Positions 1 through 64,000 of a DNA stretch of 64,000 nucleotides are shown here, piece by piece (position 1 is the stretch's first letter; the number at the start of each line of letters is the position of its first letter). The stretch is from positions 22,655,402 through 22,719,401 of the forward strand of contig OX424567.1 in assembly GCA_949152475.1 (NCBI GenBank). Direction: 5' to 3'. The notes beneath the pieces are model-generated. The model was not told the origin of the DNA. It did no database searches and saw only the letters and a list, made by a program, of their open reading frames with translations. The position numbers were made by a program, and so were the translations under genes. This DNA is from Terebella lapidaria (taxonomy: Eukaryota; Annelida; Polychaeta; Terebellida; Terebellidae).

Positions 1-1746
1 AACACGAATGTGAATTAACAGCTCTTGTTCTGAAGTGTATGGTGCTGAAATTTGCTCAGTACAAGTTAAATCGATGTTGCACCCATGAAGTGCACGGGCT
101 AAAATGGTCATTCGTGGAAAGTTAATTCATTCAATTTGCCCTGAACGTTCCTTGTGAAGTATAATACAGTGTAATATTTTTACACGATGACCCTTGGTTG
201 GAAGCAATCGCCTCGCACGATAGATTGCATCAGGCGGACTCGGAAGTTCTTCATCCAACAACAACAATTGATTAACATCCCTCACATGCTAAATAGATGA
301 CCTTCGTTTCGTGTTTAGCGTGCATTATTGCTTAAGTCTACGTAGCTTTTAACACATTTTCAATAGCATCGTCCTATCAAATGCCTGATCCCATTAACAC
401 CACTTCTCCGTATTATGTATACATAAAAAGATCGTCGGACAAAAAGTTTCCACGAAACGTGTCATTGAAGAAAAGGGCAAATGCCGATGAACTTTCAGAG
501 GGTGCTTGTCGCTGATTTCATATGTGGATAAACATTTGTACCGCCCCGTGAAAAGTATGTTTCTGTGGTACTTACAGTTTTTTCTGTCCATACACAGTTT
601 ACACACATGGATAGAAAAATCTGAGAATATGAGCGTATGAACTGAATGAATTTGAACCACATTTGAGTTATAAACGCATATGTGTAAAAGGTAGAACCAT
701 GAGGGTTTTCCCGTGGTATTCGTATATAACTAGACCCTCTCCGGTCGCCGATGACCGTGTGAGTGTACACCCCTGATGCCCAATCATCCCTGTTGCTCAA
801 AATGTTATTCATTCCAATCAGTAGTCATACTACAGATAACTAAAATATCCGTTAACTTATTATTTCTTACCAGATACTACCGCGGAAGCTCGTCACAAGA
901 TTAGAATAAATAAATCTTGCCAATGCCCGTCATCGTGGATGATTCCAATATTTACATTTTGTTGTAATAAATTTGCGTTATTAACTAACTAATATTATTC
1001 CGGCTATAAAATCTATACCAAACAAATTTGCCTTGTTTTGTCCAATAAATTTTGTTTTCACCTTGGTTATTCCCATTATGGCCAAAAATAGACTTAACTG
1101 GTATATTAACTGGTATAGACTTAACTGGTATATAACTCATTTACCACTAGTAATCTGCAGAAAACTATCAGCTCCATATTTATACAGTACACACATTCAG
1201 TGTGATTTGTTTTCAAATTACAATCAACTACATGTAGAGTAATCTAAGGCCTCAACCTGGATATTTCGCATTGTTGTACGCTCTACCAATGTACGCTTTA
1301 ACTCTTTAACTTAAAATAATTCAATCTCCAATAGTAAGTCGAACTCGCAATCCATAGTTGTTAATTGAGTTTTCTTCATCACAAAATGGGTCACAGATGA
1401 GCCATTTTGGTTGGTAACCAAAATTGATAGGTGCCACGGTCTTACCATGTTATGTGTTGCTACACACAAAATTGAAGTAGGATGTGACCTGTAGAGCGCT
1501 CACAAGAAAGTGCACACAACGATCGCAAATCCATAGTATCCGACGAACTTCGTTCGGAGATACACTTATAATCAATATGTGATGATAGTTAGTGTAGGCC
1601 CATGGAAAGAAACGTTGCTATTCTTGGAAAGTGACTTATGACATTTTGGTTTGTGTCAAAATCCAACTTTACTAATTTGCACATATAGTGGATTTTTCTG
1701 GTAATATTATAGATTTCTAACCACGCAATTTTCACCCCCTAGCATA
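1..1746. other. Intergenic or intronic DNA, no gene seen
   Basis: AT-rich sequence left of the transposon. Short open frames on the minus strand (about 394-812) lack recognisable domains and convincing splice sites. A short direct repeat of an 11-base ACTGGTATA-type unit lies near 1097-1140. If the PAN-like gene at 8966-9269 continues leftward on the minus strand, its later exons could lie here or beyond the window edge, but I could not identify one. Confidence 0.4.
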
Positions 1747-2382
1747 TAGGCCGTGGGCCAGATAGGTCCCTCGTGCACCCCCCCCCCCACAACTTACCCA
1801 AACTAATTATTTTTGAGGCCCAGATATATACTAAATACGATTTTGAATTGTAACAGTGAAAATATAGGGATGCAATGTGCATTTGGGGCCGATGATGGGG
1901 GGTACCCCCGCATGTCGTTCTGATCGGTGTCGATTTTGGTTAAATATCATGATTATTACACAAACAGACACTGACACTGCCCTATCAGGCCACTGACACT
2001 GCCCTATCAGGCCTATGTTAACAAATGATATATCAAATTAAAGGTTATTATCTCCTCTAACATCTGGAAAAGATTGTGTGTAATTATATCCAACTACCTC
2101 GACGTACCCACATTCGGAGTGGTCATACCGTAACATACCGCTAAGTCGAAAAACGTATAATCCATATAAATCTCATTCTCAATACTTAATGATTGAACAT
2201 ATTGTGATTCCCACATATAAGCCTTCACTATTTGTAGCATGTCCTTCGAGGGTTTGTTGTGTGTCATAATCCGTTTGCTGATATCTGGAATGAACTTTCC
2301 ATAATGGCTGTCTCACAAAATGGCCACCATCAACTTAGCACGGTTCTATAAAGAACATATTTGAATGTATGCATACTTATGA
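1747..2382 (+). repeat. Left terminal inverted repeat of the Academ element
   Basis: Reads as the reverse complement of 8009-8618 with scattered substitutions and small indels. A poly-C tract of differing length near 1779 and a 22-base tandem duplication at 1971-2014 account for most of the length difference between the arms. Confidence 0.9.
1971..2014 (+). repeat. Two tandem copies of a 22-base unit in the left arm
   Basis: The unit beginning CTGACACTGCCCTATCAGGC occurs twice in a row here and only once at the matching place in the right arm (about 8380-8402). The duplication therefore arose after the element formed. Confidence 0.85.
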
Positions 2383-2722
2383 TTTGATATATATTGTTGT
2401 ACATGTACATCATTTCAGCAATCAAAATATGGAGGCTGCTATGGTGTATTGTTCATCTTTCAGTTTATATGTGACATTTGTTCCAGTCTCTTTTGCGCGG
2501 TTGATCGATGAATAAAGGATACTTAAGTTTTGCATCACATTTTTATATGACATATTTAAGGCCTTTGGTAAGTTAACACTTTTCTATTTAGTTAGGTTTT
2601 ATTCTCCGGGACTAATTAAGCAATGAACAAATTAATTTACTAGTATTGGATAATTTTCGATGAGAGTTTCAATAGAATCATATATATTTGCAGATTAGTG
2701 AGGAATACATGAACTCGACTGC

Positions 2723-5700
2723 ATGATGGCGTCTCAGGATGAGGTGCCTCCACACAAAAGGAAGAAATCAGAACTAGACGAAAGTGCCAGTGACGTTTGC
2801 ATTGTTCATTGTGAGGGACTGCAGCATGGGACAATAAAGCTACTGAGTACCACAAAAGATCCACAGGATAGACTGGCAAGACTGCATGAAATTCGTATAA
2901 GACGACTTGTCCAACCAGTGGGATCAGTTCATCGTATGGATGCAGCATGTGCGCTTATTCCTGATGTTCTTCAAGAGCATCATGGTTACCATCAAACATG
3001 CTACCAGAGATTCACCATGAACCTGGATCGCTTAAAAGGCCAACCAGATGTGATCGAACCTTGTAGCTCATCAAGACCTAATCGTCGAACATCCAGTGAC
3101 CATGTGCTCTTCAAGCCGGACTGTATATTCTGCAACAACGAAAACAGAAAGAAAATCAAAATCAGAGGATCGTGGACAACGGAGGGAATGTCTGTGTTCG
3201 ATAGAGACGGAGGGAAGAAAATTCTAAACGTAGCAGAGCAAAAACATGATGAGACTCTGTTAACACGTATTCGTGGCCACGACTTGTTCGCATGTGAGGC
3301 AAAATATCATCCATCATGCAGAGCAAAATACATCCAAGATCCAAAGAAATGGCGGAGTTCAAACCAAGAATACAAGACGAGACAAGAAGAGGTTGAACTG
3401 GCTCACCAGGTCGCATTCCTGAACGTATGTGCAGTGGTAGACCGAGACGTCATAGAGGCAAATACAATAGTGAAGTTGAGCGACTTGTGCCTGCTGTACA
3501 TATCAAGCCTCGAGGAAACAAAACAACCAAATCCAAACTACCGTGGAGAGAACCTCAAAGCAAAGTTAGAGAAACACTATGGTAATGGACTGTCTTTCTG
3601 TTCCTTGGGTCGTTTCAAGTCATACATCTTGTACAACAGTGGAATTGGTATGCACAGAGCCATGAAGTACTCCTATGAACTTGGCTCTAAGGATGTGATT
3701 ACAGAGGCCGGTACACAGTTGCATCAGGTAACCATCAATACCATTCTCTATTAACAGTATTAGAATACATCTCTGAATACAAAAATCAATGAACGACGCG
3801 TTAAACAGAACACTTTGCCAACTCTCTTTGGATACAAATATTGGTACCTTAATATATTTCAGGATATCAGCGCTGCATTCAAGACAACCGAGGAGCAGAA
3901 GTGGCCGCCCACTGCCCAAGAGTTATCACTGTCGGCTGAGGGTGTGTTGCCCGCTTCAGTCGTGAAATTCCTGTCATTTGTGCTGTATGGGAAACCAACA
4001 CCAGACTCGAGCAAACATCAACGACTAGTACAGTCCATAGGCCAAGACATTTGTAGAGCTGCAACTAATGGAGAGTGGCCACTGCCCAAACACATACTTT
4101 TGTGTTTAACACTGCGACACATGTTCCGAAGTGAACGACTCATCACTTTGTTGAACAGGTAGTTTTTATTCGAGTGATACTGATTTGAATATTTGTAAGA
4201 AATGTGATGGTGTGAACGTGTTGGTATGTAAAGAACATACGTGATGGCATGATTTGTAAAAGTGTAAAGTGAAATGACATCACTTATATTTCCTGTACAT
4301 TTATTGAACAGATTGGGCCATTCAGCAAACTACTCATTCTCCTTGGAACTTGAAACAGCCATAGCACAGGCGGCAGAAGAATCATCCAAGCTGTTATCGA
4401 ATCAGATAATTCGCAACCCAGGCACGCAGTCTGTATTCCATTCAGAATTCGATAATTTTGATGAACTTGTGAACTCCATGACCGGAAGTGGATCGGTACA
4501 CACTGCCCATGGCATAATGTTGCAGGAAGTATCGGGTGAGGGTGGCATACTCGAAGAAACACCAACGCTACAAAGAAGTGGGAAGCGCTCACTTGACCTC
4601 CAGTCTGCAGAACTACCAGAATGTTACGTGACCATAAGAAAAAGTCCACAACTTCACATCAATCAGCTCTATTATCCAGAAGGCATTGATGCTATGAGTA
4701 CCTCTAATAACAGGCAGATGCTGTGGATTATGGCAAGGATCACAGACCGAGGAGAACACAATGTACCCAGCATGTCTGGATTCATCTCTCAGACGGGAAG
4801 TCGTCCAAAACAGCTAACTGCCATCGACTACTATCCAGTAATTCCTAAGCCAATAACAGACTATAGCACAGTTCAGGAATGTCTAAGGTGTGCAGAACAG
4901 GCTACAGATGAGGTAAACCAGCCTTACGTCATCACAACATTCGATTTAGGCGTTTGTATGAAAGCCTTCCCACTGGTATGGAACAATCCTGAACGCTATG
5001 ATAAGCATATCATAATGATTGGCACGTTCCACTTGATCTCTGCATACCTGAACATGGTGGGCAAAAAGATGGGAGGATCAGGTCTCACAGACATCTTGCT
5101 CGAGGCTGGGTTGATAACATCAGGTTCGCTGCACGGCGTTATCAAGGGCAAGAATTATGATAGGGCAATGCATTGTCACAAGGTGATGTTGGAGACTTTG
5201 GAACAGCTGCTTTTCGAGAGATACCTGGTTCACAGTGGTGAAGAAAAACTTAGTGATTTGTTGACTGAAGAGTCCAAAGTGAAGCTACACGATCTTGCAC
5301 AGTCTCCTGGAGTGGAATCGCTCAATGAAGCCGTCCTTGATGAAGGTCTGACTTGTCATGTTCAGAAATACCTTCAGTTCCGCAAAGATGTTGGCAATGG
5401 TCTTCTCGGTAAAACAGCTCAGTATTGGGTCTCCTACATGGACCATATTTGGCTTGTTCTCTCACTTCTCGAAGCTGTGAAAGACAACAACTTCCATTTA
5501 TACAGTCACTGTCTGCATATGATGACGAATCTCTTCTACAGCTATGGTGGCCAGAATTATGCCAGATACCTCACCTACTTTGCGGTGTTCATTGCTAACA
5601 TTGAAAGTTCACATCCTGGTTCATCTGACCTCATCAAGTTGGGAACGTTCAGTGTTGCTCGATCATCCATAGCTGGAAACAGATGCGATGTTGATAAAAC

Positions 5701-7666
5701 CATGGAGGAGACTTTCATACGTCATGCAAAATCAAGGGGTGGTGGGAACTGTGGCATTACTGGTCTGCTGACGAACTTCAATACATATCAAAGATGGATA
5801 AGGTCCACACATGCACGGTCCCAGTATGTCAGTGCTACATTACATATGGTTGGCATGGTGTGTGACAGCACATGTGACAAACATCGAGATACAAGGCCTT
5901 CAGAAGTTAGTAGAAGTAGAAAGTGTGTACAGAAAACCAAAGATGCTGTGCAAAGCTTTCTCGATCCATTCGACCTGGAAACTGATGAGTTGGTAATTCT
6001 GTCTTCAGGAACCACTGCATCATCAGACGTAGCAAAAGATGTCCTTAGAGCTGAAGAAGCTGGACGGGAAGCGAAAGAAGAATTTGTAGCAAGTCGCCTT
6101 CAGGGTCAGAAAAATTTCTTTGAGCCCATCAAAAGACTGAAGCTGAAAACCCTGGAAAAAATGAACAAGACGGTCAAGGTCACCACCACCCAAAACAAAC
6201 TCGTCCAATATAAGCAGCAAGGCAATGTTGCTCTTCAGTTGTTCGTGAAGTGTCAGCAAAACGATGATCTACATATAAATTTGCAGGAGCTACTTAGCTA
6301 CCCCTTGACACCAGTACCCTACAGTTTGGCCACGGCAGACGGTTTTCTTGCGAAAACAGACAAATCTAAAGCATATCATCATGTCACCAAAGATGTGTCT
6401 GACACAGCTCAACCTCCACCAACAGAGACATTGGTCATTCATGATGGAAATGCTGTCTTCTACTACATGAAGGAAGTCCCCGCTAACTTCAGATTGATCT
6501 GCAAGAAAATCTTTGATATGATGTCAAAGGGTGACGTCGTCTTCAGCACAGACTCTTACAACTCTGAGTCCATCAAATCCATGGAACGGCAACGACGAGG
6601 ATGCACTGAGAAACTGATCCTTGGAGGTGAAAGCACTAAGAAACCCCCCGACTGGAAAGCCTTTCTGGCGAACGATGAGAACAAAAGGCAGTTCATCGAT
6701 TTGATCGCAATCGAGTGGAGTAAAGATGAGTATGCATCAAAGCTCCAAGGCCGACAGGTAACACTGATATGTGATGGTGTTGCATATCTCCTGACATCCG
6801 ATGACGGTTGCAGCACAAAGAAAACTATCATTGAACCAATCTGCTCATCACAAGAGGAAACCGACACTCGAGTCATTTTGTATTGCAAGTATGCACAGAA
6901 TCAGGGATATCAGTACTGTCGGGTCAAGAGTCCAGATACAGATATCTTTTTCATCCTTCTGCATTACGCCAGTATGCTCAAGGATATAACAATACTGTTT
7001 GATACTGGAACTGGGAACAAGAAGAGACTGATCAACATCACAGAGCTGTCGAAGGCAAACACACCAGAATACTGTACTGCACTGATGGCAGTACATGCTT
7101 ATTCTGGATGTGATACTACAAGTGCCTTCAAAGGCATCGGGAAATTGAAGCCCATCAAGCTGTTAGAAAAAACACCAACATATTGTGAGCCCCTTTCCAA
7201 GTTGGGAGATAGCTGGACAGTAAGCGAGGAACTAGTGGATCAACTAGATGAATTCACCTGTGCGATGTATGGTAAAGGGAGAATCAAGAGTGTGAATTTA
7301 GTTCGTCACATGAAGATAAACGATATGTGCCCCCAAGTCGTCATTCCAACAAAGAACTTAGACATGGCAAGCCTCCCCCCATGCAGGAAATGCTTAGTAC
7401 AGCATATCAAGAGAGTCAACTACCAGCTTGGTATCTGGAAGCGAGCACTAGAAGCTAATCCTGATATTCCAGATAGTTATCTACATGGATGGATCAAAGT
7501 CGATGGCAAGTTGGAACCACTGTGGTATGACGGGAGCATATTACCCCAGCAGTTAATTGAAGCAACCGAGAGTCATATAGACAGCGACGATAGCGATGAT
7601 GAATCTGACGAAGATGTGCCAATCTTGGACCCGGAAGACGTCTTCTCAGAGAGTGATGATGAATAG
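2723..7666 (+). CDS. Academ-type transposase, three exons, intact
   Basis: Exons 2723-3727, 3863-4158 and 4312-7666 use GT-AG sites, keep the frame (phases 0 and 2) and give 1551 residues without a stop. The start is an ATG followed directly by a second in-frame ATG-rich segment; no earlier in-frame start is convincing. Visible parts are: a Lys/Arg-rich N-terminus; a Cys/His region (Cys-x2-Cys near residue 133, HPSC near 196-199) suiting zinc binding; a central transposase core with TFDLG near 643 and an MEET-type acidic motif near 898; and a C-terminal PIN/XPG-like nuclease with IHDG near 1141, EETDTR near 1283, SPDTDIFF near 1308 and SGCDTTSAF near 1364. The tail is very acidic. Family knowledge says the protein cuts and pastes its own element in the nucleus. 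The DDE assignment is tentative; the PIN/XPG part is clearer. Confidence 0.85.
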
Positions 7667-7812
7667 ACTTGAGAAAAGAAAGCAAATATGGTTGCTGGTT
7701 GTCTTGATGTTGTCTGTTGAATCGAATAACAATATAACTATTAGCATAACACACTGGTAGAGTATCAAGTTTTCAGTATAATTTCACATCGATATGACAC
7801 TTAGAAAAGAGG

Positions 7813-7818
7813 AATAAA
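7813..7818 (+). promoter_or_regulatory. Polyadenylation signal of the transposase gene
   Basis: AATAAA lies about 150 bases after the transposase stop and inside the element, as expected for a self-contained transcription unit. Confidence 0.5.
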
Positions 7819-8008
7819 TTATTCAAACAGAATGAAGTTTGTGTTTATGCCCTAACAGAACATTCCAGTATTGTAATTCATGTGCTAAATGCATTCGAAT
7901 ATTTGAATAGTAACAAGCCTAGCGGCTTCATCGAGTGAGAAGAGAAAACAAGCTTCCATTTGGCATATAACTTGATAAGATCAGCCTGACAGGGCAGTTG
8001 TCTTTGTG

Positions 8009-8618
8009 TCATAAGTATACATACATTCAAATATGTTCTTTATAGAACAGTGCGAAGTTGATGGTGGCCATTTTGTAAGACAGCCAGTATGGAAAGTTCA
8101 TTCCAGATATCAGCAAACGGATTATGACACACAACAAACCCTCGAAGGACATGCTACAGATAGTGAAGGCTTATATGTGGGAATCACAATATGTTCAATC
8201 ATTAAGTATTGAGAATGAGATTTATATGGATTATACGTTTTTCGACTTAGCGGTATGTTACGGTATGACCACTCCGAATGTGGGTACGTCGAGGTAGTTG
8301 GATATAATTACACACAATCTTTTCCAGATGTTAGAGGAGATAATAACCTTTAATTTCATATATCATTTGTTAACATAGGCCTGATAGGGCAGTGTCAGTG
8401 TCTGTTTGTGTAATAATCATGATATTTAACCAAAATCGACACCGATCAGAACGACATGCGGGGGTACCCCCCATCATCGGCCCCAAATGCACATTGCATC
8501 CCTATATTTTCACTGTTACAATTCAAAATCGTATTTAGTATATATCTGGGCCTCAAAAAAAATTAGTTTGGGTAAGTTGTGGGGGGGTGCACGAGGGACC
8601 TATCTGGCCCACGGCCTA
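8009..8618 (-). repeat. Right terminal inverted repeat of the Academ element
   Basis: Inverted copy of 1747-2382. The inner similarity stops at about 8009 and the outer end at 8618 is followed directly by the ATA duplication. Confidence 0.9.
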
Positions 8619-8664
8619 ATAGCATTTATGGTCAACAGACGCGACCCCGATTCAGTTGGATGTA

Positions 8665-8730
8665 GGTATCAATCTATTACCACAAATACAGTAGATTTTG
8701 GTGATGCCAATAACAAACGTAAAATACAAC
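8665..8730 (-). repeat. Dispersed repeat fragment (ATCAATCTATTACC family)
   Basis: About 65 bases match, in reverse complement, sequences at 58263-58334 and 60364-60437; a shorter same-strand match lies at 43345-43370. It is therefore a multi-copy element of unknown type. Confidence 0.7.
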
Positions 8731-8965
8731 ATACCATTTTGCAGAAGAAGGTAGAATTACAATGCTACAAGACTCATCATCGAGAAGAACCGGCAACGTT
8801 ACATATCCATCTGGATTTCATATTATGGGCCCCGTTGTGAAAAATGTGATCTTGCAATATTATACAATAAAGTAGATTGCACTTTTGAAGTATTGTTCGC
8901 AATTGTAGATTGAAACAAAAACACCGAAAGAGTATTTATCACCCATCTACAGTGAATCGACTTAC

Positions 8966-9269
8966 AGTAGTAGGATACGTCGTTACTGGCCACCAGGGAC
9001 GCGATGTGATTGGCTGGGAGGCCACCGAGTAACTCGCAGATACCGAACCTTCCCGGATCCGTCCACCGCATGTTAAATGAGAGACATTCCACGTAAATCC
9101 GACACAAACGCCGGCAAGATTCCATCGACACTGCCTCGGTCTCATAGAGAATGTCGCCATGTCGTTGAGACTGTGATACTTCTTGAAACAAAGCTTTCGC
9201 GCAGCCGTGAACAAGACGCAGTGATTGTAATAATATCCAGACTGTATACATGTATTTGGAAAGCATCAT
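8966..9269 (-). CDS. First coding exon of a secreted PAN/apple-like protein
   Basis: The ATG at 9269 opens a hydrophobic leader of about 22 residues ending VHG, then a Cys-rich segment with the spacing of PAN/apple domains: a Cys at the mature N-terminus, SCRRLC, CLSFNM and a later GICEL. These domains bind proteins or carbohydrates outside the cell and have several disulfides. The exon runs 304 bases to a strong GTAAGT donor (8965-8960), so about 101 residues are encoded; the frame beyond the donor is intron. An internal start three bases downstream is possible. Later exons should lie at lower coordinates, on the far side of or beyond the Academ element, which would place that transposon in the first intron. 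I found no second exon, so truncation cannot be excluded. Confidence 0.6.
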
Positions 9270-12200
9270 TTTGGTGTTTTGAATTGTTCCGGTCTTGTTT
9301 CGATGACTATGTTTTGTAGTCTAATCAGGCGCCGAACCAACTCTATTTGACACTCTATAATTCATTGCACATGCATCGATGGTTCCCGCCTTCATAACTG
9401 AGATGTATATATTTCATATTTTCAATTATTACATATTTTGGTCAGCTTCAGTGCGGATGAAAGCATTATCCTCCCACTCATTCAACTCAGGGTTTTGGTC
9501 AGATATCAAACTCCAGACTGTTTGAAGATCTTAGAATAAAATTATGTCATTTCAATTGGCATGTCGCCTTCAATTTTCCTCGTTGAACTGCATATTGTGA
9601 GAGAAGTTGTTTCACTGAAAATTCATCCCTCAACTGTTTACGTCATCACAATTATTCCGGGGTGACCTTCACTAAATATTTCAATTCAATTTGTGAATTC
9701 ACAATAACTTCTGCATTTTCCCTCTCAGATTGTGTAATTCCATTTCACATGCATCCTCATTCTTCACAAATTCGGGGAGGAGCGGTTACCGCTGGCAGTG
9801 TCGTAATCCGAATGGCTGTTGCTGGGGAGGTGCTGCCCCATTTCCAAGCGATTACATGGGCGTATTGATCCAGCGACAGACTGTCTCAACATGCTAAATT
9901 ACACATAAATGCAGACGAGGCACGGCATCAAACCTGGCTGGTGAGGTATTCAGAGGATGTGACAAACGAATGAATATCTATTTTCATCGGTAGGATGACA
10001 ATATGATTCATGCCAGAGACCAGTGAATCTTGTAGATCTGAACACAATACACAGCGCAAACGTGATTCAAAGAGGACATTATTACCTATGAAATATCAGT
10101 CATACCTATTGAAATGTGATGTGCTAATAAGTAGTTTTTTGCAGTTATCTGGCTTTCATGTCTTCTAGAATATGCTATTCACTACGAATTTTCTTTTATG
10201 TGCATTTGAACGATGGGTATTATACAGGGCGATATATGCATCTGAATCGTTCGATTTTACTGATGAGTTGGGCTTCCGTATTCGTACCGTAACTCATTGA
10301 GGCAGCTGACCTGGGAAATATACAACATTTTTCAAAACATTTTTTTTTGTCCAAGATTCTCACAAATCTGGTTCTGTCCTCATCTCCACTGCTTGGTGAT
10401 AAATATTATCATCAATTACATGAATCTTTCTGTTCGTTCAACATACTGGTATACAAACATCAAAATATCATTATTGATAGTAACAGTGATTGTAGGATCG
10501 CTGTGTAATATTATCGATGACAGTCCCGTCCTGGTTAACTCTAGACTTAACACATATGTATTCATTTAATCAATTATAGCATCAATCACATTTAGATAAG
10601 CGGGGCAATCAAGGAAATAATGAGCGTGATCTTGAGTATGATGTTGGCACTAATGGCATTTTTTAAACTAAACATTTTAGGTAAATCGTTGGGAATGTAG
10701 GGCACTTAGCCCCATACGTATTCGGCTAAGATCAAATCGCTATGCCCATCAAAGTTATCTAGGTCTCTGTTTTGGTATGAAGCCATAAACGCATTCGTGT
10801 GGTAGTTTCCATCTGAGCAAGTACATTCCGCTTATTTGGTATATACATTTGAATAACAACAATCTATCGATCGACACTCTATGTAAACAAAGGCCTTACC
10901 TGCTTTCAAAGCTTCAACTATATACACTTTCTGGGATTTGTGGCAGGTGAATAAAGTGTGCTAACAACAAACTTATTAGGCAAATATCTTTGATTATGCA
11001 CTCAGTATTACACAAGGGACATGAGGTTTTGCGTGAACTGCGATGTACTGTAATATTGATCGGTACAAATTAATAAATGTTCTATCAAACGGTGTTATTT
11101 ATCATAGTCAAACCTCATGGCAGCATCATGTTAGTCAATGAAGTGGAAATACACTTTGATGTCATGAAAAATAAATTTCATGGTGATTGATACATGTGTA
11201 GTCAAAAGGTCACTTGGTTCAACTGAAAAGAGAAGCCTCTCGGACGGGAAGCCATGAACCGATCATGACTTTCCATGAGATAATTAGAGATCCACGGGAG
11301 GTTAAAAAAAACTGTATAGCAATCAGTCAGAGGGCTACATAGGTTACCGGAGAAGTGTACATAGCACCGAGGGATTAGGATATTAAACTAGCGATTGAAT
11401 ACGTCGGATCAATACAATGTCAAGACAGTAGATTATCTAACTTTCAAGCTTGATGCGTGATTTTCTACCAGAGGTCGAGTTCAAGGTCACCAAAATGATC
11501 TCCAGTGTTCAGTACGGAGCCAGTATTTGACATGAATCGAAGACCAGTGTATGACATAAATCGGAGAAGAAAGAATACTCACAAATTAATACTGGACAAC
11601 TGTGTGCTGACATATGTAAAACTTGCCATAAATTTCTGAAATTTGTCTATCTAAACTCGCACGTATTCAATGTAGACTATACAAAATGATTCCACCCATT
11701 GGCTGTGAAGGTATTCAATGTCGCTGGCACATTCACTGGCCCATACACACCGTAAATTTCATGACATATAGGCCTATCACAAAAATTCAGTGTCATTTTT
11801 TGCATAGACTAATATCTAGCTGTAAGAAGGGAATAAAGCAATCAAAACATTCACTGCAATGCAGGCTCACAAGGCGCGGGCTTGATGCATGTAACAAGCC
11901 TCAAAATGAAGACTCCATCATGGTCATAAGCTGATGTTCCTCAGACAGAGCGATGTTCAGCCTCCTCAGAAAGTCTCCCTAAGGTATCCTTCTCTATACT
12001 GTACAGACATACCAAAGAAAAAGTATCTGGAGCCGATATTCAGCTCCAAAGCACAAACATGTATTGTAGTTTGTTCGAAGTACACTTCCCCAGCATCCAC
12101 CGAAGGACTGTTTCTAGGCGGATCGTGACACAAGAATTCTATCGAATGAACCTTAATTAATTTATTCTAACCTCGATAGGATCAGTGTGAGAGATAAAGA

Positions 12201-12746
12201 TAAAACATGACGGTGACGTCGTTTTTGTCATCACAATTGATGTGCAGGTGGTTCTGCTTTCTCCAAGTTTGCAAGCCAGCACAGTTCATCACAAGACAAG
12301 ACAAACCTGGCTTGCCTCTATTTCACGATATACACCTTATCAGACTACGATATTGCCATATATTTCTGGCAAGAAACCGAGGGTAGACTCTCATCGAAAA
12401 CGTTTGCCTCATGCCTGGAAGATTATAACGAAACATAAAGTGGTCACAATAATCGATGTCACAATAATCAGTGCTGGCTGCAGGTATCAAAATTGAAACA
12501 CAGGTCTTTTCACTGGGTGATTGTTGAACAACGGTTCATCGGATATAAAGCATGAAAAGTGGAAAATTATTTACAGTTGGTCATGACCATGATGACGGCC
12601 ATGGTTACCTGCGATAAAAATATTACAGAGTTAATCAAATAATGGATGTTTCATACTCACTTTATCAGAAATGCATACATTTTTAAAATCGGTCGTGAAA
12701 ACGTGTACTGATGTAAAATGATGACAAAGTAATTCAGTTTTGAAGC
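9270..12746. other. Intergenic DNA, no gene seen
   Basis: AT-rich, unique-looking sequence with only short open frames that have no signal peptide, domain or splice context I can support. It would contain the promoter of the minus-strand PAN-like gene near 9270-9500, but no TATA box or initiator is convincing. Confidence 0.4.
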
Positions 12747-12754
12747 ACACGATA

Positions 12755-12900
12755 GTTGAACCGGTAAATGTGAAATCAACGCTAAATGTGAAACCTAACG
12801 GTAAATGTAAAAAAAACACTAACGGTAGATGTTAAACCTAACGGTGATTGTAAAAAAACACTAACGGTAAATGTGAAACTTAACGCTAAATGTGGAAATT
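12755..12900 (+). repeat. Tandem array of an AACGGTAAATGT-type unit
   Basis: Imperfect direct repeats, about 18-30 bases each, alternate CTAACGGTAAATGT with AACGCTAAATGTG. The same array occurs inverted near 17345-17427. Confidence 0.7.
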
Positions 12901-15900
12901 GAGGAAATCACCCTTAAGATGGTGAAACCCTGCCGATTGTTGGCAGTAAATTTCACGACTTTAGTACCGCATACAAAATCTGAGCATTTGTCATAAAACT
13001 TCTGGTAGTCCGAAGTGACTTTTTGCAGTTGGAGTGAATAGAGGAGTCATTTTCTTGTTTTAGAAAAATACAATCTTCGACCTGAAACGTCTGGATCATT
13101 CCGGATCATAACGATAAAGTTGGTACATCCGTTCTCAATATCAACCACGTAATCTTTAGAATACATCGACTTTTTACATAGTGGAGCAGTCAGTGTCTAT
13201 GAGCCGAGAATTACTTTTTGAATTTACCGCCTACATTTGTCACAAAATGCCCGACTGTCTTTGACACATTTACGAAGTGCGCCATTTTCAAAATATCACG
13301 TGGATTTGGACAACACACAGACTTGAAATATCATCTATTATTTTGATGATTTTCAAAGAATAGCTGACTTACTTGGGATTGGTACATCGTAGACTCCATA
13401 ACGAGCTATCCAAAGCCATGTGACAATGCGTTTTCCCCCGTAAAATTGGGTCTGAACATCGGCTACTTTCAACGTCAGGTGCCACGAAATCGTGTTTACA
13501 TATTTCCCAGGTCAAAGTTTAATGTATCCTTACGCGAGACTTATCTTTGGTCATGTCGATTCTGGTAATCTGTATAATCCATTGATCACACCAAATAATC
13601 CACTTTCTGAATACTGAACGGGACTACGGCAGAAAATGTTCGCAGTACGACACATTACATGTGTTTCGTGATATCAATTGGTAGCGGTCATCCTCGGAAT
13701 ATTTCCTTCGGTTGTGAAGACCATATTTTGCGACTATGAGATTCGGTAGCTTCGTCTCCAAACGTTTTCCCGCGAGGCACCAACAGTCCCATGTGTTATG
13801 CATGTATATCGGCATATGACGGAGGTAATCCCAGAAATATGTACATAATCGAAGACATATTAGTTCATAGACAAAGAATTGTTGTAGATCGGGGAATGAC
13901 AAACACTGAAAACCATGTTTCCAAACGATAACTGACATATCGCTCACCACGTGACTTTGTATTCGCTCCGGTGAGAAAGCCGTTGAAATCCGTGCACAGG
14001 GTTTTGAGTTCAATGTGAAGAGCAATACTCACTAGCTGCTCAAATCCAGTCTCGGTCAGTGATCGCATGGAACCACACGGAAAATCGTCGAGCACATGTC
14101 CTGGGGCGGATTATTAACCCTCTTTCAACCCTTCTTGCACATTGGGAGTTCATTTTCACAAATAGGTAATATAATACTATATTTGTTCAGGTACGTACAC
14201 GTAATTTAAGCATTCTGTAATTGGAGCCCCGTCTCTATCAACACTGATCAAGTATCTATGAGTACCTATTCCATAAGTTCGTGGTTAAATACATCTCGAT
14301 AAAAAAAATGAAACTGTATGTAGATGTTTATCTATATGTATGTCAAGAAATTTAAATCAGGTGCCCTGATTGGCACAAGTATATGAGGTAATTATCAATA
14401 AGCAGCTATATGAGTTATTCATATCACCAACATATATATATTTCTCTAAATCAAGAAGTTTACTTGATTGTAATATTCCAATGATCAATTCAAGGCAATG
14501 TGATTGGTATCAGCAACAGAATAGAGTGCCATCTGACAAATCCATCATCTCATATTTTTCTGACTCCAGATGACTCCAGATGTTGCTGACAACTCCACAC
14601 CACTTTCCTGACAGCTCAGCCAGAAGACAACACAACCAGAAGCTCCATAAATCCTGGTTCAAGTCTCAATCAGAAGACAGGCAATAGCAGCTCCACACCA
14701 CTTGACTGATCCCCCAATGACAGGCACCCAGGAGCAATCATTCAGTTGGCCAACAATATGGATGTCAAAGCATAACAAAAACTTGTGTTTTAAAGTTTGC
14801 ACCAATATATACATGTATATTATAACAATATATATATAAATTCAAATTAAGTGCATGTTGGATCTGTAATTCTGAAAAACCTGTACAGAATTGCACACCA
14901 CCATTTTGGGTATTGTATTGTCACTATAAGACAATTGGATATCTTATACAACAGCAATTTGGGGATTCAATGGCCAATTAATAATATTTCCATATTTTAT
15001 ATTTTAATGGATAAAGTGGCCAACACATTGTATGTATCAAAAATTTGTTATTGATACACATGTGTAGGTCAGAAATACATTATGAAGATTTGAATGGCAG
15101 TGTATCAAGTGGCCATGTGCAATATTGTTTGCCAATTATGATAAATTCATAATCTTTTTCATTGGTATTATATTTGATTTATTTTGTTCTTGTTTACCTT
15201 CCATGTACAAACTTTGTAAGATAAACATATGGATAAGGAGTATACTACCAAATACACTATTTATTCATGACATTTCTTGTCTGGTATGTTTGATATCATA
15301 CCTGTGATCCATGTATGTCAAAAGATGAAGTGCTCCAATTCATAACTCATGAATTGTACTAATAAAATGCTACCACTGTGTGAATTTCACATCAATTATG
15401 TTGACACAACCCATGTGCAATAATGATACTTTAATGTCACATGTAATCATGATGACAATGAATCAAAAGCCTGGTGATATTTACATTTACATGTTATTGG
15501 GATCAGGATGTATCCTGTATCTAGCTTGGGGTTTGTGTTCTTTGTATGCATAGACACAAGCATTATGCACAATAGGGTCAGTGAATACATACATGTACTG
15601 TTAGTTATTTGATGAACACAGAGTGTTATGAATTATGCCAAATGCAAGAAGATGTTACTTCCCCAGAAGTTTTAAACTTATAACTGTCACATTGGAAATA
15701 CGGGTTTGATCAGGTGAATAGAGTAGTGTCATGGCCCAATGCACACAGAAGCCCTAGCATGTAGCAGTCTACATGTAAAAGCCAGTGTGAAGTGTGCACA
15801 GTGGAGCATATGATATTGAAGTCTCCCTCTCACTGTGGCAGTGTCTTGAAGGGTTAAAAAATAGTGCCTGTGCTGGCCACTTGGGAAAAATTTTCAGTTG

Positions 15901-16290
15901 TCAATAAATGTCTGAACTTCAAAAATCATTTGTGATGCAATGGATTTGAATTTCAAAAAAATATTTCTCGGCTCATAAACTAGCATATGTAGTAATGCTC
16001 AGAAAAATACTTGGAACATTCGTAATCGACTCTTTCCATTAGAACGGATGTCCCGAAATTTTGGTAGCCAATTTCACCAATTTTAACATAAGATGCATAA
16101 TGACTGCGCGTAAAATGCTTTAAATTAGTTATTAACATGATAATATAACATTTATGTGAAATATGTGTTCATTTCTTCAAGAAAAAACATTTTCAAAAAT
16201 ATTCAGTGCGCATCACTGACTAAAATATGGCGAGGGTAACAACCCCTTAAGCCTGTGACATGTAAATAACTGCCGACGTATAGGCCTAGG
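12901..16290. other. Repeat-poor AT-rich DNA, no gene supported
   Basis: Two overlapping minus-strand open frames around 13624-14095 have no recognisable domain. A possible 66-69 base exon near 14034-14100 (acceptor-like CCCCAG, donor-like GTGAGT) has no partner exon that I can find. The stretch 14570-14740 repeats CAGCTCCACACCACT-like and GAAGACA-like words. 14800-15880 is very AT-rich. Confidence 0.35.
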
Positions 16291-16329
16291 CTACGGAAGC
16301 GTAGGAGGGCCACCCAGGGAAATTATATT

Positions 16330-16830
16330 TTTGAAATTCCCGACTTAGTAACTCGATAATATCGATAATATCGACTTAGTATCTCGATAATATCGACATA
16401 AGAGTGGATCAGACACGGGAAGATTTATTTTTTCAAATTAGCAAGTTAGTATCTCGATATTATCGACTTAGTATCTCGATTATATCGAGTTAGTAACTCG
16501 ATAATATCGACCTAGTAACTCGATAATATCAAGTTAGTATCTCGACAATATCGAGTTAGTAACTCGATAAAATCGACTTAGTATCTCGACAATATCGAGT
16601 TAGTAACTCGATAAAATCGACTTAGTATCTCGACAATATCGAGTTAGTATCTTGATAATATCGACTTAGTAACTTGACTTAAGTCACAGTACATGATGTA
16701 TAGTCTGCATGTGCATATACTATGGAAGCGTAGGAGGGCCATCCAGGAATTTTTTTTTTTCAATTCCCGACTTAATAACTCGATAATAGTGACTCAGTAT
16801 TTCGATAATATCGACTTAGTATCTCGAAAT
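16330..16830. repeat. Minisatellite of alternating CTCGATAATATCGA units
   Basis: About 20-25 base units alternate GACTTAGTATCTCGATAAT with GAGTTAGTAACTCGATAA. Each unit is itself nearly palindromic (TCGATAATATCGA). The flank GAAGCGTAGGAGGGCCA occurs at about 16296 and again at about 16726, so the array belongs to a larger repeat present at least twice in tandem. Confidence 0.8.
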
Positions 16831-16839
16831 ATGTCCAGC

Positions 16840-17050
16840 ATATATCACTTCTTATATGTCCATAATTGATTCCTAAGCTGAAAAGTCGATATTAATTGAG
16901 ATATTAGCCATTTTGTGCTCTGGCCTTGAAGAAGAGGTCAAAGTCAAATTCAAGGTCATCAGAATATTCAGCATATATCATTTCCTATATGTCCACAATT
17001 GATATCTAAGTTATAAAGTCGATAATAAGCGAGAAATTATCCATTTTGTC
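16840..17050 (+). repeat. Copies of a dispersed ~115-base unit
   Basis: Units containing CAGCATATATCA, TATGTCCA(C/T)AATTGAT and CCATTTTGT with an intervening CAAGGTCA repeat here and again at about 18520-18790 in the same orientation. Confidence 0.7.
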
Positions 17051-17435
17051 AGGTGACCTAAAAACATGTCACCCGGACATAATCTTACGTATTCTCTTCC
17101 CTGTATGCTGTGGCTTGTTAGATCAAAGATACGGTAACCTAAAAAGACATATCAGTGATGGGAACACCTGCTTTCCTGCAGAACCGATTTGAACTAGGGT
17201 GAAACGGTTCTACAGTCGACCAGGCGGGAGTGGAGAAGGGCAGGCTATCCATTTCGATGCTATCCATTTCGGGATAAGGGTAGTTCTTAGTCTGATGACT
17301 GTGAGTGGTAACTATATATATTTTTTTTTTCACAGTTAGCGTCAAGCACATAGTTATTACACTTAGCGTCAAGGCATATGCCTTGGTTTTTACATTTACC
17401 GTTAGGTTTCACATTTACCAGTTCAACACACGATC

Positions 17436-18520
17436 TTCAAAGACGTTATATATGATATAGAATGCGCCACATTTACGCAAAATTAGAGGAAGGGACATAT
17501 GTCTCAGCGAAGTTCAGAAAATGCCGAGAATGTTCAAATTTGGGCATTTTTCGTCGTAGACCGCCGCCATTTTCTAAATCAACCCCTAGAAACTAGAACA
17601 CCAAACTGGGAAGGTATATATCACGGATTTAAACCGAAGACGCGAACCTACATTCCAATTATTGATAAACCTCCTCATCCTCGTTGTAATAGCAAAAATA
17701 ATTCGAATCAATTCCTGTCCTCAACAATCTCCATACAAGTACCTGAATGATGGTTTGTTGTATGAAATAGAATGTGGCCTAGTGTAACACTTTCTTCGCT
17801 TGAAGTATACTACTTCTCAACACACCGAGCCGTATGGTCCCTAACACGATTACTGTTAATGATGTGACGCCTACGTAGTAGATACTTGATGTAGATACAC
17901 TGTATGTCTCTAATTACCAGCACTGCAGAGGAGGTTGCTCAAGTATGAGACGAAGTCACACAAATTTGATATTGTTCAAATGTAGTGAGTATGCTTTTAA
18001 AGAAGTAAGTAGAGTGCAATTAACCTACTTCATCATGTGTCTCTTTGCGCTCATTTCATGTATATCGCTATCAGTACTGCATATGATATTTTCATCAGCG
18101 TTATTTACTGTAACAAGAGTCATAGCTGGTGCCAGTGCACCAGACCTCCCCGGATCAAAGGCATCCCAAGGACTTCGCAATACGGAATTCGCAATGATAC
18201 TACCGGCTTTCCCTAGGAAAGTGAACTCGTTATATTGTAGGTTTTCATGTATAAAGCGTCATGAGGCATAGGCGTGTTGACCTGTTTCGTAACGGTGACA
18301 GGACAGCATACTTTCACGTCGTTCATTTCAACACGCGACAGTGGGCCGAAGAACGGCGTATTCGATTTAGTTACAGGAACTATCGAACACGAAACTCTTA
18401 TGCGAAAGATCACCCCCCAAAAAATCTTTACACTTTACTGAAATGAGCATTCGTTTCGGACATGATGAATAGCTATAAATTGAATACGTTTGCAAGTAAG
18501 TTGTGCTCGTGCGAGCCCAA
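17436..18520. other. Intergenic DNA, no gene supported
   Basis: The plus-strand open frames at 17499-17750 and 17945-18271 lack domains and good splice sites. The second begins with a hydrophobic stretch but no recognisable continuation, so I do not call it. Confidence 0.3.
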
Positions 18521-18800
18521 GCGAGATATTGGCCATTTTGTGCTCTGACCTTGAAAACGAGGTCAAAGGTCAAATTCAAGGTCACGAGAATATTCAGCAT
18601 ATATCACTTCCTATATGTCCACAATTGATTCCTAAGCTTTAAATTCAATAATAAGTGAGATATTGACCATTTTGTGGTCTGACCTTGGAAATGAGGTTAA
18701 AGGTCACATTCAAGGTCACGAGAATATTCCGCATATATCATTTCCTGTATGTCCACAATTGATTCCGAAACTCTTATCTTAATATTAAGTGAGATATCAA
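18521..18800 (+). repeat. Further copies of the ~115-base unit
   Basis: At least two consecutive units match those at 16840-17050, including TTCAAGGTCACGAGAATATTC and CATTTCCT(A/G)TATGTCCACAA. The two loci may be ends of one dispersed repeat. Confidence 0.7.
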
Positions 18801-19140
18801 GAACTTGTGGCCCATTATAAAGCATGGAGGAATTTAACATGGGAAAGTCCTATTTGGGCCCCGTATACAACACTTATACACATGATGAAGACACATGAGG
18901 GGAACATTTTGAAACTAAAATCTCAAAACTGATCAGACAGTGTTTGAGAAAATAATTTTTAAAGTTGAGAACATGCAAAAACAGCCATTTTCGGCATAAA
19001 AATGGCCGCCAAAACTGCATAATCGATTCAATCAAAAAAATTAACGTCTGGGGGTATTGACCCAATACATATTCACACAAACTTATGGACAAATTCATCG
19101 GCCCGAAAAAAAGATAAAAAATGTTAACAGATAATGTGGC

Positions 19141-19209
19141 GGACGACGACGACGACGACGGACGAAAAACCAAGACAATAGCTTATCGGCCCTTATGGGC
19201 CGGTAAGCT
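19141..19209 (+). repeat. GAC microsatellite and adjoining hairpin
   Basis: GAC repeats (19141-19163) are followed by an inverted repeat (AGCTTATCGGCCC, TTAT loop, GGGCCGGTAAGCT; 19180-19209). This layout looks like the conserved end of a dispersed non-autonomous element whose body may run left to about 18800; the type is unknown. Confidence 0.55.
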
Positions 19210-20189
19210 AAAAATAGCTTCTGGAATGTTTTCCCCATGTGTTTCTCAGAAGGCGTTTAAGAAGTTTCCCAATGAGAAAGTATGCAGCCAATTGTGCTAC
19301 AGATGTGTACAGATACATATATATTCAGGAAGTTTTACTCCACGAGAAACACATCGAGTGGTTCGTCCATATCGTATCTCCTAAGTATAACAGACATATA
19401 TTTTAAAAGTCGTCTATTGAAAACTGAACAATGGGGTACCTGCGCCAATCGCAAATTCATTGAAGTCATCCGATAAAGCACCCACTTTGCATTTCATGCC
19501 CTCTTCTGTGAAAACCTTCCATGCATGGCCAAATCAGTGTTGTTGACAAATTTCAGTCACCTTACTGGGCAGCACCGACCATGTCCTATGAATATCGATT
19601 TATTTTAGTAATGCTTGATTAAACTGTGAAATATTGAATATCTTGATATGGCAAGGTGGGCCAAAATACAGAAAGACACAAACAACTTGCACCTTAGGAT
19701 AAGGTACCCGAAGAGAGCATTTTAAAACTTTGTTTTATAGATGACTCGAAAGTGTTGCGTTGTAGGATGAGTGCCTGACGTCAACATGTGTCAAATGCTT
19801 TGTTCTACATTCTTACTGACAATATCGAGGCATATGATGGTGGAGAGTCATCAAATATGGTTAATTATAACTTAACATGTGTACATTTCTGAAATATTTG
19901 TTTATTTTGGGGGGAAACCAATGGATGCTATCAGAGTAGGCGATAATAGGTTAGGACCAAAAACCCCGTTAAACACCATATCGAGAACACAGTGATGTTA
20001 TAATACAAGCTTATATCTATCCAAACTGCTTTCAGTCGGTTTCAAGTTTCGGATTCCTGATTCATATGGTTGCCAGTATGTGCGTTATAAAGCCCAACAT
20101 CACACGAAAATATCCAATATGTCTGAGCGAACTAAGACGCGAGCAGTGCCAATTCCGTACAACAATGTGTTTTTCTCGGCATTTCACAC
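19210..20189. other. 3' flank of the membrane-protein gene, no gene seen
   Basis: No coding signal. The reverse complement of AATAAA at about 19901-19906 may be the polyadenylation signal of the minus-strand gene ending at 20190, which would give a 3' untranslated region of about 290 bases. Confidence 0.35.
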
Positions 20190-21030
20190 TCACATAGAAC
20201 CGGGGATGGAGAGTTCCGGTGTGATGGCTTGTCTGTCACCCCGGAGAGAAGATGAGGCGCTACTGACGCTGATAGCCGGGTGACCAGGCACTGTGAGCAA
20301 GCCCTGTGTGGTCAGTGTATTTCTTTGGACGGGGCTTTCGTATTTGACTGGTGGAGGAGTCATTGTTGGCGATTGGGAGATAATATCTGGGGTGTATTCC
20401 GTTCTCTCGAGATCGTCACGCTGTAGCAATCTACACTTGGGGCACCGCGATATGGAGGTCGTAACTGTTGACGTGCTGTAGGTACTGTCATCGTTACTAT
20501 GTTTGTAGTTGCCGTGTAAAATTCTCCAGAAATCAGGTGCGGATTCTACGGAGGACGTCCGACCGTTCACCTGTGGAAACTCATAGGCGGGACTTAGTTG
20601 AGTTATGTCACCTCCGACGCAGTCATCGCATATATCGTGAACTTTTAGCGCGTGTGCACATCGCCCTTTCCTCAAGAGCTGACGCTGGACTGCAGGTTTG
20701 AGCTGAATGACAGATACTCTGCGACCCACCACCGATGATCCGCTACTAGTTGCTGTGTTCTCTCTGATGACGATGACTGGAGACCGCCCATCGTTCTCTC
20801 GGGACCTGCGCGAGGTCAAACATTGATGTTTTCCCATCTTGTTACAAAGCCACCAGGTCAGCAAGCATATGAGGAACATCGCGAATAACATGGCCACAGG
20901 GATCACGAAGATCATATCTGGGTTGGCCAGAAACCAGCCATCTGCACCGCTGCTTGGTTCCAGCCTCCCTCCTGGCGTGCTATTATCCCTGGTCTCCGAC
21001 ATCACGTTCTGCAGGCTTCGAAACTCAAGT
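20190..21030 (-). CDS. Last exon of a single-pass membrane protein
   Basis: An 841-base open frame follows an acceptor (TTTACAG) at 21031-21032 and ends at 20190. The exon enters in phase 2, so one or more upstream exons probably exist; alternatively translation starts at the internal ATG at 21002, giving 270 residues. About 30-40 residues with an N-x-S/T site (DNST) precede one hydrophobic segment (IFVIPVAMLFAMFLICLLTW), then a Lys/Arg-containing stop-transfer and a cytoplasmic tail of about 210 residues rich in Ser, Thr and Pro with scattered Cys pairs (CDDC, CPKC). That suits a type I receptor or adhesion protein tail, but no conserved signalling motif is evident. I do not recognise the family. 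No upstream exon was identified. Confidence 0.6.
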
Positions 21031-21925
21031 CTGTAAATTCACGAGTTACACTTTTTCCCGATTCGTGTCTGTAATCATTTCATGTGTCTAGCCGTATAAG
21101 TATATAACACTATATAAGACCTATGTAGATTCTCCATGTGGACTTCGCTCGGTGTCTACATGTTATATTCGTGTCTGCCTTTTCACATTCAATAGTTATC
21201 ATTCTTGTAAAACTGCTCGAACAGCAGTTTTAATTTGTCTATATTTGCGAATCAACACACGAATGGTGTGTTGGCAGTCTTTCAGGTATAGTGATACATA
21301 ACGTGGTATTTAATAGTTTGTTGTGTTCACACCATTAATTTTGTGCCGTCTTCTTCCTAACTGTCATAACACGTATGTTGGAAAGCTTGTTGTTTTCACA
21401 ATTCAGCGCTAAACGGATTAAGTATTTATACCGAAGCGTTTTCACACAATTGTCGCATTAATGACACTAATAATATGACTGCTCATTGTAAATGTTTGAT
21501 CTGATGTGGGCCGATCTGCCAGATATATTGTGTTCGGAGATTACATGAAATAGGCATGTCCTTAGAAATTCTATTGATGACGTCATTTTTAAAATTGTGC
21601 GTAAACATCATGTGAAATCTCCAGTCGTTATACTGGTATGGAGAACCATTATATGACCAAGCAATTTTGTAATCAGTAAGTTGTTTGAAGCAGTGTTCGA
21701 ACCTTACATTGGATTGATGATTTGGCCCAAGTATCATATCCTGCGCCTTCTTCTATATTCAATAAAGATTAAAAAGGTGACAGACGGATTAAATGGCATT
21801 CATATAGTGCACGAGTAGTATTAAGGCGCAGTGTATGATACTTGGGCCGATGATTTCTGGCTACCCGTCTATTTCAGTTAATAAAATTACGAATCGAACC
21901 ATGAAATGATATGTGAAATGTATGC
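21031..21925. other. Between the membrane-protein exon and gene A, no exon seen
   Basis: An 84-residue minus-strand frame (21483-21737) has no domain or splice support. Upstream exons of the membrane-protein gene could lie here but none was found. Confidence 0.3.
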
Positions 21926-21931
21926 TTTATT
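21926..21931 (-). promoter_or_regulatory. Polyadenylation signal of gene A
   Basis: TTTATT on the plus strand reads AATAAA on the minus strand, about 180 bases past the gene A stop codon. Confidence 0.55.
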
Positions 21932-22108
21932 CTCGTGAATAACATTGAAGCTATATAATGGACTTTGTAAGCAACACTATTGGATGGGACTTCCGTCGAA
22001 TTGGCATTATCTACATGCTTACCAATAATACATGATTTGTTATGGGTTTATGTTATTAAACAATACATTCGTAGGAACGATCGTCCAAATTGCGTGGTCT
22101 TCTTGTGT

Positions 22109-25100
22109 TTACAAACACATGCACATGTCAACTCGCGCGTTGATTGGCTGATTCTTCTCGTGGTCACCAACTCGCCCATCGCTCCGATTGGCCAGCTCCA
22201 AGAGCCCGGAATTCTTGACAGCTTTTACCATGCGCTCGAGCACTTTCAGCTTGATCACCTCCGGTTCGTCTTGGGTGAAATCGAGTTCGCCGAAAGACTC
22301 CGCAATCAGGTCCTGGACATTCGACATGACTCGATCAAACTCACCCTGTTTGCTCCACGATTTATTCTCGTACATGTGACCAGTGTGATTACCATACTGG
22401 TAAGCATGTGCTGGGTCAACATAGTTGTGCCCTTGGTCATCATAATGATATTGCCCATTGTAGTTGTGAGGGCAAGGACCTTGGTTCTCATGGTAGTGAT
22501 GGTGACCTCCATGGTGACCATGATGACCTCCGTGATGACCTCCATGATGGCTACCATGGTGACCTCCACGGTGACCACCTCTGTAGTGGGAGTTATAATA
22601 TTCTTGGCCAGTGTGTGGATACATCACACCAAAGTCAATGGGGATATCTTGATGCTGCATGCTACACGTCATCACTATCGGATACAAACGAGAACAAATG
22701 TACATTACAAATCTGACTACGATACCTGTTTATCAGCAACTGCAAGTTACCTATCAAATAAATGCCTTACTCGTATGTTCCCACATGGCAGCAGCGACAT
22801 GGTACATGAGCCGGCCAAGAGAGTCACCCGGATGAAGAGTCTGGTTGGTATACCACGCCTGCGCATGCGCGATTGTGACGTCATCAAGTCCGTACTCCTC
22901 GTCAAGGAAGACAGGGAACGAGAGGTACTCGAACGGCATGAGTGACAGGGCAGAGTGGATTTCCTGACGACGAGTGAAATAACAAATATTGAGTAAATGT
23001 TTAGTAAAAATATTGAGATAAATGATGAACAATTGACAATGAGCCAGGGTTGCACCTGTTTGAGGAACTGTTTGAACAGAAGCGCTGCCGTCCTGTCCTC
23101 AGGACTGAGTCGGTGTGTTAGCCTCATTATCTGACTGACGTTGGACATCATGTATATCAGTGGTCCATGATCGTGGTCATCTGGTAACAGAACATATTTA
23201 CAGTGATCCCGCAGTGTTATATCGACATTGATGTCGATGACATTTACGGCTGGTACAGCACCGAAAGTAGTTCTTATTCCATACTCACACATGTGCATGA
23301 TTAATTCGGTGTAGAGGCTCAACATTCGCCGGCCAAGAGAGTCACCGTCACGTGACTGGTGATCAAACCAATCAGAACAACGATCGTGTTCGTCGCTGCA
23401 CGTGCGCACGAACGAGCACGTCTCGTCCACAAAGTCTACGAAACTGGACCGCAAATCTTCGAATGCTTGATCAGAGGGTGACTTCTATTGGAGAAGAAAT
23501 GACCGTGAATGTAGCGAGTTTGACAGAGCCACCAAGCTGTTTCTACGTATCTACGTACGTTTGGATAAAGGCTAGATTTTCACAGTCAACGCATTATGGC
23601 ATCCAAACGCTGACCTCCATGAGGAAGTGGCCAAAGAGGGCGGCGATCTCGAACACCTCCGGTTCCTGGTAGACCATCTCCTCTAGGACATCCGACGTTC
23701 GCTCCCGCAGGTCACTCGGCAGGTGCTCAAGGAAAGAGCCGAGAGGTCCGTGCCTGAAGGTGGACAGCATGTCCGAACTGCCCTGGTACACTGACACGTC
23801 CTGGGTCTCTGGAATAGGTAGACATGGAAATTATGGTTTTAAGATCAAAAAGTCAATTGCTATCAACTGGTTATAGCGGCTTTCTCGAAACTGACTCACC
23901 TAGCACAGCGGCCACTCTGGATCGAAGGTCAACCATCCTGTGACCCAGCGAGTTAGGGTCCATCATTTGACCGTAGAACCACTGGAGTTCACTGTCGGTC
24001 ATCGAGTCGTACATCTCAACGTCGTACATCATTTCCTCCATTGTCATCGTGCTCGAACCTGCGTACTGAAAGATGATTAGGACTGATTGATATTACGTTC
24101 ATGCTCCGGAGCGAAGAAGTATACTGGCTCACATTTACATTTACATGTTTGTTCACGCACAGCTCTGTAAATGTTACAGAATGTGGAGATCATACCAGTT
24201 GTGATATTTCAATTACCCGATATAGAGTTCTCGAGTCAATCACTAATTAGTAGCATGATATTTGTTACAACACTGTCGACATGTCCCATGCTTGTTTGTC
24301 CCTTACATGTGTGAGGAACTCCTTGAAAGCCTGGGCCGCCCGCCTGTCCGCTGGATCCTGAATTAACGCGATCTCTTGGACTATAGACATGACTTCGTCC
24401 CTCAGATACTCAGGCAGGCGATCCATGTACCAGCCACTGGGGTGTGGTGTTACCATAGAAACCATCTCGGGTGGGTCTGGAGAGGTGATATATGTACATA
24501 TATGTACGTCTACCATTGTATAGATGTAGTGTGTGGAAAGTATTTAAATATAATTATTATCGATTGATGGCCCATCAAAACTATGGTTATTTTCATGTAG
24601 CTCCTATATTATTATCGGTTTACTGGAAAAGAGATTTTGAAAATTTTCAGCAAATAAACCCATCTTGCCTGGATATACTGGAGCGTGGGATGCGCTGGAG
24701 GCCTTGCTGGGGTAGGTACCGATGTCCAGATCGTCTCTGCTTGGGCGTGGACGGCGACCTGAGCCAGGAGGTGGTCGGTGCCCGGGCCCATGGGGCGGGG
24801 TTATCATTGGGTCTACCCTGCTGGACATGTGCCGTTGGCCAGGCATGGGTTCGTGGACGTAGTAGTTTGAACGATGTTCTTTGGACGAGTCCCAACCCCC
24901 ATACATTGCTATTGCATCTGCGGATTGAAATCATGATGAAGTCGTGATGAACTTGATGGTGATCATAATGCATGCGAAAGTGTTGTCATATTGGATTACA
25001 TTGAATGGGTCGCATAATTGGGTAGATATAGAAGGTTGAACGGGATGGAAATATTTAGGACATCTGATATTACATGTCACAAGTAACCGAGAGTGAAGAG

Positions 25101-28100
25101 AATCATTTTTGTGGTCAGCGGATATATGTTGGGATGGGAAAGTTTGTGTGATTTATAACCACAATTCAATGTATTAAATTGCTCATTATTTTCACACTTT
25201 ATCACTTTTATGTCGAAAACTATAAATGTTGGCTAGAATCTATCTTTCGTAATTGTTCTGCCAACATCAGATATTTAGCTCAATATTTTTGTTGCCCTAC
25301 TGTATATGCATGTGTTACGGTAAACCATCCAAAAATATCGCAAGGCTCTCAGTGTATTTGCGTTTATTCACAACATTAAAATGTTAACCTCACTGAAACA
25401 GTCAGAAATATAATTTTCGAAAGTGATGTGATCCTTTTGTTGAGATTACTATAAGGTATATTTACAACAAATGATAGCAGGACCGGGGCCGCCCATGCCT
25501 ACTCTCCGTGGATCTGTTTTTACCCAAACTTAGAAGACCAGCGCTAGCGCTGGCCAATAAGAGACCCGAATACAATAAATTATTCGTGCGTATCACCCTG
25601 GCTCGAAATATAACATTGTCATAACGTTCAACGGAGGTATTACTGACCTCGGTACGCCTTCTTCTGCAGGTAGAGCTGCCACATTCTCTGTCCTAGCGAC
25701 TCTTTGTCATACATCTGAGACTTGAGCCAACTGAGACAGACATCTATGATTCCCTGGGGTATGTGGTCTATGTAGCTGTAGTAGGCTGCCACCAAGCTGC
25801 TGTACTTCGCTATTTTGGGCTGAAACTTCCAATATATGTATTTTTATGTGTCTACTGAATAACGCATATGAATACGTTCAAACCGGTTATTTTTGGTTGT
25901 AAAATGCAATGTTTTCATGTGCAGATCCTACTGTGGTACCGGCACAGGGAACCGGCTCAAAATTTATTCGTTACAGACAAGGTTTTACGATATTATACCT
26001 CGTGTAGGAACATGCGGAATGACATCGCGGCATTTCGTTCGTTCGAGTCGAGTTCCTTGATGACTTTCAACAGTTTCATCATGCTCTTGTTATTATCCTC
26101 ATACGTGGCACCTTGACCCATGTCACCTGGAAAAGAAACTGGAACCCTTGAGGTTTTCGATTTGGACGGTTCTAATTTTGCATTTTATGATTTTCAGTTG
26201 TCACCATCAACGTCGTCAAGTATTGGTGGTGATATTTGGTCGATACATAAATATAAATATATAATCCTCATTGTGGGCACTATTGTCAGGCTGATTCAAA
26301 ATTTTCACAAGTGGCGCACTAATATAGCCTCTGGCGGGTATGTGACACCAAAAACTGTTTCACATAAGGGAAGAGATTCACTCACCGTGGATATTTCTAT
26401 GAAGTTTCAGCATCCTGTTGGCTACCGAGTCCGGATCTCGAAGCTGCTCTTTCAGCCAGTCTGCTGTTCTCGTGTGAAAAGTTTTGTTCAATGCCGTCGT
26501 GTTTAGAAACACCGTGTAGTGTGGATAGATGTCCATGAGTTCAGTAGTTGAACCGTTAAACTGTCAATGGTATTAATATGTATAATCTATTCTGGGTAGA
26601 TTATGGTATTCTGTATTTAAAAGATACATTTTGTCAGAAAATTGCGTATTATTCGTCCTTTGAAAAATCGGTCTGCTATTCATTGTAAATTTGGTTTTAC
26701 TTCGTTATTTCCGTTATGATTTCACTATTATTTTTACTTTTTATTGGAGAGTTCCGCGATTAGCTTCTGATCATTGAAAATCAATTTGAAACAATAATAA
26801 CTCAATAATACATAAATTGAATGGTGTGGGATAATAATCAATAGGTGCTCAGTTGGAAGCCATGGATGCTCAGACCAGTTGTCACCATCATTAGCAATAG
26901 TTTTTTTTTGACATTAGAGCGTTGGGGGCTTCGCCCCCAACTCTCTACATGTCTATGTGCTGACTTTTTCATGGAGGTTTCATGCCAACCTATCGACGCC
27001 CGTTTTCGCATGTAAACCTTTGTACACCTACTTCAAATGAGTATTTTCTTCGTCCTTGACATAAAATCTCTCGATTTGATGGCAAGCTTTGAATATTCCA
27101 TAGATATATAATGCATAAATTGATGTGTTCGGTTTGAGAAAATTACGCAAAATGGTCAGCTCGTCTGGAAAACGTCAAAATGGCGGAGCCGATGGAAATT
27201 CACGTTCCCAGAATGCAAAGCAAACTTTACCGCAATGACGCGTACTTTGGAACGTACAATTTTCTGTGCAGCATTTTGTGCATGCATGTACATGTAACCT
27301 TGCGTGCGGCCTTCTTTGGCGTAATGAAGTAAACACAACGATTCGTCTACGGTACCACGACTACATTTACCGTAATTGGACATATTTTATCACATGACAA
27401 GGTGTTCCATGCTCGGTTGCGAAACCTTTTTATTTTAAACTAATCTTTTAATTTGCTCAGTATGCATGTGTTATCTATATCATGATATCAGATGCAGATA
27501 TTCCTCATAGTTTCCAATATTTTAAGGATATTTTATTGAGGTTCAATATCATTTTATCAGGCGTAACTGTTTCATTGAGTTCAAAATAAATGTTTACTCA
27601 TTAGGAATATGATTGAAGTAGGCCTATGTGTTTCATCATAATATATACGGGATTGAATTGGAATCACGTGGGACATGATATGTTTCAATTTTCCTTTTTT
27701 GTAAAGGGGGGGGGGGGGTGTAAGATATATTCAGGTCTCGTGGTGCTGATGGTGTGCTCGAGCTCTAATGTCGTCCCTCGCAGTTATTATTAGAAACACA
27801 GTGGAAACACTATCATTTACCTGCATAAGGAACCATTGGAAGCGATTCGCACATGGCCACTCACGCGGCTCCAGACCCCGTAGTTCCAGCATGAGAGCTA
27901 TAGAGATATTCCATAGCTCTGCCTGAATCTCTTTTCCCCACGAATCAGGCTTGTGTTCTACAAAGGAGTCGATGAACACAGAGTCATCATGTCTTTCATG
28001 TTCATCTAATAATGTTCACGTATTAGAACCCCGTATACTTCCAAACAAGATATTACAACTTCGCACGCACTTTTTTCAATGCGGCTGCTTTGAGCCAGTT

Positions 28101-30840
28101 GCCAGATTCTCCAGCTGAGTGAGTTCTCGTAGTTATTGGACCAGAACCACGTGATGAGGCTCCTCTCCCTCTCACCAATGTCTCGTCCGAGATGTTGCTC
28201 CAACGACATACCGAGTTCCGCGTATGTCGTCGCGTTCCCCGCACATCCACACTTCGTCGGAACATAATTATATAAACACCACTGGTCTGGGATGTATTCG
28301 TGTATGCACTCACTCCGCTTGTCATCATTATTTTTAATGATAATCTTCTCTTGAAAAGGCATTGGAATTATCCTTTTGTTCGTTTTATATTGTATATACT
28401 TACACTCTTGAGGAATTTCTTGAAATCCTTAGCAGCCATTTGTTCTCTTTCTGGCAGCATCATGATTTCTTGTTTTATATGTTCTAGTTCACTCTTCATT
28501 GCACTCGTCATGTTAAAACTCATTGAATTGCCATCGTCGAAATTGCCCGCGACTGTAAAAATTTGAAGGCATTGGAAATTGTGAAACATGGAAATAGGAT
28601 CATCCACAATACCTCGCACAATCGAAACCAATTGAGCATTTATATGTGTTAACATATTGTATTTCCTATTTGATATTTTACCATCTAAGTCCATGATCTT
28701 CATGTCGACTCCGAGCATTTTGTAGGCCAGAGATTTCCTATCTTGTGATTGTTCACGCAGCCAATCGGAGTACGCGAGGTCCTGACCTGTCATGTACAGG
28801 AAATCTTCAAAGTTTGCCAATGCGTCATCCATGCTGTTCAGTCGAACGTTACTCTGTCAGGGGATAACGAATCAAGTTCACACCAAAAGTCGGCAAAACT
28901 AAGAACTAAGGGGTGTGTTACTGTGACTGGACACATTGAGTTTTTGGTATTTGTTACAATTTGACAATGAATGCAGATTTGTATATATACAAGTGTCAAT
29001 GCAATACTCTCACTGTTGTACCCGTTATCTGTATATATTATTATGTTTTAATCTGTATGGCGACAACATGCTTGTGTACCTGCATCAAAAACGACTTGAA
29101 AGCTTTGGCAGCACGCTTTTGGCTTGGACCCATCTTTCGGATTGTTTTCAAAACGCATCTGATCTCCTTGCGAATGTCGGCGGGGAGGTAGACACTGTCG
29201 GTGTCTATGCTGTCGGCAGCGAACATGTCAGAGAGCAGGTGCAAGTCTGAGTAACCATGGGAATGGTCGAGTCCACCACCGTGTCTCATACAGTCGTGAG
29301 TCAGTGTTCCAAAAGGGTCTGGGTCTTCATAGACATAGTTTGGGTCAGTAGTGTAGTATTCATAACCGTCATCAAAGACATCGTACGTCATGCCTAGTAT
29401 CTCGAATACTTTCTCTTCTATGTAAGTGTTCAGGTCATTTTCGCTCATGATTAGTCTACCCAGCTGATCGGCCAGTTTCGTGTGGAGATCGTTGTTGAAT
29501 ACATCACCCAGGTAGCCCCAGACGTCGTTCCCGTTGGAGAGGGAGAGGTTGGCATGGAGAGTCATGTTGAAGTGCACGGCAACCTCTTCTATGTAAGTTA
29601 TGATCGGACTGTCTGGCATACCAAGACTGGGGAACGCTGGGTCAAATATGGGATCGATCCATCCTCCTATGTCAGGGAAATCGATACCACCTAGGAGGTC
29701 TTCTAAAGAGAGCCCATGGGAACCGGCTATTGCTAGCATGTCCAGGATTTCATTGAAACCCCCCTTGCTAAACATATCACCAGACATGTCCCCTCCAATG
29801 AGAACTTCAAGCATCTGTTTTACAGAGGGTGGCATTCCTGACCAAGCCTGGCCGAGGTTGTCGTACGGGTACATCATGTCAAAGTAGTGGTCTTCTCCCA
29901 TATTTTCGTAATAATAGTTGTATGGATCTGAAGTAGAGTAGTAGTTGGCATAGTATGGAGAAGAATATGAATGGCCTCTGCCGTGGTTCCCAGTTTTGCT
30001 CTTGTGTCCATTCCTCTCGGGTCCATAGCCTCCTGCGGAACCATGGCCACTTTTAGAACCGTAGCCTCCTGTGGAACGGTAATCACCTGTAGAACCGTAG
30101 CTTCCAGTGGAACCATAGCTACCTGTAGAACTGTAACCCCCTGTGGAACCGTAGCCGCCTGTAGAACCGTAACCTCCAGTTGGACCATAGCCACCTGATC
30201 CATAACCAGAGTTGGTATGGTCAGATCCGTAGCCATAATTACTATGACTGGATCCGTAGCCTGAGTTGCCCTGACTACTTCCATAGCTCGTCTGACTCGG
30301 CATGATGTTAGAAAACATGTGCTCCAAGGTACTTGCCCATTCTAAAATAAGGTGATACACTTATTTGTATTAGGATGAATTGCATATGTACATGTTTGCC
30401 TGGAGGCCACAATGCAACGTGGTGTGAAACTTCCATACACTTAGTGAACCAGCGTAGCAATATTGTCGCTCAGCAACTTTCTGCTGTTATATATGTTCGA
30501 AGATTTGCAAATAATTACTGGTGAACTAATGTTACTAGCCTGGTTCTGGTGTGGGTTCGGAGTTCTTTCTAGACTTCCTGGAACTGCGAGTCTGATAGAA
30601 ACCAGTGTGAAACGCATTATACTGTTTGGGACATGATTTATTTTTGCGGTACTGTAACTATACGCTAAATAAAACATTACAATTGTAATACATACATGAT
30701 TTTCATGTGCCTTACCTCTTTCATTGAATGAATTTATTAAAGTACGTTTGCAAAAAAAATGCCAGCAACTTGCCGCGCTTTACCCTTGAAGGCTTTGCTG
30801 TGGCGAGGCCGATCAACAGCACCAACACCCAGACTCGCAT
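22109..30840 (-). CDS. Gene A: secreted Gly/Tyr-rich protein with helical repeats (~1457 aa)
   Basis: Seventeen exons are predicted on the minus strand: 30784-30840, 29080-30291, 28682-28853, 28404-28552, 28071-28317, 27821-28005, 26386-26560, 25999-26126, 25648-25819, 24720-24917, 24307-24476, 23900-24065, 23615-23808, 23289-23484, 23056-23249, 22771-22963 and 22109-22674. The first encodes a signal peptide (MRVWVLVLLIGLATA). Exon 2 is Gly/Tyr/Ser-rich (YGSTGG units) and ends in a helical segment. Then come seven two-exon units: the first half (phase 0 to 1) has a W-(L/F) core and SLG-x-RM, the second half (1 to 0) ends AA-x-x-F-(K)-x-FL. A Pro-rich exon (24720-24917) is inserted in unit 4. 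The last exon is His/Gly-rich and ends MCMCL. The exon 2 acceptor is uncertain: the stronger-looking site at 30342 breaks frame with exon 1, the one at 30292 keeps it; a missed small exon is the alternative. The 28071-28317 acceptor is weak. The family is unrecognised; an extracellular structural role is inferred. Confidence 0.75.
22490..22595 (-). repeat. His-Gly repeat tract in gene A
   Basis: Codons for GGHH, GSHH and GHHGG motifs repeat in the last exon. Such tracts commonly bind transition metals or promote self-assembly in matrix proteins; here that is inference. Confidence 0.8.
25090..25500 (+). repeat. Dispersed repeat copy 1, in a gene A intron
   Basis: Matches 43137-43890 in reverse complement through several blocks (GTTGGGATGGGAAAGTTTGT, AATTGTTCTGCCAACATCAG, TATTTGCGTTTATTCA, GGGCGGCCCCGGTCC on the opposite strand). 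Copy 2 carries about 280 extra bases. Element type is unknown. Confidence 0.75.
26921..26941. repeat. Perfect 9-base-stem hairpin in a gene A intron
   Basis: GTTGGGGGC, a TTC loop and GCCCCCAAC follow a run of T. It is probably the end of a dispersed repeat rather than a gene-specific signal. Confidence 0.6.
26961..27820. other. Long gene A intron, no exon seen
   Basis: Intron between the exon ending at 27821 and the exon beginning at 26560. It includes a G run at 27703-27718 and AT-rich DNA. No open frame with matching phases was found. Confidence 0.4.
30010..30290 (-). repeat. Gly-Tyr-Gly-Ser tandem repeats in gene A exon 2
   Basis: About 24-27 base units encode GGYGSTGGYGS-like motifs, with variants YSS, SYGS, DYRS. 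The repeat encodes a flexible Gly/Tyr-rich region just after the signal peptide. Confidence 0.85.
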
Positions 30841-31722
30841 GGTGACCGTCTGCGTTACAAGTAAATAACGTTATGCTAGGACTTGAGTACAAAGTCATGC
30901 ATACATTGTATCGATGTATTTCACGTAAATAAGGTCATAAAAAGTGTGAACTTGTGTTGGTTTTACATAATGTCCTGCCAAATTAAACTTCGGAAGTTAC
31001 TCGCCGTTTTGTGGTGTCAATCCAGGTTTCACGATTTGTGTCTCTATAGTTTGATTGTAGTTATGCTTCTAATCTGTCAAAATAGTCGATGTTACATGCC
31101 GTACACAAATTTTCATATATGCAGCCGCAGTCCAGATATTCACATGGTTATAGAATATCACATTTCATGATAGGTGCGTTGATTACATGGAAATTGGAAA
31201 CTTTATCACCTTAAGTTCAACGTTATCTGTCGATTATTGAACATTCAGGTAACCCGAAAGGCCTTCAAGCAAAGCAAAGGTAATCCACCCGCAATTATTC
31301 GCCCCAAAAATGGTAAAGCGGGTATACATATGTTATCGTAATTATCGTTTGGATGCGCACGTGACTGGTTCAAATATCCTGAGCTCAATGCATAAGTTGG
31401 TTTTCGAGATCCAAATCACTAATAATATGGTATATGATATCCAATTTGTGCATGATTCCAACCTTTTTACTAGATATAGTTGAGACGTTTGAAATAACTT
31501 ACAAAATCGAGTTGAGGTGTTTACGCACTAGTGTTCTCTCATCTAAACGCAAGCTCATAATTCTAATTATTCCAGAGCCAATTATCGTGTGAGTATAGAA
31601 ACCAATGACGGTCTATCCATTCGTGGACAATATTTAGTTCGCGCCTATGTATTTAATAGTACCGAATAGTTACTGATTCATATGAAATATTGATGTGTTG
31701 TCGATTATCTTACAGTGGGACA
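30841..31722. other. Shared upstream region between divergent genes A and B
   Basis: 882 bases separate the two start codons. Acceptor-like sequences directly precede both ATGs (CTTGTAACGCAG for A, TTATCTTACAG for B), so each gene probably has a non-coding first exon within this interval. A bidirectional promoter is plausible, but no TATA box is convincing. Confidence 0.4.
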
Positions 31723-34700
31723 ATGGAACATCTTGGTGTGCTCGTGTGCGTTCTAATCGGATTCAACTCTGTGGTCAGTGATTCACACCATCTGATTCTT
31801 CCTAAACACCATCTACGTTTAATATTGTATCTCCATTTATCATATCCCTTCACATATTGTGATCGTATAACTTTTATTGACATTCCCAACAGGATGCCTA
31901 CGGATGGGAAAGCTATCTGGGTAACACTGGCTACTTTGGTGGACACCAAGGCTTGGGGGATACTGGTCACTATGGTTATGGTGACTTAGGCCTTGGCGCA
32001 ATGGGCTATGGTGGGATGGGACATGGCTATGGTGGGATGGGGTACGGCTACGGCGGCGGTATGGATGGATGGGGTGATATGATGGGAGGAGGTATGGGTG
32101 GAATGGGCGGCATGGGTGGTGGAATGGGCGGCATGGGTGGTGGAATGGGTAGTATGGGAGGTGGAATGGGCGGCATGGGAAGCGGTATGGGTGGTATGGG
32201 AGGTGGAATGGGCGGCATGGGAGGCGGTATGGGTGGTATGGGAGGTGGAATGGGCGGCGATAGTCAAGCCGGAAGTTTACAACAAGGAAATCCTCTCAAA
32301 ATGCAGATACCATATGGTAAGAACACATGTTTTCACTGTTGTCATTTCACGTCATGTAGATATTTAAAAGAACTAACTGAAAACTAACTGAAAACACCAG
32401 ACCTGAGACAAATTGATCCCTTAAAGGATGTGATGTGTCACTCCTTACCGTTAAGGGTTATTGGTGCCCTAACATAATCAGCACATTTTTCAGTGGTTGT
32501 GGAGTAAACATATTGACCATATTGGTTAATGATACATGATGTCTTGTTTTGATGCACCGGAAATCTCAGACTTGTCATGAGCTGTCTCGGATGTCCCAGG
32601 GCTATGCTAACAACTAGTTTGAGAATCGTCCATCCGACTATAACAATACCTTGCATTCTTTAAATCAATTTTTCTCATGAGAAAGGAGCACTGAGATATG
32701 GTAATCTGTACAATCATGTTCATGACTGATCATTTAGAGAAACATCTCGTCATTCATTGTTTCAGAAATGCTACAAGACCCCGATTACAGAGAAAATTTC
32801 GTGGACATGGCCTTGGAAATGTTGGAGGATATGGGATACGTGGGACTTACTGCCGAAGACATCTCGTTATCCCTTGGCACCGTTCTCCCTAGCTCTGACA
32901 GTTATGGTTCGTTTATCACCCTGATCTCTTGTGGGTGTTTTCATTCGAGTTCATATTTACTCTTTGGATTGAAAGAATCGCTTACTTTCTATCTCTTAAT
33001 CGCTTACTTGTAGAACAAACATATGAATTTATTATTCGAACACGTACAAATATGTATAACTATGAAGAATGTCCATAAAATATCACTGCATATAAAACTT
33101 GCATACTAGACATTTTGCCTTTAAACGCGGTAATTCGACGGTTAGAACATCCACACACGCCATTACACACAACGCTCCCTCAACTCCATTACTCCAGCAC
33201 TTCTTTAACACCAATACACATTGAGCCAGAGCCTCCACCTCACTTATTGCCATATTTTTTTTATAATGTGGTGCGGCACATCGCATCCATTTTTGGTTTT
33301 TCGTGTCCGGTAAGAGTTGAGGTGGCATGCCCTATATAATACATACTTTTCATGTGGTTACACTTAATCTATGAAAATAATAAAATGAGTAAACTGAATT
33401 CCTAATGGAAGTATGCTATGTGCCGCTGAAGAATGACCATTGACATTGATTTAAAGGGGCATTGTTTTTTTATATTTTGTACCTATAGCAACCGTATTTT
33501 TTCACCACAAAGCCCCAGGTGTGCGCACCAAACGCTAGTACACTGGTACAAGCATCGTAATGCGCATGCATTCAACAACATTGCTCATTTCGTGTATGCG
33601 TCAATATGCCTCGCAATTTTGGCCCCAGTGTATCAGCATCTAGAAGACATCGTGTTCATCGACTATGACGCATCGACGTTGACGTGCTCAAAATCCTAAC
33701 TTATGTACAAGAATATGTTTGATGTATATTGTAGAAACTGAACATGTACTTCCAAATAGTTTCTGTCACTCAGCTGTGTCCATTTTTCCTGGACGAACGT
33801 GAACTCCAGCACGAAACATTACCACACCGGACACCCCTTTGGATAATGAGTCTGGTCCACGTGCTGCAGTGTTTCGATAGCAACATACCGCGGCTCGAAA
33901 TACAGCGTTGAAAGGCAAAATGTCTACTAGGGTGATTTCGGGCAGGTTTATAATAATGACCAATACACAACTCATTATAACCCCTCACACCATTTGCCCC
34001 GTGACGAAATCAGTGTTCCCACAAGCAATACTACAGAATTCCATAATAATTTTACGAACTGTGATTAGTCCGTGAGGACTGTCCTATAGTATCACTAGAA
34101 TGGACGACGACGCCAGATGCTGGCAACTGTACAACAGCTTGTCGCAGATGAGCTAAGAAAAATGGAGGAAATTTAGTTCGCCGTTATATGTAATTGATTA
34201 TGTAGCTAATTGGTCTAATACTTATGGTTTGGTGCATCAGTGCCTGGTATGCCTGGAGCAGAACCATACTATGTACCTGGACAACACATCCCTGGTTCGT
34301 CATATACCCCTGGCTCGTCCAATGGACACATGGCACCTGACAATTACGGTTCAATGGGTAGGTGTTCTTGAATCTGATTATAACCTGATAATATTTCGTG
34401 TGCATTGGTAACAATGTATTATGATATAGCTCTATACAGTTCATTGTCAACCTGATGACATGAAATGCTAACCATAATTCACATTCAAAATATGCACTAT
34501 TTCTATATTCACATCAACTTTATGGTGTACACTTGCATTTGACAGTGGATTTCTTCGATGAATTTGCGGAGAATGGGCAGGACTGGTCTGCGTATGCGGA
34601 ACAGTGGCTGAGTGCCTTCGCTGGTCCTTCTGATAACGAACTGGAGAAGATCCTCACCATGCAGAAAATTCTGGCCCTTGCTAGACACACGGGAGCCATG

Positions 34701-34769
34701 GACGGCCTCTCCCACAACGTGACCAGCTCCAATGGCTCTGGCACTATGAAGATGTGTTTGTGTCTCTAG
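31723..34769 (+). CDS. Gene B: secreted Met/Gly-rich protein (318 aa)
   Basis: Exons 31723-31773, 31893-32316, 32766-32906, 34241-34357 and 34546-34769 join in frame (phases 0, 1, 1, 1) to 957 bases. The signal peptide is MEHLGVLVCVLIGFNSV; an acceptor 8 bases upstream explains the start. Exon 2 opens DAYGWESYLG and becomes a GMGG/GGMG repeat of about 60 residues. Exon 3 encodes a helical module with DPDYRENF and EMLEDMGY, matching modules of C and D. Exon 4 is Pro/Gly/Tyr-rich (VPGMPG, IPGSSYTPGS). Exon 5 encodes the family C-terminal domain (FFDEFAENG, QWLSAF, ILALARHTGAM) ending KMCLCL. Its upstream neighbour A is divergent and C lies downstream on the same strand. I know no named homologue. 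An extracellular structural protein is the best guess. Confidence 0.85.
32085..32262 (+). repeat. Met-Gly tandem repeat in gene B exon 2
   Basis: Imperfect 21-42 base units encode GMGGMGGGMGG. The reverse frame and the +1 frame are also open across it, a by-product of the repeat. Confidence 0.9.
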
Positions 34770-37157
34770 ATGGTGTACTAATGCATAGTACAATATTGTC
34801 TGGTTTACTTTGATGATATAGTTATGACTTTATTTTCACTATCTCATATTCAGTCTACCCTTATATGATGATGATACACCTTTTTGATTGTTGCTTGAAC
34901 ATTTCAATATGATGTTATTGAATGATGTCACACATGAATAAATTCATATTCAGAATATGTGTGAAAATTATTCGGTAGAACGTGAAGTCATAGGAAGTTC
35001 GTCCATTCAAGTTTCACCGGTCATCGTGAATCAGTATTCATAGAATCCAAAACATCACACACAAACAATTGGGCTATATATCCACACAGCTGTGGATCTA
35101 GGTCATAATACATGAAATGATTTCTTTTTTGAACACCTGACAAGGATGTCCTATTTTTGGCTAGACTGTTAAGAAATGTAAAACAATTTCATCGTTTGTT
35201 TTCGCATTGAGCTGAACACATTAGTGCCTAGTATTCCCAGTTTGAAACGTATTGACCGCTACTTCATCGTACAATTTGTCAATTGTGACAAAAATAAGAA
35301 TGTATGTTATAAATTTTGTTATTATATTTGACAACCAATTTGTTACATATACCTACCTTATCGCTACCAATCGCATTTCCTTTGAAACAAACATAGTTAT
35401 CATTAATTATACGTATTTATACATATATTTCTATCAATTTCTGAGGTTATACATATTACATGGACTTATTTTCTAGAAATAGTGGTAATATGTGACAATA
35501 TTGTCATAAGTGGAAACAAATAATTCTCAACCTGAAATGAACTACTTACTTTGTCCACGTGATGACTCAGACAACAAATAGTTCTTTGTTAGACTACAAG
35601 GTATGACAGGAAGTATATATAACGGAAATGTTTTTTTGTGAAATAATATCAGAATATGAACCTCACAAAGATCTTTAAGTTGCAGGGAAAGTGGCTACAA
35701 AGTACTACCAACAGCCGGTTGCTCCCTGGCACAATGTCTGGCTTGTTTGGTAACATTCTCCCTAAATACGCAACCTACCAGTTCATACGTTCTTTATCAT
35801 CACTATATCAGATTAAATTTAAGGCAGAGATTTGTTCAGTTGTGCCTCTTTGTGAACGTTCATTGGAGACGGGGGAGTGGGACGTTATTAAAGTAGTACG
35901 CGCCACAAGAAAGCGGCACCTATCGAGTATTGATTGATTTCGTTAGCACGGCTGGTCTTTACAGCGTGCTTATAGGAGCGGTCCTCGTGTGTTTTACCAA
36001 TCAACGCCCCAGGTGCCAATCGATATGCCCAAATATGGCACGACGCCACAATTGGGTTTTCCATAAGCGATCACTTTAGCCGTGTTTCACTTTTGATGCA
36101 TAGATTCTATATGAAATGCGCGCATACTGAGAAAGTGCGCATATGAGTCGAATAAAGCCGAGTGCCGTATCAAAAGCGGATGCCTGTTTTTTTCTTGCAG
36201 AATAATCATGTGGGCCTACGTTTTGTGCAACATGTTATCTACAGTCATAATTCGCCATAATTCCACAATGACATTATCCATGCAGTTCACTGCCCTTCAC
36301 AATAAGAACGCGCACTAATTACGCACTAATTACATCAATCAATAGCGAATATAGAAATTTTATTCTACATACACCAACAACAAAATCAAAGGAACATACA
36401 TTGGACACCAGAGGAGACCATGGTGACCATGAAAGATACATATAATTACAGAACATAGATACCATTACAAACGATAAACCAAAATAAATGAAAACATGCA
36501 AAACGAGAAAAACTAGCGGCAGTTTAAACATGCGATTTACATATTATTAAATTTGGTAGTCTAGGGATAGATATAGGTGGATCTAAAATAGTTTTAGATA
36601 AAATATAAATATAAGGGATTCGTCTGTAAGATAATGTTCTGGAAAAAAATTGCTGAACAAATTATTTCAATCGTCCATGGGTTTTGATACGATTTTGATC
36701 TGATATATATTCGACCGGTATGTACCCACTTTCGCGATATGCGCGGGTGCATACGCGCAAGTAACACTGCATGTATGGTGGAAATACATCAATGAGCCCT
36801 TACTAGCATGTATCAGTGTCATGGACCCATCCTGAGCATAACACGATGTCCACACGGACCACCCCCGTCCACACAGGACATGAGTTATTGAGTGCCTCAG
36901 ACACTACATGGACATTCCCATACCACCCATAAATGTAAAATAGCACTGTGCCATCCCAGATGACCCCGGCAAATGTCATTCCAAAACCTTTGTACGTGAC
37001 TGTGTACTGAACCTTAACCAGTCCATTCAGGAACATCATTTACAACCACGTATCATCAAATCACCTCGGAACAATCGCGGACCTATATCAGTTACATCGA
37101 GTCATCAGTTACATTCCTGGACTGTCATGCCGGAAAAGTATCGGACAGAACCCCCTT
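34770..37157. other. Intergenic DNA between genes B and C
   Basis: A polyadenylation signal AATAAA for gene B lies at 34937-34942, about 170 bases after its stop. Beyond it the sequence is AT-rich. The 93-residue frame at 35656-35937 and a minus frame at 36803-37039 have no domain or splice support. Confidence 0.45.
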
Positions 37158-37959
37158 ATACCCCCGTCACACTGAGCTTGGGTTCTTACTGCGTTCTGAC
37201 GGCGATCAAGGACCCGATAGGGACGCCATAGGCGGCGTGAGGTCGTAGTGAGAATGCATAAAGTCGCCATGGGGACCCATAGAATGCTGAAGGTCGCAGA
37301 GCAGAACGCAGAGCTAGCGATTGCCACAACTTTGAGCATTTTTCAAATGAGTTTTCCGTCAAACCGGACTGGCGTTCTTACTGCGTTCCTACGGCGACCC
37401 ATGACGCGATCAGGGCACCATAGACACCCGGAAGTCGTGCTGAGAATTTAGGAAGTCGCCGTGGGGACGCACAGGATAACTAAGGTCGCAGAGAGATGGC
37501 GACTACTTTAAACATGTTAAAAGTAAATGCCAAGGCTCGGCGTCCTGGACCTCATTTTCAGGACGTAGTGAGGTCGTCATGGGTAGCTGTGTTTGCCATA
37601 GAAACGTGGTAGGAGCTCGCAGTACGCCCTATTGTCGTCGTAGAGTCGCCATGAACATGGTAAGAACGTGAACTCATGATTGCACTCACATAATTCCGGG
37701 TTCACCGGAAATCGTCATGTGGACGTCATGCTGACTCAGTAGACAGGTCAGAGACGCAGTAAGGTCGTGGTGCTATGGGGATGCCGTGGAGACGCCATGG
37801 GGACATTTGACGTCATCTAAACGAAAATGTCGCAGACCACAGGACCTTGATATGACGGGTAACTGAAAAACTATTTGGGTTTTCGCGGCGACCCTCGGCG
37901 TCCTTCAAATTTTGATAGTTTATGACACTGTAAAGACACAAGCTAGGTGTGACGGGGTA
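37158..37959. mobile_element. MITE-like element with TACCCC(C)GTCACAC ends
   Basis: The left end TACCCCCGTCACAC is mirrored by GTGTGACGGGGTA at 37947-37959. TA at both edges may be a 2-base target duplication or part of the repeat. The interior is GC-richer than its surroundings and repeats a motif of about 170-180 bases (TTCTTACTGCGTTC ... AGTCGCC(A/G)TGGGGAC) at about 37183 and 37373. It has no coding capacity and is probably mobilised by a transposase from elsewhere. Confidence 0.55.
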
Positions 37960-38079
37960 GACGTATTTTACGTCATGGCGTCAATTCCTTTCCCCAAATC
38001 TGGACGAAACTTGGAATGATAATGGCACCATCTACCATCGTACCACATTTCAGAATGATTGATTCTATACTAAGTATTT

Positions 38080-39290
38080 GAGGGTGGTTTTTTCCCTTCA
38101 AAATGATGTATTACTGACGCCGATAAAATTAATGACTGTTGGGTAATACTGTACAGAAGTGCGATATCGTTTTCACCCCAAATCGTAGATTCCAGCCAGT
38201 AAGAATGGCAATTAGCGCAACAATTCGGACTGTGACCCCATATTTCTTTGGTTTTATTTGTAAGGGTAGTTTTTCCCCTTAAAATGGTGTATTACTCACC
38301 CCGACAAAATTGATGATTGTTGGGTAATACTGTACAGAAATGCGATATATATACTCGTTTTTCCCCTGAATCGTAGGTCCCGGTAAATAAAAATGCCAAT
38401 TAGCGCAACAATTCAGACCGTGAACCCATATTTTCTTGGTGTTATATGTAAGGGTAATTTTTCTCTTCAAAATGATGTATCACTCATCCTTATAAAACTG
38501 GTCGTTGTTGGGTGATACTGTACAGAAGTGCGATATATACTTGTACTTCCCCTAAATCATAGATTCCGATAATTAAAATGGCAATTAGCGCAATAATTCG
38601 GGCGGTGACCCCATATTTTTTTGGTTTTATATGTAAGGGTGGTTTTTTCCCTTCCAAATGCTGTATTACTCACGCCGATAAAATTGATAACTGTCGGTAA
38701 TACTGTACAGAAGTGCGATATATTCTCGTTTTTCCCCTAAATCGTAGATTTCGGCAAGTAAAAATGGCAATTAGCGCAACAATTCGGACGGTGACCCAAT
38801 ATTGTTTTGGTTTTATATGTAGGGGTAGTTTTCTACCTTCAAAATGATGTATTACTCATGCCGATAAAATTGATAACTGTTCGGTAATACTGTATAGAAG
38901 TGGGATATATTCTCGTTTTTCCCCTAAATCGTAGATTTCTGCAAGTGAAAATGGCAATTAGCGCAACAATTCGGACGGTTACCCAATATTTTTTTGGTTT
39001 TATATGTAAGGGTAGTTTTCTACCTTCAAAATGATGTATTACTCATGGCGATAAAATTGATAACTGTTCGGTTATTCTGTACAGAAGTGCGATATATTTT
39101 TGCTTTTCCCGTAAATCGTAGATTTCTGCAAGTAAAAATGGCAATTAGCGCAACAATTCGGACGGTGACCCAAATTTTTTTTGGTTTTATATGTAAGGGT
39201 AGTTTTCTACCTTCAAAATGATGTATTACTCATGTCGATAAAATTGACGATTGTCCGGTAATACTGTATATAAGTGCGATGTACTTGTAT
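38080..39290 (+). repeat. Satellite-like array, about 6.5 copies of a ~187-base unit
   Basis: AAAATGATGTATTACTCA-type words recur at about 38099, 38280, 38468, 38656, 38839, 39026 and 39216, that is every 181-190 bases. Shared blocks are TGGCAATTAGCGCAACAATT, CGGTGACCC and GGTTTTATATGTAAGGGT. Later copies resemble one another more than earlier ones do. Confidence 0.9.
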
Positions 39291-39824
39291 TTTCCCTATA
39301 CTCTCCATTATAAAACGGTACTCAAGGTTCGCAGCCTAAATTGTTCCATAACGGAAAAAAACGCACGGTGACCTATACTTTTCTCGGCAGTTTTGTGCTC
39401 AAATATACCAAATGTTGACATTTGATTAATTGTTTTGAGCAAATAAACCCTTTTGCCCTTTGGAGCGAGCCACCTTAAAGCAATTAACGAATATGGTATA
39501 CAGCTTGTACATATAGCTATATATATATATATATTTATTTATTTTTCATAAACATTATATTAAATTCAAGGGATTTACAAATAGCCTAATGACTAACATA
39601 CATGTACATACATTGTAATTGCAACTTTTAAATATCCCAAACTGCCACATTGTATGTCTACGGGATATGAAATATTTGATTCTTCTTTGAAACGTGCAAG
39701 CTAGATAGCTTCAATTCAGAGCCTTTTTGTCACTTGACTACACTCGGCTATAGGCGTTTGACAATATATATAGGGGCGGGCCGAAAATGGTCTTGAAATA
39801 TTTCAACACTGTACATGTATAGCG

Positions 39825-40720
39825 ATTATGAATGAATGAATCTTTGAATGAATGAATGAATGAATGAATGAATGAATGAATGAATCTTTATTTTCATTTC
39901 CAATTTTACAATTTCATGATACATTTGAACATAATTCAACAAGCGGAGATATTTAAATGGAAATGATGGACATGCTTAGTAAAGTTTACTGTCTTCCAGC
40001 TTGCCCGTGAAAAAAAGAAAATTGCTAGAGAAATATTGATTTGATATTGTTGGTATCAACAAACCATCGCCTCACTCCACAATATTTATATGGTGTTTAA
40101 ATAATGAAACAAAATCAAGCACCAGACCAGGTGGCGTGAAAGATATAGAGCAGACAAAATAGTTGCTTCAACTATTTTGATATGATTGTTGACATACGGT
40201 ATAAAAAATAGCGCAAGATATGTATGAAGTGAAAGCATTCAAATTATGTACGAGTATAGGACACATTCCCAGAAACATGTTAACTATATTGCATCCATTT
40301 ATGAGTGAAATAGTGCACTGACCAGGAGAGGCGATATCACAATCCGTTCAAACAGATGGCGACATCACCTCAAGTGCTATCTGCGCATCAACTCCCACAA
40401 CCCCGAGTTCATGACCACGAAATATCTATAGGTATCAACAGCCATTGGGAACCGCTGGACGAACAGGAAGCAGACGAGATCAGTAAGATCATGCGCTAAA
40501 AGACATTATTAGTTTCTTTCTAGAAGTATTTTTCTGAATTGGCGTTTTAGCATTGACCTTGATTCAATATTGTTGATAAGGCTGTGCCATTTATTCCATA
40601 TACGCGGGAAACTGAGTAATGGCAAAGCTCGAATATAATTCGACCGGCATCGAGGGATATAATGTACATATATATCTTCTAACAGATCATATACAAGTAC
40701 CCATACATCCTTCATACCCG
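39825..40720 (-). mobile_element. 3' fragment of a LINE-like retrotransposon
   Basis: On the minus strand a frame ending at 40509 resembles the extreme C-terminus of LINE reverse-transcriptase proteins (R-x-LP, RIWNKWHSLINNI, FRKILL). The sequence then runs to a GAAT/ATTC microsatellite at 39825-39893, the kind of simple-repeat tail many LINEs carry. The 5' portion is absent. The clade cannot be assigned. Confidence 0.45.
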
Positions 40721-41389
40721 TACATGCTTAGATCGTACGCACAGCTTGAAACTACGACTTGGTTTGAGCATAAATTCCGATTCAGCTAAATAGACTCTGA
40801 AATGGGCAGGGGCTCTGATTTGATGAAATTCGAGGAGGTGTGTTCCGACTTTCGGGTGTCATGCCGCCGATCTCTCCCCTTATCGATTCCAATTAAGCCC
40901 CCAAATTAGGCCCACGCAGTACGGTCCGATTATTTCCAATACATTGGTGAACCGTTCCTATTGCAATATACGGATACGCTCCATTAACAGCATGGGAAAT
41001 AATATCTTAGGTATTATCTCGTATTCCACATGAGAGATAACATGACAAGATCCGAAGGTATCGTCCTATAATTGGATATTCAATATCTCGTCAATGACAT
41101 TCTGCCTGGTCACATATATCACGTGCTTTTGAAACGGTTGACAATTAGACAATTAGTAGATTCCTCATCTGGAACCGACTTCAATGCCTGTCGATTTGTG
41201 GGTTTCGTGAAGGGTATTTAGCTTATGTTGCATCAGTTTGACAGGATTTACAGCTATATATTAAAACATTCTTACATTCATGGTAAGTGCGCTAATTTAC
41301 AGCATATTTTGATATCGCCTATATCATAATTTGCGACAAACATCAACACATAACAATCGTATAAATGTTTATTATATTCATTCAGAACT

Positions 41390-44300
41390 ATGGCAGGGTG
41401 GTGGATACCTGTTGTTTGTTTCCTTTTGGCTTTCCATAGTGGAAATGGGATAAGTGTGGTAGGTATTAAAACGGAAGATGTGCAAATTCGCGGTGATAGA
41501 TATGACTGAAATGCTTGCCAATCACATTATACGTGTATCTGATACCGATAACGTGTTATTGGAGTTCACTTTCACCCTATTTATTTAACTGAGCAATACA
41601 CACAATTGACAAAATTAATCGTCATGGCCGAAGTGTTCAGAGACAAAAGCGGCCCATATGTGATATTTCAAACAGACAGGAAGCGGGACTTCCTGGGATT
41701 CGTACATGGGGGATAACGACCCCTGGTACAACTACATGGGGCTGAGCTATGGGTACGGTCACTATGGTCCTGATGGGTATAGCCCAGGATGGGCTTACTA
41801 TGATGAATCCAATGAAGACGATGGTCTGACGCCAGGGGCGAGTGCGGAAGAGAGTTCCGAGACTGGTCAGAATGCGCCCTCGCCTGGGAACCAGGTGGAT
41901 AATGATGATGTTAATGACGACAACTGGAATAACACAATCGACTCTATCGTAGAGAACAACCCAGCAATAAACGTGGACGTAGCTGGTAAGTTCAGTCTGC
42001 TTGTTGGTGTAGTTTGAACAGACTCATTACTAATTTTGTGTTGGAATAAAGTACTTGTTAGGGTGTATAAACTGTTTTTATGGAGGGAATTACTGACAGG
42101 AATTGAAAATCAGTCGAGCAAGTTGATATAATCATGACCTGACACCCAAATATCCGGCAATAACCATAAATTCCATTTCCAACCATTTGGGAAAATCGGC
42201 AAAATCGAAGAAACTTTGTGGCTTGCTTAACACGTCGGAATTAAAATTGATTGCGGGCAATGATTATATTGCGCGATAAATATGTGAACCAATCATGTAT
42301 GGTGTCTCATACTGCAATGAAAACTGCCGGATCTAATACATGAAAAAAAGATATCTGATTCACGATTAGTTGAAAATTCGTGCAATATAATTTCATTTTT
42401 AATGTGCACACGTTGAAAATACTTCTGACCGTTTCGGCCAGCCATAAATCCACTTGGGTAGGGCAGGTGATCTACTGTGAACTGATATTTGGAAGCTTTG
42501 AATGATCCGCCGATTGCCGATTTTCCCTAATGGTTGGAAATGGAATTTATCCAGCCATGATAGCTCAATTGGTTAGGGCGTCAGGGTTGAGTGCGGGAGG
42601 TACCGGGTTCAATCCTTGGCGCCGGCGCTGAAAGACTTGCATTGGGGGATCTGTTTCACCCATCAGTAAAATGGGTACCTGGCTATAGACAGAGATGGCA
42701 ATGTGTATGAATACTGTATATATGTGCACCAGAGATGGTTGCCTAAGTTACAGCTGTATGCCTCCCGGGAGGTTGAAAATGTGTCGGAATGAGCAGGTCT
42801 GCCAGGGGTAATAATTGTAAAGCGCTTTGAGCATGTGGTACATGGAAAAGCGCTATATAAAAATGCAATTATTATTATTATTATTATTATTATCCGAAAA
42901 ACTACTTAGGTATTGATAATGTCAGAGAAAAAATAGATTGAATACCAATACTTGCTTTGATGTAATAACCCATCACGGCTACTACAACAAAATTTCGATG
43001 ATAACAATAGAAACCCAACATCACCTTTTCGAAAAAGAAACAAAACCTAAATAAACAAACATATATTGTTCAATGTGAGTAGATTCTCAATCAGTGATAT
43101 TACATTTTTCAACACCCCTCCAGGGTAATACATCTGAGACCCACGGAGGGTAAGCATGGGCGGCCCCGGTCCGAAGAAATAATATTTCTGATCGTTTCAA
43201 TGAGGTTTTTACATTTTAATCTAATGAATAAACGCAAATACTGTGAGAGCTTTGCGATATATGTTTGGACCACGGGGGTCAAGCGTACCTGAAGTAGTCA
43301 GAGGAATATTGACGCTCCTGAATTATTGGGAATGAGAGCGTGTGTAGGTATCAATCTATTACCACAAATACTTTTGATATCAACGTCATGGTGGAGCCAA
43401 ATATTGTAAGGTAGGCTGCAAAGAAACCATGAGGAACTCGCCTACGATGTGTTTGCAGGCAAAGCACTGTCAAAATTTCCGGGAAACATTAGCACAAAAT
43501 ACATGGAAAAAGCCGACGATGTTGGTTTAAGGTAATACATACGCATACAGTAGCAAAACAAAAATATCGAGCTAAATTCCTGATGTTGGCAGAACAATTA
43601 CAGAAGGGTGCCAACTTTTATAGTTTCCGACATAAAAATGATCAAATGTGATGAAAAAGATGGTTTTTTACACCAAAATAGACGCATAAACTATCGATTT
43701 CAACCAAATTATTGGGCAACATCAAATCTATTGAAGGTCTGATCTCGGATATAGATCTATAGATATGTTGTCCTTTGTTGATATGGAGAATAGTGAGCTA
43801 TTTGATCTATTGAATTACGGTTATTAATCACACAAACTTTCCCATCCCAACATATTTCCGCTAGCCACAAAAATAATTCTATTCACTGTAGGTTACTTTT
43901 ATATAGTAATTTCTGCTTTTACCGTTCAGAACTGATGAAGTCACCGAAGTACATGGAAAGGCTGCAGGATATATATGCTGATCTTCAGGCCTCAGGAGTA
44001 ACAAACATGACTCCCGAAGGTGCGTTCCGTGACTGATATTTCACACTGGGTAAGCGGATCATAACGTTCGGGCATATTTTTGTTGATAAATTGCAAAACA
44101 TGCTGATTTATTGATCGGGATATGTTTCATCCGGATCTCCCAAGCACACCCTCACACAGGTTGGACAGAAATTGGTGTGATTATAGACATATTGAAAGAT
44201 AAAGACAAAAAACTGAAAATAGAGGTTTTTTGTTTGTTGTGTGCAACATCTTCAATTAAAATCAATATTGTCCATTTGATTAACTGTGGGATAATAGTGT

Positions 44301-45692
44301 GGTCCGGATGAACCATGCCTGAATTATATATCTCCATATTTCAGCCAGATAAACCATAAAATATAAGCGAACGTTGTGATTCGCTTACCCCCTAATGTGT
44401 ATTTTATAAATTCAAAATATTTCTGAAGGCAAGATACTTTTTATTTTATTTAGGCGAGAGATTACTCGAAACACATAATAATAGTACGCCCAATTATGCA
44501 GTTAAATGTACACAGTTTAAGTGTTCTGACTCATATTGATATGCCACTATCTGGATTCGAAAACAAAACGGCCGTCAAAATTGAGTATTTTTGTTGAAAA
44601 CTGAAATCCATCTCGAGGCATTTTAGTATTTTGTCCAAACAATAAGAGAGTTTGGATCGCAGATTTGGAAACAAAATTGACGGACGCCGGCGGTATTGAA
44701 TGTAAAGACTAACCAATAGATAAGCAAACTACATATACATACATGTCCCTTAACCGAAGAAGGAGAAGGCGCCACATGATTGTTGATAGAGAGAGTACAT
44801 CAGTTGTCTGGTGGTAAATTGCATCTCTTCCCTCTCTGGCCAGGTCTGCTCAGCCACCCTGAGATCGGCCCCAGGATGCTGGAGTTGGTTCTGGACATCA
44901 TGCGGGATATGGGTCACCCTGAGGAAAACATAATGATGATGCGAGAGTACTTCCAGGGCGGTAACCACCCCGGTGAGCACCTCCATTTCAAATTGTTGCA
45001 AATGATTTCTATAGTCTAGAACATCATTATATAAATTGGCTAATGATAAACGAGCAACGTCGATGGATAGTGCAGTTCAAAAGTGATTGGAGTACATTGT
45101 ACTCATTATTACAAATATTATTTGTAGACAAATAATCATATAAACGATACGAAAGAGGTACTAGCAAATTATGAAAAATTAAAAAAAAAGAACAATATGA
45201 AATTTGTAGACCTCATGGCTGGTCTGCTTGCGGGTAGCGCGACAATTCCTACCGGCCAGTCCCCAATTGTTCCGGCGGAACCTGAGGTCATTTCGTCCGA
45301 GCAATCCTCGGCATCTGATGACGACTCGATGGCCGGCCCTCCCGCTTCTCTCAGTAAATAGCTATGTTGTTGTGTAGGTCTATTGTCTATATAACCGTAT
45401 TTTCCTGGGTCAGTTCCGGTCACCACCGATAGCATAACATATCGTCTTTTTATCACCAACAGGCGACTTTTTCAACAATCTGGCAGACAACGGGGAGGAA
45501 TGGCGCGAGTTTTTCGACCAATGGGAGGCAGATCCGCGCGTGAGCGTCCCTAGCAACGCCGAGCTGGACAAGCTAACGGCTATCAACAAGGTCCTCGCCC
45601 TGGCCAGACATACGGGCGTCATGGAGGGGATTTCCCACAGCGTAACTTCCAACCAGAGTGGCGGATCCATGCAGATGTGTCTCTGCATCTGA
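41390..45692 (+). CDS. Gene C: secreted acidic/Tyr-rich family protein (323 aa)
   Basis: Exons 41390-41458, 41676-41985, 43930-44019, 44844-44972, 45210-45353 and 45463-45692 join in frame (phases 0, 1, 1, 1, 1) to 972 bases. The signal peptide is MAGWWIPVVCFLLAFHSGNG; an acceptor (CATTCAG) just before the ATG implies a non-coding first exon, perhaps ending at the GTAAGT near 41283. Exon 2 is Tyr/Gly-rich then acidic (DNDPWYNYMGL, EEDD-type stretches). The 90-base exon 3 (KSPKYMERL) and 129-base exon 4 (SHPEIGPRM, LDIMRDMGH) are helical modules of exactly the lengths found in gene D. Exon 5 is a Ser/Pro/acidic spacer. Exon 6 is the family C-terminal domain (FFDQWEADP, LALARHTGVM) ending QMCLCI. 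Long introns contain a SINE and dispersed repeats. Function is unknown; likely secreted matrix. Confidence 0.85.
42167..42549. repeat. 36-base inverted repeat pair in a gene C intron
   Basis: Arms 42167-42202 and 42514-42549 (inner words CATTTCCAACCATT and AATGGTTGGAAATG) are inverted with about one or two mismatches and 311 bases between them. They may be the ends of a small MITE. The right arm abuts the SINE that follows. Confidence 0.7.
42550..42893 (+). mobile_element. tRNA-derived SINE
   Basis: The head has RNA polymerase III box A (TAGCTCAATTGG) and box B (GGGTTCAATCC) at tRNA-like spacing. The body ends in AAGCGCTTTGAG and GCGCTATATAAAA, followed by an ATT repeat (42868-42893). This tail is typical of widespread metazoan SINEs; it may be a MetaSINE, recalled from the literature and not verified. 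No clear target duplication is visible. Confidence 0.85.
43137..43890 (-). repeat. Dispersed repeat copy 2, in a gene C intron
   Basis: Reverse complement of 25090-25500 with about 280 extra bases near 43265-43545; the extra part includes the ATCAATCTATTACC repeat (43345-43370). The sequence ends 40 bases before exon 3 of gene C. Confidence 0.75.
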
Positions 45693-47494
45693 AACCCCCA
45701 CATATCTCAAACACCAATATCATTGGTTTGACTATCAGCCGCTTATATTCAATTGATCGTATAAACCGTGCCTTTTATCAAATTGTACACTATTTCTATG
45801 GAATTTTTATGTCACATTTTCTTAATATACCCCGTGTCGGACTTAATATCCTTCTGAGATATCAAAACGTTACGCATACATATGTTTCATGATCTTTTTG
45901 TCATACATAATAAAACCGTTGCACTTACAATATATATATACATCTTTGCAGTTCAGATCAAGCCACAAGTTATAAAAGTATAAAACTATTCGAAGTGATA
46001 TTATACGTGAAGCATAACTCACGCAAAATATTTTATTTCAATACATGGAAGCACCGATAATGGCTTACAAAACACGAACCAGAATACTCTGTTGAAATAT
46101 ATCATACTTTGGAGCACTATGATGGCGTATCTACCCTGCTGCTACAATCTTAAAACAACCAAAGTACAGTCTTCAAATTCGTTAGTCTGTTGTCGGGCAC
46201 TGTATGCTGCATGTAATTTCCTCGGGTGCACAGTATAAACAACCTCTCAACCCCACCCCAGATGACGAGTCATTTTGGGTGTTTAGTTGTCATAATAAAA
46301 ATCGTGCAGAATTGTGTTAATACATGCATCCATCACCTTATATCCCTCAAACTTATATATCAATTTCATAAAATCAAAATATCGAATTGTACAGGTATTA
46401 AAATCCGGTTCCATTTCTGCTGAATCTCTTCACGTAGATAGTCAGGAAGAAACCTGCTTGGTCATCCAACATGCATGATTTACCTGGAATGTATATGCAA
46501 ATACACACGACTAAGTACTACTGTGGGATTATTTTGAAATCCGCTTTTCAAATAAGCAATTCTTCATTCAGTTGGTAAAACAAGTTAGTTCGATATAACA
46601 ATGACATTGACTTGTAAATCCCATGAAAATATAAAGAGTAACAAATATCAAACTTTCATTTGATCCAAATCTGCTACATTGCAAACATCACAAGAACATA
46701 TAGTGTTTATGAGCAAAACCGGAGTGCTTTCTGCATTCATTTGAAAATTAGTATTTCTCCATTTATATATATGGAACAAGCCCTTATATATATATCATTC
46801 GCTGAAAAAACCTGAATATCATTGAACATGTTGTTGTTATGTTTTGACATCCATTTACTTTGCGGAGATGACCAGGTCGACATCCAATACATGTGTGCAC
46901 TAGTAGTTACCCATAATACAGATATGATATCCAATTGATCGATTTCTTGGATGTCAATATATGTGGGATAAGTAAAACTAACGCAATCAATGCGAATCAC
47001 CCGTTATTCTTTCAGTGATTTATGTTAGGTTTCAGTCAAATAATAATTTGAAGGTCAAACACCCAGACGTTCAACCAGAAACTTAAGGATTTTAACGTCA
47101 GGATCCATTCCATCAACAGTATAAAAGGATAAGGATCCCCAAGACTCAAATGACATAAACCTCTCCACAATTCATATAAAGTCTAGTTGTCGATATAATA
47201 TCCATGCCACCTATTAATTCAGGTTTATTTAAATTCAGATGAAGTTATCATGTCCAGGTGAATAACAAAATGCAGATGGATACACATTGTAAAATGATTG
47301 CCTTGTTTCCTCAAAACGTGTATATCACTACCTCAATTGAATAATCATGTTCAATCTGTGAATTCCCATGACTCACGCAAGCACAGTGACGATGACATTA
47401 AAAGCAACACAGAATTTATTAATTCAACTGCATGACGCAATAGGCAATATTTAGTTCACAACTACATGTTCCGATACATTGCATGTTTTTAACA
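45693..47494. other. 3' ends of convergent genes C and D
   Basis: AATAAA at 45909-45914 serves gene C (217 bases past its stop) and the minus-strand AATAAA at 47415-47420 serves gene D (about 75 bases past its stop). The AT-rich 1.5 kb between has no coding signal. Confidence 0.55.
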
Positions 47495-50400
47495 TTAGAT
47501 ACAGAGGCACATTTGCGTAGCTCCGTTGTTGTCGTTGGCTGTGATACTATGGGACACCTCGTCCACGATGGCGCCAGTGTTCCTAGCCAGGGCCAAAACC
47601 GTCTGGATCACAAACAGCTTGTCCAGCTCCTTGTTGCTGGGAACACTGACAGCTGGATCCGAGGCCCACTGGTCGAAAAACTCCCGCCAATCGTCTCGTT
47701 TGTTTTGTGCTATTTCTCCGAAGTAGCTCGCTGAAAATTCCCCACGGAGGATCTTATAAAACGGATCATCAAACGTTGGCACGGCAAAACATATTAATAA
47801 GTAGTAAGTTGTTATAGATTGGAGTTCCGTATACCACATGATACCCAATTACACCCTGTGTAGCACAGACCACACAATACATACGAATCTGGAATATATT
47901 CTACTCACTTAAGAGTGTTGACTGTTCTGCCGTGTTTGCGGCGCCGTTGTCTCCACCACCATCTGTAATCGGATCGCTGTACCCAGAGCTCCCGTCAACG
48001 CCCATCATGTTGCTCAGCGCCACTGGATAAACAAATAATGGAAATCGAACACCTCAGCTTGTGTGATATTTGTTATCCACATTACCAACAGTACTTCATA
48101 TTTGATCTCTTCAATGTTTGGTGTCAGGGAAGAAATTATTTTTGTGAGTCATTGCAAATAATTCCGCCATCGACTGTCTTTCGACACATACGAAATTATA
48201 TTACTGTCGTTTTTACACGACATGTTAATATGGTTTCATCATGCTAGTTGGCGAAAAATCAATCGTTCATCAGACATTTGGGATAATTTCCATAAAGTCC
48301 AGTCATGTACACCGAATGTGGCGACTTACCAATATCCATACCGTTGGCGAAACCTTGCCGAAAAGCTTCCACGACATCCGGCCCATACCCAAGATCAACC
48401 AATATGTCCAGAATGATGCTGTTCATCTCCCTCCCGTACACGGGATGGGTCTGGATCTCTGTGACATGACACAACACCCAGATATATTTGTAGTCACAAT
48501 ATTCAGTTGTCCCCTCGACATGCTTATTATATATATTTTATTTGAATAATATACATTATACACAGCTGTAGTTATATTATCTTTTTTTTGCATCAAAAAC
48601 CGAAAGAAGGAAGGGCATAGAATGGCATACTTGTAACAAATATCACGGGTAGTTGTACTGAGTCCATCTAAGAGGAAATAATTAGCTTTCGTTGAGTACT
48701 AATACCTGCTGGTCCTAAGGCCTCATTCCCGTCTGCCATCATTTGGTCAGCCAGAGCAATCATCCTCTCCATATATTTAGGTGTCTTGATCATTTCTATA
48801 AACCAACGAGAGTACTAAATCTCGCATCGAATAATGTAGTGAGTGAATAATGAATATGTGATGTGATGGGACATTCAATGCTCTGAGGTGTATTGTCCCG
48901 TGTTGTCAAAGGACCGACAGTTGGGAGTGGAAACACGTAGGGAAACCCTGAAATAGAGATACAACTGTTGAACCAAACACTTTCTCCAAATCAAAGTGTA
49001 TCCTAATCAACATCTCACCATAGACAGATGCCACCAGGCCCTGTGGAGGATGCTTTGCTGCAGCCAACTTGTTTATGAGCCGGCCCCATTCATCGTCACT
49101 ATACGGGGCATCGTTACCATGGTTACTCTCAGCACTGTCGTCCCCAACAACTACAACAAAATATATTGTTGATATACTAACAGCAACTGTATTACCAGGG
49201 TATCACGAACGCCCCTTATTTGTGAAGCTTGGGTTTACATTAATCTCGAGAAGCAACGCCATATCATATTGTCGCGTTAAACGTATTTCAGCTTTGAGGA
49301 AAATGTAGATGGGTTCACGTTGCGCCTGCGAGGCAATGACAATGTCATATCAGAACCTAAATGTACCTCTAGCCTTATTATTTCCTTGTTCCATGCTGTC
49401 ATCTTTATCCCGAGTGGTTGATCCTTCGTGGCTGGCGCTGTAGTAGTAGTGCTGGTTGTTTCCTTCGTACGGTCCCTGATCCTGAAAGTAGGGTCAAAGT
49501 TCTATCAATCCTTGCAACAGTATTGCATCCTAAATCCACAGATCCTTCTCTAAACGTGTGCTGTTGAAAAACGCACGTGTTGCGCTTCGATATACTTTAT
49601 TAGGGGATTTCCACAGGACTACCATAAATCCGATTTGCGGTGCGGGAGAAACGCATATAAACTTATAACACCTATCGTATTCATTTCAACTTTGTCGATA
49701 ACGGAGTTATACAAAATGTACTCACTTGGCCAGGTAGAGCGTTGGGGCCATTGATTGCCGCAAACGCAATCGACGCTGATCAAAAATAAATATTCACATT
49801 CGTAGAAATTGGAGGAAATGACAATAATCGCAAACGTTCAAGTGATTCGGCTAGTTTGATTTCTCCCAACTTCAGAATGATTCACACATCCGGTGTGATT
49901 TCAATACGTACAGAAACGTTGCCGAATGATCCGTTTATAGGGAAATCCACAAACCATATCGCACATGCGTTCATGTATGTCTCCATGTATAAGTTATTTA
50001 CTTGTTATCAATGAATTCCGGGATATTTCGAGGAAATCCCGTAAACTCAAATGTAGAACCTCAGAGGTACGGAAGAAAACGCTTAATATGTCAGTTTGCG
50101 GGCCGGTAACATACATGCCAAAATTTACTTACCCAAATCTTCGCCCCGCTCAAAGCCTTGCCTAAACAACTCAACAACATCCTCGTGGTACCCGAGATCG
50201 ACAAGAATATCAAGCACCATCTTCTCAAGCTCCTTGCGATACACTGGATCCGTCACAATCGCTGAAAAAGATGTTCAAATAAAATTGTCACTTCCCGGCC
50301 AACATACATTTGGATGGGCCGCGTTGTGAATGGCGCCAAACACTCGAATATAAGATCAGGGGTTTTAATAATATCCGGGATATCTGCCCGCAACTGTCAT

Positions 50401-51250
50401 TGATGGCCCGCGAGCGTTGGCGAGTGCATTACTGACAGTGAAGGACATGTATTGAACAAAGTAGGGACTTCCAACAGGTGGATATTCTATCCATCTTACA
50501 AAATCACGTTATTAATAAATTTGTTTGAATATATTATTAGTGCATGGATGGTATTTAACAAAGTAGGGACTTCAAACTTATATATTACCCATCCTACAAA
50601 ATCGCGTTCATAATAATCAAATGTGTTTGCATATAATATTAGTGAGTGAATGGTAACAGATCATTTAATGCAGTTAACCTTCAGCACTAATGCCTCCATT
50701 CCCGTCTGCTATTATTCGTTCTGCCAACATCTGTACTCTTGTCACGTACACAGGTGACTCCATAGATTCTGTGGCGGTACAAAAAAACCAAAACGATCAA
50801 TATGCAGATAATTTAAAAGGTATATGGAGAGTGTTACACCCGTTACTCATGTAATATGAAACCGTCAAGCGATGAATGTTAGGGTATTCTGCAGGTCATA
50901 TCCTCAAGAGGTATGTAATCAACAGCAACGTCCAAATATGGTATGAGTACCTCTAATTACCAAAAAAATAATATTTTACGAGTTCATTCTTTACAACGAT
51001 GTTCGTACCCAAAATCCCATCTAATAGATCCTGAACCGAGTAGTCCGAAAAATCAACGGTTGCGCCATCGCCACCGTATGCTTTGTGCTTGAAACATAAC
51101 CACCATCATTCCGTGAAACCGTGGATAAAATGCTAATAAACTTCACACGATTGTTCAGTATGTTCATCGTAACAATACATCGCTACTTACCACGTGCGAA
51201 ATCTGGATGATGCCCAGGATACACATTAACATACACGTGTTTGGCAACAT
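47495..51250 (-). CDS. Gene D: secreted family protein with duplicated modules (407 aa)
   Basis: Eleven exons on the minus strand (51191-51250, 51009-51087, 50679-50768, 50133-50261, 49726-49775, 49367-49481, 49019-49150, 48706-48795, 48330-48458, 47909-48022, 47495-47730) join exactly to 1224 bases. The signal exon (MLPNTCMLMCILGIIQIS) starts 4 bases after an acceptor. Two module sets follow. Set 1: YSVQDLLDGILG, a 90-base module (ESPVYVTRV) and a 129-base module (DPVYRKELEKM, LDILVDLGYHEDV). Set 2: DEWGRLINKLA, 90 bases (KTPKYMERM) and 129 bases (HPVYGREMNSI, LDILVDLGYGPDV). Between them exon 49726-49775 (ASIAFAAINGPNALPGQ) ends in phase 0, as signal exons do in this family. The last exon is the family domain (EFFDQWASDP, VLALARNTG) ending QMCLCI. 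It is convergent with gene C. No known homologue recalled. Confidence 0.85.
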
Positions 51251-51940
51251 AGCGCTGTCAATAAAAATACACAAATGGTCTTAATACTAAATCACGGATG
51301 TGATATAACTAGTACAATATTTCATATACTCACACCCTGCAGAACTAGTAGTTGAAAACTTCGCAATTCAAAACAAACAAGACAATGAGGAGATTAGACC
51401 AGATTTCAATACACTTTACCCAGAACGGATATGTTTCAAATCACGAATGCACAATGTCTAATTCTCGTGTCTGGGGAAATAGAATATCCATTAGTTATTG
51501 ATAGAACATTATTGCATGGAACCCAATACTCATTACATACCAAGACCGTCTTTGTGCGATCGACCGTAAAATAATAATTATATATTTTCTCAGCTCGGAC
51601 TCAATGTAAAAAGAACTTGACAAAAGCATCGACGTTTTTCTTCGAACATTCCTACACATTCCTAATTTTGTCACACCAAAGAACATAATTGTTTTCTCGA
51701 ACTGTGATCCGGAATGATTATTCGATATACATGGCAATGTAGTCAGAGATATGGGCATAAATTTATTCCTCTGTGGTACGTTTTCATATGTGAATATTAT
51801 GAGGGTAGTAAAATTTTTAAGAACCCTCACGCATGATCAAACAAGTGAAACATCAAATATAGTGTGTGAAACGGGGTCAACGCAGTTTGAGGTCCGCCAG
51901 CAAGATGATCATTTCCCGACCTGATTTCAGTGAACCATGA
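51251..51940. other. Upstream region of gene D, no other gene
   Basis: A GTGAGT donor-like site near 51333 on the minus strand could end a non-coding first exon of gene D, paired with the acceptor at 51255. The 111-residue minus frame at 51495-51830 has no domain. Confidence 0.35.
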
Positions 51941-51943
51941 CGA

Positions 51944-52169
51944 GAAGATCATGTTATCAAGTATACTGGAATTTCTCATTTACAACATATTTTTTTTAGT
52001 CTGTTGGCGTTATTTTACAACAAACGGTTGGTATCCCTGTGGGCATCAATTGTGCACCGCTATTGCCGGACTTGTTCCTATACTCATACGAGACCGAGTT
52101 CATTCAAAATCTTATGAAACGAGGAGATAAACGATTGGCCACTTCGTTCAATTTTACCTACAGGTATAT
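51944..52169 (+). pseudogene. Reverse-transcriptase relic, left part
   Basis: Two frames separated by a frameshift encode reverse-transcriptase-like sequence (LEFLIYNIFF; then GINCAPLLPDLFLYSYE and FTYRYI). The latter is the conserved block just before the catalytic acidic pair. It is interrupted at 52169 by the transposon at 52170-56751. Such reverse transcriptases occur in multi-copy retroelements of aquatic animals; I suspect a Penelope-like or related class but cannot prove it. Confidence 0.7.
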
Positions 52170-52890
52170 TAGACTAGGTACAAAATCTCAAAATAACACT
52201 TTAGGGGGGATGGAATGTTACTGCCTGTCACCCATGCTGGGGTCAAAGTAGGGTCCCTACTGGTCAATATTAGCCCGGATGACATTCAAAATTTTAATTT
52301 TTTCATAAAATTCTAACAATTTTATATACGGACGAAGCCGCGGTTATTTTTCTGGTTTTGAAATTCACATAAAAGACTGTTGAATCGTGAATAATGAAGC
52401 TAGAGTTATCATTTTGGTGTCAAAATGTCTGGAATTGAATGGCAAATCAAGAAAAATACCATCTACATCAGTTCATGGTGTAAGTTTTGTATTATAACAT
52501 GAAAACACATAATAATAAGTCCGAAATTGCCTTCGATTTCACAATCTGAGATCTGCGAAAATGGGTGTTCCAGCTCACAAATCTATTTTATCTTTACGAA
52601 AACTTCACTAAAATTACCCTAGATTATATACCATACTGCCAAAAAAAACCTTCCCAAGGTCTTAACCAAATTTACAGCTAGAAATCAAATTAACCTAACA
52701 CTACCCCCTAGTGAACTCCGTGATCGCATGATATTCTCGAATTTGACAAAACTAGTTATACTCTCACATATTACTATGCTAGAATGATTATTTTGATGTC
52801 AAATGATACGAATCATCATTTCAAACATACAATACAGTAATCAGTTAGAGATGTGAAATTTCTTCTCATCAAAACATAAGAAATATCCAC
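52170..52890 (+). repeat. Left inverted arm of the decayed element
   Basis: Reverse complement of 56033-56751, with small indels. A part near 52781-52830 recurs imperfectly at about 52930-53010, showing internal duplication. Confidence 0.8.
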
Positions 52891-54284
52891 CAAAATTTGA
52901 CCATAACCATTGATTGGTTAATGATTAATCTTACCAATAACTATGATGGACAAATTATTTTGATATCAAATGATAGGAATCATTAGTTCAAACCCAAAGT
53001 ATAAAATCCAAGGCCAGATGTGTTTTTTTTTATGAAAACTACAAAAACACACCAAAATTTGACCACAATAATTTATCTACTGTGTCGGCATTTTAGAAAG
53101 TTGATCGTTTGTGGTTATTCGCTGCTAATGTTGTCAAGTGTTCTGCTAGTGTTACTTAGTCGACATAGTGACCAGTAGCTTAATTCATCATAATTTTAAC
53201 ATATTTGAATCCATAATATTCGCCAACTAAATATATTATTCACTCTGTGAATTTTTTACAGGGTTTTGAGAGGAGGGGATATATGTATTTCATAGTGTTT
53301 TGTGATCGAGTATTCGAAGAAATCTTAACATTTTATATACAATCAAAACGGGAAATTAATTACCGGTACCATTTCGATGGATACATTGTATAATTGGTTC
53401 ATGTGGGTGGAGATTCATGCCACCACAAAATGTGAGTTGTGGTCCAAAATCGTACCACTAACAAGAGTTCATAAAACTTCATAAGATCACTTGTCATTTG
53501 ACTAAAATGTTGCAACATTCAGTTTTACTTCCTATGTTGGATCTTTTCCCCTTCTTGACTCCTCGATCATGAGATCATACAAAACCCGTTCTAATTGAAA
53601 CATACGGCCTAAAATGAAGAGTTTGTTTCAGAGCAAAACACTATTGATACATGTATGAACTGGTATGTAGTCTAAAATTTATGACAAGAAACCAACCTTC
53701 TGCAAATAATATTAGCAACATGTTCTTCTAAGCTTCGGATCAACAAAATATTTATCTTCCAGCCTCTTTAATTGTACATGTCATGACATGTGCATATTCA
53801 AGGGGTATGGCCAGCATAAACATAGACATGGGAAAGCTCAACACAGATTAATTTGACAATGAAATGTAATCCATATCATTCTCATTTCCTCTCAAACAGT
53901 AGTTCGTTCCCAAGGTCGTATTATTGTTGCTCAAGTCGGGATTGTTTGATCAGTCTGTACAGACATAACCTTCAGTATAAGACATTGCATTCTTTGGAGA
54001 ACATGTTCCTGTGCAATGGTCCTTCTAACATTTGAATCGCATGGCTTTTGGTGCTAACATCTGATCTGTATGGTGAATCGAGATGATCTCAGCAACCACA
54101 CTCGAGCCATGATCATTTGGGCTTGAAGCTTTGACAGCCTTCTGTAGCGAGGTTCTCCAGATGCAAGCCTAATAGCTGACTCATGCAATGTGGTGTTTGA
54201 GAGCTTCCTTTTTTTTGGTACAAGATGAAATGTTTGCTCATTCCTGCTGCAGAATGGTTTGTACCTGACAGAATTTATGTCTGT

Positions 54285-55160
54285 TTAGAAATATTCTTCG
54301 TGTTTTTTTTTGAGAAATTTCTTGGAGAAGTATGAAACACATTCAGAGCCATCGAGAAGTTCTTCTCTGTTGGAGAATGATTTACCAATCTTTTTCCTGA
54401 CATCACACATGTTTTGATCAGCCATTGTCGACTGAAATGGCCGTGTCTTTCCTTTGGCAACAAAATCACTGCATACGACCATGCCAAGTGAGATGCCTAT
54501 GGCTGTGGTGTCGATGTACATGTACCTTGTACATTGTTTGTTTTCAGGGCAGGATAGAACTCTCGCACATGCCAACACAGCAACTTAGGTGCTGGTGACC
54601 TGAGGATGAAGCAGCTATTTGCTTTTGATGCTGCATGACTGGCAGCTTCCTCCTGTTTGATGCTCAACTGATCGAACCAGTAGTCCGAATGGTGCTGTGC
54701 CCAACAACGAGGTTGTACGTAGTACTCTTTACTGTGTGTTAGTAATTACAACAAGTGTGCAAGACTACATACTCAGTCTGCTGCCATTCAAAGCGGAATT
54801 GAGACAGACTTGTCTAGTTACTCACGTCACATTAATTTCTTCGACCGTGTTGGACAATTTTGATTTTCTTTTGATGTATACAACGGATTAAGGATCCATG
54901 ACATAGTTGACTTTTTTGTGAATGAGCATGTAGGCACCAGTTGAAAGATGTACTGAGCCTGAACTCCAAGTGTCTTGAGAGCATTCTTGACAAAGTGCAG
55001 TACTTCCATACCATCGGTGAGAACTGCCGATTGTGGAACATCTTCAACTGGTTCATGGTAGTCTTCGAGGATGTGTAACAGAGGCACCTTGGTTGTTTAA
55101 GCAGGAACTCCAGCTGTGTTGGCCAATGTCCATAGCAGTGACCATAATGGGACTGCATCT
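54285..55160 (-). pseudogene. Transposase remnant of the decayed element
   Basis: Minus-strand frames at 54827-55087 (SAVLTDGMEVLHFVKN, TLGVQAQYIF) match in pattern the nuclease start of the intact transposase (LVIHDGNAVFYYMK). A further frame lies at 54285-54578. Frames are broken by stops and shifts, and surrounding sequence (53850-55900) looks like decayed coding DNA. The homology is judged by eye. Confidence 0.45.
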
Positions 55161-56032
55161 TTCATGTTCAGTTGACAATTCCGAGCAATAACTAGCATTT
55201 TAGCAAATAGACTCCAATCAGCTTGTATAACCTTCTATTGTAAATTGTATGTTGCAACCACCTTTGTTGTCTTTGTTTGCACGATGATGCTGAATGACTT
55301 CAAAGATAATTTTGGCAGTGTGGCAATCAAGTTGACTTTGTTCAACAAAATAAGATTCACCATGAAGCTTCGTTTGTAAATAAAACTGCTTCATTTGTCT
55401 CCTGCAGTAGGTAGATCATGTAATATGTGTCACTGACTGTGATTCCAGATGCTGTGTTGACGAGAGTCTAGATCTTATGTTCATCTCCGAGTACTCAATG
55501 AGTAGACCCAGCCTACAATGATGCCCAACACTTTGTGTATATCTCCTTCATCCTTCTGATTGACTGTACAACTGACATCTTTCTGTGGATTTCTTATATG
55601 AACGCCTGTCATTTTTCTCGCAAATCTGCAGGATCATTGTTCTGTCATGGGTTATGATTATCCAACGTTGTGCAGCACCACGGTTGACTGATGCCAACTA
55701 TACGCCCTGATTAATTCCAGGATATTGTATGTTCGATGGTTTGGTAACAACTGCTTGTGTGAAAACAGTTTCCTAACATCGCCGAACATAGAATCCCCCT
55801 TTGTGCAGTCTGCATGTTACTCTGTGGTGTGACTCGGACAGAATACCACTGGTCACTCTGGTGATTTTGCCAAACTACTGCTGGTACACATGGTGACTGA
55901 TTCTACCAAGTATCAATGGTATATCACTTAACCACATACACATTTATTAAACCACAAATGGTGAACTTTCTAAGATGCCTGCATTTCGTATACAACCAGT
56001 AAATCATTATGGTCCAATTTTGGGATTTTTTT

Positions 56033-56751
56033 TCTTGTTTTGATGGGAAAAAAATTACATCTCGACCTGATTATTGCATGATATATTTGAAACGATGATT
56101 CGTATCATTTAACTTCAAAATAATTATTCTAGCAGAGTTATATGTGAGAGTATAACTAGTTTTGTCAAATTTGAGAATATCATGCGATCACGGAGTTCAC
56201 TAGGGGGTATTGTTAGGTTCATTTGATTACTAGCAGTAAACTTGGTTTAGACCTTTGAATGTTTTATTTTGGCAGTATGGTATATAATCTGGGGTAATTT
56301 TAGTGAAGTTTTCGTAAAGATAAAATAGATTTGTGAGCTGAAACACTCATTTTCGCAGGTCTCAGATTGTGAAATCGAAGGCAATTTCGGACATATTATT
56401 ATGTGTTTTCATGTTATATTACAAAACTTACACCATGAACTGCTCTAGATGGTATTTTTCTTGATTAGCCGTGTAATTCCAGACATTTTGACACCAAAAT
56501 GATAACTCTAGCTTCATTATTCACGATTCAACAGTCTTTTATGTGAATTTAAAAACGAAAAAAATAACCGCGGCTTCGTCCGTATATAAAATTGTTAGAA
56601 TTTTATGAAAAAAATAAAATTTTTAATGTCATCCGGGCTAATATTAACCAGTAAGGACCCTACTTTGACCTCAGCATGGGTGACAGGCAGTAACATTCCA
56701 TCCCCCCTATCGACATTTCTAAGGCCCTTTATAGAAAACGTGCCTAGACTA
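56033..56751 (-). repeat. Right inverted arm of the decayed element
   Basis: Inverted copy of 52170-52890. The outer end is followed by the TAT duplication. Confidence 0.8.
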
Positions 56752-57250
56752 TATTGATGATGTCATATCCTTGAATAATCCTAGATTTGGTGAATACCTA
56801 CAGCAGATTTATCCAGACGAACTGCAAATTAAAGAAACAACTGATTCTCCAGTGTCGGCTTCTTATCTTTACATTTACCTCGAACTTTTGCCATAAAGGC
56901 AAAATGTGTACAAGGTTATATGACAAATGTGACAATTTTGACCTTTCCATTATCAACTTTCCTGTCATGAGCAGTAATATCCCAGCATCACCAGCCTATG
57001 GCGTCTACGTTTCCAAGTTAATCTGAAAAGCTAGAGCATGTTCATCATACCAGGAATTCATAGTTAGAGCACAGGTTTTGACTACCAAACTGCTCAAACA
57101 GGGATACCAAATGCGTCGGATGAGGTCGACATTCAAGAATTTCATGGTCGTCAGTATCATCTGGTTGAAGGTTACGCCAAGCCTTCACCAAAGACGGTGA
57201 CGGTCTTTGCTATCACACACATGATGGAAAGTATCATCCCGTCCTTATAG
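56752..57250 (+). pseudogene. Reverse-transcriptase relic, right part
   Basis: Continues the relic: the catalytic YIDD block is followed by SLNNPRFGEYL and IYPDELQIKETT, then after frameshifts CTRLYDKCDNFDLSIINF and NIPASPAYGVY, a conserved downstream block of this reverse-transcriptase group. Stops and shifts make it non-functional. Related non-coding sequence may continue to about 57500. Confidence 0.7.
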
Positions 57251-57499
57251 TTTTGTGTATATATTTCCGTCTCGATATGCCAGTATGAATATCACAGCGG
57301 GTGTCGCAGGCGGGGCAGGAGATGTTCACTCTGCCGGACCTGAACTCACCAGATCTCACACTCAGCTGGCTGGGTGCTTGTGATGTTCACATGGCTTTGA
57401 TTTTGATACTTTAGTATCACTCGGATTTGACTACTCGTACTGATTTTGTCAAATTCGTCCATGGATTCGGTCTTGGAATATGAATTTGTCTGTTTGTCG

Positions 57500-58434
57500 G
57501 TATATATTTTTACTTTCATTGGAATTATGGGAGGTGATTGAGAACTTGAAATTGTAGCGATACATAAAAAAGGCTATCACTCAATGTTAAATTCGTGCAG
57601 CTCTTTGTCATTTTTTAGGCAATTCTTTAGTAAATGCGGTATTGACAACCATCGGTAGTATGAGTGGTATTATCATGGAAGTTTACGGGATGGGTCACAA
57701 TGATTTCGCCCGATTAATGTCGTGGACCTACAGTAATACATGTATGACAGCAAGGCCTCACCAACATATTGATACCTTAGTCAATGCTCCACATTAAGGA
57801 CCTCTCGGGGCAGGTAATAATTGGGTGAGGGCAAGTGAGGGAGCGCAAGTGGGGCAATCGGAAGCAGTTGACCGAAGGCAACCACAAATTTTCGATGGAA
57901 TGTGTTGACAAACTGGCAAACTGACACCGCATAAATGTGTGTACATAAATTATGCAAATTGCCAAGTTAGTCAGTTAGACATATCACGTATATGTTTACA
58001 ATGTTGCATAGCGACGGATTCAGCGATCGAACATGGCAATGTTCAAGTATTTTAAGATTGGTCATCGCCTAGGTATTTCTATTTTCAGACAAACCATACT
58101 GTTACCTGGTCATATCTTTTCGAACAATTGTCTGTAATTGCTATGTGTCTGTCCAGAAGATTATATCATGTTTAACGATGTTTTTGTATGACCATTGGCA
58201 AATATAGATATATGAAAGTGCAACAGATTACAAGGTAGAACTGTACCACAATGGGTGGTATGAAATGTTGTGTATTACGTTTGCTATTGGCATCATCAAA
58301 ATCTGACTATTGGTGGTAATAGATTGATTCTTACATCAGTGAGTCTGTGTCACTGCTGGCGGACGTTAAATCTGTCCCCGAGGATACCATCAACTCAGTA
58401 GCCTTCTGGCTTGTGATTAGGTACTTATGTACTT
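57500..58434. other. Intergenic DNA, no gene seen
   Basis: AT-rich sequence with a copy of the dispersed ATCAATCTATTACC repeat in reverse (58263-58334), just left of the next element. Confidence 0.4.
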
Positions 58435-60174
58435 CACTGTCGGAACCCCGACTACCGTAACGTCACGTTACGGTAGGCCTTTAAATGGCGGAAGGTTTGT
58501 CGATTCGTTTTGTTTCTTATCAATTTTTCTCGATAAGTTGTACCATACAGCTAAGTCGGAATAATTGTCAAGCCACATAATGAATGAAGTTGCCAGGTTC
58601 ACTAGAGTAGCCAGAGCTGTGAGTGTACGTGTGATATTCGTTCGATAAAAAACCAATGACGACTACCGTAACGTCAGATGATATCAGAGTAGTGACTACC
58701 GTAACGCGAACGGCCGACTACCGTAACGTTACAAACCCTGCAGATCATTGATGTGCTATTTTGTTCTATATATTGATTCTCTACAAGAAATATGGAGCTG
58801 ACATAGATATGTAAAAGAAATAAACGTATCTCGTTTTCGTTTGTGGCAATACACCTGCAAGGTTGTATATCTGTTGCCAGTATTATATCGTTCATGTAGG
58901 GCTACATAGACAGCCCCACTGTCGCAAATAATTGTTTGTATAATCCTATTTAATTGCAGGGCACGTATGAAACGTATCAACAATGGATGATGGGGTGATT
59001 TTTTTTCAATGTTATATAACCCTTTATCAATAATTACACAGGCCTTGTATGTAACAGCTCCTCGTTAGTCATTCACCGGTATGTTCACGGATTAGGAGTT
59101 GTGAATTCGGATTTGGACTTGATTGCATGGAATTTCTGCCTGCTTCGCATGTTGACTTTGTTGAACCTATAGCAGTTATCTGGTTATAGCTCTCGTAGTT
59201 TGAAATGTTGTGGTCAAAGCAATGTTTCAGTGTAATGAATGTGCAAACATCTGAATTTTCAAGTTGTCACTGCAAAATAGGCATAGGTTTCATGTGTGTC
59301 AATTTGATTTGTAGATCATTGCAGCAGCTTTCACAGCGGACGGTTTGAATGTAGATATTATTTTGTATTATATATATTAGTATTATATTATTTTACTTGG
59401 TCATGCTTGTTCGTATAGGACAAATAGTGAGAACTTACGTTGAATGTTATGGTGACACATACACTGGAGTTTATTAGTAATCACAGTGGAATATTTCTTG
59501 TATGGGTATTGAGCGGTTCTTAATTTGAAATGCTACATCTGTGATCCATGTACACGTTTAACTGGAACACCGATGTGAATCAAATATAATATCCTTTATT
59601 TCAACACGAGAAGATACAAAGAGGATGGTCACTGGTTGTCAGTGGTGTACCACTGAGCACTGAGCTTAATCAGTAAAAATATCAATGTTTGTTTTTGAAT
59701 TTATTTCCAAAATAGAAGCGATAGCCGTGGAGTTAACAGCCTTGAACGGGCATTGACCAGCACACCCAGTGACGCACGTTGGCTTTCAAACTGGCAGAAG
59801 TAGCATCTGAAACCCATCTCTGTAATGATGAAAATGATTGCTGTTCAATTTACCTGCGTATTTGCCAAATGACAGTTGTGACGTTACGGCAGTCCTAAAC
59901 TGCAGATCCGTCACGTTACGGTAGTAGAACCGAAACGTTACGGTAGTCAATAGCAAATCTTATCAACCGCTTTCATCCCGACAAAGCCGTTACAGCGTAT
60001 TCTGCATGACAATTTAGGGATTCTAAATGTCTCATACTATATGTCTGTGGAATAGTTCGTGTCAGTATATAATTTGTAGCAAGTGAAGAGCAGACAATTA
60101 AACGAAGTGATTTACCTTGCGCCATCTTCATGACTACCGTAACGTGACGTTACGGTAGTCGGGTTCCGACAGTG
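58435..60174. mobile_element. Non-autonomous transposon with palindromic ends
   Basis: The ends CACTGTCGGAACCC(C)GACTACC are inverted copies, each followed by CTACCGTAACGT and ACGTTACGGTAG that pair within the same end. TACTT at 58430-58434 and 60175-60179 is a likely 5-base target duplication. Additional ACTACCGTAACG words in both orientations lie at about 58664, 58697, 58719, 59915 and 59937, near the ends. No transposase is encoded. The superfamily is uncertain: CACTG ends occur in several groups. Confidence 0.75.
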
Positions 60175-61214
60175 TACTTGTCATATATCTATTCCATGGG
60201 GTTTGTTTCAGATTTCTAAATTATATTCATAGGTTGTTGGGCAGTTGTATACTAATTCCATCATGTGTACAGTAGAAACAACTACATTTAACACACTGTC
60301 TGCCCCTGATGACGCCAGTGTGTCTTTGGATGAACTATTTGGTCGGGCTTTGTTTCTATTACAAAATGTTGTGTATTGCGTTTGTTATTGGCATCATCAA
60401 AATCTGACTATTGGTGGTAATAGATTGATTCTTACAATCATACATGTACTTAGCTCGCATTCTTCCAAGTCTGCATTTCTTTTTGAACTTTCATACCTTA
60501 CCATTAACTTCCATCGCCCACTGGTTCTAGAAATCGCTACAAGTGGCGAAACCTCTGATGAGTTTCATACCTTCCATTGCCAAAGTATATCTGGCCAAAG
60601 TATCAGAAGCTGTGCCGACCGAGCATTCGCTCGTTTGGAAGCACAGACTCTGAGTAGCAGATTCTCCCATGATGTCCAGGAGAAAGTGCATCTACACAAG
60701 AGTTTTGAACCTTAACCTGTCATTCTTGTTGTCACAAAGGAAACTTGTAGTTCCTTTTCAGGAGAACACTCAAAAGCCCGCGACATATGGGGCGCCCACC
60801 TGCGTCCCAAGGATATTGACTGGTTTCAATGTTTTCCCTTTGAAAGCCTGTCTGAGTTCTCGTACAGCCGTTGGACTGAGGTGGTAGTGTTTGTATACGC
60901 TTGCCGAAAACGTATGAAACCGTCAGTATCTGTCTAGAAACCTAAAAGTTTTGAACCCAGAGACTTGCGCTCTGATGTAGAGCAATCTGTGCCAGAGCGC
61001 ATGTTAGACGCGTGTTAGCCACCCAGTAAAACATTCCTTCTGATGATACAGTGTGAAATGTGCACAAGGTCTAGTCAACTATTGGCGGACGTAGAGGAAA
61101 TTAAAGAGCAGCACCTGAATGAATCCCACCTGGCCAACAAGTCGTTCTATCGAGGCAAAAGAGAAGTCTCATTTTTACGTTGGCTTCTTTCGGCCATAAT
61201 TTTTTTTTTATTTT
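60175..61214. other. Intergenic DNA, weak open frame only
   Basis: A 156-residue plus frame (60245-60715) overlaps the dispersed repeat (60364-60437) and has no domain, so I do not call it a gene. Confidence 0.35.
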
Positions 61215-61217
61215 CAA

Positions 61218-62265
61218 AAACTTATGTAAAATTTATGTTGGCGACGAAAATCATTTTAGACGTGACGAAAATCAATTTTATCGTCACGAAAATGTTTTAA
61301 ACGCGTTGAAAATCATTTCAAGCGTGACGAAAATGTTTTAAACGCAACAAAAATGTTTTAAACGCGTTGAAAATCATTTTAAACGCAACAAAAATATTTT
61401 AAATGCGTTGAAAATCATTTGAAACGCAACGAATATGTTTTAAACGCAACGAAAATAGTTTTAAACGCAACGAAAATATTTTAAACACGTTGAAAATGAT
61501 TTTAAACTCAACGAAAATGTTTTAAACGCGTTGAAAATCATTTTAAACACAACGAAAATGTTTTAAACGCGACGAAAATCATTTTAAACACAACGAAAAT
61601 GTTGTAAACGCATTGAAAATCATTTTAAACGCAACGAAAATGTTTCAAACGCAATGAAAATAGTTTTAAATGCAACGAAAATATTTTAAGCACGTTGAAA
61701 ATCATTTTAAACACAACGAAAATGTTTTGAACGCAACGAAAATAGTTTTAAACGCAACGAAAATATTTTAAACACGTTGAAAATCATTTTAAACGCAACG
61801 AAAATGTTTTAAACACGTTGAAAATAATTTTAAGCGCAACGAAAATGTTTTAAACGCGTTGAATATCATTTTAAACGCAACGAATATGTTTTAAACGCGT
61901 TGAAAATCATTTTAAACACAACGAAAATGTTTTGAATGCGACGAAAATCATTTTCAACGCAACGAAAATGTTTTAAACGCGTTGAAAATCATTTTAAACG
62001 CAACGAAAATGTTTCAAATGCAACCAAAATAGTTTTAAACGCAACGAAAATATTTTAAACACGTTGAAAATCTTTTTAAACGCAACGAAAATGTTTTAAA
62101 CATGTTGAAAAATGTTTTAAACGCAACGAAAATATTTTAAACTCGTTGAAAATCATTTTAAACGCAACGAAAATGTTTTAAACACGTTGAAAATCATTTT
62201 AAACGCAACGAAAATGTTTTAAACGCGTTGAAAATAGTTTTAAACGTGACGAAAATATTACCGTC
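61218..62265 (+). repeat. Minisatellite of TTTTAAACGC-GAAAAT units
   Basis: Roughly 50 imperfect copies of a 20-22 base unit alternate ATTTTAAACGCAACGAAA and GTTTTAAACGCGTTGAAA, giving a higher-order period near 42. Variation is mostly at a few positions. It ends about 90 bases before the candidate SAM gene start. Confidence 0.9.
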
Positions 62266-62314
62266 ATGACCAAAACAATTTTCGTTGCTTATTATTGTTT
62301 CCGTAGCCTTTTAT

Positions 62315-62324
62315 GTCACGTGAT
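62315..62324 (+). promoter_or_regulatory. E-box-like site before the SAM exon
   Basis: GTCACGTGAT contains a CACGTG core, the binding site of bHLH-zip factors of the USF/MITF/TFEB type, 31 bases before the ATG. A second CACATG core lies at 62338-62343. Regulatory use is inferred only from sequence and position. Confidence 0.35.
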
Positions 62325-62354
62325 CGTCTAAACTGGTCACATGACAGGTAAAAC

Positions 62355-63177
62355 ATGGTGTCGGTTGGAGAGGTAAGTGTGGGCTCTGAATCATGTTGTT
62401 TTAAGGTTATAAGAATCAGATTTATAAGAAATAAAAGGGATAACTCATTAGCTCAAATATTTTGCAATAGGGTAGACTTTTCCGGTGCATGTAGATCCAC
62501 TCCCGCATGATCCGTGCCGTGCGTGCAGCTACAGTACAGTGTACAGTACACCGACACGACCGTGGATCTAGATCTAGATTCTAACCCAGTAGCTGGATAC
62601 CGGTAACGTACATACAGGCAGACCGGCCGGGGCAATTGGGCCACTCCTATCTTGCCCGGGCCGGTCTGGCTGTATCCAGCCACTGGGACCAAAGTCGGGT
62701 GTCCTGTCACATCAAGCCAACCTATTTAGGAGCACCTGTCGAATTTAGTGGGCAATTGTTCATGCCAATGTTGTAGCATAGGGAGACTCAATTTATACAC
62801 TCAATATATGTTTCGTATTGTTTAACACGGGGAACCAATATTTACCCACTAATTAAGCCTGGAAGAGTATTAGGGACATGAGAGAAAAAAAAACTCGCCA
62901 CGGCGAAATACTAGAAATCTAATTCGCCATGGCGAGATAGTAACTCTCCATGGCGAGATAGTAACTCCCAGCACTTGTGTCGCCATCCCGGCCTTGCCTA
63001 AAGGCTCGGCCTGGATAGGCGACACTCGTGCTGGGAAAAACACATACCGCAATCAAGTGGGGAAAAAATATAGGTAGCATTTATATAATATAGCATTGTA
63101 TTAATTCCTAGGTGTGTGATTTCTTGAGTGCTATTGGAGTGCCACAATCTATAGCAGACTGCTTCAAGGAACACCGA
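62355..63177 (+). CDS. Start of a probable SAM-domain protein, partial
   Basis: Exon 62355-62372 (ATG, six codons, MVSVGE) has a GTAAGT donor. Exon 63112-63177 (VCDFLSAIGVPQSIADCF then KEHR) has a TTCCTAG acceptor and a GTGAGT donor. Both boundaries are phase 0. The joined pattern V-x-(D)-F-L-x-x-I-G-x-x-x-x-x-x-x-x-F-x-x-H fits the first helices of a sterile alpha motif, a small helical domain that mediates protein-protein contacts or oligomers. The rest would lie right of the window. The SAM call rests on 28 residues and could be chance; clean splice sites and phases are the main support. Confidence 0.5.
62585..62687. repeat. GC-rich imperfect inverted repeat
   Basis: CCCAGTAGCTGGATAC pairs with GTATCCAGCCACTGGG, and inside these GGCAGACCGGCCGGGG pairs with CCCGGGCCGGTCTGGC. 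It lies in the first intron of the candidate SAM gene and is probably a short mobile-element remnant. Confidence 0.7.
62890..63035. repeat. CGCCATGGCGAG repeats and a large hairpin
   Basis: Three palindromic CGCC(A/C)TGGCGA-type units (62893-62960) precede an imperfect hairpin with arms of about 32 bases (62967-62998 and 63003-63035; ends CCCAGCAC and GTGCTGGG). Confidence 0.7.
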
Positions 63178-63701
63178 GTGAGTATTATGTCTGTTCAGTA
63201 TATACTGGGTTGACAGCGGTCATCGGCAGTCGGCGGATTTAAATGAGGGCTGGCCCCACCCCATCTCAGGAATTGTTTGCGCCCGATCTGCAAGAAATCC
63301 TAAATCCACCCATGTCAGGGATTTTCTTGAAATAACATAAATAACAAGTTGTTAATATTGGTGACATTTGGTGTGCACACAAATAAAAAAAATCATAAGT
63401 CATATTTCGTGTTAACTATTCACACAATGAATTTATTCTAGCAACTTTGACGTATCTATATGCAGATATGACGGACAGACGACATTAGTACAACTGTATT
63501 TGTTTTTAAAAAACAATTTACATGTACTCGTAGGCACGTAGGCTTGCCTTTTTCAAATGTTGAGCATGTTCATGATGTTGTGACGATATCATTATTAATG
63601 TAATTTTTATGTATGTGATCTCTGTTAAGCCATTGATCGGCAGTGTCTCCGTGTGGTGTGTTTCGTGAGAACAGCGGAACATATGACACTGTGGTGAGAC
63701 T

Positions 63702-63729
63702 GGATGCACTAACGATCGTTAGTGCATCC
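63702..63729. repeat. Perfect 28-base palindrome
   Basis: GGATGCACTAACGA followed by its reverse complement TCGTTAGTGCATCC, with no loop. It may bind a dimeric factor or be the fold-back end of an element. Confidence 0.8.
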
Positions 63730-63911
63730 CGCAATGGCGAACCCACTCGCGGTTCGTTTGAATTTTCTTCATTTTCCCGATAATTACGATTGAGATCGAT
63801 ACACATATACAACTGCTGATTCTTATGCGCACGAAACAACCGTTCGTTGCAAATACATGGCGATTTATGTTGGTTTGAGCATGAAAAACTCGTCTGAAAA
63901 ACGACCGGAAA

Positions 63912-63978
63912 GATTCCCTAACGATTCTTTTTGTAAAATCGAAGATTCCCTAACGAATATGTGAAGATTCCCTAACGA
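63912..63978 (+). repeat. Three copies of GATTCCCTAACGA
   Basis: Exact 13-base copies start at 63912, 63944 and 63966. They share TAACGA with the palindrome at 63702. The array may continue past the window edge. Confidence 0.75.
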
Positions 63979-64000
63979 TCTTTTCTTTATTAATTCAAAT

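Follow-up and report, generated by a model that had tools for sequence, protein, structure and literature searches.

A local cluster of putatively secreted modular proteins in Terebella lapidaria: a so far unmatched family of three genes and a possible distant member

Introduction

The 64,000-nt stretch of Terebella lapidaria DNA analysed here (contig OX424567.1 of 37 Mb, positions 22655402-22719401; the genome comprises 762 Mb in 438 contigs), called the window in the following, carries a cluster of four genes, A-D. A first-pass annotation had proposed that all four encode secreted proteins of one unrecognised family, built on a common exon plan. The question raised by the locus is whether such a family exists, which of the genes belong to it and what its products may be used for.

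Results

Gene models and coding evidence

The four genes were rebuilt from the raw sequence, and each exon join was checked by script (Table 1). Gene B (+ strand, 31723-34769) has 5 exons and encodes 318 aa, gene C (+ strand, 41390-45692) has 6 exons and encodes 323 aa, and gene D (- strand, 51250-47495) has 11 exons and encodes 407 aa. As the annotation had stated, these three genes are in frame throughout, their coding lengths (957, 972 and 1224 nt) all being divisible by three, and each begins with a signal-like exon 1 that ends in phase 0. All their introns are GT-AG. Exon 2 then runs from phase 0 to 1 and the subsequent exons are of the 1-1 type, with the exception of exons 5 (1 to 0) and 6 (0 to 1) of gene D. 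Since exon 5 leaves and exon 6 enters in phase 0, exons 6-11 of D repeat the gene layout minus the signal exon.

Gene A (- strand) consists of a putative exon 1 and 16 further exons. Its exon 1 cannot be joined to exon 2 in frame, the former ending in phase 0 and the latter requiring phase 1, and no convincing extra exon bridging the two was found. The body of the gene is mostly made of alternating half-modules: seven a exons were counted (phase 0 to 1, with invariant Trp and Ser), and seven b exons, including the end of exon 2 (phase 1 to 0, with invariant Ala, Phe and Phe-Leu). Thus the phase-1 modules of the proposed plan occur in B-D, where the module exons are 1-1, but not in A, where a unit is formed by two exons (1 to 0, 0 to 1). 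The low-complexity second exon was likewise recovered in part: it is clear in A and B, partial in C and weak in D, in which exon 2 is short and only mildly biased. With its seven two-exon modules and its MCMCL tail, A is a credible gene.

Table 1. Exons of the four genes. Positions are counted from the first letter of the window.
Feature	Position	Strand	Basis or remark
A putative exon 1, signal-like peptide	30784..30840	-	joins exon 2 only via unseen small exon or other site
A exon 2, Gly-Tyr-Ser-Thr repeats followed by ~280 residues whose composition looks ordinary by eye, and at the end the first b half-module; start uncertain	29080..30341	-	gene model
A exon 3, a half-module	28682..28853	-	gene model; a alignment
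A exon 4, b half-module	28404..28552	-	gene model; b alignment
A exon 5, a half-module, start uncertain (28281 or 28251)	28071..28281	-	gene model; a alignment
A exon 6, b half-module	27821..28005	-	gene model; b alignment
A exon 7, a half-module	26386..26560	-	a alignment
A exon 8, b half-module	25999..26126	-	gene model; b alignment
A exon 9, a half-module	25648..25819	-	gene model; a alignment
A exon 10, Pro/His-rich insert, phase 1-1, GC donor	24669..24917	-	gene model
A exon 11, b half-module	24307..24476	-	gene model; b alignment
A exon 12, a half-module	23900..24065	-	gene model; a alignment
A exon 13, b half-module	23615..23808	-	gene model; b alignment
A exon 14, a half-module	23289..23484	-	gene model; a alignment
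A exon 15, b half-module	23056..23180	-	gene model; b alignment
A exon 16, a half-module	22771..22963	-	gene model; a alignment
A exon 17, Gly/His-rich repeat, then C-terminal region, end MCMCL	22109..22674	-	gene model
B exon 1, signal-like peptide, ends phase 0	31723..31773	+	gene model; acceptor 7 nt before ATG
B exon 2, Gly/Met/Tyr-rich low complexity	31893..32316	+	gene model; tandem repeat 32097-32258
B exon 3, helical-type module (P...G), phase 1-1	32766..32906	+	gene model; module alignment
B exon 4, Pro/Gly/Ser/Tyr-rich linker, phase 1-1	34241..34357	+	gene model
B exon 5, C-terminal domain, end MCLCL	34546..34769	+	gene model; domain alignment
C exon 1, signal-like peptide, ends phase 0	41390..41458	+	gene model; acceptor 4 nt before ATG
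C exon 2, Gly/Tyr- then Asp/Asn/Ser-rich	41676..41985	+	gene model
C exon 3, 90-nt module exon	43930..44019	+	gene model; module alignment
C exon 4, 129-nt module exon	44844..44972	+	gene model; module alignment
C exon 5, linker, phase 1-1	45210..45353	+	gene model
C exon 6, C-terminal domain, end MCLCI	45463..45692	+	gene model; domain alignment; genome search
D exon 1, signal-like peptide, ends phase 0	51191..51250	-	gene model; acceptor 4 nt before ATG
D exon 2	51009..51087	-	gene model
D exon 3, 90-nt module exon, first copy	50679..50768	-	gene model; module alignment
D exon 4, 129-nt module exon, first copy	50133..50261	-	gene model; module alignment
D exon 5, linker, phase 1 to 0	49726..49775	-	gene model
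D exon 6, polar/Tyr-rich, phase 0 to 1, like second exon 2	49367..49481	-	gene model
D exon 7, linker, phase 1-1	49019..49150	-	gene model
D exon 8, 90-nt module exon, second copy	48706..48795	-	gene model; module alignment
D exon 9, 129-nt module exon, second copy	48330..48458	-	gene model; module alignment
D exon 10, linker	47909..48022	-	gene model
D exon 11, C-terminal domain, end MCLCI	47495..47730	-	gene model; domain alignment

All 34 internal and last exons that were examined (4 of B, 5 of C, 10 of D and 15 of A, from exon 3 onward) were open in the required frame, and in 26 of them both other frames were closed. If 5.5% of codons are assumed to be stops, the probability that all 34 are open is about 10^-49, a figure that serves as a guide only, since the exons had been selected as open. 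In six of nine codon comparisons, those in which dS could be computed, dN was lower than dS (in the other three dS was not computable), and in all nine pairs the third codon position carried most of the differences, jointly with another position in one pair. An AATAAA signal follows each of the four stops within 216 nt (177, 167, 216 and 74 nt past the stops of A, B, C and D, respectively). Neither a tRNA gene, in a scan with the bacterial code, nor an Rfam family was found in the 64,000 nt. B, C, D and, its start join excepted, A are well-formed genes with constrained coding sequence.

An acceptor site just ahead of the ATG had also been described for all four genes. A weight matrix was derived from 32 internal acceptors taken from the A-D gene models themselves. 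By this measure the scores of the sites in B, C and D were reached by 2.9%, 1.9% and 1.0% of the window's 3142 ATGs, while that of A was reached by 18.9% of them, which is chance level; the observation therefore stands for B, C and D and falls for A. A TATA box followed by a strong donor was not found upstream in a simple scan of 2500 nt. Since a TATA-like word lies 30 nt ahead of the ATG of gene C, an upstream exon is disfavoured in this gene, and the acceptor before the ATG has to be regarded as a pattern and not as a proven 5' intron or leader splice.

The C-terminal domain and the CxC tail

The last exons of B, C and D, all entered in phase 1, contain a domain of approximately 75 residues, in which D is 60% and B 49% identical to C. 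In C it corresponds to positions 45465-45689. Their alignment has 26 invariant columns, including the residues of W...QW, LALAR, TG and MCLC, and the succession W-x-x-(F/Y)-x-(D/E)-QW ... LALAR-x-TG ... MCLC(I/L)-stop is present within a single exon in each of the three genes. The values of dN and dS for the last exons were 0.31 and 1.52 in the C-D pair and 0.47 and 4.0 in the B-D pair; for B-C they were not computable. Beyond the signal exon these proteins contain only two cysteines, both of them in the MCLC tail (the signal exons add one in B, one in C and two in D). The last exon ends with MCxC(I/L)-stop in all four genes, as originally noted, but the W-x-x-(F/Y)-x-(D/E)-QW and LALAR-x-TG motifs, which A had been thought to share weakly, are both absent from it.

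The module exons of B, C and D

Gene B has a single module exon, of 141 nt; C has two (90 and 129 nt) and D four (90, 129, 90 and 129 nt). A pair of exactly 90 + 129 nt is thus found once in C and twice in D, and these repeated sizes can be read as exon-pair duplication. In all seven modules Pro at position 6 and Gly at position 24 of the alignment are invariant; the modules are 13-60% identical to the first sequence of this alignment. Exons 4 and 9 of D specify the same residue at 26 of 42 codons, with a dN of 0.37; in the remaining five of the six pairs dN was 0.60-0.92. The module exons are only weakly constrained, less strongly than the C-terminal domain.

Hydrophobic periodicity was measured in 24 segments (the seven a and seven b half-modules of A, the seven B-D modules and the three C-terminal domains). 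At the helical angle of 100 degrees the combined p was 2e-6, compared with 0.72 at 170 degrees, but the segments are related and not independent, so that this p is flattering, and single segments were mostly not significant. A derivation of the modules (Pro - helix - Gly) from the second half of the C-terminal domain was not demonstrated by shuffling: the scores of two modules were reached in 8 and 16 of 500 shuffles, those of two others in 46 and 86, and the remaining three were unremarkable. The helical 'DP' repeats of STI1/HOP type are also composed of short helices starting at a proline, as is proposed for the B-D modules. There is no Pfam match to any such family and B-D are putatively secreted; the likeness is probably due to chance.

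Kinship of gene A with B, C and D

The proposal of four genes in one family held for B, C and D; A shares with them the neighbourhood, the general plan and the MCxC tail, and past the tail its similarity is marginal. When the last-exon region of A was compared with the C-terminal domains of B-D, the score was reached in 2, 4 and 9 of 1000 shuffles with the tail included, and in 19, 34 and 44 of 1000 when the last five residues were omitted; the tail region is 15% identical to C. No convincing link between the modules of A and those of B-D was obtained either by profile comparison or by shuffles, the best profile pairing (a-modules of A with B-D modules) having an E of 0.034, a probability of 1.5% and a length of 14 columns. 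The W...Q...DP...SL...RM unit of A, likened by eye to the W...FFDQW domain of B-D, failed in both tests.

These results, together with the failing frame between exons 1 and 2, speak for the alternative that B, C and D form the family by themselves, and that A is an unrelated modular secreted neighbour whose MCxC end is a coincidence or a convergence. We rate this alternative as a serious one, its chances being somewhat short of even. Against it stand the common locus and general plan, the head-to-head arrangement of A and B, whose ATG codons start 883 nt apart and whose proteins both end in MCxCL, the tail similarity when this end is included, and a weak match of the last exon of A with exons 2-3 of D (21 of 2000 shuffles; four pairs were compared, three of them with A, and this was the best). 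A would then be a larger neighbour of the same design and possibly a distant member, and the family has three members plus one possible, rather than four.

Searches for relatives

That the family is unrecognised was supported for B, C and D by searches of Pfam, of PDB sequences, of a protein database and of the organism's own genome, and a profile of the last-exon domain was placed in no known family. In the Pfam scan of A, B, C and D no family reached its curated cut-off, and B, C and D had no match below E 0.07. Among PDB sequences the best hit of the C-terminal domain profile was a designed protein (E 0.041); the best E was 0.04 for the B-D modules and 0.49 for one stretch of A, and none of these was convincing. 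In a database of 5.8 billion proteins none of 7784 candidates for the D protein and none of 153 for the domain profile had E<=1, in a search that depends on 5-residue words in common, so that relatives which evolve fast would escape it. A repeat-like open frame from the window, used as a control, retrieved at least 147 relatives among the 8000 candidates scored. Since the matches listed include Solemya velum, Patella caerulea, Haliotis asinina and Pinctada imbricata, the database contains animal, including molluscan, proteins. The nearest named relative of this open frame among the matches listed is from Solemya velum (64%); such elements spread between species. The molluscan haemocyanin domain had no match in the Terebella genome, a result that does not speak for its absence, as the control gave no signal in any of 14 genomes. 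When the collections of viral and of bacterial-archaeal genomes were searched, the pattern matched 221 and 228 times, respectively, and none of these matches was confirmed.

In the 762-Mb genome itself the C-terminal domain of C was found in at least three places, namely C, D and B, and the whole D protein (E<=1) in at least 12, corresponding to ten D exons and the last exons of C and B. Thus, in the own-genome searches, where the counts are lower bounds, the domain was found at the B-C-D locus only. Profile searches of the window revealed no further exon copy: the next-best E values were 0.14, 3, 1.4 and 1 for the a, b, c and C-terminal domain profiles, comparable with the best values of the reversed control (0.11, 3.3, 0.041 and 2). 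Candidates for an extra member in the 10 kb flanking the window on each side were rejected as chance-like (best E 0.43 with 5.9 bits, and E 0.071 with 8.8 bits); a 134-residue open frame looked repetitive by eye. The literature was searched by the tail and motif letters and by topic; among the matches listed, no publication describing the B-C-D family was found, and the letters gave only unrelated matches.

The absence of relatives could also mean that the C-terminal domain belongs to a known domain family, from which it has diverged so far that sequence methods miss the link. The profile was built from three sequences, and fast evolution hides homology; on the other hand, the lack of any Pfam match of B, C and D below E 0.07 and the designed protein as best PDB-sequence match speak against this explanation, which we consider rather unlikely.

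Discussion

Our preferred reading, to which we give about an even chance, is that B, C and D form a family confined to this locus and lineage, whose products are secreted and have a structural role outside the cell, and that A is of the same design and possibly a distant member. Secretion of all four proteins is likely, the signal-like first exons having been judged by eye. A structural use is suggested by composition: the B protein contains 27% Gly and 11% Met and has regular repeats. Low-complexity sequence is extensive in B and A and short in D; that of C has an acidic rather than a silk-like character.

According to the proposed mechanism, exon 1 would likely target the chain for export, and the flexible Gly/Tyr/Met/Ser-rich part may serve as an extensible, sticky or phase-separating segment. 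The module exons would encode short amphipathic helices, packing within or between chains (of the form 'P - helix - G' in B-D; in A, the Trp/Gln units and the Ala-Phe-Phe-Leu units), for which the evidence is the periodicity, and the number of modules would be altered through duplication of exon pairs. The C-terminal domain may hold the chains together and the CxC tail may form an inter-chain disulfide or bind metal. A use as material and disulfides of the tail are presumed; the CxC cysteines could just as well bind a metal or pair inside a single chain. Candidate materials are shell, periostracum, tube, adhesive, egg capsule and cuticle. The short low-complexity part of D, the acidic one of C and the lack of a matching known structural family count against the structural reading, as do, for the role as a whole, the weak constraint on the module exons and the relatedness of the segments in the periodicity test.

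The joining of chains proposed here is likened to the action of silk-protein C-terminal domains as an analogy of mechanism, not of membership. Major ampullate and flagelliform spidroins have a conserved Cys through which two chains are linked (PMC10578117). Spidroins are secreted, as is likely for A-D, and likewise combine a repetitive low-complexity region with a conserved C-terminal domain, which is helical in spidroins. However, the spidroin Cys is located on a central helix and the cysteines of A-D at the very end, as CxC; in B-D the repeats are joined to single-exon helical-type modules, unlike in spidroins. A-D had no spidroin domain among their Pfam matches up to E 10. In the silkworm fibroin heavy chain Cys-c20, near the C-terminus, is joined to Cys-172 of the light chain (PMC11144906). 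The secreted chain with a cysteine near its C-terminus resembles the proposal made for A-D, but the joining to a partner has been shown in fibroin, which has its light chain; the B-D proteins are short, and no fibroin family appeared among the Pfam matches of A-D. The molluscan mantle secretomes (shematrins, KRMPs and others) comprise lineage-restricted, fast-evolving, modular and low-complexity secreted families (PMC4897951), with which A-D may be compared, being modular and putatively lineage-restricted and secreted. Low complexity is clear in B and A, partial in C and weak in D, the signal peptide was assigned by eye, and no sequence relative of D or of the C-terminal domain was obtained in the protein searches made.

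B, C and D may also be secreted without being structural, as fast-evolving soluble factors (reproductive or seminal, mucus, immune) in which the low-complexity exon is incidental. Their divergence is indeed fast, as seen from the identities of modules and last exons given above, they form one small local cluster without relatives in the protein searches, and D carries little low-complexity sequence. However, the Gly- and Met-rich regular repeats of B and the Gly-Tyr and Gly-His repeats of A would be unusual for soluble factors, and typical secreted factors are rich in disulfides, unlike B-D with their two cysteines outside the signal exon. We regard this possibility as unlikely. That the four loci are decayed or unexpressed gene copies, as the start of A that does not close in frame might suggest, is highly improbable in view of the open frames, the intact splice sites of B-D and a dN below dS wherever measurable.

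The structural reading can be extended to an independently evolved silk-like or adhesive system, in which the products of the compact cluster share a new helical C-terminal clamp with its terminal CxC, the helical exon pairs are countable 'links' and A, as a large partner of many modules, organises the small B, C and D; this we put forward as a doubtful, speculative version. Since the C-terminal domain has about 75 residues and is encoded by a single exon, how it folds, whether it dimerises and what the CxC tail does can be tested directly at the bench.

B, C and D constitute a small gene family that has good support and, so far, no match. Its general kind is known, while the arrangement of its C-terminus is unusual. 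If the structural reading is true, the family adds a protein domain without a Pfam entry. It would also offer a compact case of an animal lineage building new extracellular materials, in which one conserved end domain is combined with variable low-complexity middles and the length of the chain is set by the duplication of exon pairs.

Open frames and repeats

A repeat-like element near the left end of the window contains two long open frames. In a protein database search, 147 relatives were found for the longer one; the nearest named relative among the matches listed was that of Solemya velum (64% identical), and a sub-threshold match to DUF6589 was obtained in the Pfam scan. The same scan gave a sub-threshold PAN/apple-domain match (E 0.0033) in the frame with a signal-like start and zero matches for the 282-codon frame. 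An intron of gene C contains a stretch that, by eye, looks SINE-like: its B box resembles that of a tRNA, and its tail consists of ATT repeats.

Open frames, repeats and the exon with a GC donor (window coordinates, except for L017, a stretch of the right 10-kb flank with its own coordinates)
Feature	Position	Strand	Remark
Open frame, 350 aa	2702-3754	+	Repeat-like element, first long frame
Open frame, 1131 aa	4271-7663	+	Repeat-like element, second long frame
Open frame	8826-9317	-	Signal-like start, by eye
Open frame, 282 codons	20190-21038	-	One membrane-spanning-like stretch, by eye
Open frame, 134 residues	L017 1004-1408	-	Repetitive-looking
Gene A exon 10	24669-24917	-	Pro/His-rich
SINE-like sequence	about 42560-42900	+
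Tandem array	16446-16671		Unit ~22 bases
Tandem array	18519-18797		Unit ~134 bases
Tandem array	38081-39280		Unit ~187 bases
Tandem array	61244-62256		Unit ~41 bases

Splice donors and gene orientation

Among the joins modelled, the GC donor of gene A exon 10 was the sole non-GT donor. Genes C and D lie in tail-to-tail orientation. Genes A and B are arranged head to head, their ATG codons (30840 and 31723) lying 883 nt apart, and may have a control region in common.
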